This document shows, piece by piece, positions 1 to 64,000 of a stretch of 64,000 bases of DNA. The notes under the pieces were generated by a model, which worked only from the letters and a program-made list of their open reading frames with translations, was not told the origin of the DNA and made no database searches. Numbering within the stretch: the first letter of the stretch is position 1; each line of letters starts with the position of its first letter. Source of the DNA: Fluviicola sp. (GTDB taxonomy: Bacteria; Bacteroidota; Bacteroidia; Flavobacteriales_D; Crocinitomicaceae); contig NVXV01000004.1 in NCBI GenBank assembly GCA_002734085.1, positions 76,122 through 140,121 on the forward strand. The letters are read 5' to 3'. Position numbers and translations under genes: made by a program.

Positions 1-1067
1 TGTAATTGAGTTTGAGTTCTTTTAGTAAATGGACTATCCGAAATTGTTAGTGTATGATTTGGGAAGTGTTTATTTAATATTTCCAAGGTCGAGTTAAAAG
101 TGAATTCTCTTCTGTCAGTCCTAACGTATATTGTACTATTTTTCTCCATTAAACTTGAACAATTTCCAAAAACTCTGTCAAGTAACTTGTAATAATCAGT
201 TTTCGAAATAAATCGTCCTTTATGCTTGTGTTTATTTAATTCTGGAATTTCATTTTCACCTAACATCCATAACCTTAACCATTGATCTGCATAATAATCT
301 GTCAAAGCATAATAAGGTGGAGAGGTGAATAGTAACGAAAACTTAATTCCAGTGTCTTTTGATTTTTCAACTATCTGTGATAATTCATTCGAACAATCTC
401 CAAAAATTACCTGACTATCAAATACTTTTGGAATTCCTTGCTTATACCTCCAATTAATTTTCGCAGATATTAATTCAAAAGGATTAATTTCAGGAGGAGT
501 TTTGAAATTATTTTTCTTCCACCATTTGATAGAATAATTCATTCCCATTGATTTAGTCATTCTCATCTGATTTGACAATCCTTCTCCTATTTTCCCATGT
601 AGATAAACAAGTATTATTGACATTAATGTAGCGTCTGCATTATCAGATTTCCAATTCAAATTTTTTCGAGCTGAAAGCAAAAATTTTAATACCTCATCAC
701 AGTAACAAATTCTATAAAATTCAGGCATTTTTTTTATTGAACGAGAGAAATAATTTCTATTGTTATAAATCTCTTGTAACCGAAAAAGAACCTCATCTTT
801 ATCTGCAGGTTTTAATTTCACAGAACCGTATAGCCAGCCTACAGGATTGATTTCAATACCTAGACTATGTCTTCCTAAAATTCCACCTGCATAAATACTC
901 GAACACCTGCCTGCAAATGGATCTAAAATAAAATCTCCTTCCTTTGAGTATTTCTCTACGACTTTAAAAGCAAAATCTATTGGAAACATGGCATAATATG
1001 GACCAAATCTTGCCCAGCGTGCTTCTGCAGATTTAAATCCTCTTACTATGTTTTCTATTTCAATCAT
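1..1067 (-). CDS. Site-specific DNA methyltransferase (partial, runs off left edge)
   Basis: An open frame of about 355 codons begins at an ATG at 1067 and remains open to base 1. It carries a SAM-binding motif I (DFILDPFAGRCSS, about residues 45-57) followed further on by a catalytic TSPPYY motif IV, the order seen in N4-cytosine/N6-adenine amino-methyltransferases. The start overlaps the stop of the upstream NurA gene by four bases (ATGA), so it is translationally coupled to the NurA-HerA-PIN genes. By analogy with restriction-modification and BREX-like loci it probably marks self DNA for that module. The specificity is unknown, and the C-terminus is missing only because the window ends. 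Confidence 0.85.
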   Translation of the reverse strand, partial: MIEIENIVRGFKSAEARWARFGPYYAMFPIDFAFKVVEKYSKEGDFILDPFAGRCSSIYAGGILGRHSLGIEINPVGWLYGSVKLKPADKDEVLFRLQEIYNNRNYFSRSIKKMPEFYRICYCDEVLKFLLSARKNLNWKSDNADATLMSIILVYLHGKIGEGLSNQMRMTKSMGMNYSIKWWKKNNFKTPPEINPFELISAKINWRYKQGIPKVFDSQVIFGDCSNELSQIVEKSKDTGIKFSLLFTSPPYYALTDYYADQWLRLWMLGENEIPELNKHKHKGRFISKTDYYKLLDRVFGNCSSLMEKNSTIYVRTDRREFTFNSTLEILNKHFPNHTLTISDSPFTKRTQTQL

Positions 1068-2440
1068 TTCGTAGTAGATGAGTTTCTCATTTCACGTGCA
1101 ATTTCATCAAAAATTGTTTTTCCGAGATTTATTGGAATTGTTGCTTCTGCATGAGCTGTAGCCAAAGGCATTACTGAATTATTGTATCGTGCTGAAACTA
1201 ATTTTTCTAATAACAATAAACAATCTGATAATCTAGGGAATTGAGCTGGGAATGCTGTTGTTACTTCAGACTGATAATTATTGAAAGTAGCAATTGACGG
1301 TACAACACGATAACCTGACTTTGTTTTGTAAAATAATTTCCGCCCAAATGAGGTGTCCTTCAAATAAACATAATCGTTCCCATCATTTAGGACAATGTTC
1401 TTTTTTATGTAATCATTGTTTAATAAATAAACTGATTGACAAGGGAAATTATCCTCTCCTCCATTCTCTTTAGTATCTATATCAGCAAAATGATTAACAA
1501 AATTCCCTGTCTTTTCAATACCCATTATTAGTAAGTCAAGACCACAGTCTTCCTTTACCTTTTGATTAATTCTTGATAATTCAATTCTTATACATTTTGC
1601 GAGCCAAGACGACGCGCTAAAAACAGCTAAAGTACCCTCCATAAAGAAAGCAATATGACCCAATGTACTAAACCAATCTGGTTTTTGTTCAAAGGATCTA
1701 AGTAGATGAATGAGTTGTATTTTTTTTATAGTTTCTTGTATTTGTCCGTACATTTCACCATTGGTTCCTGATGGCTTCATTAACTCGTGTAGCCTTAATG
1801 CGTCTGTTGAGTATAGTTTTCCTCCACATTCATCACAGAAATATTCACCATAACCTTCTTTTAGTGGAGAATTACATCCTTCATGCGGACAATCAGGTGG
1901 ATTTGAACTACCTTGAGCTCTTTTTATTTTGAGTAATTCTTCATAGGTTTCCAGTAAAGTTTCTGTATCAGAAAAAACTCTTTCTTCACTAAGTTTTTCA
2001 AAAAACAATTTTCTCATTGTAGATTTAGCTGAAACTTCTCCATTTAGAACTACATTACATCCAACCATTAAACTATCAATCGATGTTGGTTTTTCTGTTT
2101 CCCTATAAAGTTTAGGGTCAACAAAACGAGATTTCTCAAGTTCTTTAAGCTTATCTACTAAAATTACTACGGTTGAAATTGTTATGTACCCTACTTCTGC
2201 ACCTGGAAATCCATTATTGATAATTTGTTTACTATAATCACCATCAATTGCAATTAATAATTGAGGTTCCCAACCAGATTGCTCAATCTCTGAAAAGGGA
2301 ACTGTTTCTTCATTCCAATTTACTTCTTGAATATCATTACGAATTTTAATTTTTTTACGTAACTCTTCCATTTTTGAATCCGAAAGCAATCTTCGTAATG
2401 GTTCGTATGAATTACCAGATATTTGACTTGAATCGCTCAT
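1064..2440 (-). CDS. nurA: NurA-type nuclease with inserted zinc ribbon
   Basis: This 458-aa protein shows the NurA fold pattern. There is an early catalytic strand LLIAIDGDYS (Asp66), a second strand HIAFFMEGTLAVF with Glu268, a GIEKTGNF segment near 308-314, and a C-terminal PLATAHAEATIPINLG block. NurA is a 5'-3' exonuclease/endonuclease that works on a HerA hexamer, and the next gene upstream encodes HerA, which makes the call firm despite low obvious similarity. A four-cysteine zinc ribbon (Cys184, Cys189, Cys202, Cys205) is inserted between the first and second catalytic strands, which is not part of the minimal archaeal NurA. Both ends overlap neighbours by ATGA, with HerA upstream and the methyltransferase downstream. 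Confidence 0.75.
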   Translation of the reverse strand: MSDSSQISGNSYEPLRRLLSDSKMEELRKKIKIRNDIQEVNWNEETVPFSEIEQSGWEPQLLIAIDGDYSKQIINNGFPGAEVGYITISTVVILVDKLKELEKSRFVDPKLYRETEKPTSIDSLMVGCNVVLNGEVSAKSTMRKLFFEKLSEERVFSDTETLLETYEELLKIKRAQGSSNPPDCPHEGCNSPLKEGYGEYFCDECGGKLYSTDALRLHELMKPSGTNGEMYGQIQETIKKIQLIHLLRSFEQKPDWFSTLGHIAFFMEGTLAVFSASSWLAKCIRIELSRINQKVKEDCGLDLLIMGIEKTGNFVNHFADIDTKENGGEDNFPCQSVYLLNNDYIKKNIVLNDGNDYVYLKDTSFGRKLFYKTKSGYRVVPSIATFNNYQSEVTTAFPAQFPRLSDCLLLLEKLVSARYNNSVMPLATAHAEATIPINLGKTIFDEIAREMRNSSTTK

Positions 2441-4623
2441 AAGGTATTTATTTCAAATTTATCGATTTGCATAGGCACTATGAAAGGGCTACTCAATGTC
2501 TTTACTCTTAGAAATCCTTTATCTTGAGCTCTTCGAATTGAAGGTTCGAAATCAATGAAATCATAATATTTCGTAAGCTCTTTTGTTTCGTCTGTATTAT
2601 TTAGATGTGAAATAAACCAATTTGCCGTATTTCTAAGAATGTTCTTTTGAATACTACTAACTTCCTGGGTGGCATACACCAAACCAATTTTATATTTTGC
2701 ACCTTCTTTAGCTGTTCGTACCCAAATATCCGATGTGTCAAGGTCTTTTCCACTTGGAAGTAAATTATGTGCTTCTTCTATGTAAACTAAAATATCTTTT
2801 GGGCGATTACCTTTGCGGAATACTTCCTGATTACCTTTAAATATCTTGTTCATTATTCTTTCTGCAGAGGCTTTATTTAGCATTTCGTTTCCACTTGACT
2901 GATCAACAATAACAAGTTTTCCTTCTAAAAGGTGTTGATAGATTTCATCTGCATAATCAGCTTTTGAATTTGGATCGTGTTGTTCATTTATTTTTCCAAT
3001 TAAATTTGACCCTTTAGAATATTTAAACATTTCTAATATTCTTTCAAAGTCGGAGTCAGCAAAAGACTGACCTGTCTTAGATTTTTTGATGTAATTTATG
3101 TTGTAAGCTGTTCCAGCATCTGTTTCCAGAAAATAAAAAAGACCTTCGAAAGCTGCTGGCAAACTATCCCAATTCGCATTTTCTTTTCCTAAACTTTCAG
3201 CCGCTGCTTTAATTAACCCTTCTTTACGCTTATCTTTTATTTCAACTTTACTCATAGCAGTCCTTAAATCCGTGCTGAATAAAAATTTTGTAGCATCAAA
3301 CTTCATTTTAGGCTTGAAAGCTTTTGGAGGTTCAAGCCCTGCCTTTTTGAGTAAAGCAAAATAAGCCAATGTTCTACGATAAAATCTTTTCAGTTCTTCA
3401 AAAAATTCTTCTTCTAAATCAAAATTCTCCTTGATAGGCTTATGTAATTCAACTTGTTTAAAATTTCTAAAGTACTGAGCTTCTTGCCCATCAAGAGCTA
3501 TATTGACAATGGACTTACCATTCTCTAGCATATTGTAGTCATAAAAATTCAATTTCATAATCATCCTTTCCTGACCCAAAATATCTGATGAATGAGGATG
3601 TAACCCGTAGATCACAACATTCTTACTTCTCTCAATCAACCTTTTAACTGCATCAGGTTCTTTACAATGTAATTCCCAAATATTTTTTAATGCCGTTGGA
3701 TTCTCTTCCCCACTAGAAGCATCTTGTGTATTTTCATTTGCATATTCTCCATTGGGATCAAATATAATTTGACCTATGGGGAGAGGTTTGTTTTCAGGTA
3801 GGTTTTTAGGATGCCTTAGTTCGTAGACGGATTTAGCTATAATTTTTGTTGTGTTTGATTTACCAGTACGAGTCATTCCAAAAAGAGCTGATTTTTGGGA
3901 AAGCAAGTCTGCAGGATATATGTATGTGGGTACATCATCTATTCCCTGATGCAACCTATTTGTTGATGCGTACCTGACTTTACCTAGCTTAACCGCTTCT
4001 GCATTTCCAAATTCAGCTTTATGATCTTCGAGATTTTTAGGATCTATATAATTTACTAAAGTTCTTAAAGAATCTCCTTTGGGTTTATATACTTTTAATG
4101 CCATGTTGGAATAAAAGTTAGATAAATCTGTACCAAATTTTAGCCCAAGTTTTTTCTTTTCATTTTCTTCCAAAAAGAAAGTGCCGACAATTCGACAAGA
4201 TATTCCAGCATAACCGAAAACGGATCTTGTTTTTTCATCCATAAAGTCTTTGTCATCCCAGTTTTTTTCTGTAATCCCTGTAACACGTTGTGCAGTTTGG
4301 ACTCGAACCTTCTCAACTTCTCGATCTTGTGGAATGGCAGTTGAGTCCATTACTCTCAATAGAATTATCGAAGAATCTTCCCTTTTAAAATCAATATCTT
4401 CTTTTGTATTGACTCTGCTGGCAATTAAAAAACATAAACTAGGGATACCTCCAACTTTTTCTCTATATGTGTCATGAACTAATACTTTAGCTTGCTCATA
4501 ATTTGTTGAGTACAAATCACCAACATATTGCTCTTCTTGAATCAATTTTGAAAACCATTCTTTTGCATCTCGCTTTGGTTTATCTTGGTGAAAGTCGTTT
4601 ATTGTGTTTTCAAATTCACTCAT
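2437..4623 (-). CDS. herA: HerA-type DNA translocase ATPase
   Basis: This 728-aa member of the FtsK/HerA superfamily has Walker A GMTRTGKS at residues 249-256 and Walker B VYIEEAH at 613-619. After that comes an ATQEVSSI sensor-type segment and a C-terminal stretch ending in the MQIDKFEI region. The N-terminal 150-230 residues fit the HAS-barrel seen before the ATPase core. An insert of about 250 residues with charged, helical character lies between Walker A and B. HerA forms hexameric rings that pump DNA for NurA. The gene overlaps both the PIN gene upstream and nurA downstream by four bases. In bacteria such HerA genes are usually found in defence loci rather than in repair operons. Confidence 0.9.
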   Translation of the reverse strand: MSEFENTINDFHQDKPKRDAKEWFSKLIQEEQYVGDLYSTNYEQAKVLVHDTYREKVGGIPSLCFLIASRVNTKEDIDFKREDSSIILLRVMDSTAIPQDREVEKVRVQTAQRVTGITEKNWDDKDFMDEKTRSVFGYAGISCRIVGTFFLEENEKKKLGLKFGTDLSNFYSNMALKVYKPKGDSLRTLVNYIDPKNLEDHKAEFGNAEAVKLGKVRYASTNRLHQGIDDVPTYIYPADLLSQKSALFGMTRTGKSNTTKIIAKSVYELRHPKNLPENKPLPIGQIIFDPNGEYANENTQDASSGEENPTALKNIWELHCKEPDAVKRLIERSKNVVIYGLHPHSSDILGQERMIMKLNFYDYNMLENGKSIVNIALDGQEAQYFRNFKQVELHKPIKENFDLEEEFFEELKRFYRRTLAYFALLKKAGLEPPKAFKPKMKFDATKFLFSTDLRTAMSKVEIKDKRKEGLIKAAAESLGKENANWDSLPAAFEGLFYFLETDAGTAYNINYIKKSKTGQSFADSDFERILEMFKYSKGSNLIGKINEQHDPNSKADYADEIYQHLLEGKLVIVDQSSGNEMLNKASAERIMNKIFKGNQEVFRKGNRPKDILVYIEEAHNLLPSGKDLDTSDIWVRTAKEGAKYKIGLVYATQEVSSIQKNILRNTANWFISHLNNTDETKELTKYYDFIDFEPSIRRAQDKGFLRVKTLSSPFIVPMQIDKFEINTL

Positions 4624-5663
4624 TCTTTATCAGTTTTTGTGCGTTCAATGTTTTCCTCAATTGCTTTTTCAAAAGGGCTTTTTTCAATGTTTGCTAAAAT
4701 TCTTGCATTTTTCTTATAATCCGGGTCACCATTATCCTCAAGCAGCATTTCTAATTCTCTAATTTCTTTAGCGATATCTCTTTCATCTGCAAGTCTTACA
4801 TCTCGAACTTCTTGAATTGCTTCTTTAGCAGTTTTCTGAGCAAGATTTTTATTTGCTAGTTCTAAGAACCAATCAGCTTGATAAATATTAATTCTCTTTT
4901 TAGTTTCATCCCTAAATTCTTTAATGAGTTCGGGTCTTGGGCTAATCGTCTTTCCTTTAAATTTATACCACCAATCCTCTTTAAGATCATCTGTTATAAA
5001 AATTATTGATGTATCAATTTCTTTTGCTCTGGCAATTACTTGTTTCCAAACAATAATATCGCCATACAAAGATTGATTAGCCTCATTTTGTTTTTCTTTA
5101 GCATCCATGTAGCCTGGAGGAACTTTCTCATCATATCTTTTCTTTCCTTCCTTATATATTTTCTCTAAATCTTCTTTTGAAAAATCATCTCCTATTTTTC
5201 CTTTTAATAAAGGCGTTAATCGTTCCCAAATGGGGTCATTGTCTATATAGTCAGGGTGATTTTTTTCAAGTTTATCTAAATCCTTTCTAATTGATTGAAA
5301 AGCTGAATCAATTTGTGTTTTTAGTTCACTAGTCTGCAGATAAGGATGTTTTTTGAACCCATTAAGTTTTGCTTCAATTTCTCCTTTCTTCTTCAACAAA
5401 GTTTCTCTTATATCTTTATAAGCCTCTTTTTGTGCATTTATTACAACAAGACGATTTTTTTGATATTCATATGCGGCTTGGTAAGTAATCCAGATTCTCG
5501 CTTTTATTTGCTCAAACAAATTGAAAAAAGCATCTCTAGTTTTGGGTGTGTATCTATATAAATTCAGTAGAACATTAGCATCAAAACAAAAAATATCATT
5601 CTTCCAGTGTTCCTTTAGCTCTACTTTTCCAAGTTGGTAATATTCACTAAATTTTTCTTTCAT
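4620..5663 (-). CDS. PIN-like domain protein, probable nuclease
   Basis: A 347-aa protein of the PIN-like group (PIN_8/DUF4935 type). It has an N-terminal IFCFDANVLLNLYRYT strand with Asp28 as the first metal ligand, and a mid-protein SLYGDIIVWKQVI segment with a further acidic residue. The segment FITDDLKEDWWYKF supplies the last acidic ligand. A long, charged helical insertion of about 120 residues separates the first two ligands. The C-terminal 80 residues are strongly charged and probably helical. It is coupled to herA by an ATGA overlap and starts 15 bp after the AbiEii stop. RNA or DNA could be the target. The role as an effector of the HerA-NurA-methyltransferase unit is inferred from operon position. 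Confidence 0.75.
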   Translation of the reverse strand: MKEKFSEYYQLGKVELKEHWKNDIFCFDANVLLNLYRYTPKTRDAFFNLFEQIKARIWITYQAAYEYQKNRLVVINAQKEAYKDIRETLLKKKGEIEAKLNGFKKHPYLQTSELKTQIDSAFQSIRKDLDKLEKNHPDYIDNDPIWERLTPLLKGKIGDDFSKEDLEKIYKEGKKRYDEKVPPGYMDAKEKQNEANQSLYGDIIVWKQVIARAKEIDTSIIFITDDLKEDWWYKFKGKTISPRPELIKEFRDETKKRINIYQADWFLELANKNLAQKTAKEAIQEVRDVRLADERDIAKEIRELEMLLEDNGDPDYKKNARILANIEKSPFEKAIEENIERTKTDKE

Positions 5664-5678
5664 GGTTAAGGGCTTTAT

Positions 5679-6536
5679 TTATAATACATCACTAATTAAT
5701 TCAACCAACTCCTTTTTTATATCTTCATAACCCGGAAGCTGCTCTTCAGGAATCTGATGTCCCAAACTATTCTTCCAGGCTGCTTTTAGGCGTTTGTCGT
5801 TTTCTTCATTGATCATTTGTTCTATGCCTATGAACTCAAGACCTTTGTATTTTATTTTTTCGTAGAAGGCATCTTTTACTTTTCTCCAATTAATGTCTTT
5901 CACATTGTTGGATAAATACCAAATATCGTAAAAATCTCTGGGAGCTGTGTATGAACGTTGAATAAGTGCTCTTAATTTTTCTGAAAGGACTTCGTGAATA
6001 TCATAGCAGGGGACTTTCAGTGGGGCTTGTGAGAGTTGATCAGAGTAAGGGTGATTTACTTCTTTCGTTACTATAGGAAAGATCATCAACTCATAGAGAA
6101 TGATTTCTATTTTAATGCTTGTGGTCCATCTTTCCGAAGGTGGTGGGGCTTGATTTCTTGGGTGATCGGCACCCCAAAATTTAATTATTGCTTTGTAGCC
6201 TGTTAACTTCTCTTTGTGTTTGAGGGGTTTTAGTTCCTCTATGTGTAATGGAATTTCAGTTCTTTCGGTTATAACTTGTTCTAATTCGTTGAGGATTTTC
6301 TTAGTTAACTCAAATTTGGGATTGGTACAAGTAAAATCTAAGTCTTCAGAAAAACGATAGTTTGGGAAATAGCACTTTCTGAGGCATGTTCCTCCTTTGA
6401 ATATGAGCGCTTCTTTTAATTCAGGAATAGAATATATTCCATCAATGAAATGACCTAACACCCAGTCTTTATCAACAGTTGTTTTTAAAACACTTTGTGC
6501 TTCAGCTGTCTTTTCTATTTCCTTTTTTAGTATCAT
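5679..6536 (-). CDS. abiEii: AbiEii-family nucleotidyltransferase toxin
   Basis: This 285-aa protein carries the nucleotidyltransferase motif KGGT (Gly48-Gly49-Thr50) followed by SEDLDFT with Asp65 and Asp67, the metal-binding pair of the DUF1814/AbiEii superfamily. AbiEii toxins transfer nucleotides, in studied relatives onto tRNA acceptor ends, and cause reversible growth arrest during phage infection. The length matches the family. The gene starts directly at the end of abiEi with no gap, the usual antitoxin-toxin order. The stop is 15 bp before the PIN gene, so the toxin may be on the same message as the HerA-NurA unit. Confidence 0.88.
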   Translation of the reverse strand: MILKKEIEKTAEAQSVLKTTVDKDWVLGHFIDGIYSIPELKEALIFKGGTCLRKCYFPNYRFSEDLDFTCTNPKFELTKKILNELEQVITERTEIPLHIEELKPLKHKEKLTGYKAIIKFWGADHPRNQAPPPSERWTTSIKIEIILYELMIFPIVTKEVNHPYSDQLSQAPLKVPCYDIHEVLSEKLRALIQRSYTAPRDFYDIWYLSNNVKDINWRKVKDAFYEKIKYKGLEFIGIEQMINEENDKRLKAAWKNSLGHQIPEEQLPGYEDIKKELVELISDVL

Positions 6537-7337
6537 TCAATATTGCTTGTTACAAATATCAAGGATTTCTTCTTCTGTTATATTTAATCTCAATTTCCAG
6601 TCATTGTTAAAGCTACCTTCTTCCTCGCCAAAAGGGTCTATCAATACATAACGCGGGTTTACTTCTCCTTCGGCATACTTTAGAAAGCGGGTCATTTTAG
6701 GTTTTTCTAAAAGTTCAGTTAGGAAAGCTAATCTTTTTATAACGGAAATATTACCGATAGCTCTGCAGTATTGAATCATTTTGACCTGATCAATATTTGT
6801 TTGGTTAAAAGCACGAATTAACTCTGAGTATCCCCCTGAGTACTTCGGTAAATCGAAACAATCTACAATGGTCTTTTCTATGTCAGTTATTTTGTATTTA
6901 TGATTTCCGAAGCCTTCGGTTATAATACCTGCTCTTTTGGAATCTTTTATTTTCACAAATTGGTAATTAACTCCAAATACTGTTTTATCTTTTTTTATTC
7001 GAGTGGTTTGTACGAAAATGTTATTTGAAATTTGTTCGGTTAAACCGTGTAGGTTCAATGCTGACCAGTATGCAATAACTCCATCCGCGACAAGAAAACA
7101 TCCTATTACTTTTTCATCTCTAAAGTTGGTACGACAATATTTACCTCTTTCAATTCGGGAAATGATTTTCTTGTGCACTAAGTTTTCAATAATTTCATTG
7201 ATGTCCATTGATGAATCATTAGTCAACACCCTTAAATCTGCTAAGGAAAATATGTCTATCTCATTTTCATCAAGTAGTAGCATCATATCCATTTGGGATT
7301 GTGTCAGATTTTCGGATATATAGGTGCTTCTTGCCAT
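6537..7337 (-). CDS. abiEi: AbiEi-family antitoxin
   Basis: A 266-aa protein with an N-terminal winged-helix (about residues 10-65, ending in the wing segment KIISRIERGKYCRTNF). Next comes the AbiEi core, which includes YWSALNLHGL and the KITDIEKTIVDCFDLPKYSGGY stretch typical of this antitoxin family. AbiEi neutralises AbiEii and represses its own promoter by binding inverted repeats. A perfect 8-bp inverted repeat lies 17 bp upstream of this start. It is the first gene of the leftward operon abiEi-abiEii-PIN-herA-nurA-methyltransferase. Confidence 0.87.
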   Translation of the reverse strand: MARSTYISENLTQSQMDMMLLLDENEIDIFSLADLRVLTNDSSMDINEIIENLVHKKIISRIERGKYCRTNFRDEKVIGCFLVADGVIAYWSALNLHGLTEQISNNIFVQTTRIKKDKTVFGVNYQFVKIKDSKRAGIITEGFGNHKYKITDIEKTIVDCFDLPKYSGGYSELIRAFNQTNIDQVKMIQYCRAIGNISVIKRLAFLTELLEKPKMTRFLKYAEGEVNPRYVLIDPFGEEEGSFNNDWKLRLNITEEEILDICNKQY

Positions 7338-7353
7338 TACATTTTATCAATAA

Positions 7354-7378
7354 ATAAACCCTAAAAAATGGGGTTTAT
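7354..7378. promoter_or_regulatory. Candidate AbiEi operator (inverted repeat)
   Basis: A perfect inverted repeat, ATAAACCC (7354-7361) and GGGTTTAT (7371-7378), separated by 9 bases, lies just upstream of the abiEi start at 7337. AbiEi proteins of other species bind inverted repeats in their own promoters, so this is the likely autoregulatory site. Binding itself is inference. Confidence 0.5.
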
Positions 7379-7506
7379 GACATAACGAAATGTAAAGATA
7401 TGAAAACATATAATATTTATTGAGAAAAAAGATTGAAATGTTCAGAATAACATTACAATCATTTATATATGGGAGTTAAGTGAAGTTCTATGCAAATAGA
7501 AAAGGA

Positions 7507-8142
7507 CTAGAAAAGTAAACTAAAAAAACGATCTATTTTATTTTTAATGTTACTCAAATCACCTTGTAGTTCACGTATTCTAAGTACTCCTTGAATCAAT
7601 GGATCATCTTCATACTTCATATACTTTACGAGCTGTTCTGTAATATTAGACTCATAAAGTTTACACCTTTTAATCGTATTATATCCTTTTACTGTTTTAG
7701 GTGTATATCTCGATTTATCCACAATTTCAATGTGCATTAAGTATGGATCATAATGGGGATGGATAATTTTAAAAAACAAACCCGCTTTAGGGTAATCTGT
7801 ACGATCCCAAGGTATCATATCATTATTTATTGATTTCTTGGTATTACAACTTGTACAAGCAACACTTAAATTAGTAGGCAAAAAAGAAAATTCTGACCTT
7901 CCGTATAAATCACCTTTTGGAACCATGTGTTCTACTTGGATTACATCGCGAAACGGTAATTTGCAGTAGCTACAAAGACCATTTTGTTCTTTTTTATAGT
8001 GTTTACGAATACGATCTTTCAAAGGTTTTAAGTTTGTACTTGACCAATCATAAGAATTTTCTCTAATTTCTTGATGATCAAGCACACTTAACTTGAAAGG
8101 TTTTTCTATATTTTTTCGTTGCCTTTTACTTAATCTCGCCAT
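7507..8142 (-). CDS. ptuB: HNH endonuclease, Septu PtuB-like
   Basis: This 211-aa protein has an HNH fold. CSYC (Cys57, Cys60) leads into IQVEHMVPKG (His72), then NLSVACTSCN (Asn91, Cys96, Cys99) and a lysine-rich TKKS tail. It follows and overlaps a PtuA-like ATPase by 13 bp, the ptuA-ptuB order of Septu defence loci, where the ATPase-HNH complex degrades nucleic acid during infection. Length fits PtuB. It is the last gene of the long leftward run, and the next gene begins 169 bp further on. The alternative is a generic McrA-like HNH partner of an OLD-type ATPase. Confidence 0.75.
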   Translation of the reverse strand: MARLSKRQRKNIEKPFKLSVLDHQEIRENSYDWSSTNLKPLKDRIRKHYKKEQNGLCSYCKLPFRDVIQVEHMVPKGDLYGRSEFSFLPTNLSVACTSCNTKKSINNDMIPWDRTDYPKAGLFFKIIHPHYDPYLMHIEIVDKSRYTPKTVKGYNTIKRCKLYESNITEQLVKYMKYEDDPLIQGVLRIRELQGDLSNIKNKIDRFFSLLF

Positions 8143-9692
8143 TCTGCCTTTTCGATTAATTTTGTTATTGCATATTTAATTGGGTCTCCTTCACTGAGAC
8201 TCTCCTCCCATGATAATAATTCATCTTTGTTATCTTCAATCGACTTTAAGCCATTCAAACTTGCTTTCTTCATGATCTTAGCGAATCTATCTGCTAAATA
8301 AAAGTTTCTAGTTGTTGGCACATCAAAAACGTCTAATAGTACTTGTTCTGCAGACCATCCAAATGTGTTTACATCTGAAAAATGAACAGGTTCTATATCT
8401 CTATTTTTCACCAAACCAATGACGTGGGAGTTCATACCCTGAATATCCGAGATTAAAAAATGAGAATGAGTAGCAACAATAAAATGACAAGTCTTATATC
8501 CTTCAAACATTTTACGCAAATAGTCCATATATTTCATTTGCCAATTCGGATGTAAGCTCACTTCAGGTTCATCAATAAGAACAAGACTATTTTCCTCAAC
8601 ACTAGCCACAAGACCAATTAAAGAAGAAAGAAGGGAGTATTCACCAGAACTACTATCAACAAGGTTGAATTCGGAGTTTTGTTTACGTATATCAATAGAT
8701 GGATAACTAATTAAATCAAGTTTTTTCAACTGTTCAATCATTTTAAAATCATCAACAATATTTGCATCAGAAAGGACATCATAATGAAGTAATTTAGAAT
8801 TATCCTTTAAAAAATTTTTTGCCACATGTTGCAAAAAATCGACTATGCTTGAAACTAATTCGTTGTTTTCTTTTATGCTATCATAATATGTTGTTCCCCA
8901 AATTTCAGTTTCTCTTTTAGGAAAATATTCTTTTTGATGATTAAAAATACGATGAAATTCATCAACGTCAATATCTTCTTTATAAAACTCTCTTGAATAT
9001 ACAGGTTTATAGTAAATATTTACTGTTGGTTCCAAATCCAGAAAACTAAGAATTTCTTTAAGCTTAGCCTTAAAACCTTTTTTTTCTATAGAAGTAGTAA
9101 TCAATTCTACTGTTTTCCTAATGTAAGCTTTTGTACCTGAACTAGCTCTTGAACTGCGCACTCCTAAATAGGTATAACGTGGGAAATCTTCTTCTTTTAA
9201 AAATGGGAATTTATCTGTAATCATTAATGAATTGGCAATAATATTATTCGGCAATAGTATTTTATTATAATCATCTTCTATTTGATTATCAACCGTAAAC
9301 CATACACCTTTTGAAAATCTAGCTGCCATATGTTCACTATCCAATTTAAAGTTCCCGAATGAAAATTGTTTCCCATTTAAAAGATAAGTGAGAACAAACT
9401 TCCCCGGTACTTTATTAATTCTTTTGTCATTTTGTTTTAACTCATGAATTTCTCGAAATAAATTAATTACTGTTTTAAGAATATTACTTTTACCTGTACC
9501 ATTAGGCCCAATAACCACTGTGTTAAAAGGGTAATCTTCTAAATTATTTAAATCATCACAAAATTTCAAAAACAAATTACCTAGAACGGGATTTTCTTCA
9601 AGTTGAAGTGATATTAATTTAAATCCACTTGAAATACGGTTTCTACTATCTAGAATTTCATTTATTAGCTGTTGAGTTTCGTCCATTATCAA
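8130..9692 (-). CDS. ptuA: AAA/ABC-type ATPase, Septu PtuA-like
   Basis: A 520-aa SMC/ABC-like ATPase. Walker A is GPNGTGKS (62-69), the ABC-type signature SSSGE is near 347-351, Walker B is VLIDEPE (371-377) and a switch VATHS is near 406-410. No TOPRIM domain follows, which argues against an OLD nuclease, and no long SMC coiled coil is present. Together with the overlapping HNH gene this is the Septu arrangement. The start at 9692 is followed by a second ATG two codons later, and either may be used. The gene begins 22 bp after the patatin gene, so it is probably on the same message as the hydrolase cluster. Confidence 0.75.
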   Translation of the reverse strand: MIMDETQQLINEILDSRNRISSGFKLISLQLEENPVLGNLFLKFCDDLNNLEDYPFNTVVIGPNGTGKSNILKTVINLFREIHELKQNDKRINKVPGKFVLTYLLNGKQFSFGNFKLDSEHMAARFSKGVWFTVDNQIEDDYNKILLPNNIIANSLMITDKFPFLKEEDFPRYTYLGVRSSRASSGTKAYIRKTVELITTSIEKKGFKAKLKEILSFLDLEPTVNIYYKPVYSREFYKEDIDVDEFHRIFNHQKEYFPKRETEIWGTTYYDSIKENNELVSSIVDFLQHVAKNFLKDNSKLLHYDVLSDANIVDDFKMIEQLKKLDLISYPSIDIRKQNSEFNLVDSSSGEYSLLSSLIGLVASVEENSLVLIDEPEVSLHPNWQMKYMDYLRKMFEGYKTCHFIVATHSHFLISDIQGMNSHVIGLVKNRDIEPVHFSDVNTFGWSAEQVLLDVFDVPTTRNFYLADRFAKIMKKASLNGLKSIEDNKDELLSWEESLSEGDPIKYAITKLIEKAEWRD

Positions 9693-9714
9693 AATTTTAT
9701 GTTTTAAATTATAA

Positions 9715-10746
9715 TCACCTATTCTCTATCAGTTTTTCTACTATTTCATCTAACGTATTTTTATGTTCAGTAACTGCTAATTTGCCGTCGTTGTGGAGGG
9801 CGATTATGTTTTCTGGGGTTGCATTGTCCATTTCGTTGTCGGCGTGGTTAAGGTCGGGTTGGATGCGGTAGTAGTTGGATTCGTTTTCTTTGTCCAGAGT
9901 GCTGTAGATTTGTTTTAGGTGATGGTGGACTGTTTCGGAGTTTCCTGACATCATCATGTCGAGGGTGGGTTTGATCCATTTGATTTTGTTGGCGTTTTTG
10001 AAGTCTTCGAACTCGTAGGGTTTCTTTATTGTTCCTGTACCTAAGGAAACGATGATCATGTCTTTTGCGCTTGGTAAATCAGGTTTTTGTTCGTTTTTTA
10101 AAGTTGATGAAAAGTTGATTGTTCTTGCTTCTGAATAAGCGCAAAGAGATGGATTATTGGCAAAAATACCACCGTCTATCAATGTGTATGGTGTGCCGTA
10201 AATAGAATTAATACATGCGGGTTCGAAATATGTTGGCGCAGCGCTAGTTGATCTGGCTACGTCTTTTAAATAGAAGTTGTTAATATCGTCTTTAGCATCA
10301 TGACTTGTGAAAAAATGTGCTTTTCTATTTCGCATGTCATAACTCGTAATTAAGGAGGGTTTTAATAATTGGGAAATAGTATCATTTTTTAAATATGATG
10401 AAAGTGCTTTTTCTAATTCTTTTTCGGAATATTTTTCGTCAATTAATCCTGAAACGCTGGTTATCTTTTTTCTTAATGAAACATCAAAGATGTTTCCTCC
10501 ATGATTTAAGTATAAGTTTAAGGCTTCGTTTGCTGTGTATTTATATTTTCCTTCTTCATCCGCAAATAAATATAAAAGGGCTAATATTCCACCGGTACTC
10601 GTTCCGGCTATAAAGTCGAAATACTTGCCTATGGAAGCTTCTTTATCTCTTTTCTTGAGCTCATTTTCAATGTAAGCTAAAATTGTCCCAGGAAGTATGC
10701 CTCTTATCCCCCCACCATCTATTGATAATATTCTTATTTTTTTCAT
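9715..10746 (-). CDS. Patatin-like phospholipase
   Basis: This 343-aa protein has all the patatin hallmarks: the oxyanion loop DGGGIRG (10-16), nucleophile elbow GTSTG with Ser50, and the catalytic DGG motif with Asp191 in LIDGGIFANNP. Patatins hydrolyse acyl esters of membrane phospholipids. Bacterial cytoplasmic members of this size often act as abortive-infection effectors, for example CapV in CBASS, but no cyclic-nucleotide synthase is present in this window. No signal peptide is seen. It lies between the amidase (13 bp upstream) and ptuA (22 bp downstream). The coding bases at 9775-10020 look more G-rich than those of its neighbours. Confidence 0.9.
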   Translation of the reverse strand: MKKIRILSIDGGGIRGILPGTILAYIENELKKRDKEASIGKYFDFIAGTSTGGILALLYLFADEEGKYKYTANEALNLYLNHGGNIFDVSLRKKITSVSGLIDEKYSEKELEKALSSYLKNDTISQLLKPSLITSYDMRNRKAHFFTSHDAKDDINNFYLKDVARSTSAAPTYFEPACINSIYGTPYTLIDGGIFANNPSLCAYSEARTINFSSTLKNEQKPDLPSAKDMIIVSLGTGTIKKPYEFEDFKNANKIKWIKPTLDMMMSGNSETVHHHLKQIYSTLDKENESNYYRIQPDLNHADNEMDNATPENIIALHNDGKLAVTEHKNTLDEIVEKLIENR

Positions 10747-10759
10747 TACACTAGTTTTT

Positions 10760-11752
10760 CTATAATTCTAAAATCATCTCCAATAACTCCTTTTGAGGAA
10801 ATACATCAAACTTCACGGCTGAGACATTTGAATGTGACCAAACTCCTTTTTCTTTGATGCACATTTGTCGGTCAACTTTGTTTAGGGCTTTTGCGCCTTG
10901 ATTATTGATGAGGTTTTGGAGACCGTTTTTGATGTCTATGTTGTGTTTGTTTCCTATATGGATGAGGAGGTCTTTTAGAGATGTTAATTGTTGTTCTGAA
11001 TATTTATGCCAGTATTCATATCCTCGGAATTTTGTTTTTAGTTTTACTACTTGATCGGGGTGGGCTTCAGTGCCGACGTAAGTGTAGTGTTTTGATTTAT
11101 TTTTTTCTATCCACTTTTTTTCTCCTTGGACTCGGGTGTAATATCCTCCTTTGGTGAGGTAACCGAAGTTGCAAAGTTCTATTCCTATACTGTTACGATG
11201 CATTTCGTTATTACCTACTCCAAGATGCCATGCATAAGATCCTTCGGGCATTGCTTGAGCGATTTCTCCGTCGTAATCATTGTTATTGTCTTTGATGTTT
11301 TGTCCTCCTATTACGAATTCTGTAGCTATTTTACCTCGTTTATCTCGTCCCCAAGAGTCTATTACTTTGTAGGGATTGTTCCAACCTGCGGTGTGGTGGA
11401 GGAAGATCCATTGTTTGCTTCGGCTCACTTCGACTTCGCTCAGTGGCCGCCGCTCAGTAAGCGTCTCTGAAATTGCGGGAGGGGAAAAATATTGGTCTTC
11501 GTCTAAATGGTGTTCGTGAATAATTAATCCTGAATCTGTATAGTCAGTTGTTTCGGTATTATCTGTCGTGGCTGCTGCCATAGCCGCCCATGTTTGTGGG
11601 CCGACGATGCCATCCACTATAAGATTGTTTTCTTTTTGGAATTTAAGAACTGCTTGATGTGTTATTGGACCGAAGATTCCGTCTGTTATTAGACCGAAGA
11701 ACTCTTGGATTACTTTTACTTGCTCGCCGCGAGAGTTGAGTCTTAATATCAT
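10760..11752 (-). CDS. Peptidoglycan-binding N-acetylmuramoyl-L-alanine amidase
   Basis: A 330-aa protein with an N-terminal PG_binding_1 domain (residues 3-58, DGIFGPITHQAVLKFQ and VDGIVGPQTW), an acidic linker, then an amidase_2/PGRP-like domain from about 113. Visible zinc ligands are His119 or His120 in FLHHTA, His307 in WSHSNVS and Asp315 in KFDVFP. A GSYAWHLGVG motif (His176) and the IGIEL strand are typical of the fold. It would cleave the bond between muramic acid and the stem peptide. There is no signal peptide, so access to peptidoglycan would need lysis or another route. The linker is interrupted by a REP-like repeat read in frame (11424-11446). Confidence 0.88.
   Translation of the reverse strand: MILRLNSRGEQVKVIQEFFGLITDGIFGPITHQAVLKFQKENNLIVDGIVGPQTWAAMAAATTDNTETTDYTDSGLIIHEHHLDEDQYFSPPAISETLTERRPLSEVEVSRSKQWIFLHHTAGWNNPYKVIDSWGRDKRGKIATEFVIGGQNIKDNNNDYDGEIAQAMPEGSYAWHLGVGNNEMHRNSIGIELCNFGYLTKGGYYTRVQGEKKWIEKNKSKHYTYVGTEAHPDQVVKLKTKFRGYEYWHKYSEQQLTSLKDLLIHIGNKHNIDIKNGLQNLINNQGAKALNKVDRQMCIKEKGVWSHSNVSAVKFDVFPQKELLEMILEL
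11424..11446. repeat. REP-like palindromic repeat read in frame within the amidase
   Basis: The 23 bases at 11424-11446 contain the TTCGACTTCGCTCAG core typical of dispersed short repeats in Bacteroidota and other genomes. Here they encode the residues LSEVEVS in the amidase linker, just before the catalytic domain starts. The family assignment is from memory of such repeats. Confidence 0.5.
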
Positions 11753-11754
11753 AC

Positions 11755-13053
11755 TTAGTTCTTTTTCTTTTTACAAATAATTAGGAATTTATAAATCGCT
11801 ATATACAATAAAAGAAACCCTAAAGGAATGAATATATAGTAACGAGCATTCAGGTCAGACCATTCCCATTTAAAAATGAGTTTTGAAGCGTATATAACTA
11901 AACCGAAGCTTACTATCCAAACTATTGTAACAAAAAAGAATAATCCTAATTTCAATTTTTTTATTCTTTCTATTAAGTCATTTTTTATACTGGTAAAGTA
12001 TTCTAATTCTTTTCGATGATCATCAAAGAATTTTTGACTCGATAAATTACTGAAATCATGATGAATACCCTTATCTAATTTTTGTAAATCAAGCATTAAT
12101 AAACGGGCTAAAAATGAAGTGTAAAATACATAGCCAACTAGACCTAAAACGATTAATAGTAAAGGAAAATCATTTCCACTCAGTTTAAATAATGAAAAAG
12201 AGATGGCAGCGATTGAGAAAGGAAAGGCAACTACCTGGTTAGAAATTTTGCTGAGTATTTCATTTTGATTTTTAAAATAAGCTTGCTTGTATTCAGAATA
12301 TTCAGTCTGAATTTTTTCTAAGGACAAGCCTTGTAAGTATACGTTAAAATTTAGTTTCGCATCATTCAGAATTTTTTCAATTTTGTAAAAAAACGCTTCA
12401 AATTTAATCCCTGAAAAAGATGCTATATTAGAAATCATAGCGTTTTTAAGAAATGTATGGAAATGATTTCTTTCTTTAGTATAAGTGTCCTTGAACTCGG
12501 AGAATTTACTAAAGTAATTCACTTCAGTATTTAATGGAATGGTGCCTACTGGTTTAAATTTTAATTTAAGACGTCTTTTTTCCGATATGGATGAGAATAT
12601 AATTGAATTATTAGCTTCAGAATAAAAATCCACAAATTCAAAATTTTCTTGATCGTCATTGTCATGACAGTTCTTAAAAAATTGTATGGCCTCAAAATAT
12701 GCTAACGCATTGGCGAATAAAAAGTTTTGGGTTTCTTTACCATTCAGATAAACCTTCTCATCTTCTAATATAAGTGATTGATTTTCTACCTTATAATTAC
12801 TTATCACTACATTTTTTTCAAAGTGTTTTTTTTTAACAACGTTATAGAATTCAACTTCGTTATGAAAATATGCATAAGGAAGGTTTTCTTTTTCAACAAT
12901 TATGGATTGATTTCTTTTTTCAAAAAGAATACTTGAAGATCTCAAAAATGAGATAAGTTCTTCGTTAATTTCAAATATCAAGTTTTTGGTATCACCTATG
13001 TCATAGGAATAACCAAATTTAACCAAACTGATATGTATATTTAATACACTCAT
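11755..13053 (-). CDS. Four-TM membrane protein paired with a YejK-like protein
   Basis: A 432-aa protein I do not recognise. The first 250 or so residues are soluble and mixed alpha/beta, beginning with an N-terminal beta strand region. The C-terminal part has four hydrophobic segments, roughly residues 275-295, 298-320, 370-392 and 403-425, with a charged cytoplasmic-type loop between the second and third and a KKKKN tail. Its start overlaps the stop of the YejK/NdpA-like gene by four bases (ATGA), so the two proteins are probably made together. A membrane protein plus nucleoid-binding partner recalls the two-gene layout of Kiwa, but neither protein is shown to be homologous to KwaA or KwaB. 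Confidence 0.7.
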   Translation of the reverse strand: MSVLNIHISLVKFGYSYDIGDTKNLIFEINEELISFLRSSSILFEKRNQSIIVEKENLPYAYFHNEVEFYNVVKKKHFEKNVVISNYKVENQSLILEDEKVYLNGKETQNFLFANALAYFEAIQFFKNCHDNDDQENFEFVDFYSEANNSIIFSSISEKRRLKLKFKPVGTIPLNTEVNYFSKFSEFKDTYTKERNHFHTFLKNAMISNIASFSGIKFEAFFYKIEKILNDAKLNFNVYLQGLSLEKIQTEYSEYKQAYFKNQNEILSKISNQVVAFPFSIAAISFSLFKLSGNDFPLLLIVLGLVGYVFYTSFLARLLMLDLQKLDKGIHHDFSNLSSQKFFDDHRKELEYFTSIKNDLIERIKKLKLGLFFFVTIVWIVSFGLVIYASKLIFKWEWSDLNARYYIFIPLGFLLLYIAIYKFLIICKKKKN

Positions 13054-14051
13054 TCAAGTTCATCAAATTTAACTCTTAATTCTTGTGATTCAATTATTAT
13101 TTGATTTCTATTTCCAGGTCGAACTCTTGCGTCCTCTTTATCAGCTTTTGAAAAGGAAACTTTAATCTTACCAGATTTTATTTCATATTTTTTCAATTGT
13201 TTAAGGATTCTAAGAGCAGCTTGAAACTCTCCATTTATATCTATTTCTTCAGCTTCTGCCCTATTAACTAGAAAGTCTTCGTCATCCCAAAAAGTTCTGC
13301 TTAAATCTTTGACTCGTACGAGTCTTCCCGAAGAATTTATATGATCATATAAACGATTTCGAAACTCTTCTGAACCATATCTTTCTTCAGAATTTGGCTT
13401 AAAAGGTAATTCATTAGGTCCTAATGAATTAAATATTCTAAGTAAAGCCTTTGTGTCATCAACGCTTTTTTCAGCTAAGTCAGCTTCTATCCAATCAATG
13501 AAATAATCTGACTGGTGTTGTTGTCTTTTTGTGTAATGTAAATATCTCGTTTCATTATTTGAGTATAGTGAAAGGTTGACTCGAGCTGCCATTGCCAACT
13601 TACTTGTGTCTACAATTGTAGTAGTATTAACAGTGTAATTATTAGAATCAGATTTTTTGAATATTATTTCTTCGCTATCGCGAACCATAAAAACTCCAAG
13701 GTAATTTACATTTCTATATTCATACTCCATAAAAACAAAGTAGCCACCTGTTGCAAAATTATTACCAGTCATTAAGTCTGCCATTCGAATAAGAGATGCT
13801 TCGGCAAAATCCATAAATTTTTCTACAGATTTATCTTTAGAAAAAACCTCAACTGTAGATTGAAATACGTTTTTTTCTTCTACAAATTCTGTTTTTAATA
13901 CTTTCTCATCTTTTTTAAATGCTTCGTTTAGGCGTTCAACTAAATCTTTAGTATTATCATCTATATTCAAAGTTGAGCTTGACTTATCTATTCTTGGCCC
14001 TTGCCCTTGTTCTTTATCTATTAGGTGAATTATTGCTTTTTTTAACTGCAT
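13050..14051 (-). CDS. Nucleoid-associated protein, YejK/NdpA (NA37) family
   Basis: This 333-aa protein matches the NA37 family throughout, as I recall E. coli YejK. The block FMDFAEASLIRMADLM leads into ATGGYFVFMEYEYRNVNYLGVFMV, then AARVNLSLY and ETRYLHYTKR, followed by a helical C-terminal half. YejK-type proteins bind nucleoid DNA. Here the gene is accessory and coupled to a membrane protein, which is not its usual chromosomal setting. This suggests a sensing or tethering role in defence. It starts 36 bp after the alpha/beta hydrolase gene. Confidence 0.82.
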   Translation of the reverse strand: MQLKKAIIHLIDKEQGQGPRIDKSSSTLNIDDNTKDLVERLNEAFKKDEKVLKTEFVEEKNVFQSTVEVFSKDKSVEKFMDFAEASLIRMADLMTGNNFATGGYFVFMEYEYRNVNYLGVFMVRDSEEIIFKKSDSNNYTVNTTTIVDTSKLAMAARVNLSLYSNNETRYLHYTKRQQHQSDYFIDWIEADLAEKSVDDTKALLRIFNSLGPNELPFKPNSEERYGSEEFRNRLYDHINSSGRLVRVKDLSRTFWDDEDFLVNRAEAEEIDINGEFQAALRILKQLKKYEIKSGKIKVSFSKADKEDARVRPGNRNQIIIESQELRVKFDELE

Positions 14052-14087
14052 ATTTTGTGATTGTTAAGTTAGTTTTTAATTGGTATT

Positions 14088-15782
14088 CTAGTTTTTAGCA
14101 AAATATTCAAAAATAACTTTTCGGACATCTGCTTTTTTGCCGTTTTTCTTTGGGTGGTTTGGGTCGAATTGTTTTCCGTGGATGCAGTTGTATTCGAAGT
14201 TTTTTTCATATTTGGCATTGAATCCGGACATTTGTTTGCGTTGTTCGGTGCAGCCTATTACCCAATCGTTTTCAGATTTAAAGGCTAGCCAGAGTAGTTT
14301 GTCAAACCCATTGGCTAACCATCTTTTAAATTTCTTATCTATTAACGATCCATCGTAATCTCCTACCATTGATTTAATTCTTACTTGATCTATGGGGTTT
14401 GATGAAAGTATCTTTTTTAGTTCTTTGGATTCGGGCATCATTACTTCAAGACCGGGTTGTGTGCGTATTGCGTTGATCGAAAATTGAGAAATGGCTAAAA
14501 CGTAACCCCATCCTGCTTTTGAAGATGTCTTTTTGAGCATACTTAACACTCTATCTAATCCTTTGGCTACTTTCAATAAATCTGAACCATGGGCCGGTGC
14601 AAATGTTAAGAGCTTATTGATTTTTATCTTTCGATAGGCTTTATCATAGGAAGATAAAGTTTCTGCAACTAATGCACCTCTGGATGTTGTAATCACATCT
14701 ACTGGCTCAGTAAACATTTTGTTTCCTAAAAGTTTTAGTAACCAATCTACATTTTCTTTTACGGAATGTGAAGCAGTAGGGTGATTGAAGGCTAAAACCT
14801 GTTCATAGGTATTACTTTTTATTAATTCTTTGAGTAAGCTATGACCGCTTTTATTAGAGGAGTTTGATTCTAATAAATCACCAAAAGAACCATTCACTGA
14901 ACTGAATGTTCCGTGTATTAAAAGCAATGTTTTTTCACTCTCTACTATTTGATTCTTCTGATCTATTTCTAAAAATTCATCTTTGCTTTTCGATGAAACA
15001 AATTTGTAAATTCCGTATTTCTTTTCACCCAATTTATTAAGTGCTTTATGTGCTAAATTTGTACCTAAGTCGGTTGCTTTATTTAAGTTCTTTGTGACTT
15101 TTTCTGTGTACTTTTTTAGATCTGACTCGTGTCTAGGAAACGTAAGAACTTTAAGTGCAAATTGAGTTTTGTTTTTGCTATCCTTTTCAACCAATTTGAT
15201 TGCATCACTTTCGCGTTCAAATTTTTTATTGAAATTATAGGTAAATCTATACGATAGTGAAAATCGATCCTGGCTATAATTTTTATCTGTTGACTCAGGT
15301 GTTATTAAGTATATTTCGGCATCTTTAGAATTATGTTTATCGATGGGATTTTCTTCCAAATAAACCAAGGCTCCTTCATCTTTCTCAAGAAACAAATCAA
15401 ATCTTAGTTGAATTTCTTCTTCGCTTGTTATTCTCTCTGGAATATTTAAAAACGTTATTGCAGAAAAATCTATAAAACGTTCGCGTATGTCAGAATATTT
15501 TTCGATTTCAACATTTTGCTCTTTTAATAAATCAACGGTTTCTTTTGTTACTCCCTTGTGATCAATGTTACCTTGTTCTGAAAATTTTATTTTACCTGAT
15601 GCCACTAAATGTTTATCGTTTGCCCAGCCCAAGGTTCCCCAGATTTCATTTATTTTTTTGTATTTAGATTTTTTAAAATCGTAGATTCCTAGCTTAGTAC
15701 TTTTGGCTTCTCCTCCAATTTTAAGAAAGCTGTATTCTTGATGTTCGAATGTAATTTCATTTAGGTTAAAATTTAGTGCCAT
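14088..15782 (-). CDS. Alpha/beta-hydrolase-fold protein (lipase-like)
   Basis: A 564-aa protein. The first 270 residues are an uncharacterised beta-rich domain. The C-terminal half is an alpha/beta hydrolase with LLLIHGTFSS (His290-Gly291) forming the oxyanion region and DVITTSRGALVAE with probable nucleophile Ser367. The elbow reads TTSRG rather than GxSxG, which lowers certainty about catalysis. The likely acid is in VGDYDGSL and the likely histidine in NCIHGKQF near the C-terminus. There is no signal peptide. It sits between a lipoprotein gene (34 bp) and the YejK-like gene (36 bp), a second candidate lipase in the same run as the patatin. The substrate is unknown. Confidence 0.7.
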   Translation of the reverse strand: MALNFNLNEITFEHQEYSFLKIGGEAKSTKLGIYDFKKSKYKKINEIWGTLGWANDKHLVASGKIKFSEQGNIDHKGVTKETVDLLKEQNVEIEKYSDIRERFIDFSAITFLNIPERITSEEEIQLRFDLFLEKDEGALVYLEENPIDKHNSKDAEIYLITPESTDKNYSQDRFSLSYRFTYNFNKKFERESDAIKLVEKDSKNKTQFALKVLTFPRHESDLKKYTEKVTKNLNKATDLGTNLAHKALNKLGEKKYGIYKFVSSKSKDEFLEIDQKNQIVESEKTLLLIHGTFSSVNGSFGDLLESNSSNKSGHSLLKELIKSNTYEQVLAFNHPTASHSVKENVDWLLKLLGNKMFTEPVDVITTSRGALVAETLSSYDKAYRKIKINKLLTFAPAHGSDLLKVAKGLDRVLSMLKKTSSKAGWGYVLAISQFSINAIRTQPGLEVMMPESKELKKILSSNPIDQVRIKSMVGDYDGSLIDKKFKRWLANGFDKLLWLAFKSENDWVIGCTEQRKQMSGFNAKYEKNFEYNCIHGKQFDPNHPKKNGKKADVRKVIFEYFAKN

Positions 15783-15816
15783 AGTTTGAAGTGTTTAAAA
15801 TATTAAAGCTACTTAA

Positions 15817-16533
15817 TTATTCTTTTTTCTCCCTCTTTCTATAGAAATATACAAATATTGGGATGAGTAGAGTACCAAATAACCATTGCCAATGTTCTTT
15901 GAAAAATTTAGTAAAGGTGAATGAAGGTGTGGCTTCAACTTGTATTTTCTCTTTGAATACTTCTTGACTTATTTCTCTTTCAGTGCCCCGTTTATCATAA
16001 ACTGTTGCAAACACTTTTATAATAATCGTATGAGTTCCTTTTTTTAATGGCTTTACGTGCCACAACCATTTAGTATTCCTATCACTTGATACAAACAGAA
16101 CTTCATCTTTAGTACTAATATCAAAATTTTTACTTCCTTCAGGTTCCGGATCATATAAAAGCACCCTCATTCCTGAACTTACTTCAATATCTCTAATTTC
16201 AAATTTTGATGAATCCAATCCCTTAAAAAGAACTTCATTATCTAGTGATCTAGTTATGGAAAATGTGACATCATAACGTTTGCCAACCTTCATTTCTCTT
16301 GGAAAATCAAAAGCAAGCTTTCCAGGAATTAGGTCTATTAATTCGTCAGATTCACTCTTATGTATTCGCTCTTCATTCAGAGAGTCATACTCTTCAACGT
16401 TATTGTTTTTTTCTTTTACAGTATTGTCAGATGCTTTCTTGTTATCGTTCCCTTCTTCTTCTCCCCCCCCACATGAAAAAAATAAAAGACTAAGACTGAG
16501 TAAGAGTACAGTAGTGAGTTTATTAGTGTTCAT
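15817..16533 (-). CDS. Lipoprotein with C-terminal membrane anchor
   Basis: This 238-aa protein opens with a type II signal peptide ending in LLFFSC, followed by GGGEEEGND, an acidic run that could favour surface export in Bacteroidota. The middle part looks like one Ig-like beta domain of about 130 residues. A hydrophobic segment, WLFGTLLIPIFVYFY, with a basic RKREKKE tail lies at the C-terminus. Lipid at one end and a membrane helix at the other is uncommon. It directly follows the 1893-aa giant (15 bp gap), so it may anchor or receive that protein. No function is recognised. Confidence 0.65.
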   Translation of the reverse strand: MNTNKLTTVLLLSLSLLFFSCGGGEEEGNDNKKASDNTVKEKNNNVEEYDSLNEERIHKSESDELIDLIPGKLAFDFPREMKVGKRYDVTFSITRSLDNEVLFKGLDSSKFEIRDIEVSSGMRVLLYDPEPEGSKNFDISTKDEVLFVSSDRNTKWLWHVKPLKKGTHTIIIKVFATVYDKRGTEREISQEVFKEKIQVEATPSFTFTKFFKEHWQWLFGTLLIPIFVYFYRKREKKE

Positions 16534-16548
16534 ATATTTATTCTTTCA

Positions 16549-19500
16549 TTAAATAGTCAGCTCATTTTCAGTTAAATTTAAGAGGCCTGAAGAGTTTTCT
16601 ACTTGCACTCTAAACCTTTTATAAATAGTATTTCCATCTTCATCTTGCTTGACAATACTCCCATCCTGAAGGTCTGTATCTACTAAGTCCACAGAAATAG
16701 TTGGGTCGTTTGATTTTATTTGATAGATCTTTTGCCAATTACCTGAACTTGTCATTACGTATAAATAATATGTTCCATTGTAGCATGTTGGTTGCCAAGA
16801 TAACGCTACATTGTTTAATGTTATTGGTGTTGAAGTTGTAGGAGGATCTGATGTGAATGATAATACTGGTGCTTCAGGATTAACATTATCAACCACGTTG
16901 GTTAATACTACATTTGACGGTTTTGAAGGAACTAATTCATCCTGATTATCTTCATTTTTAATAAGACGTTGTGCTACAATTCTGTAGAACAAAGGATCGC
17001 CAAATAAAGGGAAAGGATCATTTTCAAAATCGTCTAATACTGTTTCTCCTATCTCAACAGATTTCACCAAATTCATAGTTCGAATTGACAAAGAATCAGA
17101 TGGGTTTGAAGTTCTGTAAACATCTATCTTTTTAATCCCTTCTGATTTTATATAGTCATTTACTTCAAAATTAACAGCAGGTGGTGTCTCTAACAACTCA
17201 TTTGCAAGCTGCGTTGTGACTTTTTTAATTGCAGGTTCTTCAGCAGGAGATGCATTGACAAGTTTTATCGGACCAGAAACCGGACTTCTTCCACTTACTT
17301 TTAATTGATTGGTTAATTCTACTCCATAATAAAAGTAGAAGTTTTTTGCAGCTCCATCCAATGAGTAGTCTGTAAATCTCACATACACATCTCCAGCATC
17401 ATCGTATTTTGATGCCATTGGCACGGGATCAAAACCTGAGCCCGGATCTGTAGGATCTAAAAATTGTCCTTGTTGATCTCTAATTTTTGGCTTTGTTCCT
17501 CTTGTCTGTTTGCCTTCTTGAATGTATTGATATAATACCGGCTGTTCTGTTAAAGGTAAGAAAGCACCATCAATAGCTTGTTTTACAATTTCTGTCGTTT
17601 GTGCATCCTGACCGGGAGGTGGAGGATTACTTCCTGCAAAAGGAAATACCGGAGTAGCCGTTATATCTGCTTGTGGAATTGCATATTTGTCATTGTTAGG
17701 AATTGGAAACCTGAAACCACCTGGTGTATGTTCTTTAAACTGACCAGTACTCGTGTCTAAATTGACATTAACTAAATCATTCCAACGATCTGTAAAGAAA
17801 TCTGCATCGGGGCTTTGTAGGTTTTCTAATTCATTGAGGATTTGGGCTACTTTATCAGGTGTATACAGTTGATCTAATATTTTTCTCTCGTTCGCACGAT
17901 AAAATACTAACATGTGTGGTTGACGACCTCCTGTTGTATTTACTTCTACATCAAAAGTATATGTTGATTTTCCATAAAAGTCAGGTCTTGTAGCAAAAGT
18001 AGGACCTGTAGGAACGCCCGGTGGGAGTGGTTCTAATATTTCCTGTGCCAATAAAATGACAGGAGTTGTAATTCGAGAACTAATTATAGGAGATTCTTTG
18101 ATGTCTTTTGCTCGAATCCCCATAAATGTTTGTCTTGTTCCTTCTCCCAAACCAGGTAAGATTGTACCTTCTTCGAAATTGTTTGAACCAGTTGTGTCAG
18201 CTGTTAAATATGTTCTGTATGAAGGGTGGAAGTTTACGTTAATTGTACCCGAAGTTTGAATTGGTACATATTCATTCGTTGGTGTATAATCCGGATAATT
18301 GGGATCAGCGGGGTCATTAGCTACCACTTCAACTAAACTATCATAAACTGTCAATTTCAGAGTACTACCTGAATTATCTATTTCCCATACTTCGAGTGAC
18401 TTCATTTGAGGGTCTGTACGATTTGGGTCTAATGGTGTGGGTAAAAATGAGGCGTCTTCTAATATCCGAACCATACCTCTATACCAATCTATTGATTCTT
18501 TAACATGATCTTCTAATTGGTAGTTTGTGAACTCTATCTCATAAACACCAGTTCTAGAGTTTGGGATTGCTGTACCCGTGTCATCAACGTCTTCTTTCTC
18601 TATAATAGTAGCTTCCTCAAATATACCACCAACAATGACCTTTTCAGGGTTCCCATTAGTATTAATCACTTCTTCACGATAAGGAGGAATGATTTCATCT
18701 GAGAGATCGCCGTTTATTGTTATGGTATTATTGTTTGCATCAAGTGATGCTATGGAAACTGTTTTATTAAAAGATAAATAAAAGGGATGACCTACCGCTG
18801 TAAACGGTTCATTAACTTCTATTACCGTCTCTGAACCACTTAATGTTAAATTGATTACTGTATAACTATTATCAATAGTGTTAGATGCCGTTATTAAAAC
18901 TACTTCTCCAACTGCCAATTCACTAGTTACATCACCTTGAACAGTAAATGTTTTATTTACATCATCATTACTTACTACTTTTACTTTTTTAGAAAAAAGT
19001 ATTTCTCCGGGATTTGTTATTGTATCATCTGCTATTTCTTCAATTAATGAAATAATCGTGTCACTTCCCTGTACATCTAAAGTATCAATTGTGTATGTAC
19101 CATCATTTTGAGGATTGTCGGAGAATTGAATGTTTAAGTTAATTACTTTAAAAAAGTGTTCTAAATATACTTTTTCAACCAATGTAGCATCCCAATTTGA
19201 AGGCTCAGAAAGGTTTTCAATTACTAAGAACATATCTCCAGTTTCAGGGCTGACAAAACTTTCCGTTACTGTGAAGTTATTATCTTGATTAAAGTCGACG
19301 GCTTCTGTTTCTCTGATCTGTTCAAGAATAAATGTTGGATTATCTCCACTACCGGAAGACGAAACACTTTCAACTAAAAATGTTTGTTGACCAGATACAA
19401 ATGAGCTCCCTACAAATCGTCCTATTTCAGAAGGGGCGATATTTGGTTGTACCAATTGAGCAGGGCTAGAACTATTAATATTGTAGGACTCTGTTGTAAC

Positions 19501-22230
19501 CTGAACTCTGTTGTTTGGCAATTGATTAACATTAACCACTTTCCCTTTAGCTGCCATTGGTGGACCTGCTCTAAAAAACAGTTCTGCATAATCCGCTACT
19601 TGGTATGCTTTGTTATGGTTGTAATTCCAATCAAAGGTTGCTCGAACTAATGTTTTGTCAGTTGTTGTTAAAGCATTTAATTTATCTTGTTCGTGCTGTG
19701 CTGTAAATATTAAAGGTACTTCTTCCTGAATTAATTGCACCGCAAAATTGAAAGGCGGAAGTATGGAATTTCTTTTTTTGAACTTCGTAAAATCTGTTTG
19801 CTGAATATTACTTATTTCTGAAGCTCTTGAGAACCAATTTATACTGTAAAGTGCATAATCGTGAATTCCTTCTTCTGTTTCCTGGTGGTTAAACACCAAC
19901 TCAGCACCATTATTTGGTACAAAAATAGTTTCGGGTGTACCTGCATGGTCTGAAAACTCAGAATCATGATTTATTTCAGGGCTTCTAAATACAGATTCAC
20001 TGTCTAACTTATATTCAATTCCAAAACCAATTGTATGGCTTTCATCACAAATGCAAAATTCAATTCTTGAAAAGAAAAAATCTTCAAAGCTATTTTCATA
20101 CAGAAAACGATTTCGTTTAAGATTTATAAACCTTTCATCAGCATAAGGTGTGTAACCATCATCATCTGTTAACTGAGTGGGATTACCTGTGGCATTATTA
20201 ATGAACAATCCGTAAGAAATTTGTTTTAATTCCGGCGCAGGTGGTAAACGAAAATCGTTAAATGAAGTAGGTAAACTCATATAAAGATGAGTAGCTGTTT
20301 CTCGCGGAATGATTCCTTCAATATCGACTTGAGTAATGTACTCCATTACGTAAATGCAATCTCTGCGCCTGAATTGACCTGCTATATTTGAACTATTGAG
20401 GATGGCATTTATTACATTATTTGGTAAAGGTGGTTGCCGATTTAAGAGCGTATCTTCTACGATCGGTGATAAAGGGGTGTTTTCTAAGAAGATTTTTCTA
20501 ATGATTCCTGCTGGAAGTGGTGTACTTCTAGTTAAGAGAGCAATTAATACTTCATCAGTTAAAGGACTATTGTCTTCCATTATGGACTTGATGATACCAG
20601 CAGGTAAAGGAACACTACGATTCGCTATTGCAAGTAAGACTTCATCAGATAAAGGATAACTTTCTTCTACTATATTTTTTATTTTGCCTGCGGGTAAAGG
20701 TGGATTTCTATTAATTGCCGCTAAAAGCACTTGATCTGATAATGGACTGTTTGCTATTAACACATCCTCTATAATACCTGATGATAGCGGTGGGTTTCGA
20801 TTGATTGCAGCTAACAACACTTCATCATTCAAATCTGGGGTAGCATTCAATATATCTTTTAAATGACCTCCACTTAATGGAGTTGACCTGTTCACAGCAG
20901 ATATTAATACAGGTTCTGAATTTGGAGCTTTATCAACCAAATAATCTCTTACTTGAGAAGAAGAATTGCCTGGAGTGTTGATAAAATCAATTAATACTTG
21001 TGCATCAAGACCACTATCAAGGATTCCCGGTGCACGACCTCTAGATTTGTCAATATGGCCAAGGCCTAACATTCGGGCAACATGAAAATCTAATGAAACC
21101 AATTTTAACATGTCTAAATAACTGATTTCAGATGAAGCAGTGTTTCCCGGTGTATCTGAAGGTAAATAACCAATTGCCTGATTATCTGTTTTACTTAAAT
21201 CCAAGTAGGTTTCTACTGCTTGTTTTAATCCTTCAGGATCTTCCCATTTGTCTTTATAATTTTGAACTTTGACTGTAAATTCTTTTGTTCCCGAATCTAT
21301 ATCATTATACTTTGGCCATCTTTTGTCTATAAGGTATTTTGTAATGTCTTCCAGTCTTTTATAGACTAAATCATTATTATCTGACTCACCATCGTCTAAA
21401 CTAAAATCACCTACATGTACAAAATTGCCGTTGTTATCTCCTTCACCATTTTCACCAATAATGTGATCTTGATAAGTGGAAAAAGTCAATTTTTGAGGGA
21501 AAAAGTTTGAATAACTAAACCTGAAAAACTCTATGTTCTCACACAAAAATGTTCTGCTTGCTAGTGGGTCTAATCGGGCAATTCTTTTTCTACATGAGAT
21601 AAAATATTTATCCTCAGCATCCTGAGCGTCAAAATTGTCGTGAATTAAAGAAATTGCTTCAACTTTAAATTCTCCAAAAGGTTCGTTGTCAGCATCTGAA
21701 ACACCTAACTCAAATACTCCCTTGAACTTTAATTTTGAAGAAGTTCCTGCTTCGATTATACCTGTGTAGGCTTTTAAGAAATCTAAAGGATCACTATTTG
21801 GATCAACTGTACTTCTGATTGTATCATATTCATCAATGTCCATAAATCTCACAAACACATCTGTAGTGTTATTTGAATCAAATGACACAGGGATAAAATT
21901 ATCGTAATGCCAGATTCTATCATTTCCTGTTTCGGTGAGGCTATCAGGTGAATTTGAAAAATCTACTTCAACACTGAATTCTTTATTATAAGGAACTCGA
22001 TATATTCTTACAAAATCGTTGTCTTTATTAAATCCTTGAGTACTCGGATAGTTTCCATTACTTCCAGAAAGATTTCCTTTTGGAAGGTGTTCATTTCCGA
22101 GCTGTCTTAAAAAATCCCATCTTAAATGAATACCTCGTGCGCTACCATCTTTTCCTGACGAACCCGCAGCTTGAAGATAAGTGTATGGAGACTGAAATAA
22201 CGGATTTATTAAGTTTATTTTTTGAGACAT
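16549..22230 (-). CDS. Giant 1893-aa beta-rich protein with 30-residue repeats
   Basis: I do not recognise this protein. There is no signal peptide; it opens MSQKINLINPLF. Residues 30-430 are mixed, with an IHLRWDF segment near 34-40. Six tandem helical repeats of 30 residues cover about 440-614. Residues 1020-1240 hold beta modules of the TVxGDxxxxxxxGExV...NDGTYTVI type, a pattern also present in the 2794-aa subtilase. The last 110 or so residues read as a fibronectin-III-like domain (EAPVLSFTSDPP to the end). It lies 21 bp after the DUF6603-like giant and 15 bp before the lipoprotein, so these are probably co-expressed. A structural or target-binding role is plausible, but no function is claimed. 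Confidence 0.75.
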   Translation of the reverse strand: MSQKINLINPLFQSPYTYLQAAGSSGKDGSARGIHLRWDFLRQLGNEHLPKGNLSGSNGNYPSTQGFNKDNDFVRIYRVPYNKEFSVEVDFSNSPDSLTETGNDRIWHYDNFIPVSFDSNNTTDVFVRFMDIDEYDTIRSTVDPNSDPLDFLKAYTGIIEAGTSSKLKFKGVFELGVSDADNEPFGEFKVEAISLIHDNFDAQDAEDKYFISCRKRIARLDPLASRTFLCENIEFFRFSYSNFFPQKLTFSTYQDHIIGENGEGDNNGNFVHVGDFSLDDGESDNNDLVYKRLEDITKYLIDKRWPKYNDIDSGTKEFTVKVQNYKDKWEDPEGLKQAVETYLDLSKTDNQAIGYLPSDTPGNTASSEISYLDMLKLVSLDFHVARMLGLGHIDKSRGRAPGILDSGLDAQVLIDFINTPGNSSSQVRDYLVDKAPNSEPVLISAVNRSTPLSGGHLKDILNATPDLNDEVLLAAINRNPPLSSGIIEDVLIANSPLSDQVLLAAINRNPPLPAGKIKNIVEESYPLSDEVLLAIANRSVPLPAGIIKSIMEDNSPLTDEVLIALLTRSTPLPAGIIRKIFLENTPLSPIVEDTLLNRQPPLPNNVINAILNSSNIAGQFRRRDCIYVMEYITQVDIEGIIPRETATHLYMSLPTSFNDFRLPPAPELKQISYGLFINNATGNPTQLTDDDGYTPYADERFINLKRNRFLYENSFEDFFFSRIEFCICDESHTIGFGIEYKLDSESVFRSPEINHDSEFSDHAGTPETIFVPNNGAELVFNHQETEEGIHDYALYSINWFSRASEISNIQQTDFTKFKKRNSILPPFNFAVQLIQEEVPLIFTAQHEQDKLNALTTTDKTLVRATFDWNYNHNKAYQVADYAELFFRAGPPMAAKGKVVNVNQLPNNRVQVTTESYNINSSSPAQLVQPNIAPSEIGRFVGSSFVSGQQTFLVESVSSSGSGDNPTFILEQIRETEAVDFNQDNNFTVTESFVSPETGDMFLVIENLSEPSNWDATLVEKVYLEHFFKVINLNIQFSDNPQNDGTYTIDTLDVQGSDTIISLIEEIADDTITNPGEILFSKKVKVVSNDDVNKTFTVQGDVTSELAVGEVVLITASNTIDNSYTVINLTLSGSETVIEVNEPFTAVGHPFYLSFNKTVSIASLDANNNTITINGDLSDEIIPPYREEVINTNGNPEKVIVGGIFEEATIIEKEDVDDTGTAIPNSRTGVYEIEFTNYQLEDHVKESIDWYRGMVRILEDASFLPTPLDPNRTDPQMKSLEVWEIDNSGSTLKLTVYDSLVEVVANDPADPNYPDYTPTNEYVPIQTSGTINVNFHPSYRTYLTADTTGSNNFEEGTILPGLGEGTRQTFMGIRAKDIKESPIISSRITTPVILLAQEILEPLPPGVPTGPTFATRPDFYGKSTYTFDVEVNTTGGRQPHMLVFYRANERKILDQLYTPDKVAQILNELENLQSPDADFFTDRWNDLVNVNLDTSTGQFKEHTPGGFRFPIPNNDKYAIPQADITATPVFPFAGSNPPPPGQDAQTTEIVKQAIDGAFLPLTEQPVLYQYIQEGKQTRGTKPKIRDQQGQFLDPTDPGSGFDPVPMASKYDDAGDVYVRFTDYSLDGAAKNFYFYYGVELTNQLKVSGRSPVSGPIKLVNASPAEEPAIKKVTTQLANELLETPPAVNFEVNDYIKSEGIKKIDVYRTSNPSDSLSIRTMNLVKSVEIGETVLDDFENDPFPLFGDPLFYRIVAQRLIKNEDNQDELVPSKPSNVVLTNVVDNVNPEAPVLSFTSDPPTTSTPITLNNVALSWQPTCYNGTYYLYVMTSSGNWQKIYQIKSNDPTISVDLVDTDLQDGSIVKQDEDGNTIYKRFRVQVENSSGLLNLTENELTI
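20389..20913 (-). repeat. Six in-frame 90-bp tandem repeats (30-aa units)
   Basis: The encoded units follow a pattern like EVLLAAINRNPPL(S/P)xGIIxxVxxxNSPLSD. Six copies, the last incomplete, span about residues 440-614 of the 1893-aa protein. Each unit looks like two short helices joined by the NR(N/S)xPL turn. The copies have diverged at many positions, so this is an established protein repeat and not a recent DNA expansion. Confidence 0.85.
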
Positions 22231-22251
22231 AATATCTGATTTTCTTCTTTA

Positions 22252-25200
22252 TTAATTTATTTCAATAGATACGTTCACTGTTACCAATGATGTGTATTGG
22301 GCTCCATCCCATTGTTTGTAATCGAATACGAATTCATAGATGCCCGTTGTAATGTTCATCGTTCCATTCGAAAGGAATACATTCTTATAATCTTTTGAAA
22401 AGATTTTCTTATCCAATGTGTTTCCTCCCAAAGTAGCTTCAATCGTATCTAATATTTCAGCATTAGGGATTTTAGGATCATTAAATGGTTCAGGATTTCT
22501 GATTAAGACACCTAAAACATCGCCTGAATCATTTTTTATGACGTTAAACTCTGTTGTAACCGCTGGGTGAAGTGCTCCTGTTTTTAATACTCCGTCTAAG
22601 AGACGATCATAAGAATCAGCAAACTCCTGAACTAACGGATCGTTTTCATCTAATGTACCTGATAGAATTTCACTAGCAGTTGTTATCATTGCCGGAGTAA
22701 CATTATCAATTTCTACATCAAAAATTGCAGACTTTGTAATGATTGAATTGTCATCCGGGTCCGTTTCCAAAATATAACTATTGATCTGCTCTTCAAATGT
22801 TCCATATCTTGATGTCTGAAATACATGGCGATGTACTTCTTCTAAATCTGTATTGCTATCAATCGTGTATTTGGCATTATAAATAGCGGTATATAATTTT
22901 AATGGTTTTAGTTCATCAATCGCTACTTCTGAATTCATACCCATAGGTGAAAGTGGAGTGGTATTAACACATGCCTCACCATTTTCGGCTAAATTATTTA
23001 ACGTATTTACATCCAAAGCAAAACTTGGAAGGTTGTTTGCCAACCATGCTACACTTATGGCTTGGAATGGTGGTTGAGAAGTATCTGGAGCAGGGTCAAG
23101 GATTAATGATTCCAACTCAATTTCTACTTCTGTGTTATTCAAATATTCATCCCAATTGCGATAAAACTCATAGACATAGTTTTTAATGTAGAATAAAGAT
23201 AGCTTCGGATTTATATAAAACAGCGGTTTTGCTTTAATCAACGCTCCATCTGCATTGGGATATGACTTTTCATAATCAATGTAATGCTGTAAGTTGGCAA
23301 GCTTAAATTCTGCTTCCCTGTCTTTACTTTCCAGATCATCATATCTACTATTACCCTGATGAAAATGACCAATTGGTCCTTTCGTTTTGAATCCAAATAT
23401 GTGTTTTCTTAAATAATTAGTAAGTGAATTACTTGGTGTATTTTCAAACAATTTATTTTCTACCTCTATTTCAATAGCGTAATAGGTATTCGGTCTCCAT
23501 ACAGGTTGAATCATTTTATTAAACCCTTCTGTGTATGCATCAGAATCATCTTGCACATCATTTGTATCGGGTAAATTATCATTGTTCACAGCATCATCTA
23601 ACGAAAGGAAACAGAATTGATAGATGAATGTGGTACAATCATCAAAACATTCGATAATTGGATAACAACTCTTACCAGTTAGTGTAATTGTTGAGCCATC
23701 TGAGAGGTTTGCATCGATTTCAAATTCAAAATTTTGACCTAAAGACGTGTTATAGGGTCTTAAGTTTGTAAATCCAATAATGGAGTTCCAATTTATAGGT
23801 GGATTATCTGATTGTAATGAGATAAAACATTGAAATCCAAAATTATCTTTTATGGATAAAATTAATTGATCTTCAGTTATTGTATCTACTGTTGATTGTA
23901 GAACCAGTCTTTTTTGAATAACATCAGGGTATAAAGATGTATTCTGAAAAACACCATCATATAAATCATTGTGAGTTGGATATAAGTTGATGTTGGCTGT
24001 ATGATGTTTATTTATCGCTAATTGATCCAAGAAGTTTTCTAAATCTTTAGCTTGTTTTGTGATATCTGCATTGCAAACAAATGGAGTATCATCTTCTGGT
24101 GTTTCACATTCACAAGCTTCTACAATTACTTTATCAATGGGTTTGTTTATGTCATCATAAATAACAGGATTACTTAAATCTAATGATGCTACTGTTTTGG
24201 TTTCGACTAATTCATAAGCGAACTGTGGCATATTTGTAGGTGCCAAATCAGGGAGCGTTACTCTCTCATAAAAATGAATTTTTACGTTTGGAGCAATGGT
24301 TTTGATTTTAAATGTAATGCAGGTCATGGGTTCATTAAATACCATTTCCAATTCGTCATTATCTCTTAGCGCCAAAGCATTGATAAAATCATCGTGGGGA
24401 TAAAAGACAATATTAGCATCATTGCCATTGATTTTGAATAAAAACTGCTGATAAAATATGATTTGATCTGCAGGAATATTTAAAACAATATCGCCAGGTT
24501 GAGCTCCTTTTCCTAAATCAGTAAAATCAATACACGTTTTCTCAACAGGATCCGGTGGACAGTATATTGTTTCTGTTGTTATTCCCAAACCTTCTACAAC
24601 AATATCTCCAGGTTGACCTGAACCTTGAGATAAAAAGCTTAATGGGCTTTGCGCCAAAACTCTTAATTTGTTGTGTAGCCCAGGTGTTTGATATTGCCAA
24701 AACCCTTTTTTAAGTGTAGCAGGATCGGCTGTAATAAAGGGAGCTAAAAACAACTGTGTTGCTGCATCATAAATATCGTAGGGCACCCATGAGTTTGCAT
24801 TATCGTCCCACGCATGTATTTTAATATTGTGCAGGTGATATTCATGGCGCACTCTTGAACTTTTTGCTTTTTGGGGAGAAACATAATCTACATATTTTGA
24901 TGTTTGTGTGTTTCCACCAAATTCACTTTTCACATTCGCTGAAGGTTTAACACCTTTTAAAAATTCAAAATCTAAAAAGCTATCCATTGGAATAACATAG
25001 TTGTCCATGGATGATTTATTGATACTTGAAAGTGCAGATGATGAGGTGAATAAATCAAACGTTTCTCTTGATAACATATTGACAGCTTTCCCTGCAAACG
25101 GACGATCCATTATTTCATTTTCACTTTGATCTAGTGAATTGTCTTTTACCCACGAGAATTCAAACTTAGCGCAACGTTCTTTTTTGAGTACTTCGACACA

Positions 25201-28137
25201 TACTTTAACCGAACCTGTAATAATATATGGTTTTGGCGCTTCAGCAGCTAATCCTGCATCGGCACTTACACTAAAGCCAAACTTAAAGATGTAAAGACCA
25301 ACTTTTCCACCCATTTGAATGGATGCGCCATATTGCTTAGGTTTGAATGCTATTCTACCTGCAACATCTATGTATGCTCTTAACTCAGCTCTTAAAGGAC
25401 CGAATTTTTCATCAAATTCAAATTTAGCTCCTGCACCTGCTTTAATGCCCGACGCCGATAACATCAGGTAGAAATAAGCATCAAATAGTTCTAATAAACG
25501 AACATTAACTCGACTTGACTCCGGTAAATCTCTACCTATGTTGATATACCAAGCAGATGAGTCATTAAAGAAAAAGCCCATTTCTATTAATGCATCTACT
25601 TTGGCAATACTACCTATTGTAGCTTTGTCATCCGGTAAATTATATTTTACTCCAAATGCAGCTTCGACAGATTGACTGCTAATTGAAAGCATAGCAAAGA
25701 AAGGTGGGTCTTGAGTGGTATCTAATCCAATTCTTTCTTTGAGCATTTGAGCTTGTCCTTGTAAAAGGAATACTTCCGGAAGTGAAAGCAAGAAGAATAT
25801 TTTACTTGAGAATGCTTTTCCTGTATCACTGGCTGTTGCCAACGAGACTCCTGCACCCAATGAAAAGCCATTGGTTTGATCAAACTTTGAAACTTGAATT
25901 CCTTCTTTATAATCCTGAGCAATTTTAGCCTTATAATACTCCCACCATTTACCATCGTCTGCTACTCCTGCTGCACTTCTTGTTGCTGCATAACGCTGAC
26001 CTACCAATGCTCTGAAACCATAAATTCCGAGACCTGTAGGGCCTAAAGGAATTGGAGTTGAAATTTCAAGACCGATATCAACAATAAATGCAGGCACTTT
26101 TGGGTTTAATCGCATGGCTGCACTTCCACCCATTTTAAGTTTTGGAAGTACAAACTCAATTCCTCCTGCGTATTCCGTACCTGCTGCTTCGTTACCCGGA
26201 GCGGGGTCTTTCATTGCTAAATAACCGCTTAAGAGTAAAGCAGCGTCTTTTGGTTTTGCATTACCTGGGATTATGATATCTATACCTATTCCTTGAATTC
26301 TTACGAATCTGTGAGGATCATAACTAGGATCTTCATCGTTATCAACTGTGAAGTAAAATTTAATGCCATCGCCTCTTGCATCTACACCTCCAGGATTTAC
26401 GCTGATTCCTCCACTGAATTCAAAGAATTTATATTTTCTTTCATCTCCTTCATGAACTTGGGTGTGTGAACCAAATCCGATTGCTGTAATGGATAGTTCT
26501 ACTGGTCCAACTTTGAGTGAAAGTGCTGTGGGCAATACTAATGTTCCACCTTCAAGTTCTACTTCACCGTCTTGCCAAATAATTAGTTTTTGTATGTTTA
26601 TTTCATCCGGTAGGAATTGTCCAATTGTACCTCCCTGGTCTTTAAATTCAATCCCACCTGAAACAGCTACAAAGAATCGGTCTTCTTTTCTTCCCACAGT
26701 CAGACTGTCTATTCTAACATCTAGGATATTTGGGATGCTTAATGCTGTTATTCCTTGGTCTTCGGAGGCTGTTACGGAGAATTCGCCGTCTGTACCTATG
26801 TTGACATTAATATTTATTTCTGCATCGTCACCAGTTGTGTCTTTGAAGCCGGGGATTTTTAGTGTTCCGTTTATGTTAGAAGCTATTATTGAGTTTTGTT
26901 GAAATGTAACATCAACTGTGTTCAATGATGAATTAAACCCACCACCAAAATTAGCTTCAATTAAAGCCGGGTCTGGATCATTAGGGTTAATAGCCTCTAT
27001 ACCAATTGTACCTGAAAAACCCCCTGTACCAATTATTAAATTACTTCCCTTAATAACTCCAGATGAACCAGCTCCCTGATTGAATAAAGGAGGTAATTTA
27101 ATCGTTGCTTCTTGAATATATACACCAACAAAATCATCAGGACGACCATCTGCAGTTGCTTCAGGAATATTTTCTGTTCGACTTATGTCAAGTTTAGCTC
27201 CTGAAAAATCAATTTCAAAACCAGTATTACCAATCATGGAAGGGTGGCTTAAGTTTGCTACCAATTGAAGATCATACCCAATTCCAGTTTCAGAACTATA
27301 AGAGAATGTTGCTGCATCAAATACAAGAGTTGATTTAATTGTTTCGTCTGGAATAGGCTCACCACCTATACCATCAAGTGGTACTAAAATATTTCTAGGA
27401 AACTCCAAACCAACACCTAGTTCAAGTGAAGCATTTATCTTTGGTGTTACAAGATCTTTAATAAACTCTTCAGTAGATGGTCCAAAAAATCCTGAAAAAA
27501 AGTTGTTTAAATTAGTGCGTGTGTTGCCATCACTTAATCCGTCTAAAATATAAATTGCAAAAACAATAACCCCAGCATCTTCAAGACTTGGTTCAGAATT
27601 AATTAAACCTACAACCTCCTGAATTGGTTCGGAGCTTGTGGGGTGAGGGATAGTTGTTCCGTAAAATGTGTTTAGATCATCAACAAAATCATTGATGCTT
27701 ATTCCAAAGACACTCAAGGCATGACTGATAAGGTTAGTTTCAGATATGCCAAGAACATTAGTAGCAAGATCAAAAAAATCTGCTCCTTTAAACGAAAAAT
27801 TAGCTAAGTTAAAACTCCTTAAATAAGCAAGTATGCCCCATTCATAACTCACAATGATTGGAAATTCAGAAATATCTGGTGCTAAAGGATCATGAGAAGG
27901 GTTTAATATCAAAAACATTCCTGTTCCCGGTATTTCAACATCAATTCGTTGCTTACTAACAATACTAAGACTGTAAAAAGCAGCATCACCACGTGCATTC
28001 TTTGAATATTGAAGGTCTCGGTAATGGATATTACTTAAAAGATTACTTATGCCGTCTTTTACAAAACCCAGTTGATCTGGAAGTGCTTCTACTTCAAGTA
28101 TATTTGAAATTGGTTGATAAAATGTTTCGCCTGCCAT
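22252..28137 (-). CDS. Giant 1961-aa protein with long amphipathic beta region (DUF6603-like?)
   Basis: The frame extends to 28242. I chose the ATG at 28137 (MAGETFYQPI) because the longer form would overlap the preceding gene and adds an unconvincing basic leader. There is no signal peptide. Residues 200-1000 are rich in Gly and alternate polar and hydrophobic residues, for example VDIGLEISTPIPLGPTGLGI and FGFSVSADAGLAAEA, suggesting a large beta-sheet, barrel or solenoid. The pattern reminds me of DUF6603 proteins, but that needs a profile search. The C-terminal half is more acidic and cysteine-containing (VEACECE, CFDDCTTF). It sits between the small secreted protein and the 1893-aa giant. 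Function unknown. Confidence 0.7.
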   Translation of the reverse strand: MAGETFYQPISNILEVEALPDQLGFVKDGISNLLSNIHYRDLQYSKNARGDAAFYSLSIVSKQRIDVEIPGTGMFLILNPSHDPLAPDISEFPIIVSYEWGILAYLRSFNLANFSFKGADFFDLATNVLGISETNLISHALSVFGISINDFVDDLNTFYGTTIPHPTSSEPIQEVVGLINSEPSLEDAGVIVFAIYILDGLSDGNTRTNLNNFFSGFFGPSTEEFIKDLVTPKINASLELGVGLEFPRNILVPLDGIGGEPIPDETIKSTLVFDAATFSYSSETGIGYDLQLVANLSHPSMIGNTGFEIDFSGAKLDISRTENIPEATADGRPDDFVGVYIQEATIKLPPLFNQGAGSSGVIKGSNLIIGTGGFSGTIGIEAINPNDPDPALIEANFGGGFNSSLNTVDVTFQQNSIIASNINGTLKIPGFKDTTGDDAEININVNIGTDGEFSVTASEDQGITALSIPNILDVRIDSLTVGRKEDRFFVAVSGGIEFKDQGGTIGQFLPDEINIQKLIIWQDGEVELEGGTLVLPTALSLKVGPVELSITAIGFGSHTQVHEGDERKYKFFEFSGGISVNPGGVDARGDGIKFYFTVDNDEDPSYDPHRFVRIQGIGIDIIIPGNAKPKDAALLLSGYLAMKDPAPGNEAAGTEYAGGIEFVLPKLKMGGSAAMRLNPKVPAFIVDIGLEISTPIPLGPTGLGIYGFRALVGQRYAATRSAAGVADDGKWWEYYKAKIAQDYKEGIQVSKFDQTNGFSLGAGVSLATASDTGKAFSSKIFFLLSLPEVFLLQGQAQMLKERIGLDTTQDPPFFAMLSISSQSVEAAFGVKYNLPDDKATIGSIAKVDALIEMGFFFNDSSAWYINIGRDLPESSRVNVRLLELFDAYFYLMLSASGIKAGAGAKFEFDEKFGPLRAELRAYIDVAGRIAFKPKQYGASIQMGGKVGLYIFKFGFSVSADAGLAAEAPKPYIITGSVKVCVEVLKKERCAKFEFSWVKDNSLDQSENEIMDRPFAGKAVNMLSRETFDLFTSSSALSSINKSSMDNYVIPMDSFLDFEFLKGVKPSANVKSEFGGNTQTSKYVDYVSPQKAKSSRVRHEYHLHNIKIHAWDDNANSWVPYDIYDAATQLFLAPFITADPATLKKGFWQYQTPGLHNKLRVLAQSPLSFLSQGSGQPGDIVVEGLGITTETIYCPPDPVEKTCIDFTDLGKGAQPGDIVLNIPADQIIFYQQFLFKINGNDANIVFYPHDDFINALALRDNDELEMVFNEPMTCITFKIKTIAPNVKIHFYERVTLPDLAPTNMPQFAYELVETKTVASLDLSNPVIYDDINKPIDKVIVEACECETPEDDTPFVCNADITKQAKDLENFLDQLAINKHHTANINLYPTHNDLYDGVFQNTSLYPDVIQKRLVLQSTVDTITEDQLILSIKDNFGFQCFISLQSDNPPINWNSIIGFTNLRPYNTSLGQNFEFEIDANLSDGSTITLTGKSCYPIIECFDDCTTFIYQFCFLSLDDAVNNDNLPDTNDVQDDSDAYTEGFNKMIQPVWRPNTYYAIEIEVENKLFENTPSNSLTNYLRKHIFGFKTKGPIGHFHQGNSRYDDLESKDREAEFKLANLQHYIDYEKSYPNADGALIKAKPLFYINPKLSLFYIKNYVYEFYRNWDEYLNNTEVEIELESLILDPAPDTSQPPFQAISVAWLANNLPSFALDVNTLNNLAENGEACVNTTPLSPMGMNSEVAIDELKPLKLYTAIYNAKYTIDSNTDLEEVHRHVFQTSRYGTFEEQINSYILETDPDDNSIITKSAIFDVEIDNVTPAMITTASEILSGTLDENDPLVQEFADSYDRLLDGVLKTGALHPAVTTEFNVIKNDSGDVLGVLIRNPEPFNDPKIPNAEILDTIEATLGGNTLDKKIFSKDYKNVFLSNGTMNITTGIYEFVFDYKQWDGAQYTSLVTVNVSIEIN

Positions 28138-28201
28138 AATTGTCTTTTTAGGGTTGTATTTATTAGACTTATCTATCTGAATTAATATGTCTATCCTTGT
28201 A

Positions 28202-28747
28202 TCATTTTTTATTTTGATTAATATGAGATGCATCCCAATCAACTCCTTTTATTTTGATACAAGAGTCCTTTTCTTCTATCTCTGTACAGTTTTTCACTTC
28301 TAAATCACCTCGATGATAATAATTTACATCCTTTGCTAAATTAAATTCATAAGTTCCGGGAGTAAATCGAATTTCGTCAATTATAAGCTGCTCACTTAAA
28401 TTTCCATCCATAAATATTTTGAAGACCATCGACTCTTTGCTGTTTTTATTTTTTAGAATGAAAGAATATTCATTGTAGCGGGGAACTTTAATTGATACAA
28501 TGAACATTCTACAAACAGTATCATATCTAATCAGATCATTGCTTTCATTTAGGGACATTTCATCCCCATTCCAAGAATCCACATAGGAATAACTTGAATC
28601 GTTTGGTTTAATGATTTTACCACCTGCGTCACTTAAACTAAACTTCAATTTTAAGGTTGAAGTCTGCTGTGATAATGATATATTCGTAGTAAGTACCAAA
28701 CAATTAATTGCTATTATTAAAACGGTTATATTCTTTATGACTATCAT
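28202..28747 (-). CDS. Small secreted protein of unknown function
   Basis: This 181-aa protein has an N-terminal hydrophobic signal (ITVLIIAINCLVLTTNISLS) with a probable cleavage before QQTST. The rest is predicted beta-rich with charged residues and ends in a cysteine-bearing KNCTEIEEKDSCIKI stretch. The start codon overlaps the stop of the 2794-aa subtilase by four bases (ATGA), so its translation is coupled to the protease. It is one of only three products in this run with an export signal. I know no family. Confidence 0.65.
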   Translation of the reverse strand: MIVIKNITVLIIAINCLVLTTNISLSQQTSTLKLKFSLSDAGGKIIKPNDSSYSYVDSWNGDEMSLNESNDLIRYDTVCRMFIVSIKVPRYNEYSFILKNKNSKESMVFKIFMDGNLSEQLIIDEIRFTPGTYEFNLAKDVNYYHRGDLEVKNCTEIEEKDSCIKIKGVDWDASHINQNKK

Positions 28748-31700
28748 GGTTGTATACTATTTATTAAAATTACTTCTATTTCATTAATGAGATCAATTGT
28801 ATTCGTAGCTGAAAAATCATTCGTCGTGGTTTGACCATGGCTATTTAAAGGTCTCTTAAATTGAATCAATGGAACATGCAAATGACCTGTGGGTAAGCTT
28901 GAATTAGTATTAGCTCTAATTCGTGATACACGATAAAAAACCTCATTAGATAAATAAGAACCTCCTGAACCTCTGATTGCTTTAATTTGATCCTGAACTT
29001 GATTTATAGGTAAATTGGATCCTGTAAGCTCAACATGACCTTGTATCGAATCATTAGTATTTTTTTCTACAACACCACTAAACTTTATTTCATATTCATA
29101 AGTTTGATTGAAATAAATCCTGTACTTCGCTCCAGATGGATTAGTTGTCGGAACCATTTTGTCTTCAGGCAGTTCACTTTCATAAAACTCATCTCCTTGA
29201 ACTGAACTAGGAAAAGGTATATTTCTTATACATTCATTTCCTCTAGTACCACCTCTAGTTCTTGATGCAAATCTATCAACGTCAAATCGAAAAACACCAC
29301 CCTGACTCATAGTTACAATCTCATCAACTGGAGTATAACCTGGATGAGAAGGGTCTATGAACTGGGTAAAAAACTCTTCTATTATGCCTTCACCATTATC
29401 TTGGTCAAAATCGCGATACCTCACAGGTAAAATCGCAGATTGAATAACTGCATCATTAGGAGATCCAGGAATTGTTTCACCATGTAGTTTTAATGCTGCA
29501 GCTCCAGAAGGATTACTTTGCAATATATTCACATCAAGAAAGAAAGGATCATATCCAGTAACCAAGATTTTCTTATTAGTTGTTGAACCAAAATCAATAT
29601 CATTATAACCTCGAGACAACTTTTCAAAAAGACGTACGAGTTCATTTCTTGCTGATAATGACTGAAGAACAAATGGGTGACTTTTTAAGGTCACAAGCAT
29701 TTTAATCCTTGCCCAATATAAGATACGGTCGTCAGGTCTAACATTTTTCACATATTCCCTTGCCCTATCTAATATTTTTGGTGCATAGTCATTAATGTGT
29801 CCTTCAAGATTGGATTTTGAATTTACATCATTAACAACCGCAGATACATCGCTCGTAAAATCGTCAACAACAGTACGCATTGGTAGAGTACCTGATATTG
29901 AACCTTCTTTATCCAAATCAATGAAGTGATCTTCCCAAGACTTTTTAGTTAAATGTAGCTTACCATCAACAGTAGAATTTGAAATACCAGGTGAGACTTC
30001 TATCACAGTATCTCCACTAACTATTGAAAGATTAACAACTGTATATAGACCATCATTACCTGTTGATCCAGCAATTTTGACATTATCATTTATAGCTAAA
30101 TAATCCAACTTATCTCCAGTAATTGTAACCGAGTTCGCTCCAGTATCTACATTGTCAATATTTCTCGGGAATGAACCAGTTGACGTGGGACGATCAGTGA
30201 CCCCGTGATTCTCTTCACAGCTTCTAATATATACAGTCGGAAGAGGCTCGTCTACGGAAAAGGCATCTGTAAAAAACAATAATCCATCAGTTGAATAAAC
30301 TTCAATATCTGTAGAAGGGAACACATTTGCATACTCGCCATTTGTGTCTAATCCTTGCATACCTACTTTATATTTAGTAAAACCTAATCCTGATCCAATT
30401 TCATCTAAAATTGCTGTTGCAGGGTAATCATTACTTAATCCAGAAAGTCCTTCTAAGATATCAAATTCGGGTCTCGACAACCCTAAAATCATCATAGCTT
30501 GAGCAGGTGCAGATTCCACTGAAGTAGGTTCAAGCTTTAGGGATGTGATTGGAGTACCTGCATCATCTAATACATCAAAATGCAATCGATAACCCGCAAA
30601 ACTCATTGCTTCTTCAAAGAAGCTTGATTTTTTACTGGTACCGCCTGTTAAACCGTTTAATGGAGGAAATAAAACAGGTGTTTTGAACGAATCTAAAGCA
30701 GAAGCGTAAAATATTACACGTCCACCTCCCGGAGTAGAAGTGTCTTCAACTGCAACTCCTCTTTCTGCTACATAACCGAAATCGTTTACTGAGGCATCAA
30801 TATATTTTTTGTCCTGAATTCCTATCCATTTGATGTTATTATCTGAATTCCATGGAATAATATCCAAATTTACAGGACCAAAAACATTGTCGAGGTATGA
30901 TTCTGTTTTAATTGCCTTAGGAATTGAAGTCCAACTAACCGAGGCATCAATTTGTCTAGAATAATGAAGTTTCAATAACCATGAAATGTTTTGTTTATTA
31001 CCACTAACATCAGGATCATCCGTATTAGGTTGTTCAAAAGTGAGTTCTTCTGTTTCAAGGTTGCCTGACTGTAATAAATTATTTCCTTCAATAAATCGAC
31101 CGCCTTCTGCTTTCGTCAAATCTTGTAAGCCTCCATGTTCTATGTAGAGAATTGGTTTAGGATTCTCATCAGCACGTAATTTAAAAGAGAAATCATGAGT
31201 ATCATTTGTAGTTGCCAATGAAATTGAATTTAAAATCAATATCGGCCAACCTTCAATACCATATTTCTGAGCGTTGAAACTACCCGAAGGATCAGTTTTT
31301 ACTTGAATATTAAACTCGTCAACAGAGCCATCATTATAATGTTCGAAAAAATTATATGAATTGCCGAGTTCATTTCTTATATCAATATATGTTGTGTTTT
31401 TTGTGTGAAATTTTTCTATTACATCATCATAAATGTCTTGCTCTTTTTTATCGACTGTATTGTTGGAAGAATCTCGATACTCTACTACTCCATTTTCCTT
31501 TACATGCAATCCATAAAAAGCAGCTGGATCAATGAAGTTGAGAATTTTTTCTCTTTCGAGTTTATTCAAAAACGCATCACTAATTCCACTAATATCTATC
31601 TCTTCATGACTTGAACGTACAAAATCAAAATCAGGGGTAAATTCACCTTCTTCTAGTATTATATCAATCCCGAAAGGTTGGTTGATATCAAACTCTCCCA

Positions 31701-34700
31701 ATCGCACTCCTTTTAGGGCCATTGGCAATTGAAAATCGGGATCGACCTTAAAGAATTCCTGATCTATGGAAGTACTTCCAGTAATAGTAGGGTCATATCC
31801 AATAGCTTTACTCAAGAATGTAGCACCTGTACCGTTTTGACTTTCATGTATATTATAAAGCTCTGCAATCCATTCTGAATTGGAAGGGTCTTTTGGTGTA
31901 ACCTCTGTTGGAGTACTTGTATCTATAAAATCTGATTCTTTTAGACCTCTATAAATAATGTACTTAACTGGTGTAAAACCAGGTATTGGTTGAGTAAATG
32001 GTCTTAGAATTAAATTAACTGTACCTGCAACAACACCCGGTTGCACCATCATTTTTCCTTTTACAATTGCATAGGCGCTTGTATCTACAGTTGCTGTAAA
32101 TCGGCTTGTTACTCTAAATATATCAGTTTCTTCATCCGGTTTGGGACCAAAAGCATGATCTTGGATCTGTGTAAGATTATCCATATCAGCAAAAGCATAA
32201 GATTTTGGAAAAAGTGGGGGTGCTCCCAACAATAGTCCTTTTGATTCTAGGGCTGATTCATTGATATTCACAGATATTGAGCTTTCTGCAACGGAGTATT
32301 TCTCAGAACTTCCAACAGTTTTGTTAATAATGGGCTCTAAAATAATCTTCGAGTATAATTTAGAAACAAAAAAGTCTCCTTCGAAAGAAATATCATCCTG
32401 AACGCCTGTTGCTATTGAAGTAGAGCCAAACAGTGTGGGTGTATTAATATCAAGCCAATCAGGGTTTACTGATGATTCATCTAATAAAACCCAAGCACTT
32501 CCGTTAAAACTGAACTTAGCACTCTGAGGAGTATTCACTTTATCAAATATGGTTGCCTTTACAATAATATCCTCAGTAATAAAGTTGCCAAAATTTGCTC
32601 TGATATTAATTTTAAATCCTTTTTGTACAATTGTTCCAAATTCATCAACTTCAATCAATTCTTCCAGTTCGTTTAATCCTGTAGAGTCTTTAAATTCAAA
32701 TTCACTGAAAAAAATCTCTCTATAGGAGATATTATTATTATTTTCTGGACCTAACCCTATTTCAATAGGAGATCCAATACCATCAACGACAACACCATCA
32801 TGGGGTGTGATTTCTCCAATCAAAAATATTCTACATTCATTATCATTCTTTGGTATTATACTACTAGGCCATAAAACTTTAACAATTTGATTCTCTCCAG
32901 GATTAATTGACTCAAGATCAGCATTATCTACATTATAGATCTCACAAGCACTTAAATCAGTAAAAAAAGGTTCTACCATGTCAGTCAATGGAACTGAATC
33001 ATCCCAACTCTGCGGAAAATGAAACGGTGTGGGTCCAACTAATGGTTCACCTTCACTTAATGCAACATAAAACCTTGCCTGTGCATCAAGACTTGTAAGT
33101 TCATTACCTCTATTTATAGCTCTGATATAAATCCACCGATCACTTAAAGGATCCAATTGGATTATCCATTTATTACCTAACGTGTGACCTGATGAACTCT
33201 CAAACTTGACCAATATAAGTTCAATCTCTTTATAGCTAGTATAATCTGAGAGTGCAAGCCCATTATTCTGCTCAACACCATCTTTACTCCATTTAAATGT
33301 ATCTGGTCCCACCCCATCTATCTCTATTTCATATTCTTGTACACTTGTAGCTTGAGAAATTCCTTTTACTTTCAAATCATTCAAGTCACCCGAACCCCCT
33401 ACGAATGAAGGCCTAGCAACTCCGCTCTTGGGGTTTTCATGAGGAACATCATTGATGTCTAACCCCTCAAAGGCTTCATTTACATTTGTCAGCCAGATAT
33501 CAGGACTACTAATAGGGTTTACACTTAAATTTGTAATCACTGTACCACTGTCTCCTATAAAATTTCTTAGCATTAAATCTCGATGATCATGACTATATTC
33601 AAAAGCATTTTTGACAGCTTTTAAAGCGTCTAAGCGACCATAACCAAATTCTGAGTTCCAAACGGGTGATCTTCCTCCCTGAACATTTACCCCAGATGCA
33701 TGATCAAAAAGTAGTGGTTCAATAGTAAGAAAATCTCCTGTCTTATCAATAATAACTGAAAAATCTCTCGGTGAAGTTCCAATTTGGATTCCCTGTCCTT
33801 CTTTAAGTCCTAATCCAGAAGTTACTTTTATTACAGTATCTCCTTGGGACGCTTGAACAGCTAAAGTAGTTGGAGATCCCACTGGTATAATATTATCAAA
33901 ACTGTCAAGTATTGATTGAGAAAGATTGTCTTTCCATTCTTTAAAGTTGTTCAAACGTACTTTAATTGTAGAATTTCTTAAAATTTCTCGCACTTCAATC
34001 CACGTCAACGTCGGTTTTACTGTTAATACCAGTGCGCCAATTCCTGCACAATATGGAGCAGCTGCCGAAGTTCCATTAAACCTGTTTGTATAATGATTAT
34101 TTGCTCCACTAAAAACTCTATCTCCAAAAATCCCATCATTATGTGTATTTAGTGGACCTGAAATTCTAATTTTAGTTCCATCAATAACAGACTGAACATG
34201 TTGAGCTTCAGCATGTGGTGAATCAGGTGGGCCAATAAAAATCCATCGATTAGTTGTAAGATTGGTAGCAATATTAGATGTGTCGTCAATTTCTATTTCA
34301 GTAGATCCGACAACAAGGTCAGATGAATTACTGCTCAAAATATTAATCGTTTCTACTGAACCATAAGTGCTAGATAATGGAGGATAGATTAAAATTTTGG
34401 TCTTATTGGCATGCGCCCCAGATGTTATTTCTTCTACTCCAAATACATTTACATATTCAAAAGAAGAGCCAGTACCAACTTTTATTACAGCTTTAATTGG
34501 TGTTCTGTTTGTAATTTCTTCTGATGTAAATAAGTTATCCACTAAAAGTTCAATATCTCCTGAAGTAGGTTGTTCCAATGAAGTTGTTATGTAACCAATT
34601 TCTGGAAAAGGAATATGCACATTTGAAAATACAGTAGATACGTCTAATGCAAGCTTCCAATATGTTGCGCCATGAATGGTTTCATTTGTAATATTGTTAA

Positions 34701-37128
34701 CTAATAACCACTCATTTTCAACTTTATCTCCTGCTTGTCCAATCTTTATCCAATCACCAATCGATATATCAACATTTTGATCAACGACTATGAAGCCAGA
34801 ACCCGGCCAAGCTCCAGCATAGAACTCTTGTTCTACCCTCAAATCTAATATAGATATTGGCGCTAAAAATTGATGTTCAACCCCTTCTGACAATATATTT
34901 CCAGTACCATTAGCTACAGTACTAATTATCCTTAACAAGCCTTGATCTGGGTTATGCGATTCTACAAAGTTTCCTCCACCGAATCCTGCCCATTCAATCT
35001 TCCCAACATCTTCTGACCCAGAATCATTTGAAAAATTACTATAATTAGCAAGTGTTTCAAATTTCCCTATCCCAAAAGTATTTGTTAATTTCTGAATCAT
35101 TGTGGCCGCACAAGCAAAAGTCTTATCGTACGAACTCCAACGGGCAATTGGTTGTGCAATCTCTTCGTTGCCTGCTGACATAAATAACATAGTACCCCTT
35201 CCATTTCTACCACGCCTAGTCACAAAGTCAATGAATGACTGTGTCTCAGGATCTGGAGTTGTACCTATTCCCCCAATAGATAAACTTATTGATAATATAT
35301 CTGCACCTTTAACAATCATTGGGACTTCAAGATCGCTACTTTCAAAGGGGAAACCTTTTAATCCTGCAGTCCAGATATATTCTTTAATGGAAGTATTTAC
35401 CCCACTAAGATTACGGGGTATAATTCCCATGAGTTGGCAATTGGGTACAACACCACTCGAACCAATTCCGTTATTGCTTTTTGCTCCAAGTATTCCAGCT
35501 ACAGAAACTCCATGATCTTCACTTTGTGAAGTGTCATTATCTGCGAAAAAAGATATTACATCAAATTTTCCATATTTATAGATTTTTCTACGTGATTCAA
35601 TTACATTATTTATTGAGGAATGTGTTTTATAAAGTCCTGTGGTTGTCCAAGTGGATCCATTTATATGCTTAATAATAACTTCCTCCGTATCAGAATGACC
35701 TTGTGTGCCAATTGAAACAACTTGACCCACTTTGAAAGTGCCAGACACATTTGTTACATCAAATGATGATTCACTTGCTGGCACTATTTCCTCAGTTACA
35801 CCAAAAATCTGTAGTCCTCCTCCTAAATCAAATAAAAACAATGGAGTATTTAGAGGATGAGCTATTTGCGTAGGAGTCGTTTCAATTGTCCACGAATTAG
35901 ATGTTCCAATTTGTGTTGCCGTTATTACCTCAAGAAAACCCTCTTTGTTTCTACCCAAAAAGAATTGATCACCAGGACTAAGAATACTAAATGAATCAAG
36001 TTTTACCTGAAATATTGAAGTTGCTGGATTAAGATTTCCAACAAACTCAGCTGAAGCAGAATCTCCAACTAAACCCTGAAATTCTTCATTTTCTGGCACA
36101 CCACCAATAGAATTAATTCCATCATCTATTACTGCTATGACAATATCTGGGTCACCGAACGTTTTATCAACACTGCTTTCAGGATTGACATTTAAATTGA
36201 TAAATTCCCATGCATCTTCAAGCCTTCCTCGTTTTCGACTCCATGTGTATGGCCACAAAAAATCATTAGGAACTTCTCCATCCTTTTTAGTTACTGATTC
36301 TATTCCAGGATTCGCAAATTCAACTTTTTCTGAAGTTTTCATCTGGTCGAGAATATTTTGAATTCCTATACCAACTCCAAAGTCACTGCGAAAAGTATAC
36401 AAATGACTTGACCCTAATGCTTTATGAGTAAGCTTCAACCCTAGTGATTCAATAACTTCCTTTATCTCATCTCTAAGAATATTCCTTTTAAATTGAACCT
36501 TAACTTCATTTGTTAAAACCAAAATTGAATTTTCATTTTGTTCCAATATCAATCCTGCTTCTCTAATTAATGGACTCTGACGAAATAAGGCAAGTATTTG
36601 GTCATCGTTTGCAGCTACATCAGTTGGCATACCATCTGAATTTCGCTTGGTGTAAACAAAATATTTAAACTGATCTAATGGGTCCTTATAATTTGACTCA
36701 AGAAAACTGAGATAATTGTCATCTGACAAATAATCTAATTCGAGTAGGATAGCCAGCTGTTTTAAATCATTCAAGGTTTTTAAATTTGGAAGAATTCCAA
36801 TCTGAGAGGGGTTGTACGCAAAGGAAGCTTCTTGTTTATTGATACTTACAATAAGTTCATGTTCGGCTTGAAGTGTATATTCCAATTCAAGTTGATTTGC
36901 TGGGTCTGTGATTTGTATGGTTTCATCAATTGGATGATAATTTGTTTTTGAGATACGTAAATTGTAGTCCCCCACAATCATATCATATGCTAAATATCCG
37001 CCAATTTCATAATCATATTTCAATGACTTTGTTTTATTACCTTCATCGCTTAATAATACCTGACAGTCAATTAACTTTCCCTGATTCGAGTTGACAATAA
37101 CTTTTAACTGGTGTACGTTTTCGCTCAT
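28744..37128 (-). CDS. Giant 2794-aa subtilase (S8 peptidase) split by beta modules
   Basis: The S8 triad is visible as Asp335 (AVIDDG), His539 (SEDHGVSVAG) and Ser1021 (FNGTSAAAP), with oxyanion Asn654 (SAGN). Residues 200-277 fit a fervidolysin-type prodomain. The first 90 residues resemble a carboxypeptidase-regulatory/PEGA-like beta domain. No signal peptide is present. The triad normally spans about 300 residues; here it spans almost 690. Two beta modules sit between Asp and His and about three between Asn654 and Ser, each of the TxIxVxxxxxxxxGDxIxIG type. A further copy follows Ser at about 1085-1160. The remaining 1600 residues are beta-rich and unrecognised. It is flanked by secreted proteins and is probably the central enzyme of this run. 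Confidence 0.9.
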   Translation of the reverse strand: MSENVHQLKVIVNSNQGKLIDCQVLLSDEGNKTKSLKYDYEIGGYLAYDMIVGDYNLRISKTNYHPIDETIQITDPANQLELEYTLQAEHELIVSINKQEASFAYNPSQIGILPNLKTLNDLKQLAILLELDYLSDDNYLSFLESNYKDPLDQFKYFVYTKRNSDGMPTDVAANDDQILALFRQSPLIREAGLILEQNENSILVLTNEVKVQFKRNILRDEIKEVIESLGLKLTHKALGSSHLYTFRSDFGVGIGIQNILDQMKTSEKVEFANPGIESVTKKDGEVPNDFLWPYTWSRKRGRLEDAWEFINLNVNPESSVDKTFGDPDIVIAVIDDGINSIGGVPENEEFQGLVGDSASAEFVGNLNPATSIFQVKLDSFSILSPGDQFFLGRNKEGFLEVITATQIGTSNSWTIETTPTQIAHPLNTPLFLFDLGGGLQIFGVTEEIVPASESSFDVTNVSGTFKVGQVVSIGTQGHSDTEEVIIKHINGSTWTTTGLYKTHSSINNVIESRRKIYKYGKFDVISFFADNDTSQSEDHGVSVAGILGAKSNNGIGSSGVVPNCQLMGIIPRNLSGVNTSIKEYIWTAGLKGFPFESSDLEVPMIVKGADILSISLSIGGIGTTPDPETQSFIDFVTRRGRNGRGTMLFMSAGNEEIAQPIARWSSYDKTFACAATMIQKLTNTFGIGKFETLANYSNFSNDSGSEDVGKIEWAGFGGGNFVESHNPDQGLLRIISTVANGTGNILSEGVEHQFLAPISILDLRVEQEFYAGAWPGSGFIVVDQNVDISIGDWIKIGQAGDKVENEWLLVNNITNETIHGATYWKLALDVSTVFSNVHIPFPEIGYITTSLEQPTSGDIELLVDNLFTSEEITNRTPIKAVIKVGTGSSFEYVNVFGVEEITSGAHANKTKILIYPPLSSTYGSVETINILSSNSSDLVVGSTEIEIDDTSNIATNLTTNRWIFIGPPDSPHAEAQHVQSVIDGTKIRISGPLNTHNDGIFGDRVFSGANNHYTNRFNGTSAAAPYCAGIGALVLTVKPTLTWIEVREILRNSTIKVRLNNFKEWKDNLSQSILDSFDNIIPVGSPTTLAVQASQGDTVIKVTSGLGLKEGQGIQIGTSPRDFSVIIDKTGDFLTIEPLLFDHASGVNVQGGRSPVWNSEFGYGRLDALKAVKNAFEYSHDHRDLMLRNFIGDSGTVITNLSVNPISSPDIWLTNVNEAFEGLDINDVPHENPKSGVARPSFVGGSGDLNDLKVKGISQATSVQEYEIEIDGVGPDTFKWSKDGVEQNNGLALSDYTSYKEIELILVKFESSSGHTLGNKWIIQLDPLSDRWIYIRAINRGNELTSLDAQARFYVALSEGEPLVGPTPFHFPQSWDDSVPLTDMVEPFFTDLSACEIYNVDNADLESINPGENQIVKVLWPSSIIPKNDNECRIFLIGEITPHDGVVVDGIGSPIEIGLGPENNNNISYREIFFSEFEFKDSTGLNELEELIEVDEFGTIVQKGFKINIRANFGNFITEDIIVKATIFDKVNTPQSAKFSFNGSAWVLLDESSVNPDWLDINTPTLFGSTSIATGVQDDISFEGDFFVSKLYSKIILEPIINKTVGSSEKYSVAESSISVNINESALESKGLLLGAPPLFPKSYAFADMDNLTQIQDHAFGPKPDEETDIFRVTSRFTATVDTSAYAIVKGKMMVQPGVVAGTVNLILRPFTQPIPGFTPVKYIIYRGLKESDFIDTSTPTEVTPKDPSNSEWIAELYNIHESQNGTGATFLSKAIGYDPTITGSTSIDQEFFKVDPDFQLPMALKGVRLGEFDINQPFGIDIILEEGEFTPDFDFVRSSHEEIDISGISDAFLNKLEREKILNFIDPAAFYGLHVKENGVVEYRDSSNNTVDKKEQDIYDDVIEKFHTKNTTYIDIRNELGNSYNFFEHYNDGSVDEFNIQVKTDPSGSFNAQKYGIEGWPILILNSISLATTNDTHDFSFKLRADENPKPILYIEHGGLQDLTKAEGGRFIEGNNLLQSGNLETEELTFEQPNTDDPDVSGNKQNISWLLKLHYSRQIDASVSWTSIPKAIKTESYLDNVFGPVNLDIIPWNSDNNIKWIGIQDKKYIDASVNDFGYVAERGVAVEDTSTPGGGRVIFYASALDSFKTPVLFPPLNGLTGGTSKKSSFFEEAMSFAGYRLHFDVLDDAGTPITSLKLEPTSVESAPAQAMMILGLSRPEFDILEGLSGLSNDYPATAILDEIGSGLGFTKYKVGMQGLDTNGEYANVFPSTDIEVYSTDGLLFFTDAFSVDEPLPTVYIRSCEENHGVTDRPTSTGSFPRNIDNVDTGANSVTITGDKLDYLAINDNVKIAGSTGNDGLYTVVNLSIVSGDTVIEVSPGISNSTVDGKLHLTKKSWEDHFIDLDKEGSISGTLPMRTVVDDFTSDVSAVVNDVNSKSNLEGHINDYAPKILDRAREYVKNVRPDDRILYWARIKMLVTLKSHPFVLQSLSARNELVRLFEKLSRGYNDIDFGSTTNKKILVTGYDPFFLDVNILQSNPSGAAALKLHGETIPGSPNDAVIQSAILPVRYRDFDQDNGEGIIEEFFTQFIDPSHPGYTPVDEIVTMSQGGVFRFDVDRFASRTRGGTRGNECIRNIPFPSSVQGDEFYESELPEDKMVPTTNPSGAKYRIYFNQTYEYEIKFSGVVEKNTNDSIQGHVELTGSNLPINQVQDQIKAIRGSGGSYLSNEVFYRVSRIRANTNSSLPTGHLHVPLIQFKRPLNSHGQTTTNDFSATNTIDLINEIEVILINSIQP

Positions 37129-37140
37129 CTTTTGATCTCT

Positions 37141-38055
37141 TTAATATGGGTATTTGAATTGTATATAATGAATTTTGACAAAATTAACTTCAGGATGTTC
37201 ATATAGCTTTATAGATTTTTCGAATACATCTAATCCCGAGTTGTTAGCTAATTTTATCCATCTGAAATCACCTCCTGGAATTCTGCCCGCCTCATGGGTA
37301 TCATACATAGCTAATATCTTTTTCCGCTCAGAGTGATTAACATATTTGTTGAATCTAATAGTAAGAGTTTGTTGGAAAATTGTCATTTCATAAAAATCAC
37401 CTATATAAGGACCTGCAACTGATACGCTCTTTTCTGAACGGAATTGACTAAGTTTAAATTTGTACAATGAATCGACGTAAGATTCAGAATGTATAAGAGC
37501 TAGATAACCCTCAGTACCATGACTGCTGAAAGAAGTCCTAATAGTGTCATATTTACCTTTATGAATTGACTCAATTATTTCTACAACTTGTTTTCTATCA
37601 GTAATACCAAAATGTACAGCGAAAGAATTTTTCTCTACATAAACGGGTGAGTATATATCTCCATTACATACGTAAACATCTGTTTTCTCTCCTAGGAAGA
37701 AAAATATTTGATAAGAATTCACATCATCACTTGAAATAATTCTTTTATGGTCTTTAAGCTCATCATGTTTTACATTTATACGAAAAGTATCTGATTTAAA
37801 ATCAATATGAAAACCTTTCAGACTATCAGAATAAGATAAAAGAGAGTTATTACAAGTTACATTTGCATCAAATACGACCTCCCACTTTGATTTATCATCA
37901 AACATACTACCTCTAAACACTTTGACTACCCTTGTTTGTGCAAAAGTCGATGCTTGCGAAAGAATTAATAAAAATAGAACCAATAAGCATAAACTACACT
38001 TATAAAAAGTATTTGATAAATTGATTGGATAATATTTTGTCGTAATCAAATTCAT
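37141..38055 (-). CDS. Secreted protein ending in a stand-alone subtilase-prodomain-like fold
   Basis: A 304-aa protein with a long N-terminal hydrophobic signal (CSLCLLVLFLLILSQASTFA) and cleavage probably before QTRVV. Its final 75 residues follow the beta-alpha-beta-beta-alpha-beta pattern of S8 prodomains. The strand TLTIRFNK precedes a helix with SERKKIL, then GGDFRWIKL, helix LDVFEKSIKLYEHP and strand EVNFVKIHY. They line up well with residues 205-275 of the adjacent subtilase. Since the gene begins the run and lies 12 bp before the protease, it could encode a free inhibitor or folding chaperone of that enzyme. Function is inferred from pattern only. Confidence 0.6.
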   Translation of the reverse strand: MNLITTKYYPINLSNTFYKCSLCLLVLFLLILSQASTFAQTRVVKVFRGSMFDDKSKWEVVFDANVTCNNSLLSYSDSLKGFHIDFKSDTFRINVKHDELKDHKRIISSDDVNSYQIFFFLGEKTDVYVCNGDIYSPVYVEKNSFAVHFGITDRKQVVEIIESIHKGKYDTIRTSFSSHGTEGYLALIHSESYVDSLYKFKLSQFRSEKSVSVAGPYIGDFYEMTIFQQTLTIRFNKYVNHSERKKILAMYDTHEAGRIPGGDFRWIKLANNSGLDVFEKSIKLYEHPEVNFVKIHYIQFKYPY

Positions 38056-38870
38056 ATTATTTCAACGATATTCTATTTTTAAATAGTCTTTTACTCATAG
38101 TATCTCCCAAGAAAAATAAAAGACATTCAGGCGATTGAATTCCGTGAGGTCAACTTTAAAATGCTAAACGGTACAATTAATCTAAGATTTGGTTCAGCAA
38201 GTTTGGAATAGGCAGTAATAGGTATTAAAACGAACCATTTCCTAATAAAACTTCTGACAATTTACGAAATAATATGAGATTTAAATGTCAAAACTTAACT
38301 TTTTACATCAAAATTTATGAAAATTCGATAAATATTTTACATAACATTTTTTTATAAACACACGGCATAATTGATATAGAAATATATTACTCTTTTATAT
38401 CGTACTCACTTTTAATTTTTTATCAACAGTAAAAAATACAGTTATGAACACTACTAGCTAAAAAAACGCTTTTCGAGCTTGTTTATTTAACAATTATACG
38501 CCTTGATATACGGTGTGTTCAGTTAGTTTTTTTTATATCATAAAAGGCTAAAAATAAAATGATAATTAATCAAATTTAACTGTTGAATAGAATTGGACAG
38601 TTAATCAGAAATAATTCATTTTCCGATGAAAATTGAACTTAGAGAGGTAGGTTATTTTTTTAGTACCTACTTGATACTAAAAAATTTTATTAATTTAGTT
38701 ACGATTTAGGTGGTTAGGTTAGGTTGATTGCAAGGGGAAGTGAACGCCCGTTCGTTTCCTCTTGTGTTTTTATACACTAGCTTCTCTTATCTATCGTTTC
38801 TTAGGAAAACAGATTAAATTAAACCTCCGAAGTAAATTGGTTGGGAATTGAATAGATTCATTTAATTAGC
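38056..38870. other. 815-bp AT-rich non-coding region
   Basis: There is no credible gene on either strand. It separates the cargo run from the mobility module and probably holds the promoter of the cargo run at its left end, though I see no clean TAnnTTTG element. It contains a GTAGGT/ACCTAC inverted repeat near 38647-38670 and a strong plus-strand hairpin at 38731-38764. An origin or transfer site is possible but unsupported. Confidence 0.5.
38731..38764 (+). other. Plus-strand RNA hairpin, possible terminator or structured RNA
   Basis: The plus-strand transcript would form a 14-bp stem (CAAGGGGAAGUGAA with UUCGUUUCCUCUUG) that includes three G-U pairs and a six-base loop, followed by UGUUUUUA. 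The G-U pairs become mismatches in the opposite-strand RNA, so the fold favours a plus-strand product. All nearby genes are on the minus strand, so a small RNA ending here is possible. Confidence 0.4.
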
Positions 38871-39494
38871 TTATTTCCGCTTGTCTAAAGTGGACGCAGG
38901 AAAAGAGATCAAATTGAACATTGATCTCAATCTTGATCGCACTCGATTCCCATACAGTTCCTCTAACTCATCCGCATTCAAATTTGTTGTGGTATGTGTC
39001 TTGATATTAAAATTCGTAAGTAACTCATAGCGTTGTAACAGAATTTCAGCGATGGTATTACATTCATTGCCGTAGAATTTACTATTGTTTTCTACTCCAA
39101 GATCATCTATGCAAAGAGCATTATGTTTTTTACCGTATTTTTGTATGATTTCAACACCGTCTTTTTGGTATTCGAAGGCAATGTCCCGGGCGGATTTGAT
39201 TTGGTAGTATTCGTCTCTAAATAGGAAGATGCGTAAGATGTTCATGAGGGAGGTTTTGCCGGAACCTACTGGACCGATAAGTAGAATGCCTTTGTTGAGG
39301 TCTATATTGTGTTTTTTGCATTGATCTACCTCATGTATGGTGTAGAGGATTAATTTGCGTAAAACTAGTATGTCTTCACTATAAATTTTGAAGTTAGGAC
39401 CGTACTGCTTTTGACCAAGGTACTGGATGTAATTCAATGTTTTTCGGAAATTAAAAACACGCTGACCGTTTTTTATTACAAATGGCTTTTCCAT
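38871..39494 (-). CDS. DnaC/IstB-like ATPase of the mobile element
   Basis: This 207-aa P-loop ATPase has Walker A LIGPVGSGKTS (about 72-82), Walker B ALCIDDLGVE, a TTTNLNADEL sensor segment and an arginine-finger-like RVRSRLRSMF near the C-terminus. That is the layout of DnaC and IstB proteins, which load or remodel DNA-bound partners. With the wHTH protein upstream (11 bp gap) and the integrase further on, it probably serves element replication. IstB of an insertion sequence is unlikely because no istA transposase is present. Confidence 0.8.
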   Translation of the reverse strand: MEKPFVIKNGQRVFNFRKTLNYIQYLGQKQYGPNFKIYSEDILVLRKLILYTIHEVDQCKKHNIDLNKGILLIGPVGSGKTSLMNILRIFLFRDEYYQIKSARDIAFEYQKDGVEIIQKYGKKHNALCIDDLGVENNSKFYGNECNTIAEILLQRYELLTNFNIKTHTTTNLNADELEELYGNRVRSRLRSMFNLISFPASTLDKRK

Positions 39495-39505
39495 AGTTTC
39501 TTGTT

Positions 39506-40228
39506 CTAAAGTGGAATATCATAGTTCTTTGACTCATTGACGTTAAGCCTGGATGAGGTTGGATCGTTTATCTTTTTGAACTCATTGGATCGCATGATCC
39601 AATTTCGTGCTGCAGCTTTCCAATCTTTCATTTTTGTCCTCCCCCCTACTTTCCACCCGTTGGATTGGAAGTGATTGAAATATTTTTCTGCATCTACAGT
39701 ACTTGCTTTTTTTTCATTAAAAAATTCAATTACTTCTTCTAGGGTTGGAGGAGAGAAACGCTTTTGCGTTTTTCGTTTTTGAGTTTGGGGCGAATGCAAT
39801 TCGCCCTTACTTGTTTTATTATTGTTTGTATTGTTTATACTGTTTATAGAAGGTACCAGTACTTGTCCCACAACTTGTTCATTTTTGGGACTCTTGAAGT
39901 CCACTACTTGATCACCACTTGTACCACTACTTGTCCCAAAAATGTACATGTTGATTGCACTTCCCTTCATTGGATTTTTTGAAGGTCTGTACTCGAGATA
40001 ATTCCAATCACTTAGTTCGTTGATACAGCGGTGATATGTTGACTTCGAACCAATTTTAGAAATACGCATGACTTCTGACCGATTTATTGAAATCGGATTT
40101 TGAAAGCGATTCATATTCCAAAATTGGAACAAAGCTAAATACAAGCTGACATGAGAAGGGTTTAAACGATCATCGTCTGAAATCCTCATCAATGCTGCTG
40201 TGAGTTGCTTGATGTAATTTACCTCCAC
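39506..40228 (-). CDS. Winged-helix protein of mobile-element replication module
   Basis: A 240-aa protein. Residues 15-90 form a winged helix (NPSHVSLYLALFQFW, INRSEVMRISKIGSKSTYHRCINEL, DWNYLEYRPSK). A low-complexity Ser/Thr/Asn/Lys linker follows, then a C-terminal helical domain of about 60 residues (LEEVIEFFNEKKASTVDAEKYFNHFQSNGW, ending in KDWKAAARNW) like the tail of DnaD-type replication proteins. It lies 2 bp after the HTH gene and before the DnaC-like ATPase, which fits replication initiation. The linker coding region contains a REP-like palindrome at 39788-39806. Confidence 0.72.
   Translation of the reverse strand: MEVNYIKQLTAALMRISDDDRLNPSHVSLYLALFQFWNMNRFQNPISINRSEVMRISKIGSKSTYHRCINELSDWNYLEYRPSKNPMKGSAINMYIFGTSSGTSGDQVVDFKSPKNEQVVGQVLVPSINSINNTNNNKTSKGELHSPQTQKRKTQKRFSPPTLEEVIEFFNEKKASTVDAEKYFNHFQSNGWKVGGRTKMKDWKAAARNWIMRSNEFKKINDPTSSRLNVNESKNYDIPL
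39788..39806. repeat. REP-like palindrome read in frame
   Basis: GGGCGAA (39788-39794) and TTCGCCC (39800-39806) flank a five-base loop. This GC-rich palindrome stands out in an AT-rich gene and matches a motif type seen as dispersed repeats in many genomes. It lies inside the variable linker of the winged-helix protein, where an in-frame insertion would be tolerated. Confidence 0.5.
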
Positions 40229-40230
40229 AC

Positions 40231-40503
40231 TTAAGAGTTTACTACCTTGTTCTCTTTAAGTACTTTGATGATATCTTCGTAAGCGTAGTAAATGGAACCG
40301 CCCATCTTTGAATAAGGTAGCGTTCCATTCTGTCTTAAATTTTGCAAAGTCCCGGGAGAGATGTTTAACATCTTTCTAACCTGGGGAGATTTTAACCATT
40401 TCTTTTGTACCGGTTTTTCTTCGCGGATGAGGTTTCTTATTTCATCCAGTAACTCACTCTTGAAGTGTTTCAGATCTTCTGTTGTTAAAACTGATGTTGC
40501 CAT
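40231..40503 (-). CDS. Helix-turn-helix protein (AlpA/excisionase-like)
   Basis: A 90-aa protein with an N-terminal coiled stretch and an HTH_17/MerR-like DNA-binding domain in the second half. It opens with WLKSPQVRKMLNISPGTLQNLRQNG and is followed by TLPYSKMGGSIYYAYEDIIKVL. Such proteins beside Bacteroidota integrases act as excisionases or activators of excision. A 17-bp palindrome lies 56 bp upstream and shares 15 bases with a site near the integrase start, which supports a DNA-binding role at both places. Confidence 0.82.
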   Translation of the reverse strand: MATSVLTTEDLKHFKSELLDEIRNLIREEKPVQKKWLKSPQVRKMLNISPGTLQNLRQNGTLPYSKMGGSIYYAYEDIIKVLKENKVVNS

Positions 40504-40558
40504 AAATTGATTGTTTTTATGTTAGTGGCAACAAAAATGATTTGAATTGAGGGATTTC

Positions 40559-40575
40559 ACACCCAACTTGGGTGT
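40559..40575. promoter_or_regulatory. 17-bp palindrome upstream of the HTH gene
   Basis: ACACCCAA (40559-40566), one central base, TTGGGTGT (40568-40575) is a perfect inverted repeat between the RteC-like and HTH genes. Fifteen bases of it and its flank (40563-40577) recur exactly at 42869-42883 upstream of the integrase. It is a likely operator or accessory recombination site. Confidence 0.55.
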
Positions 40576-40600
40576 ATATTGGGTATGAAAAAAAAGTGAA

Positions 40601-41422
40601 TTAAGGTTTAAATGCATCGTCCTCGTCAAGTTTGTTTTCGACTGCAACTCGCAGACTATCAATAAATGGAGTTCTTATGTCTCTATTTTTAAGCTCGTGG
40701 TAAGTTCGGTACACATTTCCAAGATCTACATTGAATACTGACTCGAAAACATTTTTAAGATCCTTTATGGTACATTGCCCGTTATTGACTGCATTTGAAT
40801 AGTATAGTCCATACATTAATTCAATTAAGGACGATTTATTTTGCGTCCATTTCAAATTAAATACTTGGTTGAATGGGTTTCTATCTTTTTCATTTTCTAG
40901 ATTTAGGTAGTTCTGAATTAGCTTCTGAGATTTGAACACAGCTAGAATCTCACTGTGAAATGTACAAAAATCAGGATTTAATAGTACTTTTTGTAAAATA
41001 CCGCTCATCGGAGGAGAAAACTGTTTTCTTACGAAATATTCTTTTTCTTGATCTTTATTGTACTCCATCAATTGAAGAATGTAAGTTTTATATTCAGTTA
41101 AAAAAGATTGATGTTCTTCAGTATTACTTTCAACTAATTTATTTACTGCATCTTTAGAAATGAATTGTTGATTCTTGTACTGGACTACAAATGAAGTAAG
41201 ATAGAACTTAGAAAGCAGGTTCGGTTTTATCTCTTTAAAGAATTCAATTTCTTCTTCAAGAGAAGAAAACTTCTTTACTAAGACTATTTCTTTTAGGTTG
41301 TTTAGAGCTGTTTTTATAAGCTCCAATGCTTTTAGGTTACTAGAACTAGTAGTTAGGTCTGTATAACCTGTTTCTTTTAAGTCATCATCAAGTTGAATGA
41401 CGATATGATTTATACTTTTCAT
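40601..41422 (-). CDS. RteC-family protein
   Basis: This 273-aa protein has the RteC C-terminal signature from about residue 195 (FNLKWTQNKSSLIELMYGLYYSNAVNNG), followed by the FESVFNVDLGNVYRTYHELKNR segment. RteC of CTnDOT activates excision genes after antibiotic-induced two-component signalling; the many RteC homologues next to integrases are presumed regulators of excision. It lies 39 bp after the integrase and about 100 bp before the HTH gene, the order expected for an excision-control module. Confidence 0.85.
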   Translation of the reverse strand: MKSINHIVIQLDDDLKETGYTDLTTSSSNLKALELIKTALNNLKEIVLVKKFSSLEEEIEFFKEIKPNLLSKFYLTSFVVQYKNQQFISKDAVNKLVESNTEEHQSFLTEYKTYILQLMEYNKDQEKEYFVRKQFSPPMSGILQKVLLNPDFCTFHSEILAVFKSQKLIQNYLNLENEKDRNPFNQVFNLKWTQNKSSLIELMYGLYYSNAVNNGQCTIKDLKNVFESVFNVDLGNVYRTYHELKNRDIRTPFIDSLRVAVENKLDEDDAFKP

Positions 41423-41461
41423 ATGACATAAATATTATGGTTAACATTTACGTCTACGTAA

Positions 41462-42721
41462 TTAGCCCGATTTTGATTGAGATTTAGAACTATCTCGTTG
41501 TCTTTTAGCTAACAACTTATCACTAAGCTGCTCCATATCAGAACTCACTTTATGTTCCATTACCTGGGCATAAATTTGTGTTGTGGCTAGCTTAGTATGA
41601 CCTAGTAATTTCGAAACGGTTTCAATAGGAACGCCATTGGATAATGTTACGGTTGTTGCAAAGGTATGACGTGCAATGTGCATGGTTAGCTTTTTTGTAA
41701 TACCACAAACATCTGCAATTTCTTTTAGGTATGCATTCATCTTCTGGTTCGATTTTACCGGGAGTAACTTATCCTTTAGTTCGCAATAAGGATGTCCTTT
41801 GTATCTTTCAAGGATTTCCAAAGCAGGTTGAAGCAATGGAACGTTAGAAGCTGTTCCAGTTTTCTTTCTGTTGGTATAAATCCACAATTCGCCATTTATG
41901 CCTCGAAATAAGTCTTGTGAGGTAAGTTTCTCTACATCTACAAAAGCGTAGCCTGTATAGCAACAGAATAGGAAAATATCGCGGACTTCCTCCAATCGTT
42001 GGATAGCGAATTCTTTTTCGGCTAACACTTGTAATTCTTCTTCTGTTAAAATTTGTCGTTGTACTTTCTTATTGGAACATTTGAAACCTGCAAATGGATT
42101 CTTGGCCAGCCAATCATTAGCTACTGCCATATTGATTACTTTTTTTAGGTTTCGGATGTATTTCATGGTGGTATTGTGACCGATCGATTGGTCAACTTTT
42201 AAGAAGTATTCGAACTCTGTAATAAATTGGTGGTTTAATGACTCTAAGGGGATATCGGATCTGTTGAATTTCTTCTTAACGTAAAGTTGAAGTTTTTTGA
42301 GGACTGTTTCGAATTTCGTGTGTGTTGCTTTGACAACATCAATTCCGATTCGTTCTTTCATACTGTCGTTATGGTATGTGAACGTCTCAAAAAGGGTTTT
42401 ACTCACCTCTTCAATACCGAGGTAACTATTTTTAACCACATCAGCCGATATATGCTCTCCTTTCGACAACAATATATTGTAGTGCTTTTGAATTTCTGCT
42501 TTTACATGATCTAAGTAAATATTAAGCGTACGGATATCTTCAGTTTTCCCTTTTGCGCGTTCTATTTCTTTACTCCAATTTTCTGGTTCAATTTTTCTTC
42601 TTAATGAAAATTGTGTCCGTTTACCATCTATTGTTATTCTGCAATAAATGGGAGCCTGTCCATTATAAATTCTGGATTTATACAACCAGAAAAGAATTGA
42701 GAAGGTTTGATTTGTTTTCAT
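41462..42721 (-). CDS. Tyrosine integrase, CTnDOT (IntDOT) type
   Basis: With the ATG at 42721 (MKTNQTFSILFWL) the protein has 419 residues. A longer frame to 42778 would run through an inverted repeat, and its extra 19 residues do not fit the family start. It has an arm-binding N-terminal domain (about 1-90), a core-binding domain and a catalytic domain. Catalytic residues are Lys287, His348, Arg351 (HIARHT), His375 (LLGH) and Tyr384 (QIYA). The usual first arginine is Ala259 (TGYAF); IntDOT itself has serine there, so the change marks the class and not inactivation. It probably inserted the island next to tRNA-Asp. Confidence 0.92.
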   Translation of the reverse strand: MKTNQTFSILFWLYKSRIYNGQAPIYCRITIDGKRTQFSLRRKIEPENWSKEIERAKGKTEDIRTLNIYLDHVKAEIQKHYNILLSKGEHISADVVKNSYLGIEEVSKTLFETFTYHNDSMKERIGIDVVKATHTKFETVLKKLQLYVKKKFNRSDIPLESLNHQFITEFEYFLKVDQSIGHNTTMKYIRNLKKVINMAVANDWLAKNPFAGFKCSNKKVQRQILTEEELQVLAEKEFAIQRLEEVRDIFLFCCYTGYAFVDVEKLTSQDLFRGINGELWIYTNRKKTGTASNVPLLQPALEILERYKGHPYCELKDKLLPVKSNQKMNAYLKEIADVCGITKKLTMHIARHTFATTVTLSNGVPIETVSKLLGHTKLATTQIYAQVMEHKVSSDMEQLSDKLLAKRQRDSSKSQSKSG

Positions 42722-42734
42722 ATTATCCTGTTTT

Positions 42735-42835
42735 AAAAGTGTACCGATTAACTTGTAAAACGCTATAAAATATATCAAAATGAATCTTCCAAACCCTTTG
42801 TTAATAAAGAGTTTTGGGTTAATCGGTACACTTTT
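42735..42835. repeat. Perfect 18-bp inverted repeat upstream of the integrase
   Basis: AAAAGTGTACCGATTAAC (42735-42752) and its exact reverse complement (42818-42835) flank 65 bases just before the integrase start. A site of this kind next to int is likely to bind the integrase or an accessory protein, or to belong to the attachment region. Confidence 0.7.
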
Positions 42836-42847
42836 TCAAAAATAATA

Positions 42848-42883
42848 TTGGGTGTACCGAATATGGTACCAACTTGGGTGTAT
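42848..42883. promoter_or_regulatory. Repeated TTGGGTGTA sites, candidate arm-type sites
   Basis: TTGGGTGTA occurs at 42848-42856 and 42874-42882, and CCAACTTGGGTGTAT (42869-42883) is identical to 40563-40577. Short direct repeats flanking a tyrosine-integrase gene are typical arm-type or excisionase sites. No binding evidence is available. Confidence 0.45.
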
Positions 42884-42915
42884 TATTTGAATGTTTTGTG
42901 AGGGGTATTAATTAA

Positions 42916-42949
42916 AAAACCCTTTAAAACGTTCGTTTTAAAGGGTTTT
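42916..42949 (-). terminator. Rho-independent terminator of tRNA-Asp
   Basis: A perfect 15-bp stem (42916-42930 with 42935-42949) and four-base loop lies 25 bases past the tRNA 3' end. In the leftward transcript the stem ends in a run of U residues. Its intact state shows that the island did not disrupt the tRNA unit. Confidence 0.85.
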
Positions 42950-42973
42950 GATTTGTTTTGACTTCCGTCAAAG

Positions 42974-43047
42974 CGGTCTGGACGGGACTCGAACCCGCGA
43001 CCCCCTGCGTGACAGGCAGGTATTCTAACCAACTGAACTACCAGACC
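42974..43047 (-). tRNA. tRNA-Asp (GTC)
   Basis: A 74-nt cloverleaf. The acceptor GGTCTGG pairs with CCAGACC and the discriminator is G. The D arm reads TAGTTCAGTTGGTTAGA, the anticodon stem CCTGC/GCAGG holds the loop CTGTCAC with anticodon GTC, and the T arm contains GGTTCGAGTCCC. CCA is not encoded. tRNA genes are common integration neighbours for islands of this type. Confidence 0.97.
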
Positions 43048-43079
43048 AAAATAAACTTTTTAAATAAATTTTGGTTTTA

Positions 43080-43124
43080 TTGGTATTCTACCAATCCCGA
43101 AAATTCGGGAACCAAAATAAACTT
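43080..43124 (-). other. Possible decayed tRNA 5' half in the tRNA-Asp leader
   Basis: Within the leader, the leftward strand reads AAGTTTATTTTGGT, then a TCCCGAA/TTCGGGA hairpin, then TTGGTAGAATACC. The tRNA-Asp has the same AAGTTTATTTTGGT upstream flank and GGTTAGAATACC in its D arm. The order and spacing are alike, so this may be the remnant of a duplicated tRNA. The similarity is short, and I rank this as tentative. Confidence 0.3.
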
Positions 43125-43237
43125 GTTAATTGACAACAGTCAACGACAACCGAAGTTGCTTTATTTTGTATTGTTCATCTTTGCAATTGCAAAGTTATTA
43201 TTCTATTTCAAATCGCGCTACCGTTGTAAGGCGGGTG

Positions 43238-43267
43238 CAAATATAGGGGGTATTTTTGAATGTGCAA
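43238..43267 (-). promoter_or_regulatory. Bacteroidota-type promoter for the tRNA-Asp unit
   Basis: The leftward strand reads TTG, 19 bases, then TATATTTG, matching the Bacteroidota -33 TTTG and -7 TAnnTTTG elements, where the -33 base before TTG is G. Transcription would start near 43231, leaving a leader of about 185 nt before the tRNA. Confidence 0.7.
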
Positions 43268-43339
43268 CATTTTTTTGAAAAAAAACTAACTTTTTTTGCT
43301 TGTATCAATTAGTGATTTGAAAATAGGACAGTTGTACAC

Positions 43340-44542
43340 TTAATCTAAATCCAAGTGTTTAAACTTAAATGAGTATTTCGTCATTGCAGTTGTGCTAAAA
43401 TCCACCTCCCCATCTAATTGTTGCGTTAAGGAGTGAATTAGTTCTCTACCAAAAGTACTTTTACCTTCAGAAGATTTCCAATTACCATTATCCTCGTACG
43501 TAAACTTAAAATATTCATCGTCGAACCCTGATATAATCACGTTTATGGACGGTACCTCTGTATTTGTAAACGCGTGCTTTAAGGAATTTGAAAAAAGTTC
43601 GTTATAGATTAAAGCCAAAGGCACGATCGATTTTAAACCGATTTTTTCAATCTCAAATTTAAATGACAAGTCGACGTTAAAGTTGATTTGATATGAGTTC
43701 ATTAAATCATTCGATAACCCCATAAAATATTCTTCAAGGTTTATTCTTGAGAATTCCTCTGCTTGATAGATTCTATCGTGAATCAGAGCCATTGTTAAAA
43801 TACGATTAATACTATCATTAAATTTTTCTACCTCTGAATCGCTATCCAACTCATGCATTTGCAATCTTAACAAACTCGTAATCACTTGAAGATTGTTCTT
43901 AACGCGATGGTGAATTTCCTTCAACATGATTGTTTTTTCCTCTTCTCTTAATAAAATCTCATTATTCTGATTGACTAATTCTACGTTTTTCTTTTTCAAC
44001 AAATCATCTGAAGCCTTACTAGATTGAAGAATTGTATAAATAATATATCCTAAAAGAAATAAAGCAAAAAACGACTCATAATAGACAGAATAGTACACTT
44101 CATCTGAAAGTGTCTTTAGTATACGATTATGATAGGGAAAAATGTAATGTAAGTAATACAAAAAGACTCCTAACGATACTACGATAAAAGCTATTCCCCA
44201 TTTTACACCTACTATATACATCACTGCAATGTTCAAAAGCATGATCCAAAAAGGTGCTCCAACATGCATGGTACCATCATTAAAGATTAAGTTCCCAAAA
44301 ATCAAAACAAATAGCAGCATGAAATAGATCTTTGCAACTATCGAAAAGTCTTTTGTCAAACGTATAACATAAAGTATAGTTAGACTAAAAAAGACATTTG
44401 CAAAAGAAGGAATAAGCATGGAGTATGTCCCCAAAAATATTGAAACTATAGTTGATACAACCCCAATTATTAAAACTGCAAATGTTAGATTATATAGAAG
44501 TGTCAGTCTAGATTTATCATGTACAGAGTCTAATAAGGACAT
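43340..44542 (-). CDS. Membrane sensor histidine kinase (HisKA_2 type)
   Basis: The chosen ATG at 44542 follows a strong AGGAGG seven bases upstream, unusual in this window, and precedes MSLLDSVHDKSRL; a longer frame reaches 44629. The 400-aa protein has about six N-terminal membrane helices (roughly 15-185), a coiled-coil linker, then the H-box EIHHRVKNNLQVITSLL with the phosphoacceptor histidine. The ATPase domain N-box is ALIYNELFSNSLKHAF and ends with a GxFGREL-like lid (KSTFGRELIHSL). HisKA_2 kinases often pair with LytTR or other response regulators encoded elsewhere; none is adjacent. The signal is unknown. Confidence 0.88.
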   Translation of the reverse strand: MSLLDSVHDKSRLTLLYNLTFAVLIIGVVSTIVSIFLGTYSMLIPSFANVFFSLTILYVIRLTKDFSIVAKIYFMLLFVLIFGNLIFNDGTMHVGAPFWIMLLNIAVMYIVGVKWGIAFIVVSLGVFLYYLHYIFPYHNRILKTLSDEVYYSVYYESFFALFLLGYIIYTILQSSKASDDLLKKKNVELVNQNNEILLREEEKTIMLKEIHHRVKNNLQVITSLLRLQMHELDSDSEVEKFNDSINRILTMALIHDRIYQAEEFSRINLEEYFMGLSNDLMNSYQINFNVDLSFKFEIEKIGLKSIVPLALIYNELFSNSLKHAFTNTEVPSINVIISGFDDEYFKFTYEDNGNWKSSEGKSTFGRELIHSLTQQLDGEVDFSTTAMTKYSFKFKHLDLD

Positions 44543-44621
44543 ACATCCTCCTATAAAGTAGGTTTTCAGCTTTCTGTACATGTTTATAAAAATACTTCTA
44601 TCATTAAAAACATAAATCAAT

Positions 44622-44652
44622 AAAAACAACTTTTAGTCGAGAAGGTTGTTTT
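44622..44652 (-). terminator. Probable terminator after the carB unit
   Basis: In the leftward RNA, AAAACAACCUU pairs with AAAGUUGUUUU around an eight-base loop and runs into a U-rich tract. It lies about 70 bp past the DUF4834 stop. Confidence 0.5.
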
Positions 44653-44723
44653 CTGAGTTAAACAAGTTGTTTTCCTCGATGATTTAGTTTCTGATGAGAC
44701 AGCAAGTAATTCTACTGTAAAGG

Positions 44724-44975
44724 TTAATCTTTAATTTCTTCAAAATCGACATCTTCAGCATCCGTATACCCTTTATTCATCACTTTGGTTTTACCTTTTT
44801 CGCGCTCACTCCGCTCTTTCTCTTTACGGAAGTTCTCACTGTTTTGATTGTAGCGGCGTTCCTCGTCTATGTTTCGTTTAGCCATAAAAACCCTGCCCAA
44901 AAAACGAATGATAACAAACACTGCGATGATAATCAATATCATACGCAGTGTTCCCGGAATACTTAAAAACATCAT
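44724..44975 (-). CDS. DUF4834-like small membrane protein
   Basis: An 83-aa protein with one N-terminal membrane helix (MILIIIAVFVIIRFLGRVF) and a highly charged soluble tail rich in Arg, Lys and Glu, ending in an acidic DAEDVDFEEIKD. This fits the DUF4834 family of Bacteroidota. Its ATG overlaps the carB stop by four bases, so it is translationally coupled to carbamoyl phosphate synthesis. Why is not known. The role is unassigned. Confidence 0.7.
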   Translation of the reverse strand: MMFLSIPGTLRMILIIIAVFVIIRFLGRVFMAKRNIDEERRYNQNSENFRKEKERSEREKGKTKVMNKGYTDAEDVDFEEIKD

Positions 44976-47788
44976 CTTGAAAGATATAAGTTACGTTCAG
45001 AGAAAATCTTAGTAAAGAATGGATCTTTCAAATCTTTAATGAAACGAATAGCTTCTCCAGTCGATTTCATTTCAGGCCCTAATTCTTTATTCACATTTGG
45101 GAACTTGTTGAAAGAAAACACTGGGATTTTAATCGCATATCCTTCTTTTCTAGGATTGAAATTGAAGTCTTTCACCTTTTTATCGCCTAACATCACTTTT
45201 GTAGCATAGTTCACATAAGGTTCATCATAGGCCTTTGCAATAAATGGAACCGTACGTGAAGCTCTTGGATTTGCTTCAATTACATATACTTTATCATTTT
45301 TAATTGCAAACTGAATGTTCATTAAACCCACTGTTTCTAATTCTACAGCTATCTTCTTAGTAATATCTTCAATTTGTTGCATAACTAAATCCCCTAAATT
45401 GTAAGGAGGTAGAACAGCGTAAGAATCACCTGAATGGATTCCCGCTGGTTCGATGTGCTGCATTACGCCAATGATATACACATCTTTACCATCACAAATC
45501 GCATCTGCTTCTGCTTCAATCGCTCCACCAAGGAAGTGATCCAATAAAATCTGATTCTCAGGCATATCTCGCAATATATCTACCACGTGATGTTCAAGCT
45601 CTTCTTTATTAATAACGATTTTCATCTTTTGTCCTCCAAGAACGTATGATGGTCTCACTAATAAAGGGAATCCTAAAGTATCTGATAATTCAAGTGCCTG
45701 TTCTGCACTTTCAACTACTCCGAACTCTGGATAAGGTATATTGTTCTTTTTTAACAATGCTGAAAAACGTCCTCTATCTTCTGCTAAATCTAAAGCATCA
45801 TAACTTGTACCCATGATTTTAATACCATATCTCTCCAGTTTTTCTGCTAACTTCAATGCCGTCTGACCACCTAGCTGAACAATAACTCCTTCTGGTTTTT
45901 CATGGCGAATAATATCATAAATATGTTCCCAAAAAACAGGCTCAAAATACAATTTGTCAGCCGTATCAAAATCCGTAGAAACAGTTTCAGGATTACAGTT
46001 GATCATTACCGTTTCGTAGCCACATTCTTTTGCAGCAAGTACACCATGTACACAGGAGTAATCAAATTCTATCCCTTGTCCAATACGATTAGGACCTGAA
46101 CCTAGAACGACTATTTTTTTCTTGTCTGTTACAACACTTTCATTTTCTTCTTCGAAAGTAGAATAGTAATAGGGTGTTTGCGCTTCGAATTCCGCTGCAC
46201 AAGTATCAACAAGTTTATAAACACGATTAATACCGAGCTCTTCACGTCTACTGTGTACTGAAGACTCTAAACATTTCACCAAATGAGCGATTTGTCTATC
46301 GGCATAACCTTTCTGTTTCGCTTCAAAGAAGAGGTCTTTTGGTAAGTCGTCTATCGAGAATTTCTCAATTCTTCTTTCAAGTTTAATTAGTTCTTCAATT
46401 TGTTTCAAGAACCAAACATCAATCTTTGTTTTTTCAAAGATACGTTTGAAAGGAATTCCTAGTTTAATAGCATCATAAATATGGAATAATCGATTCCAGC
46501 TAGGATTCTCTAAACTATCTAATATTTTATCTTGATCAGTGATTTCTTTGCCGTCGGCACCCAGTCCATTTCTATTAATTTCTAATGACTGACACGCCTT
46601 TTGCAATGCTTCCTGGAAAGATCTTCCAATCCCCATAACTTCTCCCACAGATTTCATTTGAAGTCCTAACGAGCGATCAGCACCTGGGAATTTATTAAAG
46701 TTCCAACGAGGAATCTTTACAATTACATAATCCAAAGTCGGCTCAAAAAGCGCTGAAGTTGTCTTTGTAATTTGATTTTTTAATTCACTTAAGTTATACC
46801 CTATCGCGAGTTTTGCAGCAATTTTCGCAATCGGATATCCCGTTGCTTTAGATGCTAATGCAGAAGAACGAGAAACTCGTGGGTTAATTTCTATAGCAAT
46901 GATATCTTCTTTATCATCCGGTGAAACCGCAAATTGAACATTACATCCTCCAGCGAAGTTACCAATCGAACGCATCATATGGATTGCCATATCACGCATT
47001 TTTTGAAAAGCCGTATCACTTAAAGTCATTGCGGGAGCAACAGTAATGGAATCTCCTGTATGAATCCCCATTGGGTCAAAGTTCTCAATCGAACAGATAA
47101 TTACTACGTTATCATTTGCATCTCTTAAAAGCTCCAACTCATATTCCTTCCAACCCATTAGGGCTTTATCAATCATAACTTCATGAATCGGTGAAACATG
47201 AAGCGCTTGATCGAGCAAGTTGTCAAAATCTTTTTCATTATAAACAACCCCGGCACCTGCTCCACCTAAAGTATAAGAAGCACGAATACAAACAGGGAAA
47301 CCAAATTCTTGTGCAACACTCTTACCTTCCAAAAACGATTTTGCTGTTTTCTGAGGCGCCATTCCAACACCGATACGTTCCATCAAATCTCTAAATGCTT
47401 CACGATTTTCAGTAATTTCGATTGCCTCAATATCGACACCAATCATTTCTACACCGTGCTCTTCCCAAATACCTAATTCCTGACATTTGATTGCAAGGTT
47501 TAATGCTGTTTGTCCTCCCATCGTTGGCAATACCGCATCAATCTTATGATTGGCAAGAATCTTTAAAATGCTTTCAGGTTCGAGCGGTTCCAAATAAACG
47601 TTATCTGCAACCACCTTATCGGTCATTATTGTTGCAGGATTCGAATTGATTAATGTTACTTCAATTCCCTCCTCTCTGAGAGAACGTGATGCTTGTGAAC
47701 CCGCGTAGTCAAATTCACATGCTTGACCAATAACAATGGGACCACTCCCAATGATTAAAATAGACTTAATCTTCTCGTTTTTAGGCAT
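44972..47788 (-). CDS. carB: Carbamoyl-phosphate synthase large subunit, short form
   Basis: This 938-aa enzyme joins bicarbonate, ammonia from the small subunit and two ATP to make carbamoyl phosphate for arginine and pyrimidine synthesis. It shows the two homologous ATP-grasp halves: the first begins GSGPIVIGQACEFDYAGSQA near 13, the second GSGPNRIGQGIEFDYS near 560. Both metal-binding EINPR/EANPRASR strands are present. It ends at YLSR soon after the second half and lacks the 130 to 140-residue C-terminal MGS-like allosteric domain of E. coli CarB. This is a natural end, because the next gene is coupled to it. A TACATTTG element 50 bp upstream may be its promoter. Confidence 0.97.
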   Translation of the reverse strand: MPKNEKIKSILIIGSGPIVIGQACEFDYAGSQASRSLREEGIEVTLINSNPATIMTDKVVADNVYLEPLEPESILKILANHKIDAVLPTMGGQTALNLAIKCQELGIWEEHGVEMIGVDIEAIEITENREAFRDLMERIGVGMAPQKTAKSFLEGKSVAQEFGFPVCIRASYTLGGAGAGVVYNEKDFDNLLDQALHVSPIHEVMIDKALMGWKEYELELLRDANDNVVIICSIENFDPMGIHTGDSITVAPAMTLSDTAFQKMRDMAIHMMRSIGNFAGGCNVQFAVSPDDKEDIIAIEINPRVSRSSALASKATGYPIAKIAAKLAIGYNLSELKNQITKTTSALFEPTLDYVIVKIPRWNFNKFPGADRSLGLQMKSVGEVMGIGRSFQEALQKACQSLEINRNGLGADGKEITDQDKILDSLENPSWNRLFHIYDAIKLGIPFKRIFEKTKIDVWFLKQIEELIKLERRIEKFSIDDLPKDLFFEAKQKGYADRQIAHLVKCLESSVHSRREELGINRVYKLVDTCAAEFEAQTPYYYSTFEEENESVVTDKKKIVVLGSGPNRIGQGIEFDYSCVHGVLAAKECGYETVMINCNPETVSTDFDTADKLYFEPVFWEHIYDIIRHEKPEGVIVQLGGQTALKLAEKLERYGIKIMGTSYDALDLAEDRGRFSALLKKNNIPYPEFGVVESAEQALELSDTLGFPLLVRPSYVLGGQKMKIVINKEELEHHVVDILRDMPENQILLDHFLGGAIEAEADAICDGKDVYIIGVMQHIEPAGIHSGDSYAVLPPYNLGDLVMQQIEDITKKIAVELETVGLMNIQFAIKNDKVYVIEANPRASRTVPFIAKAYDEPYVNYATKVMLGDKKVKDFNFNPRKEGYAIKIPVFSFNKFPNVNKELGPEMKSTGEAIRFIKDLKDPFFTKIFSERNLYLSR

Positions 47789-47837
47789 TCCAATTTCTGT
47801 TTTTAGCTAAAGAAAATAGCTCGTTATAAATTGGACA

Positions 47838-47845
47838 CAAATGTA
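47838..47845 (-). promoter_or_regulatory. Candidate -7 element for carB
   Basis: TACATTTG on the leftward strand matches the Bacteroidota TAnnTTTG -7 consensus and would give a leader of about 43 nt before carB. A TTTG -33 element is not evident at the usual spacing. Confidence 0.4.
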
Positions 47846-47973
47846 ATTGAAATTTACTACTTTTATGGGCGTGCATAATATTTTTTAGCTACTGATTGCA
47901 CCAATTTCCTTGTTTGGAATTGAAGTTTAAAATGATAATTTGAATAAAAAACAAAATATAGGAATCGTTATTA

Positions 47974-48804
47974 ATGAATGTTGAAAAAGAAATAAAAGAA
48001 ATCGTACTTGATGACCTCAAACTCGAATACCATATCTATGGTAAAGGAAACACCCATGTTTTATGCTTTCACGGACATGGAAAGAGTGCTGATGACTTTG
48101 AGTTTTTATCAAGTCAGGATAGAAAAATTGTTTCTGTAAATCTATTTTTACATGGAAATTCAACTTTCGATGCGTCTAGAATAACAACTAATTTGCTTAC
48201 TTCAAAAGATGTTGAAAAATTGTTAGAAAAATTATTTTTTAAAGAAAAGATAAGTGAATTTCATTGGGTGGCTTATAGTCAAGGAGGGCGATTTTTATTA
48301 ACGACACTCCCCTATTTTGGAAGTCGTGTAAAGAGTATACATCTTTTAGCTCCCGATGGATTAAACGATAAAAATTTCTACAGTTGGTCGCAACGTAGGT
48401 GGTGGGCACGAAAGTTATTCAGGCGATGGACTAAAAAACCACATGAGTTACTTGGTATTTCCAAAGCATTGGTAAAAGGAAAAATTATTCGTCCAAAGGT
48501 TGTTGATTTCCTTCAATATTACGCTGAGGATAAAAAAAGATTAAAACTTGCCTACAGCACGTGGGCTGGATTTCGAAATCTTCGTCCATCCACCGATGAG
48601 ATTCGCAATGTAATTGAACAAAAGAACATTCCGATGAAACTAATCATTGGAGAGTATGATCAAATTATACCTAAATCGAGTGCTGAGAAGTTCTTGGGTA
48701 AAATAGGAATACCTGAATCTTTGATCAGTCTACCTTTTGGTCATGACTTATTTAGAGAAGAAGTCATTGAGGAACTGAAAAAGAATATTAAATTTCAGGA
48801 TTAG
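47974..48804 (+). CDS. Alpha/beta hydrolase
   Basis: A 276-aa protein with a standard hydrolase fold: CFHGHGKSADDF supplies the oxyanion loop, AYSQGG holds nucleophile Ser102, IIGEYDQIIP supplies the aspartate and FGHDLF the histidine near the C-terminus. The whole catalytic triad is visible. A lid-like helical region rich in Arg/Trp (SWSQRRWWARKLFRRW) lies in the middle. It is divergent from carB and its stop overlaps the convergent beta-barrel gene. Substrate unknown; it resembles MenH/lipase-like small esterases. Confidence 0.82.
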   Translation: MNVEKEIKEIVLDDLKLEYHIYGKGNTHVLCFHGHGKSADDFEFLSSQDRKIVSVNLFLHGNSTFDASRITTNLLTSKDVEKLLEKLFFKEKISEFHWVAYSQGGRFLLTTLPYFGSRVKSIHLLAPDGLNDKNFYSWSQRRWWARKLFRRWTKKPHELLGISKALVKGKIIRPKVVDFLQYYAEDKKRLKLAYSTWAGFRNLRPSTDEIRNVIEQKNIPMKLIIGEYDQIIPKSSAEKFLGKIGIPESLISLPFGHDLFREEVIEELKKNIKFQD

Positions 48805-50300
48805 AACCTAAATCTTGCAAATCCAAATGCTGTTGAAATACTATTCGCATCTTTCAAGAAGAATGACAATGCATCGCGAGAAGAAATACCAACCTCATAC
48901 GTGCCTCCACCTAGAATAAAATTAATACCTACTGGGATATTATGTTGGTATACTCCTCCTCCAAAGTAACCTGCACTAATCTGCAACCACTTTACTGGTC
49001 TGATGTCTCCACCAACTGAAACAATAGCATTTTGTAAACTTCCAGGATGATCCTTATTAAAAGGTGCTACTACATCAAATCCAATATGTAATTTCTTCTT
49101 AAACATTTGCATACTTCCCCCAAGTCTAAAATTAGCTGGATTAGTCACTACAAACTCTTGTTCTCCTTCTAATCTCAACAACCCTCCTTCTTCATTCAAC
49201 TGAGTCAAGGCTTCAGTAATGTTCGAATCGTCTAAACCTGGCAATGACATTTCTCCTACAAGAGTGTCACGAACAGAATACACTTCTCGGTTATAGGTAA
49301 TACTTCCAATATTATTCACAGAAGCGGCAAGTCGAATTTTTCCAAGTAATATTACACTCGCAGATAAATCCACGCCATAACCTTGCCCCACCGCACTTGG
49401 TAAAAACCCTGAACTGGATCCCGACGTTGGAGATGTTCCTGCAGTTTGCCCATAATTAATATCATAAAAAGGTGAAATGGCAGACCTAACACTTATTCCG
49501 CTTTCATCAGATTGAAGATCAAACATTGCCATAGACTGAATATAGCGACCACCAATACCACCATACAAAGCAAAAGTACTGTCCGAACCAAATATTTTTC
49601 GTCCATAACCGAAGTTATACTCTCTATTCCAAACAAATTTAATTCTTGAACCGTTAGTAATATCACTCAACAACAATGGATCATTAATTCTCCCACTAAT
49701 TACAGCTGCCAACGTATCCTGAGATAAATTCTCAGTATTACCTATTGTCGTTGTATCACCATCAATGGCAATTGTCAAGGAATCAAAATAACTGGATAGT
49801 CTACCTCTAAAAATAATATCTGTTGTTTGTTCATTAAGTTGAGAAAACCAACTGTAATTTTCTCTCACTGAAACAGCTATTCCTCCAAATTTCTCATTCT
49901 GATAAGAAGCGCCAAACCAATTATAATTCACATTTATTGCCATTCCAGCTTCTGCATAATCAGCAGCTGCATCCCTTTGGGCGGCGTAATCAAAATCTTC
50001 ATTCTCTTTGTCCGCTACTTGATTATAGATTGCTTTATATGCATTCTTCAATCTTTCTTTATCCAATGTTGGACTCGATAATCCAAAAGCAAACTCAGAA
50101 GTACCCATTGTGAATTGCTTTCCTTCAAACCCTGTTCCCCAGCCTAGTGCTGAGTTATTGATCCCCAAACATTGATAATCCGATAAAAAGGTAGTTGCTA
50201 CACCTTTCCCTATTGCAGTATATGCCGAGTTTTGCGTTTGGGCGAATGGTTGAGCACTTATTAAAAATAGTGCTCCAAAAAATAAATGTTTTAATTTCAT
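48801..50300 (-). CDS. Outer-membrane beta-barrel protein, DUF5723-like
   Basis: This 499-aa protein has a signal peptide (LFFGALFLISAQPFA, cleaved before QTQN), then many amphipathic strands and a C-terminal aromatic residue (FARFRF) typical of outer-membrane barrels. The N-terminal SAYTAIGKG...CLGINNSALG block fits PorV/FadL-like DUF5723 proteins of Bacteroidota. The assignment to DUF5723 is from memory of the pattern. It follows the small lipocalin-like gene by 15 bp and converges on the hydrolase gene with overlapping stop codons. Confidence 0.68.
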   Translation of the reverse strand: MKLKHLFFGALFLISAQPFAQTQNSAYTAIGKGVATTFLSDYQCLGINNSALGWGTGFEGKQFTMGTSEFAFGLSSPTLDKERLKNAYKAIYNQVADKENEDFDYAAQRDAAADYAEAGMAINVNYNWFGASYQNEKFGGIAVSVRENYSWFSQLNEQTTDIIFRGRLSSYFDSLTIAIDGDTTTIGNTENLSQDTLAAVISGRINDPLLLSDITNGSRIKFVWNREYNFGYGRKIFGSDSTFALYGGIGGRYIQSMAMFDLQSDESGISVRSAISPFYDINYGQTAGTSPTSGSSSGFLPSAVGQGYGVDLSASVILLGKIRLAASVNNIGSITYNREVYSVRDTLVGEMSLPGLDDSNITEALTQLNEEGGLLRLEGEQEFVVTNPANFRLGGSMQMFKKKLHIGFDVVAPFNKDHPGSLQNAIVSVGGDIRPVKWLQISAGYFGGGVYQHNIPVGINFILGGGTYEVGISSRDALSFFLKDANSISTAFGFARFRF

Positions 50301-50315
50301 ATTAATTAAGTTAAG

Positions 50316-50801
50316 TTATTCTAGTTCTAAATCCTTTCTGTGTAATAAGACCAACTTTTCATCAAGACTTAATATGTCGAAATACTCAACATATCCATCA
50401 TTTGTAATCATTTTGATTCTATTGTCTTTTTCGACAAAAATCCATCTTTTCGGATTTTTAGAAACCGAATGAAAACCTATATCACATCCATCTGTAAAAA
50501 TAAACTCAACGCTTCCAGTTTCTCGAAAAGACCAATTGTGCTCACCACAATCATTGTCTCTGCAGTCTGGGGTTGGATGCTGAAACGTTAATGTATCAGC
50601 AGTCTCATCCCATTTCGCATCACCACATGCTCTCCATGTTCCGATTAAATCTGCTTTAGTGATTGTGATATCTCTTTTCGATTCAGTGGCCTCTGTTTTT
50701 TCAGTGTTTTTAGAATTATCTGGTACTGATTCAGCACTTTCCTGACCAATACTAAAATTAAAAATGAAAACGATAGACGCAATAAGTACTGTTAGTTTCA
50801 T
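50316..50801 (-). CDS. Secreted lipocalin-like small protein
   Basis: A 161-aa protein with signal peptide (LTVLIASIVFIFNFSIG, then QESAES), a polar Lys/Glu/Thr-rich linker and a beta domain starting ADLIGTWRACGDAKWDE. The domain pattern, with LxGTWxx at the first strand and a late WIFVEKDNRIKM strand, is that of lipocalin-like domains. Four cysteines could form two disulfides. It lies upstream of the beta-barrel gene and may be co-expressed. No ligand can be named. Confidence 0.6.
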   Translation of the reverse strand: MKLTVLIASIVFIFNFSIGQESAESVPDNSKNTEKTEATESKRDITITKADLIGTWRACGDAKWDETADTLTFQHPTPDCRDNDCGEHNWSFRETGSVEFIFTDGCDIGFHSVSKNPKRWIFVEKDNRIKMITNDGYVEYFDILSLDEKLVLLHRKDLELE

Positions 50802-50854
50802 AGAGTGAAGATATTAATATTTTTATTTAATATTCAATAAATCAAGACTAAAAA

Positions 50855-51637
50855 TTAAACGTTTGATTTAAAGGGTTCGTTGGAAGGATAAGTTTTTAAT
50901 TTCATTTCTCCTGACTCAAGTACTCCATAGGTGTAGTATTTTAACCAATCCCCAAGATTTATATATCGTGAATTTTCTCCTACTTTAATATCCAATGGTA
51001 AATGACGGTGACCAAAAATGAAGTAGTCAAAATGTTCGTTTTCCAACATTTCTTTACAGTAATGCACCAACCACTCTTTTTCTTCTCCGAGAAATACTTC
51101 ATCATCATTACCGGTAGCTGCTCTACTTTTTCTTGAGGAAAAATTGGCTATTCCAATTCCAAAATTCGGATGGAGTCGAGCAAAACACCACTGAAAGAAA
51201 CGATTTGCAAAAACCCTTTTGATGAACTTATATCCTTTATCACCTGGTCCAAGACCGTCGCCGTGGCCCACAAATATTTTTTTTCCTTGTGATTTAACTA
51301 TGACTGGATCTCGATGTAATGTTACACCCAACTCTTTTTCGTGATAACCAAACATCCACATGTCGTGATTACCTGTAAAAAAATGAATGGGAATACCACT
51401 ATCAGTTAATTCAGCTATTTTCCCTTGAAGTCTAACAAATCCTTTTGGGATTGCATGTTTGTACTCAAACCAAAAATCAAAGATATCACCAACTAAATAT
51501 ATAGCTTCGGCCTGATTTTTAATTTCGTCTAACCATCTCACCAGCAATTTTTCTCGCTTCAAACTTACTTCATGATTAGGAACACCTAAATGAAAGTCTG
51601 ACGCAAAGTATATTTTTTTGTCGCTGGAGGAGTTCAT
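50855..51637 (-). CDS. lpxH: UDP-2,3-diacylglucosamine diphosphatase, LpxH-like
   Basis: This 260-aa calcineurin-like phosphoesterase has all metal motifs: FASDFHLG (D..H), GDIFDFW, GNHDMW, GHGDGLG and FGHRHLP. LpxH removes UMP from UDP-2,3-diacylglucosamine to give lipid X in lipid A synthesis. The FHLGVP start and GDIFDFWFEY motif are characteristic of the LpxH branch. The gene lies 6 bp after a TlpA-like gene and downstream of lpxK in the same direction, which supports a lipid A role. Confidence 0.88.
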   Translation of the reverse strand: MNSSSDKKIYFASDFHLGVPNHEVSLKREKLLVRWLDEIKNQAEAIYLVGDIFDFWFEYKHAIPKGFVRLQGKIAELTDSGIPIHFFTGNHDMWMFGYHEKELGVTLHRDPVIVKSQGKKIFVGHGDGLGPGDKGYKFIKRVFANRFFQWCFARLHPNFGIGIANFSSRKSRAATGNDDEVFLGEEKEWLVHYCKEMLENEHFDYFIFGHRHLPLDIKVGENSRYINLGDWLKYYTYGVLESGEMKLKTYPSNEPFKSNV

Positions 51638-51643
51638 TTTTGT

Positions 51644-52771
51644 TTAATGTCCGTAGATCGATTTAAGTCGTTGCTCCAATTGTGCTGCTCTCAAACGTGT
51701 TGCGACAATTTTCCCTTCAGGGTCAACTAGAACAGTAAAAGGAATTCCACGTACCTTGTAGTCTTGTGCCGCTTCAGAACTCCAAAACTTCAAATCAGAA
51801 ACATGTCCTTCCCAAATTAATCCATCTTGTTCTATGGCTGACACCCATCTAGACGAATCTTTATCTAAAGAAACTGATAATATTTCAAAACCATCCTCTT
51901 TATACTCATTATATAAATTCACAACATGTGGGTTTTCTTTACGACAAGGTCCGCACCAAGATGCCCAAAAATCGATTAACACATAGTTTCCTCTGTAATC
52001 AGACAGCTTCATTATCTCTCCTTCTGGATTAGGTAGAGCAATCTCTATTGCTTCAGAACCCACTGAAAGTGGCTGATTTGCTTCCACTTTCTTTTTATTC
52101 ACCGCATATTCTTCTACGATACGTTGAACAGTTGGACTCTCACCAAACCCTTCTTCTAAGCCTTTAACTGCTTTTTCATACAAAGCAAATTCGTTTTGTA
52201 TATTAAACGTACTAAGTACTCCAACTAAAGCTGGAGAAGTAGCATTCTCATTCATAAATCTTTGGCGATACCCTTTAAAAGCCTCAAATACGGGAGTAAA
52301 TTGTTGGTTTACTTCCCTTTGTTTATCTGGGTTTGCTCTTAAGTATTGATTTGCTGAATCGAGCTTTGATTTATATTCATAATTATATCTGGAAAGCTCA
52401 AGTAGTTTTGTAGAAGCTTCAGACCCTACAATATTAGCGTGAAAGAAAATATTTTTTCCATCACCATATACCTTTATTTCTTCTTCATTTCCTGTAACAA
52501 TAATATTAACTTGTTGTCCATCAGGCAAGCGTAATAAATAGTAATCAGAATCTGCAAACGTTAACTCCGAACTAAACTTACCTTTTTTATTTACCTTAAT
52601 TTCAGAAACTACAGTATCATTATTATCTCCTTTGTTTTGTACTATTTCGATTTTGTCTCCTTCTTCAGGAAAGTTAAATATTTGACCAGAAAGCTTTAAA
52701 CTAATCTCTTCCTGTCCAAACGTCAAACTCGTGAATAAAAATGTAACAAATACAATCGTAAATCTTATCAT
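51644..52771 (-). CDS. TlpA-like thioredoxin with DUF4369 domain (signal peptide form)
   Basis: A 375-aa periplasmic protein with a signal peptide (FTIVFVTFLFTSLTFG, then QEEI). An N-terminal DUF4369-like beta domain is followed by a helical middle and then a thioredoxin/AhpC-TSA domain with WASWCGPCRKEN at about residue 265. It would act as a thiol-disulfide reductase in the periplasm. It is a clear paralogue of the next gene upstream, with the same order of domains and the same CGPCRKENP(H/N)VV catalytic stretch. It lies 15 bp after that gene. Confidence 0.85.
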   Translation of the reverse strand: MIRFTIVFVTFLFTSLTFGQEEISLKLSGQIFNFPEEGDKIEIVQNKGDNNDTVVSEIKVNKKGKFSSELTFADSDYYLLRLPDGQQVNIIVTGNEEEIKVYGDGKNIFFHANIVGSEASTKLLELSRYNYEYKSKLDSANQYLRANPDKQREVNQQFTPVFEAFKGYRQRFMNENATSPALVGVLSTFNIQNEFALYEKAVKGLEEGFGESPTVQRIVEEYAVNKKKVEANQPLSVGSEAIEIALPNPEGEIMKLSDYRGNYVLIDFWASWCGPCRKENPHVVNLYNEYKEDGFEILSVSLDKDSSRWVSAIEQDGLIWEGHVSDLKFWSSEAAQDYKVRGIPFTVLVDPEGKIVATRLRAAQLEQRLKSIYGH

Positions 52772-52786
52772 AATCCTATCTCTTTT

Positions 52787-54025
52787 TTATTTCCCAAATA
52801 GTTCTTTCAACTTTTGTTCCAAAGCTGCACCTCGCAACTTAGTTCCAATAATTTTACCTTCAGGATCTATTAAAACAGTGTGTGGGATTCCTTTAATTTT
52901 ATACTTAGGTACAACTTCTGAATCCCAGTATTTCAAATCACTTACATGATTATCCCAAATCAATCCATCTGCTTTTATAGCCATCTCCCACCTTGTCTTA
53001 TCCTTGTCTAGTGAAACACTGTAGATCGTAAAGTTTTCATCTTTATACTTGTTGTACAACCTCACAACATTAGGATTCTCTTTACGACATGGTCCGCACC
53101 ATGATGCCCAAAAATCAATCAATACATATTTCCCTCTCAAATCAGACAACTTAATGATTTCGCCTTGAGGATTAGGTAAAGATATTTCTGGAGCTATTTT
53201 ATTTTTAGCAAATTCTACATGTTCATTATAGCCCGTTTCAACTTGAGCTACTTGAGCACCAATATTTTTAGTCATTGGATGTTCTGGGTATGTTTCTTCA
53301 TACGCTTTATGCATTAATTGTAGTACTTCGAGCTGTTCTACATCATAATTTTCATACCCCATCATCGGCATTAAGTTTGTCATCAACAACATATTTGCCG
53401 GATTCGAAGGATCTTTTTTGATTGATTTAATAATAAAGTCATCCATTGGTTCTTTATTCTCCATTACCATTTTTGTCAATACAGCTTGATCATATTGACG
53501 AGGATTCTTTACTGACTTTTGCCAATCTACAAACTTCTTAAATTCCCGCATATATCCGTTCATAGGCTCCGACCATTCAGTACCTGAAAAAACAGGAGAC
53601 TGATTAAAGTTATTGAATTGCGCTTGAATATTTACAGTATCATTTGGAACAAGTGTCATTGTAATTATACGTGGTTCTTGATTTTGCTGAAGATTTTCTT
53701 CAATTCTCAATTGATAAACACCCATACCCCTAATTGCTCCAGACATAGAAAAATCACCGCTACCATCTGTCACAGCTTTAGAAATAACGACTGCTCCTCT
53801 ATCAGTATTAGCCTCTAAGACTAAAGCTACTTTTGGTCCATTTTCAATATTTCCTGTAACCAAAACGTTGGGTTCCAAGTCTGTTTGATCTCGAACCAAA
53901 GTAGAGTCAGTTTTATTCTCTGACACTGTTGATTCTTTCTGAGTGTTTTCATCCAAATTAGACTCTTCGTTGCCACAAGACAAAAGTCCAAATCCAATTA
54001 ATAATAGTAATATATTTTTCTTCAT
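52787..54025 (-). CDS. TlpA-like thioredoxin lipoprotein with DUF4369 domain
   Basis: This 412-aa lipoprotein has lipobox GLLSC and an Asn/Glu/Ser-rich tether. A DUF4369-like beta domain (about 55-150) and a helical linker precede a thioredoxin domain with WASWCGPCRKENPNVV near residue 310. Tandem duplication with the following gene is evident. It lies 3 bp after gatB, so the oxidoreductases are read with core genes. Probably anchored to a membrane facing the periplasm, with a role in thiol redox there. Confidence 0.85.
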   Translation of the reverse strand: MKKNILLLLIGFGLLSCGNEESNLDENTQKESTVSENKTDSTLVRDQTDLEPNVLVTGNIENGPKVALVLEANTDRGAVVISKAVTDGSGDFSMSGAIRGMGVYQLRIEENLQQNQEPRIITMTLVPNDTVNIQAQFNNFNQSPVFSGTEWSEPMNGYMREFKKFVDWQKSVKNPRQYDQAVLTKMVMENKEPMDDFIIKSIKKDPSNPANMLLMTNLMPMMGYENYDVEQLEVLQLMHKAYEETYPEHPMTKNIGAQVAQVETGYNEHVEFAKNKIAPEISLPNPQGEIIKLSDLRGKYVLIDFWASWCGPCRKENPNVVRLYNKYKDENFTIYSVSLDKDKTRWEMAIKADGLIWDNHVSDLKYWDSEVVPKYKIKGIPHTVLIDPEGKIIGTKLRGAALEQKLKELFGK

Positions 54026-54028
54026 TAT

Positions 54029-55498
54029 TTAATTTTCTAGCATTTCGCGCATTAACTTATTGGCCGCTTTTGGATCGGCTTTACCTTTAGAAACTTTCAT
54101 TAATTGTCCCATAAAAAATCCGACCAATTGTTTTTCGCCACCTTTATAACGTTCCACCTCCGAAGGATGTTGCTTTATTACCTCATCAATAAATCCTTTT
54201 ATCGAGCTTTCATCTGAATCTTGAACCAAATTCAACTCTTCAGCAATTGCCTGAGGTGATTTTTCCGAATTTTCGAGTAGTGCCGGAAATAATTTTTGTG
54301 AAGCGATTGTATTCGATACTTTACCTTCATCAATCAAGGCTATTAAAGCCGCCAGTTTCTCTGGAGTAATCGGAAATTCTTCAATTGTTTTTCCTTGTTG
54401 GTTTAAGTATGAACGTACATCACCATTCATCCAGTTTGCTGCTGCTTTATAGTTTTTTGTGTACTGAATAAGCAGTTCAAAATATGCTGCAAAAGGTTTT
54501 GTTGAAATAATGTTACTAGCATCATAATCTGATAAGCTCAGTTCTTTCGTGTACTTTTCAAATAATGCATTTGGAAGAACAGGCATTTCATCTTTCACTG
54601 CTTGAACATGCTCCTTTGTCACAGATAATGGTTGTAAGTCAGGCTCAGGAAAGTAACGATAGTCATTCGCTGCTTCTTTTGTACGCATTGAAATGGTTCG
54701 TGTATTCACCGCATCAAAAGAGCGCGTTTCCTGAGCAATAGGCTCATTCTTTTCCACCATTTCTATTTGACGTTCGATCTCGAAATTAATCGCACGTTGT
54801 ACATTTCGGATAGAGTTCATATTCTTCACCTCTACCTTAGTTCCAAACTCTTCTGCTCCTTTCAATCGAACGGAAACATTCGCATCACAGCGTAAACTTC
54901 CTTCTTCCATGTTTCCATCACAAATTTCAAGGTAACGAACTAATTGACGAATCTCTGTCACATAAGCGTAAGCTTCATCTCCGCTTCGCAAGTCAGGTTC
55001 TGTTACAATTTCCAACAATGGTGTTCCAGCTCGGTTCAAATCCACTAACGTGTCATACACATCTACATCGTGAATGCTCTTCCCAGCATCTTCCTCCATG
55101 TGAATTCGTGTGATTCCAATTTTCTTAACTACACCTTCACCCATTTTCAAATCAACGTGACCATTGGTACAAATTGGGGTTTTATCTTGTGTAATTTGGT
55201 ATCCTTTTGGTAAATCCGGATAGAAATAGTTCTTTCTGGCAAAATACTGATGATCTGCTATTTCGCAGTTGAGCGATAAACCTAATTTAATAGCAAACTC
55301 AATGGTTTTTTTGTTCATCTTAGGCAAAGTACCTGGGTGTCCCAAAGTGACTGCGCTAATATTTGTATTCGGTCGAGCACCATATTCATTTACATCATTG
55401 GAATACGCCTTTGTTTTAGTCAACATTTGCGCGTGGACTTCCAATCCAATAACAGCCTCGTATTTATCTAATAATTCTTTTGTCATTCTCTTTTGCAA
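54029..55498 (-). CDS. gatB: Asp/Glu-tRNA amidotransferase subunit B
   Basis: This 489-aa protein is a full-length GatB: the YEAVIGLEVHAQ N-terminus, ARKNYFYPDLPKGYQI, SLRCDANVSVR and EVKNMNSIRNVQRAI motifs, and a C-terminal YqeY-like helical domain (from about 340). GatCAB converts Glu-tRNA(Gln) and Asp-tRNA(Asn) to the amidated forms. The start may be at 55486 (MTKELL), four codons later. It lies 4 bp after punA. Confidence 0.95.
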   Translation of the reverse strand: MQKRMTKELLDKYEAVIGLEVHAQMLTKTKAYSNDVNEYGARPNTNISAVTLGHPGTLPKMNKKTIEFAIKLGLSLNCEIADHQYFARKNYFYPDLPKGYQITQDKTPICTNGHVDLKMGEGVVKKIGITRIHMEEDAGKSIHDVDVYDTLVDLNRAGTPLLEIVTEPDLRSGDEAYAYVTEIRQLVRYLEICDGNMEEGSLRCDANVSVRLKGAEEFGTKVEVKNMNSIRNVQRAINFEIERQIEMVEKNEPIAQETRSFDAVNTRTISMRTKEAANDYRYFPEPDLQPLSVTKEHVQAVKDEMPVLPNALFEKYTKELSLSDYDASNIISTKPFAAYFELLIQYTKNYKAAANWMNGDVRSYLNQQGKTIEEFPITPEKLAALIALIDEGKVSNTIASQKLFPALLENSEKSPQAIAEELNLVQDSDESSIKGFIDEVIKQHPSEVERYKGGEKQLVGFFMGQLMKVSKGKADPKAANKLMREMLEN

Positions 55499-55502
55499 CT
55501 AA

Positions 55503-56315
55503 TTATACTCTCGCAATTAATTCAGAAATAATTTTGGTCATCTTTGGTTCTTGACGACTTGCCACTTCGATCACATCCTGAACGCTTACTTTTTGAATTT
55601 TCCCTTCAACTCCAAGGTCTGTGATAATTGAAATCGCAAAACATGGAATCTCCATGTGGCGAGCAGCAATAATTTCTGGTACCGTTGACATTCCCACAGC
55701 ATCTGCACCTAAAATGCGAATCATTTTATATTCAGCTGGTGTTTCAAGCGTTGGACCCGTTAATCCAGCGTAAACTCCTCTTGCAATACGAATCTCATTT
55801 TCTTTTGCTATTTTTTCAGCTATTGCAATCATATCTACGTCGTAAGCATCACTCATATCTGGGAAACGAGGGCCTAATTCGTCTATGTTCTTACCGATTA
55901 GTGGATTTCCTGGGAAAAGATTTATGTGATCATCGATAATCATGATTTCTCCAATAATGTGCTCTGGATTAACACCACCAGAAGCATTACTCACTACTAA
56001 ACGTTCGATTCCCAATTGTTTCATAACCCGGACAGGAAATGTCACTTGTTGTAAATCGTATCCTTCATAGTAATGAAAACGTCCTTGCATGGCAACGACA
56101 TGTTTACCACCCAGTTTACCAAATATCAATTTTCCGCTATGACTTTCAACTGTTGAAACGGGAAAATTTGGAATGTCTTCATAAGAAATCGTATCAATGA
56201 TTTCAATCTCATTTACTAATCCTCCAAGTCCTGTTCCCAGTATAATACCAATCGAAGGTTTTACTTCCGTTTTCGATTGAATAAAGGAAACCGCTTCCTC
56301 AATCTTTTTTAACAT
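55503..56315 (-). CDS. punA: Purine nucleoside phosphorylase (trimeric type)
   Basis: A 270-aa enzyme with the phosphate-binding GTGLGG (27-32) and SHSGKLIFG motifs, the MQGRFHYYEGY block, NASGGVNP and GADAVGMSTVPEIIAARH. It splits purine nucleosides with phosphate into base and ribose-1-phosphate for salvage. Length fits the mammalian-like trimeric family and not hexameric DeoD. Its start overlaps the end of lpxK by 17 bp. Confidence 0.95.
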   Translation of the reverse strand: MLKKIEEAVSFIQSKTEVKPSIGIILGTGLGGLVNEIEIIDTISYEDIPNFPVSTVESHSGKLIFGKLGGKHVVAMQGRFHYYEGYDLQQVTFPVRVMKQLGIERLVVSNASGGVNPEHIIGEIMIIDDHINLFPGNPLIGKNIDELGPRFPDMSDAYDVDMIAIAEKIAKENEIRIARGVYAGLTGPTLETPAEYKMIRILGADAVGMSTVPEIIAARHMEIPCFAISIITDLGVEGKIQKVSVQDVIEVASRQEPKMTKIISELIARV

Positions 56316-57333
56316 GTTCTTTTATTTTCTTTAATAACTCTTGTTCTTTATCTATCTCTACATTGATTGTTTGGTAGAACCAAGGATAATTTTCAATTAA
56401 AGGTTTTACCAGATTACTGCAAAGTCTTGGAACATCTTTCGCAGTGGTCACAATGCACTTATTTTGTGTTGCAAATGTATCAAATAAATTGTGAATTTTA
56501 CGTATATCTTTTGTTGTGAAATCGTGGTGGTCTGGAAACGACATTAATTCAACTTTCGCCAGCTTTTTCAAGTGTTCATAAAGCGGCTGTGGATTTGCTA
56601 TTCCCGTTACAAGTAGGATTTGTTCTGGAACAGTAAACTCACCTGAATTTATAGGGAGTATTTCTCCATACTTTACTTGAGAAAAGCAAATTAATGCATT
56701 GGGTGAAACATCGATTTTCTTTTTCAAATTACTTCTTTCTTCGCTATCTAAAGTCGAGGGACATTTGGTAACGATAACAACATCCGCTCGATTCTTTCCC
56801 GATCTAAACTCCCTCAATCGACCAGAAGGCACAACAAAGTCTTTGTAAAAAGGGTGACTATAGTCTGTAAGAAGAATATTTAAATCTCGATGAATATACC
56901 GATGCTGATACGCATCATCCAAAACAATAAGTTCTAAGTTTGGCTTTAGGTTTAGTAATTTCTGTGCTCCCTCTACTCTTTTTTCAGCTACAGCTACCTG
57001 AACATCATCATTGTGTTTTCTTTTATAAAAAAGTGCTTCATCTCCCACCGTTTCTGCTTGAGAATGTTTTGTAACCAATAAAAAACCTCTCGACTTTCTT
57101 CCATAGCCTCTTGACAAAATCGCGGTAAGAGTTTCGTTTTTCATTTTTGACACGACCCAATCAACATGGGGCGTTTTGCCTGTACCTCCCATCGAAAGAT
57201 TCCCTATAGAAACGACTGTTGCTTCAACCTTTTCAACTTTCTTAATCCCCAGGTCAAACATTAAATTGCGCAAATACAAAATACCTCCATACAGGAATGA
57301 AAACGGCAATAATATGTATCTGAGAATTTGCAT
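56299..57333 (-). CDS. lpxK: Tetraacyldisaccharide 4'-kinase
   Basis: This 344-aa enzyme phosphorylates the lipid A disaccharide. It has an N-terminal membrane anchor (LRYILLPFSFLYGGILYLRN), the P-loop SMGGTGKTPHVDW, LDDAYQHR (the DDGFQHR motif, here with Ala-Tyr), LVTGIANP and MSFPDHHDF. It is the first gene of the leftward operon lpxK-punA-gatB-tlpA-like-tlpA-like-lpxH and lies opposite an unknown membrane protein gene. Confidence 0.94.
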   Translation of the reverse strand: MQILRYILLPFSFLYGGILYLRNLMFDLGIKKVEKVEATVVSIGNLSMGGTGKTPHVDWVVSKMKNETLTAILSRGYGRKSRGFLLVTKHSQAETVGDEALFYKRKHNDDVQVAVAEKRVEGAQKLLNLKPNLELIVLDDAYQHRYIHRDLNILLTDYSHPFYKDFVVPSGRLREFRSGKNRADVVIVTKCPSTLDSEERSNLKKKIDVSPNALICFSQVKYGEILPINSGEFTVPEQILLVTGIANPQPLYEHLKKLAKVELMSFPDHHDFTTKDIRKIHNLFDTFATQNKCIVTTAKDVPRLCSNLVKPLIENYPWFYQTINVEIDKEQELLKKIKEHVKKD

Positions 57334-57517
57334 TGAATCAAAAATAGTTAATTATGGGTAATAGACGTTAATAGATTGTGACAATTAGGTTTTAAGATAT
57401 TTAGACATTAAAAATGTTAGGACTTATTTTCTTTGAAAACTTGATAAAGGAATTCACCCTTAAGAGTTTGAATTTTATTGTAAATTTGAAATAACTGATA
57501 CTTCAAGTCATTTTATT

Positions 57518-58603
57518 TTGAAACTATTTTCTACTGTATTTCTCTTACTTCAAAGTTTCGCGTTAATTGCGAATATGGCTTCACCTGTATCCCCTGGAAC
57601 TAAAATTGCATCTCCGCTTACGAGCGCCAGTATCGACATAATAAAAGAGAGAATATTTATTAAGCCTGATAAGAATTTTAAAACTGCTCTTTTTACAATT
57701 GAGTATTATATAAAATCGGATAAACAAGGGCAGCAAATTCCACTTCTATTCTATGCATTAGATTTCAGAGAAGATTTTAAAGTTTGGATTGATGATCAGG
57801 AGATACACTTAAAGAACATTCCAGAAGATTTGTTAATTCAAGATAGTAGTTTACTTTTTGACTTCAATCATTTATTTGATTCTACTTACAATAGTTATTC
57901 GGATAATGAATTGTTTTTAAATTATGGTAGTTGGAACAATTATTACTTAAACATAGAAGATCTGAAATACTTTGAGACTGAAATAACTAAAACGTATCAT
58001 ATTGTGCGAGTTGAGTATAAAGCAAATAGATGGGTAGACCACAGTGGTTGGATAAAACAGTATAGCTTCCGATACGCTCTTTCACCCGCAAAATACTGGA
58101 AATCTTTCGGAGAATTGGAGGTAACTATTGACGGATCAAACTTTAAGGGTGAACTCACTACAAACCTCGGTGATCCAATAGTAGACGAATTAAGCCAAAA
58201 AGCTTATTGGAAGTTCTCTTCTCTTCCTAAAGATGTCCTGGAGATCAATTATAAACCTAAGAGTTTTTCAGAAAACACATTAAAATCTATACCTTTTTTT
58301 ACTTCTATTCTTCTCGGAATATTACTTACGGTGATTCACTATTTTATTATAAAACGATATAGACAAAAAAATCCTAGAAGTAAATTTTCTTACCCTTTTC
58401 TTATTGGAAGTTTTTTGGTTCCACTTTTTGCGTTAATGGGGTTTTCTTATTCTTACGATATCATTGATTCATTCATTGGTGAACACGCTAGTAAATATCA
58501 CGGTTATATCTTTATCTACAACTTTTCTTATCCATTTATTCTAGTTATCTACCTCCTCTCAATGTCGTTGTTAGATAAAGATATGAAAAAGAAATACGAA
58601 TAA
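57518..58603 (+). CDS. Exported membrane protein of unknown function
   Basis: A 361-aa protein with a signal peptide (LFSTVFLLLQSFALIANM). Residues 35-255 form an extracytoplasmic beta-rich domain with many Tyr/Trp residues. Three or four membrane helices follow (about 262-283, 298-318, 336-357) with a basic end. I recognise no family. It is divergent from lpxK and followed by a lipoprotein gene 33 bp on. Confidence 0.6.
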   Translation: MKLFSTVFLLLQSFALIANMASPVSPGTKIASPLTSASIDIIKERIFIKPDKNFKTALFTIEYYIKSDKQGQQIPLLFYALDFREDFKVWIDDQEIHLKNIPEDLLIQDSSLLFDFNHLFDSTYNSYSDNELFLNYGSWNNYYLNIEDLKYFETEITKTYHIVRVEYKANRWVDHSGWIKQYSFRYALSPAKYWKSFGELEVTIDGSNFKGELTTNLGDPIVDELSQKAYWKFSSLPKDVLEINYKPKSFSENTLKSIPFFTSILLGILLTVIHYFIIKRYRQKNPRSKFSYPFLIGSFLVPLFALMGFSYSYDIIDSFIGEHASKYHGYIFIYNFSYPFILVIYLLSMSLLDKDMKKKYE

Positions 58604-58636
58604 AATTATTATCGAAAAGAGCTAACTAAAAAATAA

Positions 58637-59257
58637 ATGATGATTGATTTATTGATAAAACCACTATTCACTTTATTCCTCCTGTCCATAACCACAGTTG
58701 GTTGCTCCAGCAATCATAAAGAACATGGCATTATTAAGAATAAAGTTAAAACAGATACCTTTCACAAAAATGAAACTATTATTCATTCTGAGAGTAACTC
58801 AAAAAATCAAAACAAAGTCAGAGATACGCTACCTACATGGTTAAAACAACGTTTTCCCGACTCAATTAGCATTGATTATTCTTATGGTTTTACAACAAAC
58901 GAAATAACCACTTTTAAGCACTTAAACAACGAAGTTCATTTGATTATCACAAGTTGGTCTGATGGTTTATGCGTAGTGGACTCAGCATTTACTTTTCAGT
59001 CAAAAGATCCTATAAGTTCAGTAGAAATAGGTAGGGCTTGTGACAACCCTGAACCCAATTTAAACTATGAACATACAGATTATAAAATAATGTCTAACAA
59101 TGTTATTCAATCAACTACTTACAGTGAAACACTACCCGATTCTATTTACGAAATTGCGCAAGACAACCTGACTTATAGCACATCTAAATATAAGGAATAC
59201 GAAGAAACGGTAGTTGAGTATAGTATTGATGAAAAATGGCACATTATTAAGAACTAA
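58637..59257 (+). CDS. Lipoprotein of unknown function
   Basis: A 206-aa protein with a type II signal ending TTVGC, then SSNHKEHG and a Lys/Asn/Thr-rich tether of about 45 residues. The rest is a small acidic domain with no motif I know. The start may be the first or second of two adjacent ATG codons. It is followed within five bases by a membrane protein gene. Confidence 0.6.
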   Translation: MMIDLLIKPLFTLFLLSITTVGCSSNHKEHGIIKNKVKTDTFHKNETIIHSESNSKNQNKVRDTLPTWLKQRFPDSISIDYSYGFTTNEITTFKHLNNEVHLIITSWSDGLCVVDSAFTFQSKDPISSVEIGRACDNPEPNLNYEHTDYKIMSNNVIQSTTYSETLPDSIYEIAQDNLTYSTSKYKEYEETVVEYSIDEKWHIIKN

Positions 59258-59261
59258 TCAA

Positions 59262-59771
59262 ATGCAAAAAATCAATAAAATTGCGACAGTATTATTTGGA
59301 CTTTTTCTAGTTCTAATCGCGATAATGACGTTTCTTGATGTTAGAAAGTTCGTTGAAGTAGAATCAAAACTTGCAATCATTTATTTTTGTACTGGTCTAC
59401 TTTTCACAGTTCGATATTTCACCTCTAAGCGGATTTCTATAAAAGACAAAGTAAAATTAATCACTGTAGTTTCTTGGGCACTCATAAATGGTATTAGTTA
59501 TCTAAATATGACAAATATTGACTTGATCATTTACATATTCTTAGTATCAATATTTGTACTAGCAATAATTGAGATAATTTCATTTATCAAAAACAAATTT
59601 AATTTATCAAAAATTAATTTGGCTAAAGGTGCTTGTATTGCGACTCTTGGTTTAGGCGTTTTATTTAATATCATGCATTGGCCAGGTACTGAGGTTTTAC
59701 TTTTTCTGGAGTTAGTTGCATTGACATTATTGGGAACTCAATATTTAAAGTCTTTGCTTCTAAAATTATAA
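59262..59771 (+). CDS. Small polytopic membrane protein of unknown function
   Basis: I chose the ATG at 59262 (MQKINKIATVLFGLF) because it follows the preceding stop at 59257 and begins with a normal membrane helix; a longer frame from 59214 would overlap that gene. The 169-aa protein has about five membrane helices and little else. A GVLFNIMHWPGTEVLLFLE segment near the C-terminus resembles the GldL-type membrane segment, but this is too weak to name it. Confidence 0.6.
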   Translation: MQKINKIATVLFGLFLVLIAIMTFLDVRKFVEVESKLAIIYFCTGLLFTVRYFTSKRISIKDKVKLITVVSWALINGISYLNMTNIDLIIYIFLVSIFVLAIIEIISFIKNKFNLSKINLAKGACIATLGLGVLFNIMHWPGTEVLLFLELVALTLLGTQYLKSLLLKL

Positions 59772-59904
59772 CTCTTAATAATCAAAAAGATCTGGAGAAT
59801 TACGAACACTCCAATATAAAATGGTGTCTGATAGATTTTTTTAACATAATTAATTTGTTTTACTTTGTATTTCAAAGTACTTTTACATAAAAAAATAGAG
59901 CAAA

Positions 59905-60189
59905 ATGAAAAACAAAAGATTAATCATCATTTTATCAGCAGTTATTATCCTACTACTCATCCCTTTTGTGGCGATGCAATTTACCAACGGTGTAAATTGG
60001 AGTTCATCGGATTTTGTCATAATGGGGATTCTTTTGACTGGAACAGGATTACTATTAGAATTTTCCTTAAGAAAGATAAAAACTGTCAAATACAGATTAA
60101 TGGTTTCTGGAATTATAATATTTCTATTCCTTCTTGTGTGGGTAGAACTTGCAGTTGGAGTATTTGGGACACCGTTCGCAGGATCTTAA
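59905..60189 (+). CDS. Small three-TM membrane protein
   Basis: This 94-aa protein consists of three hydrophobic segments (about 5-25, 38-55 and 66-88) and ends WVELAVGVFGTPFAGS, an ending I associate with small conserved membrane proteins of Bacteroidota. Lys-rich ends suggest orientation only. The preceding 133 bp are AT-rich and non-coding. Function unknown. Confidence 0.6.
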   Translation: MKNKRLIIILSAVIILLLIPFVAMQFTNGVNWSSSDFVIMGILLTGTGLLLEFSLRKIKTVKYRLMVSGIIIFLFLLVWVELAVGVFGTPFAGS

Positions 60190-60300
60190 AGGTATGTTAA
60201 GGTCACTTAATAATTTTTTGTACAGATAAATTTCTCAATAAAATTCCTTCTCTACATTACTATGAATGATTAATTTTACCAATTCATAAAAACGCATTCT

Positions 60301-61383
60301 ATGAAGGAAACAGCTCTTACAAAAGTACACGAAGAATTAGGCGCGAAGATGGTGCCATTTGCAGGATATAGCATGCCTGTTCAATACAAAGGTCTAAAAC
60401 ACGAACACGAAGTTGTACGAACGGCAGTCGGTGTTTTTGATGTTTCTCACATGGGAGAGTTTTTTCTTCGTGGACCAAAAGCAGAAGAGTTGTTACAAAA
60501 GATCAGTAGTAACGACGCGAGTAAACTTGTTGTTGGTAAAGCGCAATACAGCTGTATGCCTAATGAAGATGGCGGAATCGTTGATGATTTAATTATCTAC
60601 AAAACGAAAGAAGACGAATTTTTATTGGTTGTGAATGCTTCAAACATTGAAAAGGATTGGGAGTGGATTAAAAAACATAACAACGTTGGTGCTGAAATGG
60701 TAAATGCTTCAGATGAATGGAGTTTGCTTGCTATTCAAGGACCAAGAGCAGCTAAAGCGATGCAATCCTTGACTAAAACTGACCTTGAAAATATCAAATT
60801 TTACACTTTTGAAGTGGGTGACTTTGCAGGTTGTCCGGATGTCATCATCTCAGCAACTGGATACACAGGTAGTGGTGGTTTTGAAATCTACGTTCCAAAT
60901 GAATCAGCAGAAAGAGTTTGGCACGCTGTTCTTGAAGCAGGAAGAGATTTTGGAATTGAACCTATTGGTTTAGGAGCCAGAGACACGTTGCGTTTAGAAA
61001 TGGGTTACTGTCTATATGGAAACGATATCGACGACACAACTTCTCCGCTTGAAGCAGGATTAGGATGGATTACTAAATTCACAAAAGACTTTATCAATAG
61101 TGATAGTCTGGCAAAACAAAAAGAGGAAGGAATCAAGAAAAAACTCGTTCCTTTTGAATTAATCGACAAAGGAATTCCGAGAAAAGACTATCCAATATTC
61201 GATTCTAATGAAAATGAAATTGGTCGCGTTACTTCTGGAACGATGTCTCCTTCTCTAGACAAAGCAATTGGATTAGGTTATGTCCCTGTCGAAATGAAAG
61301 AAGAAGGAACTGAAATCTATATTGGGGTTCGAAATAAGATGTTAAAGGCGAAGGTTTCGAAATTACCTTTTTATAAGGGGTAG
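60301..61383 (+). CDS. gcvT: Aminomethyltransferase, glycine cleavage T protein
   Basis: A 360-aa enzyme transferring the aminomethyl group from the H protein to tetrahydrofolate and releasing ammonia. Hallmarks: FDVSHMGEF with the conserved Asp near residue 50, NASNIEKDWEW, ATGYTGSGGFEIYVPN, GLGARDTLRLEMGYCLYGND and GRVTSGTMSPSL. The length is normal. It stands alone; the other gcv genes are not in the window. Confidence 0.97.
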   Translation: MKETALTKVHEELGAKMVPFAGYSMPVQYKGLKHEHEVVRTAVGVFDVSHMGEFFLRGPKAEELLQKISSNDASKLVVGKAQYSCMPNEDGGIVDDLIIYKTKEDEFLLVVNASNIEKDWEWIKKHNNVGAEMVNASDEWSLLAIQGPRAAKAMQSLTKTDLENIKFYTFEVGDFAGCPDVIISATGYTGSGGFEIYVPNESAERVWHAVLEAGRDFGIEPIGLGARDTLRLEMGYCLYGNDIDDTTSPLEAGLGWITKFTKDFINSDSLAKQKEEGIKKKLVPFELIDKGIPRKDYPIFDSNENEIGRVTSGTMSPSLDKAIGLGYVPVEMKEEGTEIYIGVRNKMLKAKVSKLPFYKG

Positions 61384-61389
61384 TTTTTT

Positions 61390-61554
61390 TTAGTGATCAG
61401 TGACGACATCTCGCGTGGCGAGATTTAGTGACGAATAGTAGGGCATAGGTATGTTTTGATTTTTAAATTCTTACTCACGCCTTCCCATTCGTCACTAAGA
61501 TTGGCTTACCGAATCCATCGGCACCTGTGTCCAATCGATGTCACTGGTCACTAA
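61390..61554. repeat. Nested inverted-repeat element (MITE-like or structured)
   Basis: The outer arms TTAGTGATCAGTGAC (61390-61404) and GTCACTGGTCACTAA (61540-61554) match at 14 of 15 positions. The inner arms TTAGTGACGAAT (61425-61436) and ATTCGTCACTAA (61487-61498) match perfectly. Between outer and inner left arms lies a third hairpin, ATCTCGC/GCGAGAT (61408-61424). The region is non-coding, between gcvT and the next gene. Confidence 0.7.
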
Positions 61555-61611
61555 CGCAATGCACTACACAAAATTCCATTTAAGTCTAAACTTTTTCTCA
61601 TCTTTGTATAC

Positions 61612-63846
61612 ATGAAAAACATCTTTATTTCTTTTTTCATTCTACTGTTTTTTGGATCAGGTTTATTGAGTCAAGGGAACTTTATGCTTTCCCCTCAAGA
61701 CAAGGCTTACTTATTCCATACAGTTCGTAAAAGCCCAATTTTAGAGCAGAATATTGGACGTTACATCAAATATACAGGCAAGGAAATCACTTTGCCTAAC
61801 GGTGAGATTAATTATGATTCCATCGAACTTGTCATTGTAAATCAGCCCGAATTACTTACTATCTACGCAGACGAAATTCGCAAAGCCCCCAAAGGGATTC
61901 TTGCAGAGGTCGCAAATAAAATGGCTCTATGGCATTTGAACAAAGTACTTGTTGCCCATCGTCAAAATGAATTAGAGAAAGGAGGTTATGTAAATGACTA
62001 TACTAAGTTTGAAGTTATTTTGTTTCGGGAACTTCCAGAGTGTGCTTTAAAAACGAAGAAAGAGCAACGAATCATACACCCTAAAGTTGAAAAATTAAAT
62101 AACCCGAGTTTAACATTCAATGACAAAGCTGCAGCACTCGACGGTTTTGGTGCATGGACCGAACAAGAAAAGAAACAAACACTTGATGCCTACAATGTGG
62201 CTATAAATGAATGGGTAAAAGAAAGAACCTTAGAAATCTACAGAAAACTTGGTGGCGAGGCCGATGTGTTTCACAATGTTTTAACAGCGGCTGGAGACGG
62301 ATCAAGTACTTCAGGACTATTCGAAGAACGCGAAAAAGACGAACGCGGAAGATGGAATAAAGGGTTACCAAAAGCCGTTGGATTATTTCCTTATGAATCC
62401 TATATCGGTATAAAGAAAGATGCTAAAAAGAAGAAGCCAGAAGTTATACCAATGGGACATACAGCTCATTTATTCCAGACTGTTGGTGGCGGTAAAAAAA
62501 CAAATATTCACGTTGATGTATGGGGATATAATAGTGAGAAACAAACTACTGTAGTTATTGATAAGGGTGGAGATATTTATCCATTGTTTGGCTCAAATGA
62601 TACGCGTTTTTTATCTCCAGACTCTACTTTCGGCGAAGGTGTAACCTATTATACAATGATTAATCGTTTGCGCGCAGATATTGTTGCTTACGAAGAAATG
62701 GTGACAGGTAAAAAAGGCATTGATTATTGGATTGAATATCATGAAGAAAGAAAACAAGATAAACTTCTGGAAATTGATAAAACTGAAAAGGAATTAAATG
62801 ATATCCGCTATAGTACAATAATTACGAACGATAAGAAGTACACTACAGACTCAAAGCGTAAAAAAAGGAAAAAACGCCAAGAAAAAGTCGTTCTTTATTA
62901 TGAACAATTAGCTGCAATTAAAAGAAAAATAAAAGAGCTTAAAGAAGAAAAAGAGATGATCCTAACCAAAAAACAGGCACTTGTTCGACAACAACAAGGC
63001 ATGTACGACCTCATCGGTACAAAATGGATCCCTTATGAAGAAAAAGACGGACTGTTTATTTTTAAAGACTCCGCACATTTTGATTTATTGACACAAGAAT
63101 TCACTTTTCCACCGAGTGAAGAAAAAGAAGATTTTGAAATTCGATTACTGGCTATCCCCTACTCTCATACAAGCGATCAATATGATGAAGTTATGTTGCA
63201 TATCAACATTGTAGACGCAGTTCCTCTTTATAACGCCCAAGTTCAACTGAATCTAAATGATGTTTTTGAAGTAGATAAATATGATTTAAATCAAACGTTA
63301 TTTACCGCTGAGGACTCTATTCCTGTGAAGGAGCTTTTTGATGCCTTGCAGGATAATAAGCGTTATTTCGATATCATTGCCCGAGGTGCTGGAGTGGCAA
63401 AGTGGAAGAATTTTGAGCCTGTAAAGTACTATGATCCGGTTGAAATGGATAATTATCCTGGAAAAACGCAAGAAGAGCGAAATAAAGCCAAAAACGACAG
63501 TGTTTTCAAACGATTAAGGACAACACAAGTCAAAGTTTTGATTGATCGTTGTATCACATTGGAAGTAAATAGTTTTACGGATCCTGTTAAAAGTAACTTC
63601 ACACCGCCCAACGAGGATCTAAAAAAGATGATGGAGCAATATGATTTATCTGAGAATGATATGCTCAGTGCCTACAGAACATACATGACACTAAAAACGT
63701 TAAAACAGGAATTGAATGTTTTGGCAGGAAAATACCTTGACCGTCCAGAAGCTAAAACTGCGATTGATCGAATTAATAAATCAATTGATAAGGCTAGGAT
63801 TTCTGTGGGAAAGACTTCTTTTAAGTATAAGGAGTTTGAGGAGTGA
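61612..63846 (+). CDS. Large secreted protein with coiled coil, unknown function
   Basis: This 744-aa protein has a signal peptide (FISFFILLFFGSGLLS, then QGNF). The N-terminal 380 residues include HTAHLFQTVGGGKKTNIHVDVWGYN and GGDIYPLFGSNDTRFLSPDSTFGEG. A long basic coiled coil spans about 380-465 (KELNDI, KRKKRKKRQEKV, IKELKEEKEMIL). The C-terminal 280 residues are mixed and soluble. No family is recognised. A CATCTTTG element just before the start resembles a -7 promoter box, so the leader may be very short. Confidence 0.65.
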   Translation: MKNIFISFFILLFFGSGLLSQGNFMLSPQDKAYLFHTVRKSPILEQNIGRYIKYTGKEITLPNGEINYDSIELVIVNQPELLTIYADEIRKAPKGILAEVANKMALWHLNKVLVAHRQNELEKGGYVNDYTKFEVILFRELPECALKTKKEQRIIHPKVEKLNNPSLTFNDKAAALDGFGAWTEQEKKQTLDAYNVAINEWVKERTLEIYRKLGGEADVFHNVLTAAGDGSSTSGLFEEREKDERGRWNKGLPKAVGLFPYESYIGIKKDAKKKKPEVIPMGHTAHLFQTVGGGKKTNIHVDVWGYNSEKQTTVVIDKGGDIYPLFGSNDTRFLSPDSTFGEGVTYYTMINRLRADIVAYEEMVTGKKGIDYWIEYHEERKQDKLLEIDKTEKELNDIRYSTIITNDKKYTTDSKRKKRKKRQEKVVLYYEQLAAIKRKIKELKEEKEMILTKKQALVRQQQGMYDLIGTKWIPYEEKDGLFIFKDSAHFDLLTQEFTFPPSEEKEDFEIRLLAIPYSHTSDQYDEVMLHINIVDAVPLYNAQVQLNLNDVFEVDKYDLNQTLFTAEDSIPVKELFDALQDNKRYFDIIARGAGVAKWKNFEPVKYYDPVEMDNYPGKTQEERNKAKNDSVFKRLRTTQVKVLIDRCITLEVNSFTDPVKSNFTPPNEDLKKMMEQYDLSENDMLSAYRTYMTLKTLKQELNVLAGKYLDRPEAKTAIDRINKSIDKARISVGKTSFKYKEFEE

Positions 63847-64000
63847 TGGATTTGAGTGTGAGTTTAGAGAATTTCGTACCTACGGTACTTTGGTTCTAGT
63901 TAGTAGACTTATTTTGAACTAAATATCGTCTCTACGATACTTTCATTTGGTCAAAAGAGAGTCTACTCTTGATAAGACGTATCAAAAAACTGCTCGTTAA
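63847..64000. other. Non-coding end of window
   Basis: No gene is supported in these 154 bases. A short TTTCGTACCTACGGTAC palindromic motif near 63872-63888 resembles dispersed Bacteroidota repeats, and a weaker copy (TCGTCTCTACGATAC) follows about 40 bases later. Confidence 0.35.

What the first reader, a model, noticed from the sequence alone, without database searches (positions are those of the whole stretch)
7507..38055. One 30-kb co-directional run of protease, lipases, amidase and giant proteins
Thirteen genes from 38055 to 7507 follow each other with gaps of at most 36 bp or with overlaps, so they look like one message or a few. Products include an S8 protease, a patatin, a second hydrolase, a peptidoglycan amidase, two giant beta-rich proteins, a lipoprotein and two small secreted proteins, then a Septu pair. 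Each envelope layer has a matching hydrolase, yet the patatin, amidase, hydrolase and all three giants have no signal peptide. This fits a lytic or abortive-infection system, or a large particle, and matches no system I know.
Basis: partly seen in the sequence, partly recalled or inferred. Interest (0 to 1): 0.88.

Follow-up and report, generated by a model that had tools for sequence, protein, structure and literature searches.

The report
Toxin module with giant carrier proteins
Three giant genes in this run belong to an apparently undescribed gene module of Bacteroidota that carries swappable toxins with candidate immunity genes and is often wired to phage-type cell-bursting and tail-fibre genes, so it is probably a weapon against rival bacteria; the other genes in the run look like separate passengers.

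Summary
The 13-gene run is real but not one conserved system. Its core is three giants in the order B (28744-37128, S8 protease), D (22252-28137), E (16549-22230). They recur in many Bacteroidota: E directly follows D in 76 of 77 loci and B precedes D in 61 of 68. Of the run's other ten genes only a related amidase recurs, in 1 of 83 other sources. In many relatives B is followed by a ~1000-residue protein with constant N-terminus and variable C-terminus. Pfam finds EndoU in 4 of 54 C-termini, and deaminase and SUKH families in a few neighbouring small ORFs: a polymorphic-toxin pattern. In Flavobacterium a phage-type repressor, endolysin and spanin-like gene precede B. Tail-fibre-like proteins follow E in 44 of 75 loci. 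No sheath gene lies at the cluster. In the window the probable effector is the S8 domain of B, with two exported small proteins as candidate immunity proteins (weak). Lysis release and delivery by D and E are inferred. Septu is a separate neighbour. All sit in a 49.5-kb element at tRNA-Asp.

The parts
28744..37128 (-). B: 2794 aa. S8 protease (aa ~285-1200, nt 33529-36276), B core (aa ~1625-2310, nt 30199-32256), C15-like C-terminus (aa ~2500-2794). Core component and probable effector carrier.
   Evidence: Pfam S8 2.8e-22, C15 1.4e-5; B core exists as a stand-alone ~700-aa protein in Flavobacterium; best PDB sequence match Mirolase 6.6e-16; motif positions.
22252..28137 (-). D: 1961 aa giant (start corrected from 28242). 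Core component; possible beta-rich carrier or pore.
   Evidence: weak DUF6603 in 6 of 10 members, best 2.4e-7, not in the window's own; AlphaFold of the first 1093 aa: pLDDT 75.6, pTM 0.42, mostly beta strands; amphipathic strands.
16549..22230 (-). E: 1893 aa giant, core component, no known family.
   Evidence: Directly after D in 76 of 77 loci; no Pfam, NCBIfam or PHROG match and no significant PDB match.
37141..38055 (-). a304: exported 304-aa protein upstream of B; candidate inhibitor/immunity protein of the S8 domain.
   Evidence: Hydrophobic N-terminus; small genes with signal-like N-termini at the same place in L057 and L060 (by eye); profile match of its C-terminal half to the S8 pro-region of B, P 33 %, pairwise E 4.5e-4, 38 control pieces at most 1.3 %; no single-sequence match and no Pfam pro-domain in L057 or L060.
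28202..28747 (-). c181: exported 181-aa protein between B and D, the slot where relatives carry candidate immunity genes.
   Evidence: Position; hydrophobic N-terminus; no family; function inferred.
10760..11752 (-). j330: PG_binding_1 + Amidase_2, endolysin-like, no signal peptide; candidate release gene, not part of the conserved core.
   Evidence: full-length relatives in two very large uncultured phages; PDB matches include endolysins; other peptidoglycan hydrolases near the giants in G021/L056, L058, G361.
9715..10746 (-). k343: patatin phospholipase, related to CBASS effector phospholipases but without a cyclase; neighbour of j330.
   Evidence: matches in 20 of 99 genomes including its own; in L157 its relative overlaps a CHAP + PG_binding gene by 4 bp.
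14088..15782 (-). g564: DUF7379 (alpha/beta-hydrolase-like by eye), role unproven.
   Evidence: matches in 3 of 247 phylum genomes including its own.
15817..16533 (-). f238: probable lipoprotein after E, not recurrent.
   Evidence: 0 of 83 other sources.
11755..14051 (-). h333 (NA37) + i432 (TM protein): probably a separate two-gene module.
   Evidence: The same pair occurs in G256 (L155, a 6.2-kb contig) with no giant on that contig.
7507..9692 (-). Septu pair PtuB (7507-8142) and PtuA (8130-9692): a separate defence system.
   Evidence: PADLOC PtuA 1.2e-98, PtuB 1.2e-38.
38871..42989 (-). Backbone of the integrative element (AAA, replication-like, HTH, RteC, tyrosine integrase) and the right 21-bp repeat at tRNA-Asp.
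   Evidence: repeat copies at window 42969-42989 and -6560 to -6540, 49,529 bp apart.

Best explanation
B, D and E form a polymorphic-toxin delivery module. SHOWN: the three giants are a conserved syntenic unit; in many relatives a protein with a variable C-terminus and candidate immunity genes lie between B and D, fibre-like proteins follow E, and in Flavobacterium phage-type lysis genes precede B. INFERRED: D (beta-rich, amphipathic) and E make up the carrier or pore, B docks the effector, the complex assembles in the cytosol (no signal peptides), leaves the producer by lysis, binds a rival through fibres or other receptor-binding parts, and delivers the effector. In this window the effector would be the S8 protease on B, acting outside the cytoplasm, with exported a304 (and perhaps c181) protecting siblings; the amidase and patatin may supply the lysis step. 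NA37+TM, Septu and AbiE are independent passengers of the same tRNA-Asp element.
Against: No experiment. The window, and most of the sources nearest to it in the list, have no gene with the fibre motif, and the window has no CHAP/spanin cassette; Kordia algicida shows no lysis genes upstream by eye, so lysis release is not universal. The window has no separate toxin of family 5. The a304 match to the S8 pro-region fails single-sequence tests, finds no Pfam pro-domain in L057 or L060, and its P is only 33 %, with stretches chosen by eye and controls from one alignment. Only a minority of C-termini and small ORFs hit a known toxin or immunity family. The D model has pTM 0.42 and the rmsd to porins is high, so a closed barrel is not shown; E and B core were never modelled. 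Loci are heavily weighted to Flavobacterium, so counts are not independent events.
Confidence: 0.55

Rival explanations
1. Same toxin module, but exported from living cells by an unknown or known secretion route, with the lysis genes in Flavobacterium being leftovers of a Mu-like phage that merely carried it.
For: Kordia algicida (by eye) and the window lack the CHAP-spanin cassette; a MuB-type gene and an HTH repressor-like gene lie upstream in one strain.
Against: No N-terminal hydrophobic segment on the giants; peptidoglycan hydrolases without an obvious signal peptide also occur downstream of E in the window, next to E in G021/L056, after E in L058 and before B in G361.
Confidence: 0.22
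2. Abortive-infection or lytic anti-phage system: the run senses phage and destroys all envelope layers.
For: The same element carries Septu and AbiE; G021 has a CBASS-type cyclase (SMODS 2.7e-6) a few genes from B; the patatin resembles CBASS phospholipases.
Against: The run's hydrolases do not recur with the giants, one amidase apart; relatives show toxin and SUKH families; no cyclase among 23 window proteins scanned.
Confidence: 0.12
3. B, D and E are structural proteins of an unrecognised phage, satellite or domesticated tail-like particle, and the toxins are morons on it.
For: In Flavobacterium the giants lie between a lysis cassette and tail-fibre genes, where a Mu-like phage would have head and tail genes (order recalled).
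Against: No D match in 50,697 phage records; one IMG/VR hit, lying outside the adjacent prophage by eye; no PHROG for window D or E at E <= 0.01.
Confidence: 0.1

Closest known systems
Polymorphic toxin systems (Zhang et al. 2012, PMC3482391; start of abstract and passages seen)
   Same: Constant N-terminus with variable C-terminus; EndoU, toxin-deaminase and SUKH families; arrays of small ORFs, some with IS200 transposases.
   Different: B core, D and E match none of the Pfam families searched except weak DUF6603 for D, and have no signal peptide by hydropathy.
Extracellular contractile injection systems, eCIS (PMC8213781; start of abstract and passages seen)
   Same: Concept: fibre-bearing, toxin-loaded particle released by lysis.
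   Different: Sheath search of 12 genomes with the cluster: no match at the cluster, 5 genomes with none anywhere.
TANFOR polymorphic toxins of Bacteroidetes (PMC7073777; start of abstract and passages seen)
   Same: Large Bacteroidota proteins with toxin tips including EndoU.
   Different: TANFOR toxins mostly carry a signal peptide and are proposed T9SS substrates; B, D and E of the window show none.
MuF toxins of temperate phages (PMC5576092, abstract and outline; PMC11699363, passages)
   Same: Polymorphic toxins tied to phage genes.
   Different: MuF toxins are part of packaging/head modules; no MuF match in ten B proteins or two toxin-slot proteins.
Mu-like prophages and tailocins (recalled)
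   Same: Repressor, lysis genes, tail fibres and a fibre-assembly chaperone around the giants in Flavobacterium.
   Different: No head or tail genes seen by eye beside the clusters of G123 and G318; giants stand in their place.

Membership tests
Polymorphic toxin system | Conserved N-terminal part with highly variable C-terminal toxin part | tested here: met
   Relatives, not the window: family 5, 26 proteins; toxin Pfam families in a minority of 54 C-terminal pieces.
Polymorphic toxin system | Cognate immunity gene beside the toxin | tested here: inconclusive
   Relatives: SMI1_KNR4 in 2 and SUKH_6 in 1 of 83 small ORFs. Window: a304 and c181 in plausible places, only a weak profile match.
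eCIS / tailocin | Contractile sheath gene in the cluster | tested here: not met
   PF04984 search of 12 genomes: 7 have a match, none at the B-D-E locus; 5 have none.
DUF6603 (PF20248) | Match to the family profile | tested here: inconclusive
   6 of 10 D proteins match at E <= 1, best 2.4e-7; the window D does not.
Temperate phage | Head, terminase and tail tube genes with the giants | tested here: inconclusive
   None recognised by eye around the G123 and G318 clusters; the prophage beside L136 is separate by eye.
CBASS | CD-NTase beside the patatin effector | tested here: not met
   No cyclase among 23 window proteins scanned with Pfam; patatin scores 176 against the 200-bit NCBIfam cut-off.
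Septu | PtuA ATPase and PtuB HNH pair | tested here: met
T9SS substrate | N-terminal signal peptide | tested here: not met
   Hydropathy scan: no N-terminal hydrophobic segment on B, D or E.
T9SS substrate | C-terminal sorting domain | tested here: inconclusive
   No such Pfam match at E <= 1 in B, D or E; not sought otherwise.

The most novel reading that the evidence does not exclude
A new kind of toxin-delivery particle, unrelated to contractile tails or known secretion systems: two giants (D, a beta-rich pore- or shell-forming protein, and E) plus docking protein B carry exchangeable toxins, are released by phage-type lysis, and use phage-type fibres, so that a Mu-like phage's head and tail have been replaced by a protein carrier.
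Probability: 0.33. Interest if true: 0.93.

Novelty: new variant of a known kind. Interest (0 to 1): 0.8.

Why it matters
If true, many Bacteroidota possess a weapon whose delivery parts match no named family and whose giant proteins are unannotated. It would add a route for toxin delivery without a contractile tail, explain a set of giant genes without function, and give testable pairs of toxin and immunity, including an exported protein that may inhibit a protease effector.

Tried and rejected
One 13-gene system: rejected, because f, g, h, i, k and the Septu genes have no BLASTP match in the 83 other sources and the amidase has one. CBASS for the patatin: no cyclase found. B-D-E as part of a known phage: no phage record matches D; the one viral contig hit lies outside the prophage by eye, with the integrase between. 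Plasmid spread of E: no match. Single-sequence proof of a304 as an S8 inhibitor: failed; no Pfam pro-domain in its counterparts. C15-like C-terminus as an active peptidase: not shown. DUF7379 relative beside an endolysin (L154): the neighbour has no Pfam match, so I do not use it. The SGNH-like reading of L058's 379-aa protein and the transposase reading of one L162 piece also have no Pfam match. Bacteroidota promoter pattern TTTG-N17-21-TANNTTTG: one match, plus strand, against 4.2 expected. Tandem DNA repeats in 16500-38100: none. Closed porin barrel for D: not shown; folds absent from that list are not excluded, as it holds only Foldseek's own top ranks. Structures of E and B, and Foldseek searches of 'pdb' and 'viral': no job could be started.

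Not-in-print statements rest on searches of an open-access library only; DUF6603 gave 0 papers.
Full report
WHAT IS THERE. The run of 13 minus-strand genes from 38055 to 7507 is real. With the start of D at ATG 28137, where homologues also begin, gaps are -13 to +36 bp except 64 bp before D; 815 bp lie between the run and the next gene upstream and 169 bp between it and AbiEi. Pfam and PADLOC identify the S8 domain, patatin, PG_binding_1 + Amidase_2, DUF7379, NA37 and the Septu pair.

WHERE IT LIES. A tRNA-Asp gene at 42973-43047 and tyrosine integrase, RteC, replication-like and AAA genes mark an integrative element. A 21-bp exact repeat of the tRNA end lies at window 42969-42989 and at -6560 to -6540, 49,529 bp apart. 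Beyond the left copy lies a second element with a similar backbone and, further left, genes that look like metal-efflux genes (by eye). G021, whose contig length equals that of JAMLHA010000005.1 (Crocinitomicaceae MAG), has related backbone genes (36-50 % identity) with the giants and a cyclase gene with a SMODS match of 2.7e-6 followed by genes that look like Cap2 and Cap3.

THE CORE IS B-D-E. D matched 7 of 99 relatives including its own genome, one only weakly; E matched 7 of 296 phylum genomes including its own, one only partly. A scan of genome contigs gave 170 pattern stretches, 125 encoding a D relative, of which the best 80 were kept; one of 45 in viral contigs; none in phage records for D, none in plasmids for E. 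By their titles the 80 records are Bacteroidota apart from one Acidobacteriota and one Rhodospirillales MAG. Where there was room, E follows D within 200 nt in 76 of 77 and B lies upstream in 61 of 68; the misses are L128 for E, and L070, L080, L104, L107, L114, L117 and L130 for B, five of which have a series of other ORFs before D. The window's a304, c181, f, g, h, i, k, Septu and AbiE genes have no BLASTP match (E <= 1e-3) in the other 83 sources; the amidase has one, in L058. BLASTP can miss fast-evolving small proteins. The sources are heavily Flavobacterium and some genomes give two loci, so these are counts of loci, not of independent events.

WHY A TOXIN MODULE. In many loci B is a stand-alone core of about 680-740 aa followed by a protein of about 900-1240 aa. 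Twenty-six such proteins (family 5, 25 loci, Flavobacterium and others) show 35-48 % identity to a reference in 12 of 13 fifty-residue blocks up to residue 650 and 18-30 % after 700. Of 71 C-terminal pieces listed I scanned 54, leaving out very short or similar ones and the S8-type B of L057, L060 and L061: EndoU in 4, C15 in 3, PAF-AH, Chlorophyllase, Reprolysin_5 and Astacin in 1 each. Of 105 small ORFs between B and D I scanned 83: SMI1_KNR4 2, SUKH_6 1, toxin-deaminase 2, EndoU 1, IS200 transposase 8, and one or two hits each to other families. Elsewhere B is longer (948-1497 aa), with an extension that may be the toxin part (inferred). A constant front with diverse C-terminal toxins is how PMC3482391 characterises polymorphic toxins (start of abstract and passages seen); most tips here still match no family.

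PHAGE-TYPE RELEASE AND AIMING GENES. A family of ~150-aa proteins, one member of which is a CHAP endolysin (Pfam 5.5e-13), lies upstream of B in 16 loci, a 163-aa spanin-like family in 18 and a 95-aa family in 14, all Flavobacterium records; fetched flanks often end before this point, so these are lower bounds. PHROGs on single members: endolysin 2.6e-17, Rz-like spanin 0.0026 (weak), hol-like 0.0037 (weak), transcriptional repressor 1.1e-17, DNA transposition protein 1.8e-51 (MuB-type, one strain). The same repressor stands upstream in G123, G318 and G393. In G361 an M15 peptidase (1e-18) precedes B instead. Downstream of E come fibre-like proteins sharing an N-terminal motif: 49 of 1028 ORFs match, all on the strand of and downstream of E, in 44 of the 75 loci with at least 700 nt after E, 42 of them within 250 nt (the pattern was widened after a stricter form gave 22 loci). 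Two examples match PHROG tail proteins (3.8e-8, 2.7e-11), and one fibre-assembly chaperone matches PF16778 at 8e-20. No head, terminase or tube gene was recognised by eye around the G123 and G318 clusters. A sheath search in 12 genomes with the cluster found matches in 7, none at the cluster. Against a general lysis role: Kordia algicida has no such cassette upstream by eye, and the window has neither cassette nor fibre motif.

THE WINDOW'S VARIANT. Here and in L057, L060 and L061, B is 2703-2913 aa. Pfam finds S8 in the window, L060 (as L016) and L061; L057 aligns with it. The catalytic motifs are present in the window and Mirolase is the best PDB sequence match. In the window, L057 and L060 a small protein with an export-like N-terminus is encoded upstream of B; I saw none in L061. 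Its C-terminal half and the S8 pro-region inside B align by profile (P 33 %, pairwise E 4.5e-4), while 38 control pieces of the D alignment reached at most 1.3 %. The stretches were chosen by eye and the controls come from one alignment; BLASTP and phmmer found nothing significant, and Pfam finds no pro-domain in L057 or L060. I read this as a possible exported inhibitor that protects the producer and siblings. It is a lead, not a result. A peptidoglycan hydrolase near the giants recurs in kind: PG_binding + M15 next to E in G021, Amidase_2 + SH3 second after E in L058 and M15 before B in G361, and PG_binding + Amidase_2 in the window, 4.8 kb downstream of E. The window amidase has full-length relatives at 27-28 % identity in two uncultured phages of 635-642 kb. 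Patatin relatives occur in 20 of 99 genomes including its own, one of them overlapping a CHAP + PG_binding gene by 4 bp. This hints at a lysis pair but does not tie it to the giants.

VERDICT. Known kind: polymorphic toxins. New: the B-D-E carrier and its coupling to phage-type release and fibre genes.

Noticed in passing
window 3-5663: PIN_8, HerA-like DUF87, NurA and N6/N4 methylase genes in one tight run; looks like a further defence operon.
   Followed up: no
window 5679-7337: AbiEi/AbiEii pair directly after Septu.
   Followed up: no
window 11755-14051 and L155:166-2452: NA37 (YejK-like) plus a TM protein occur as a pair also in G256; possibly an unnamed two-gene system.
   Followed up: partly
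window -40000 to -6560 (L175, L176): A second element with a similar integrase-RteC-replication backbone sits in tandem at the same tRNA, with metal-efflux-like genes further left (by eye).
   Followed up: partly
L162 (G381) 3066-7090: MuB-type gene and HTH repressor-like gene, with possible transposase pieces (no Pfam match for one), upstream of the lysis-B-D-E cluster in one Flavobacterium.
   Followed up: partly
L168-L170 (G392): A prophage with terminase- and tape-measure-like genes abuts the giants in the only IMG/VR hit, with an integrase between (by eye).
   Followed up: partly
G000:C22:102466-102642: A second place in the window's genome matches the short repeat region of E (aa 453-515, 53 %).
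   Followed up: no
G000:C21:63696-64109: The window's own genome has a phage-sheath match elsewhere, possibly an eCIS.
   Followed up: no
L157:6144-7912: Patatin gene overlapping a CHAP + PG_binding hydrolase gene by 4 bp, next to a YdjC-like gene.
   Followed up: partly
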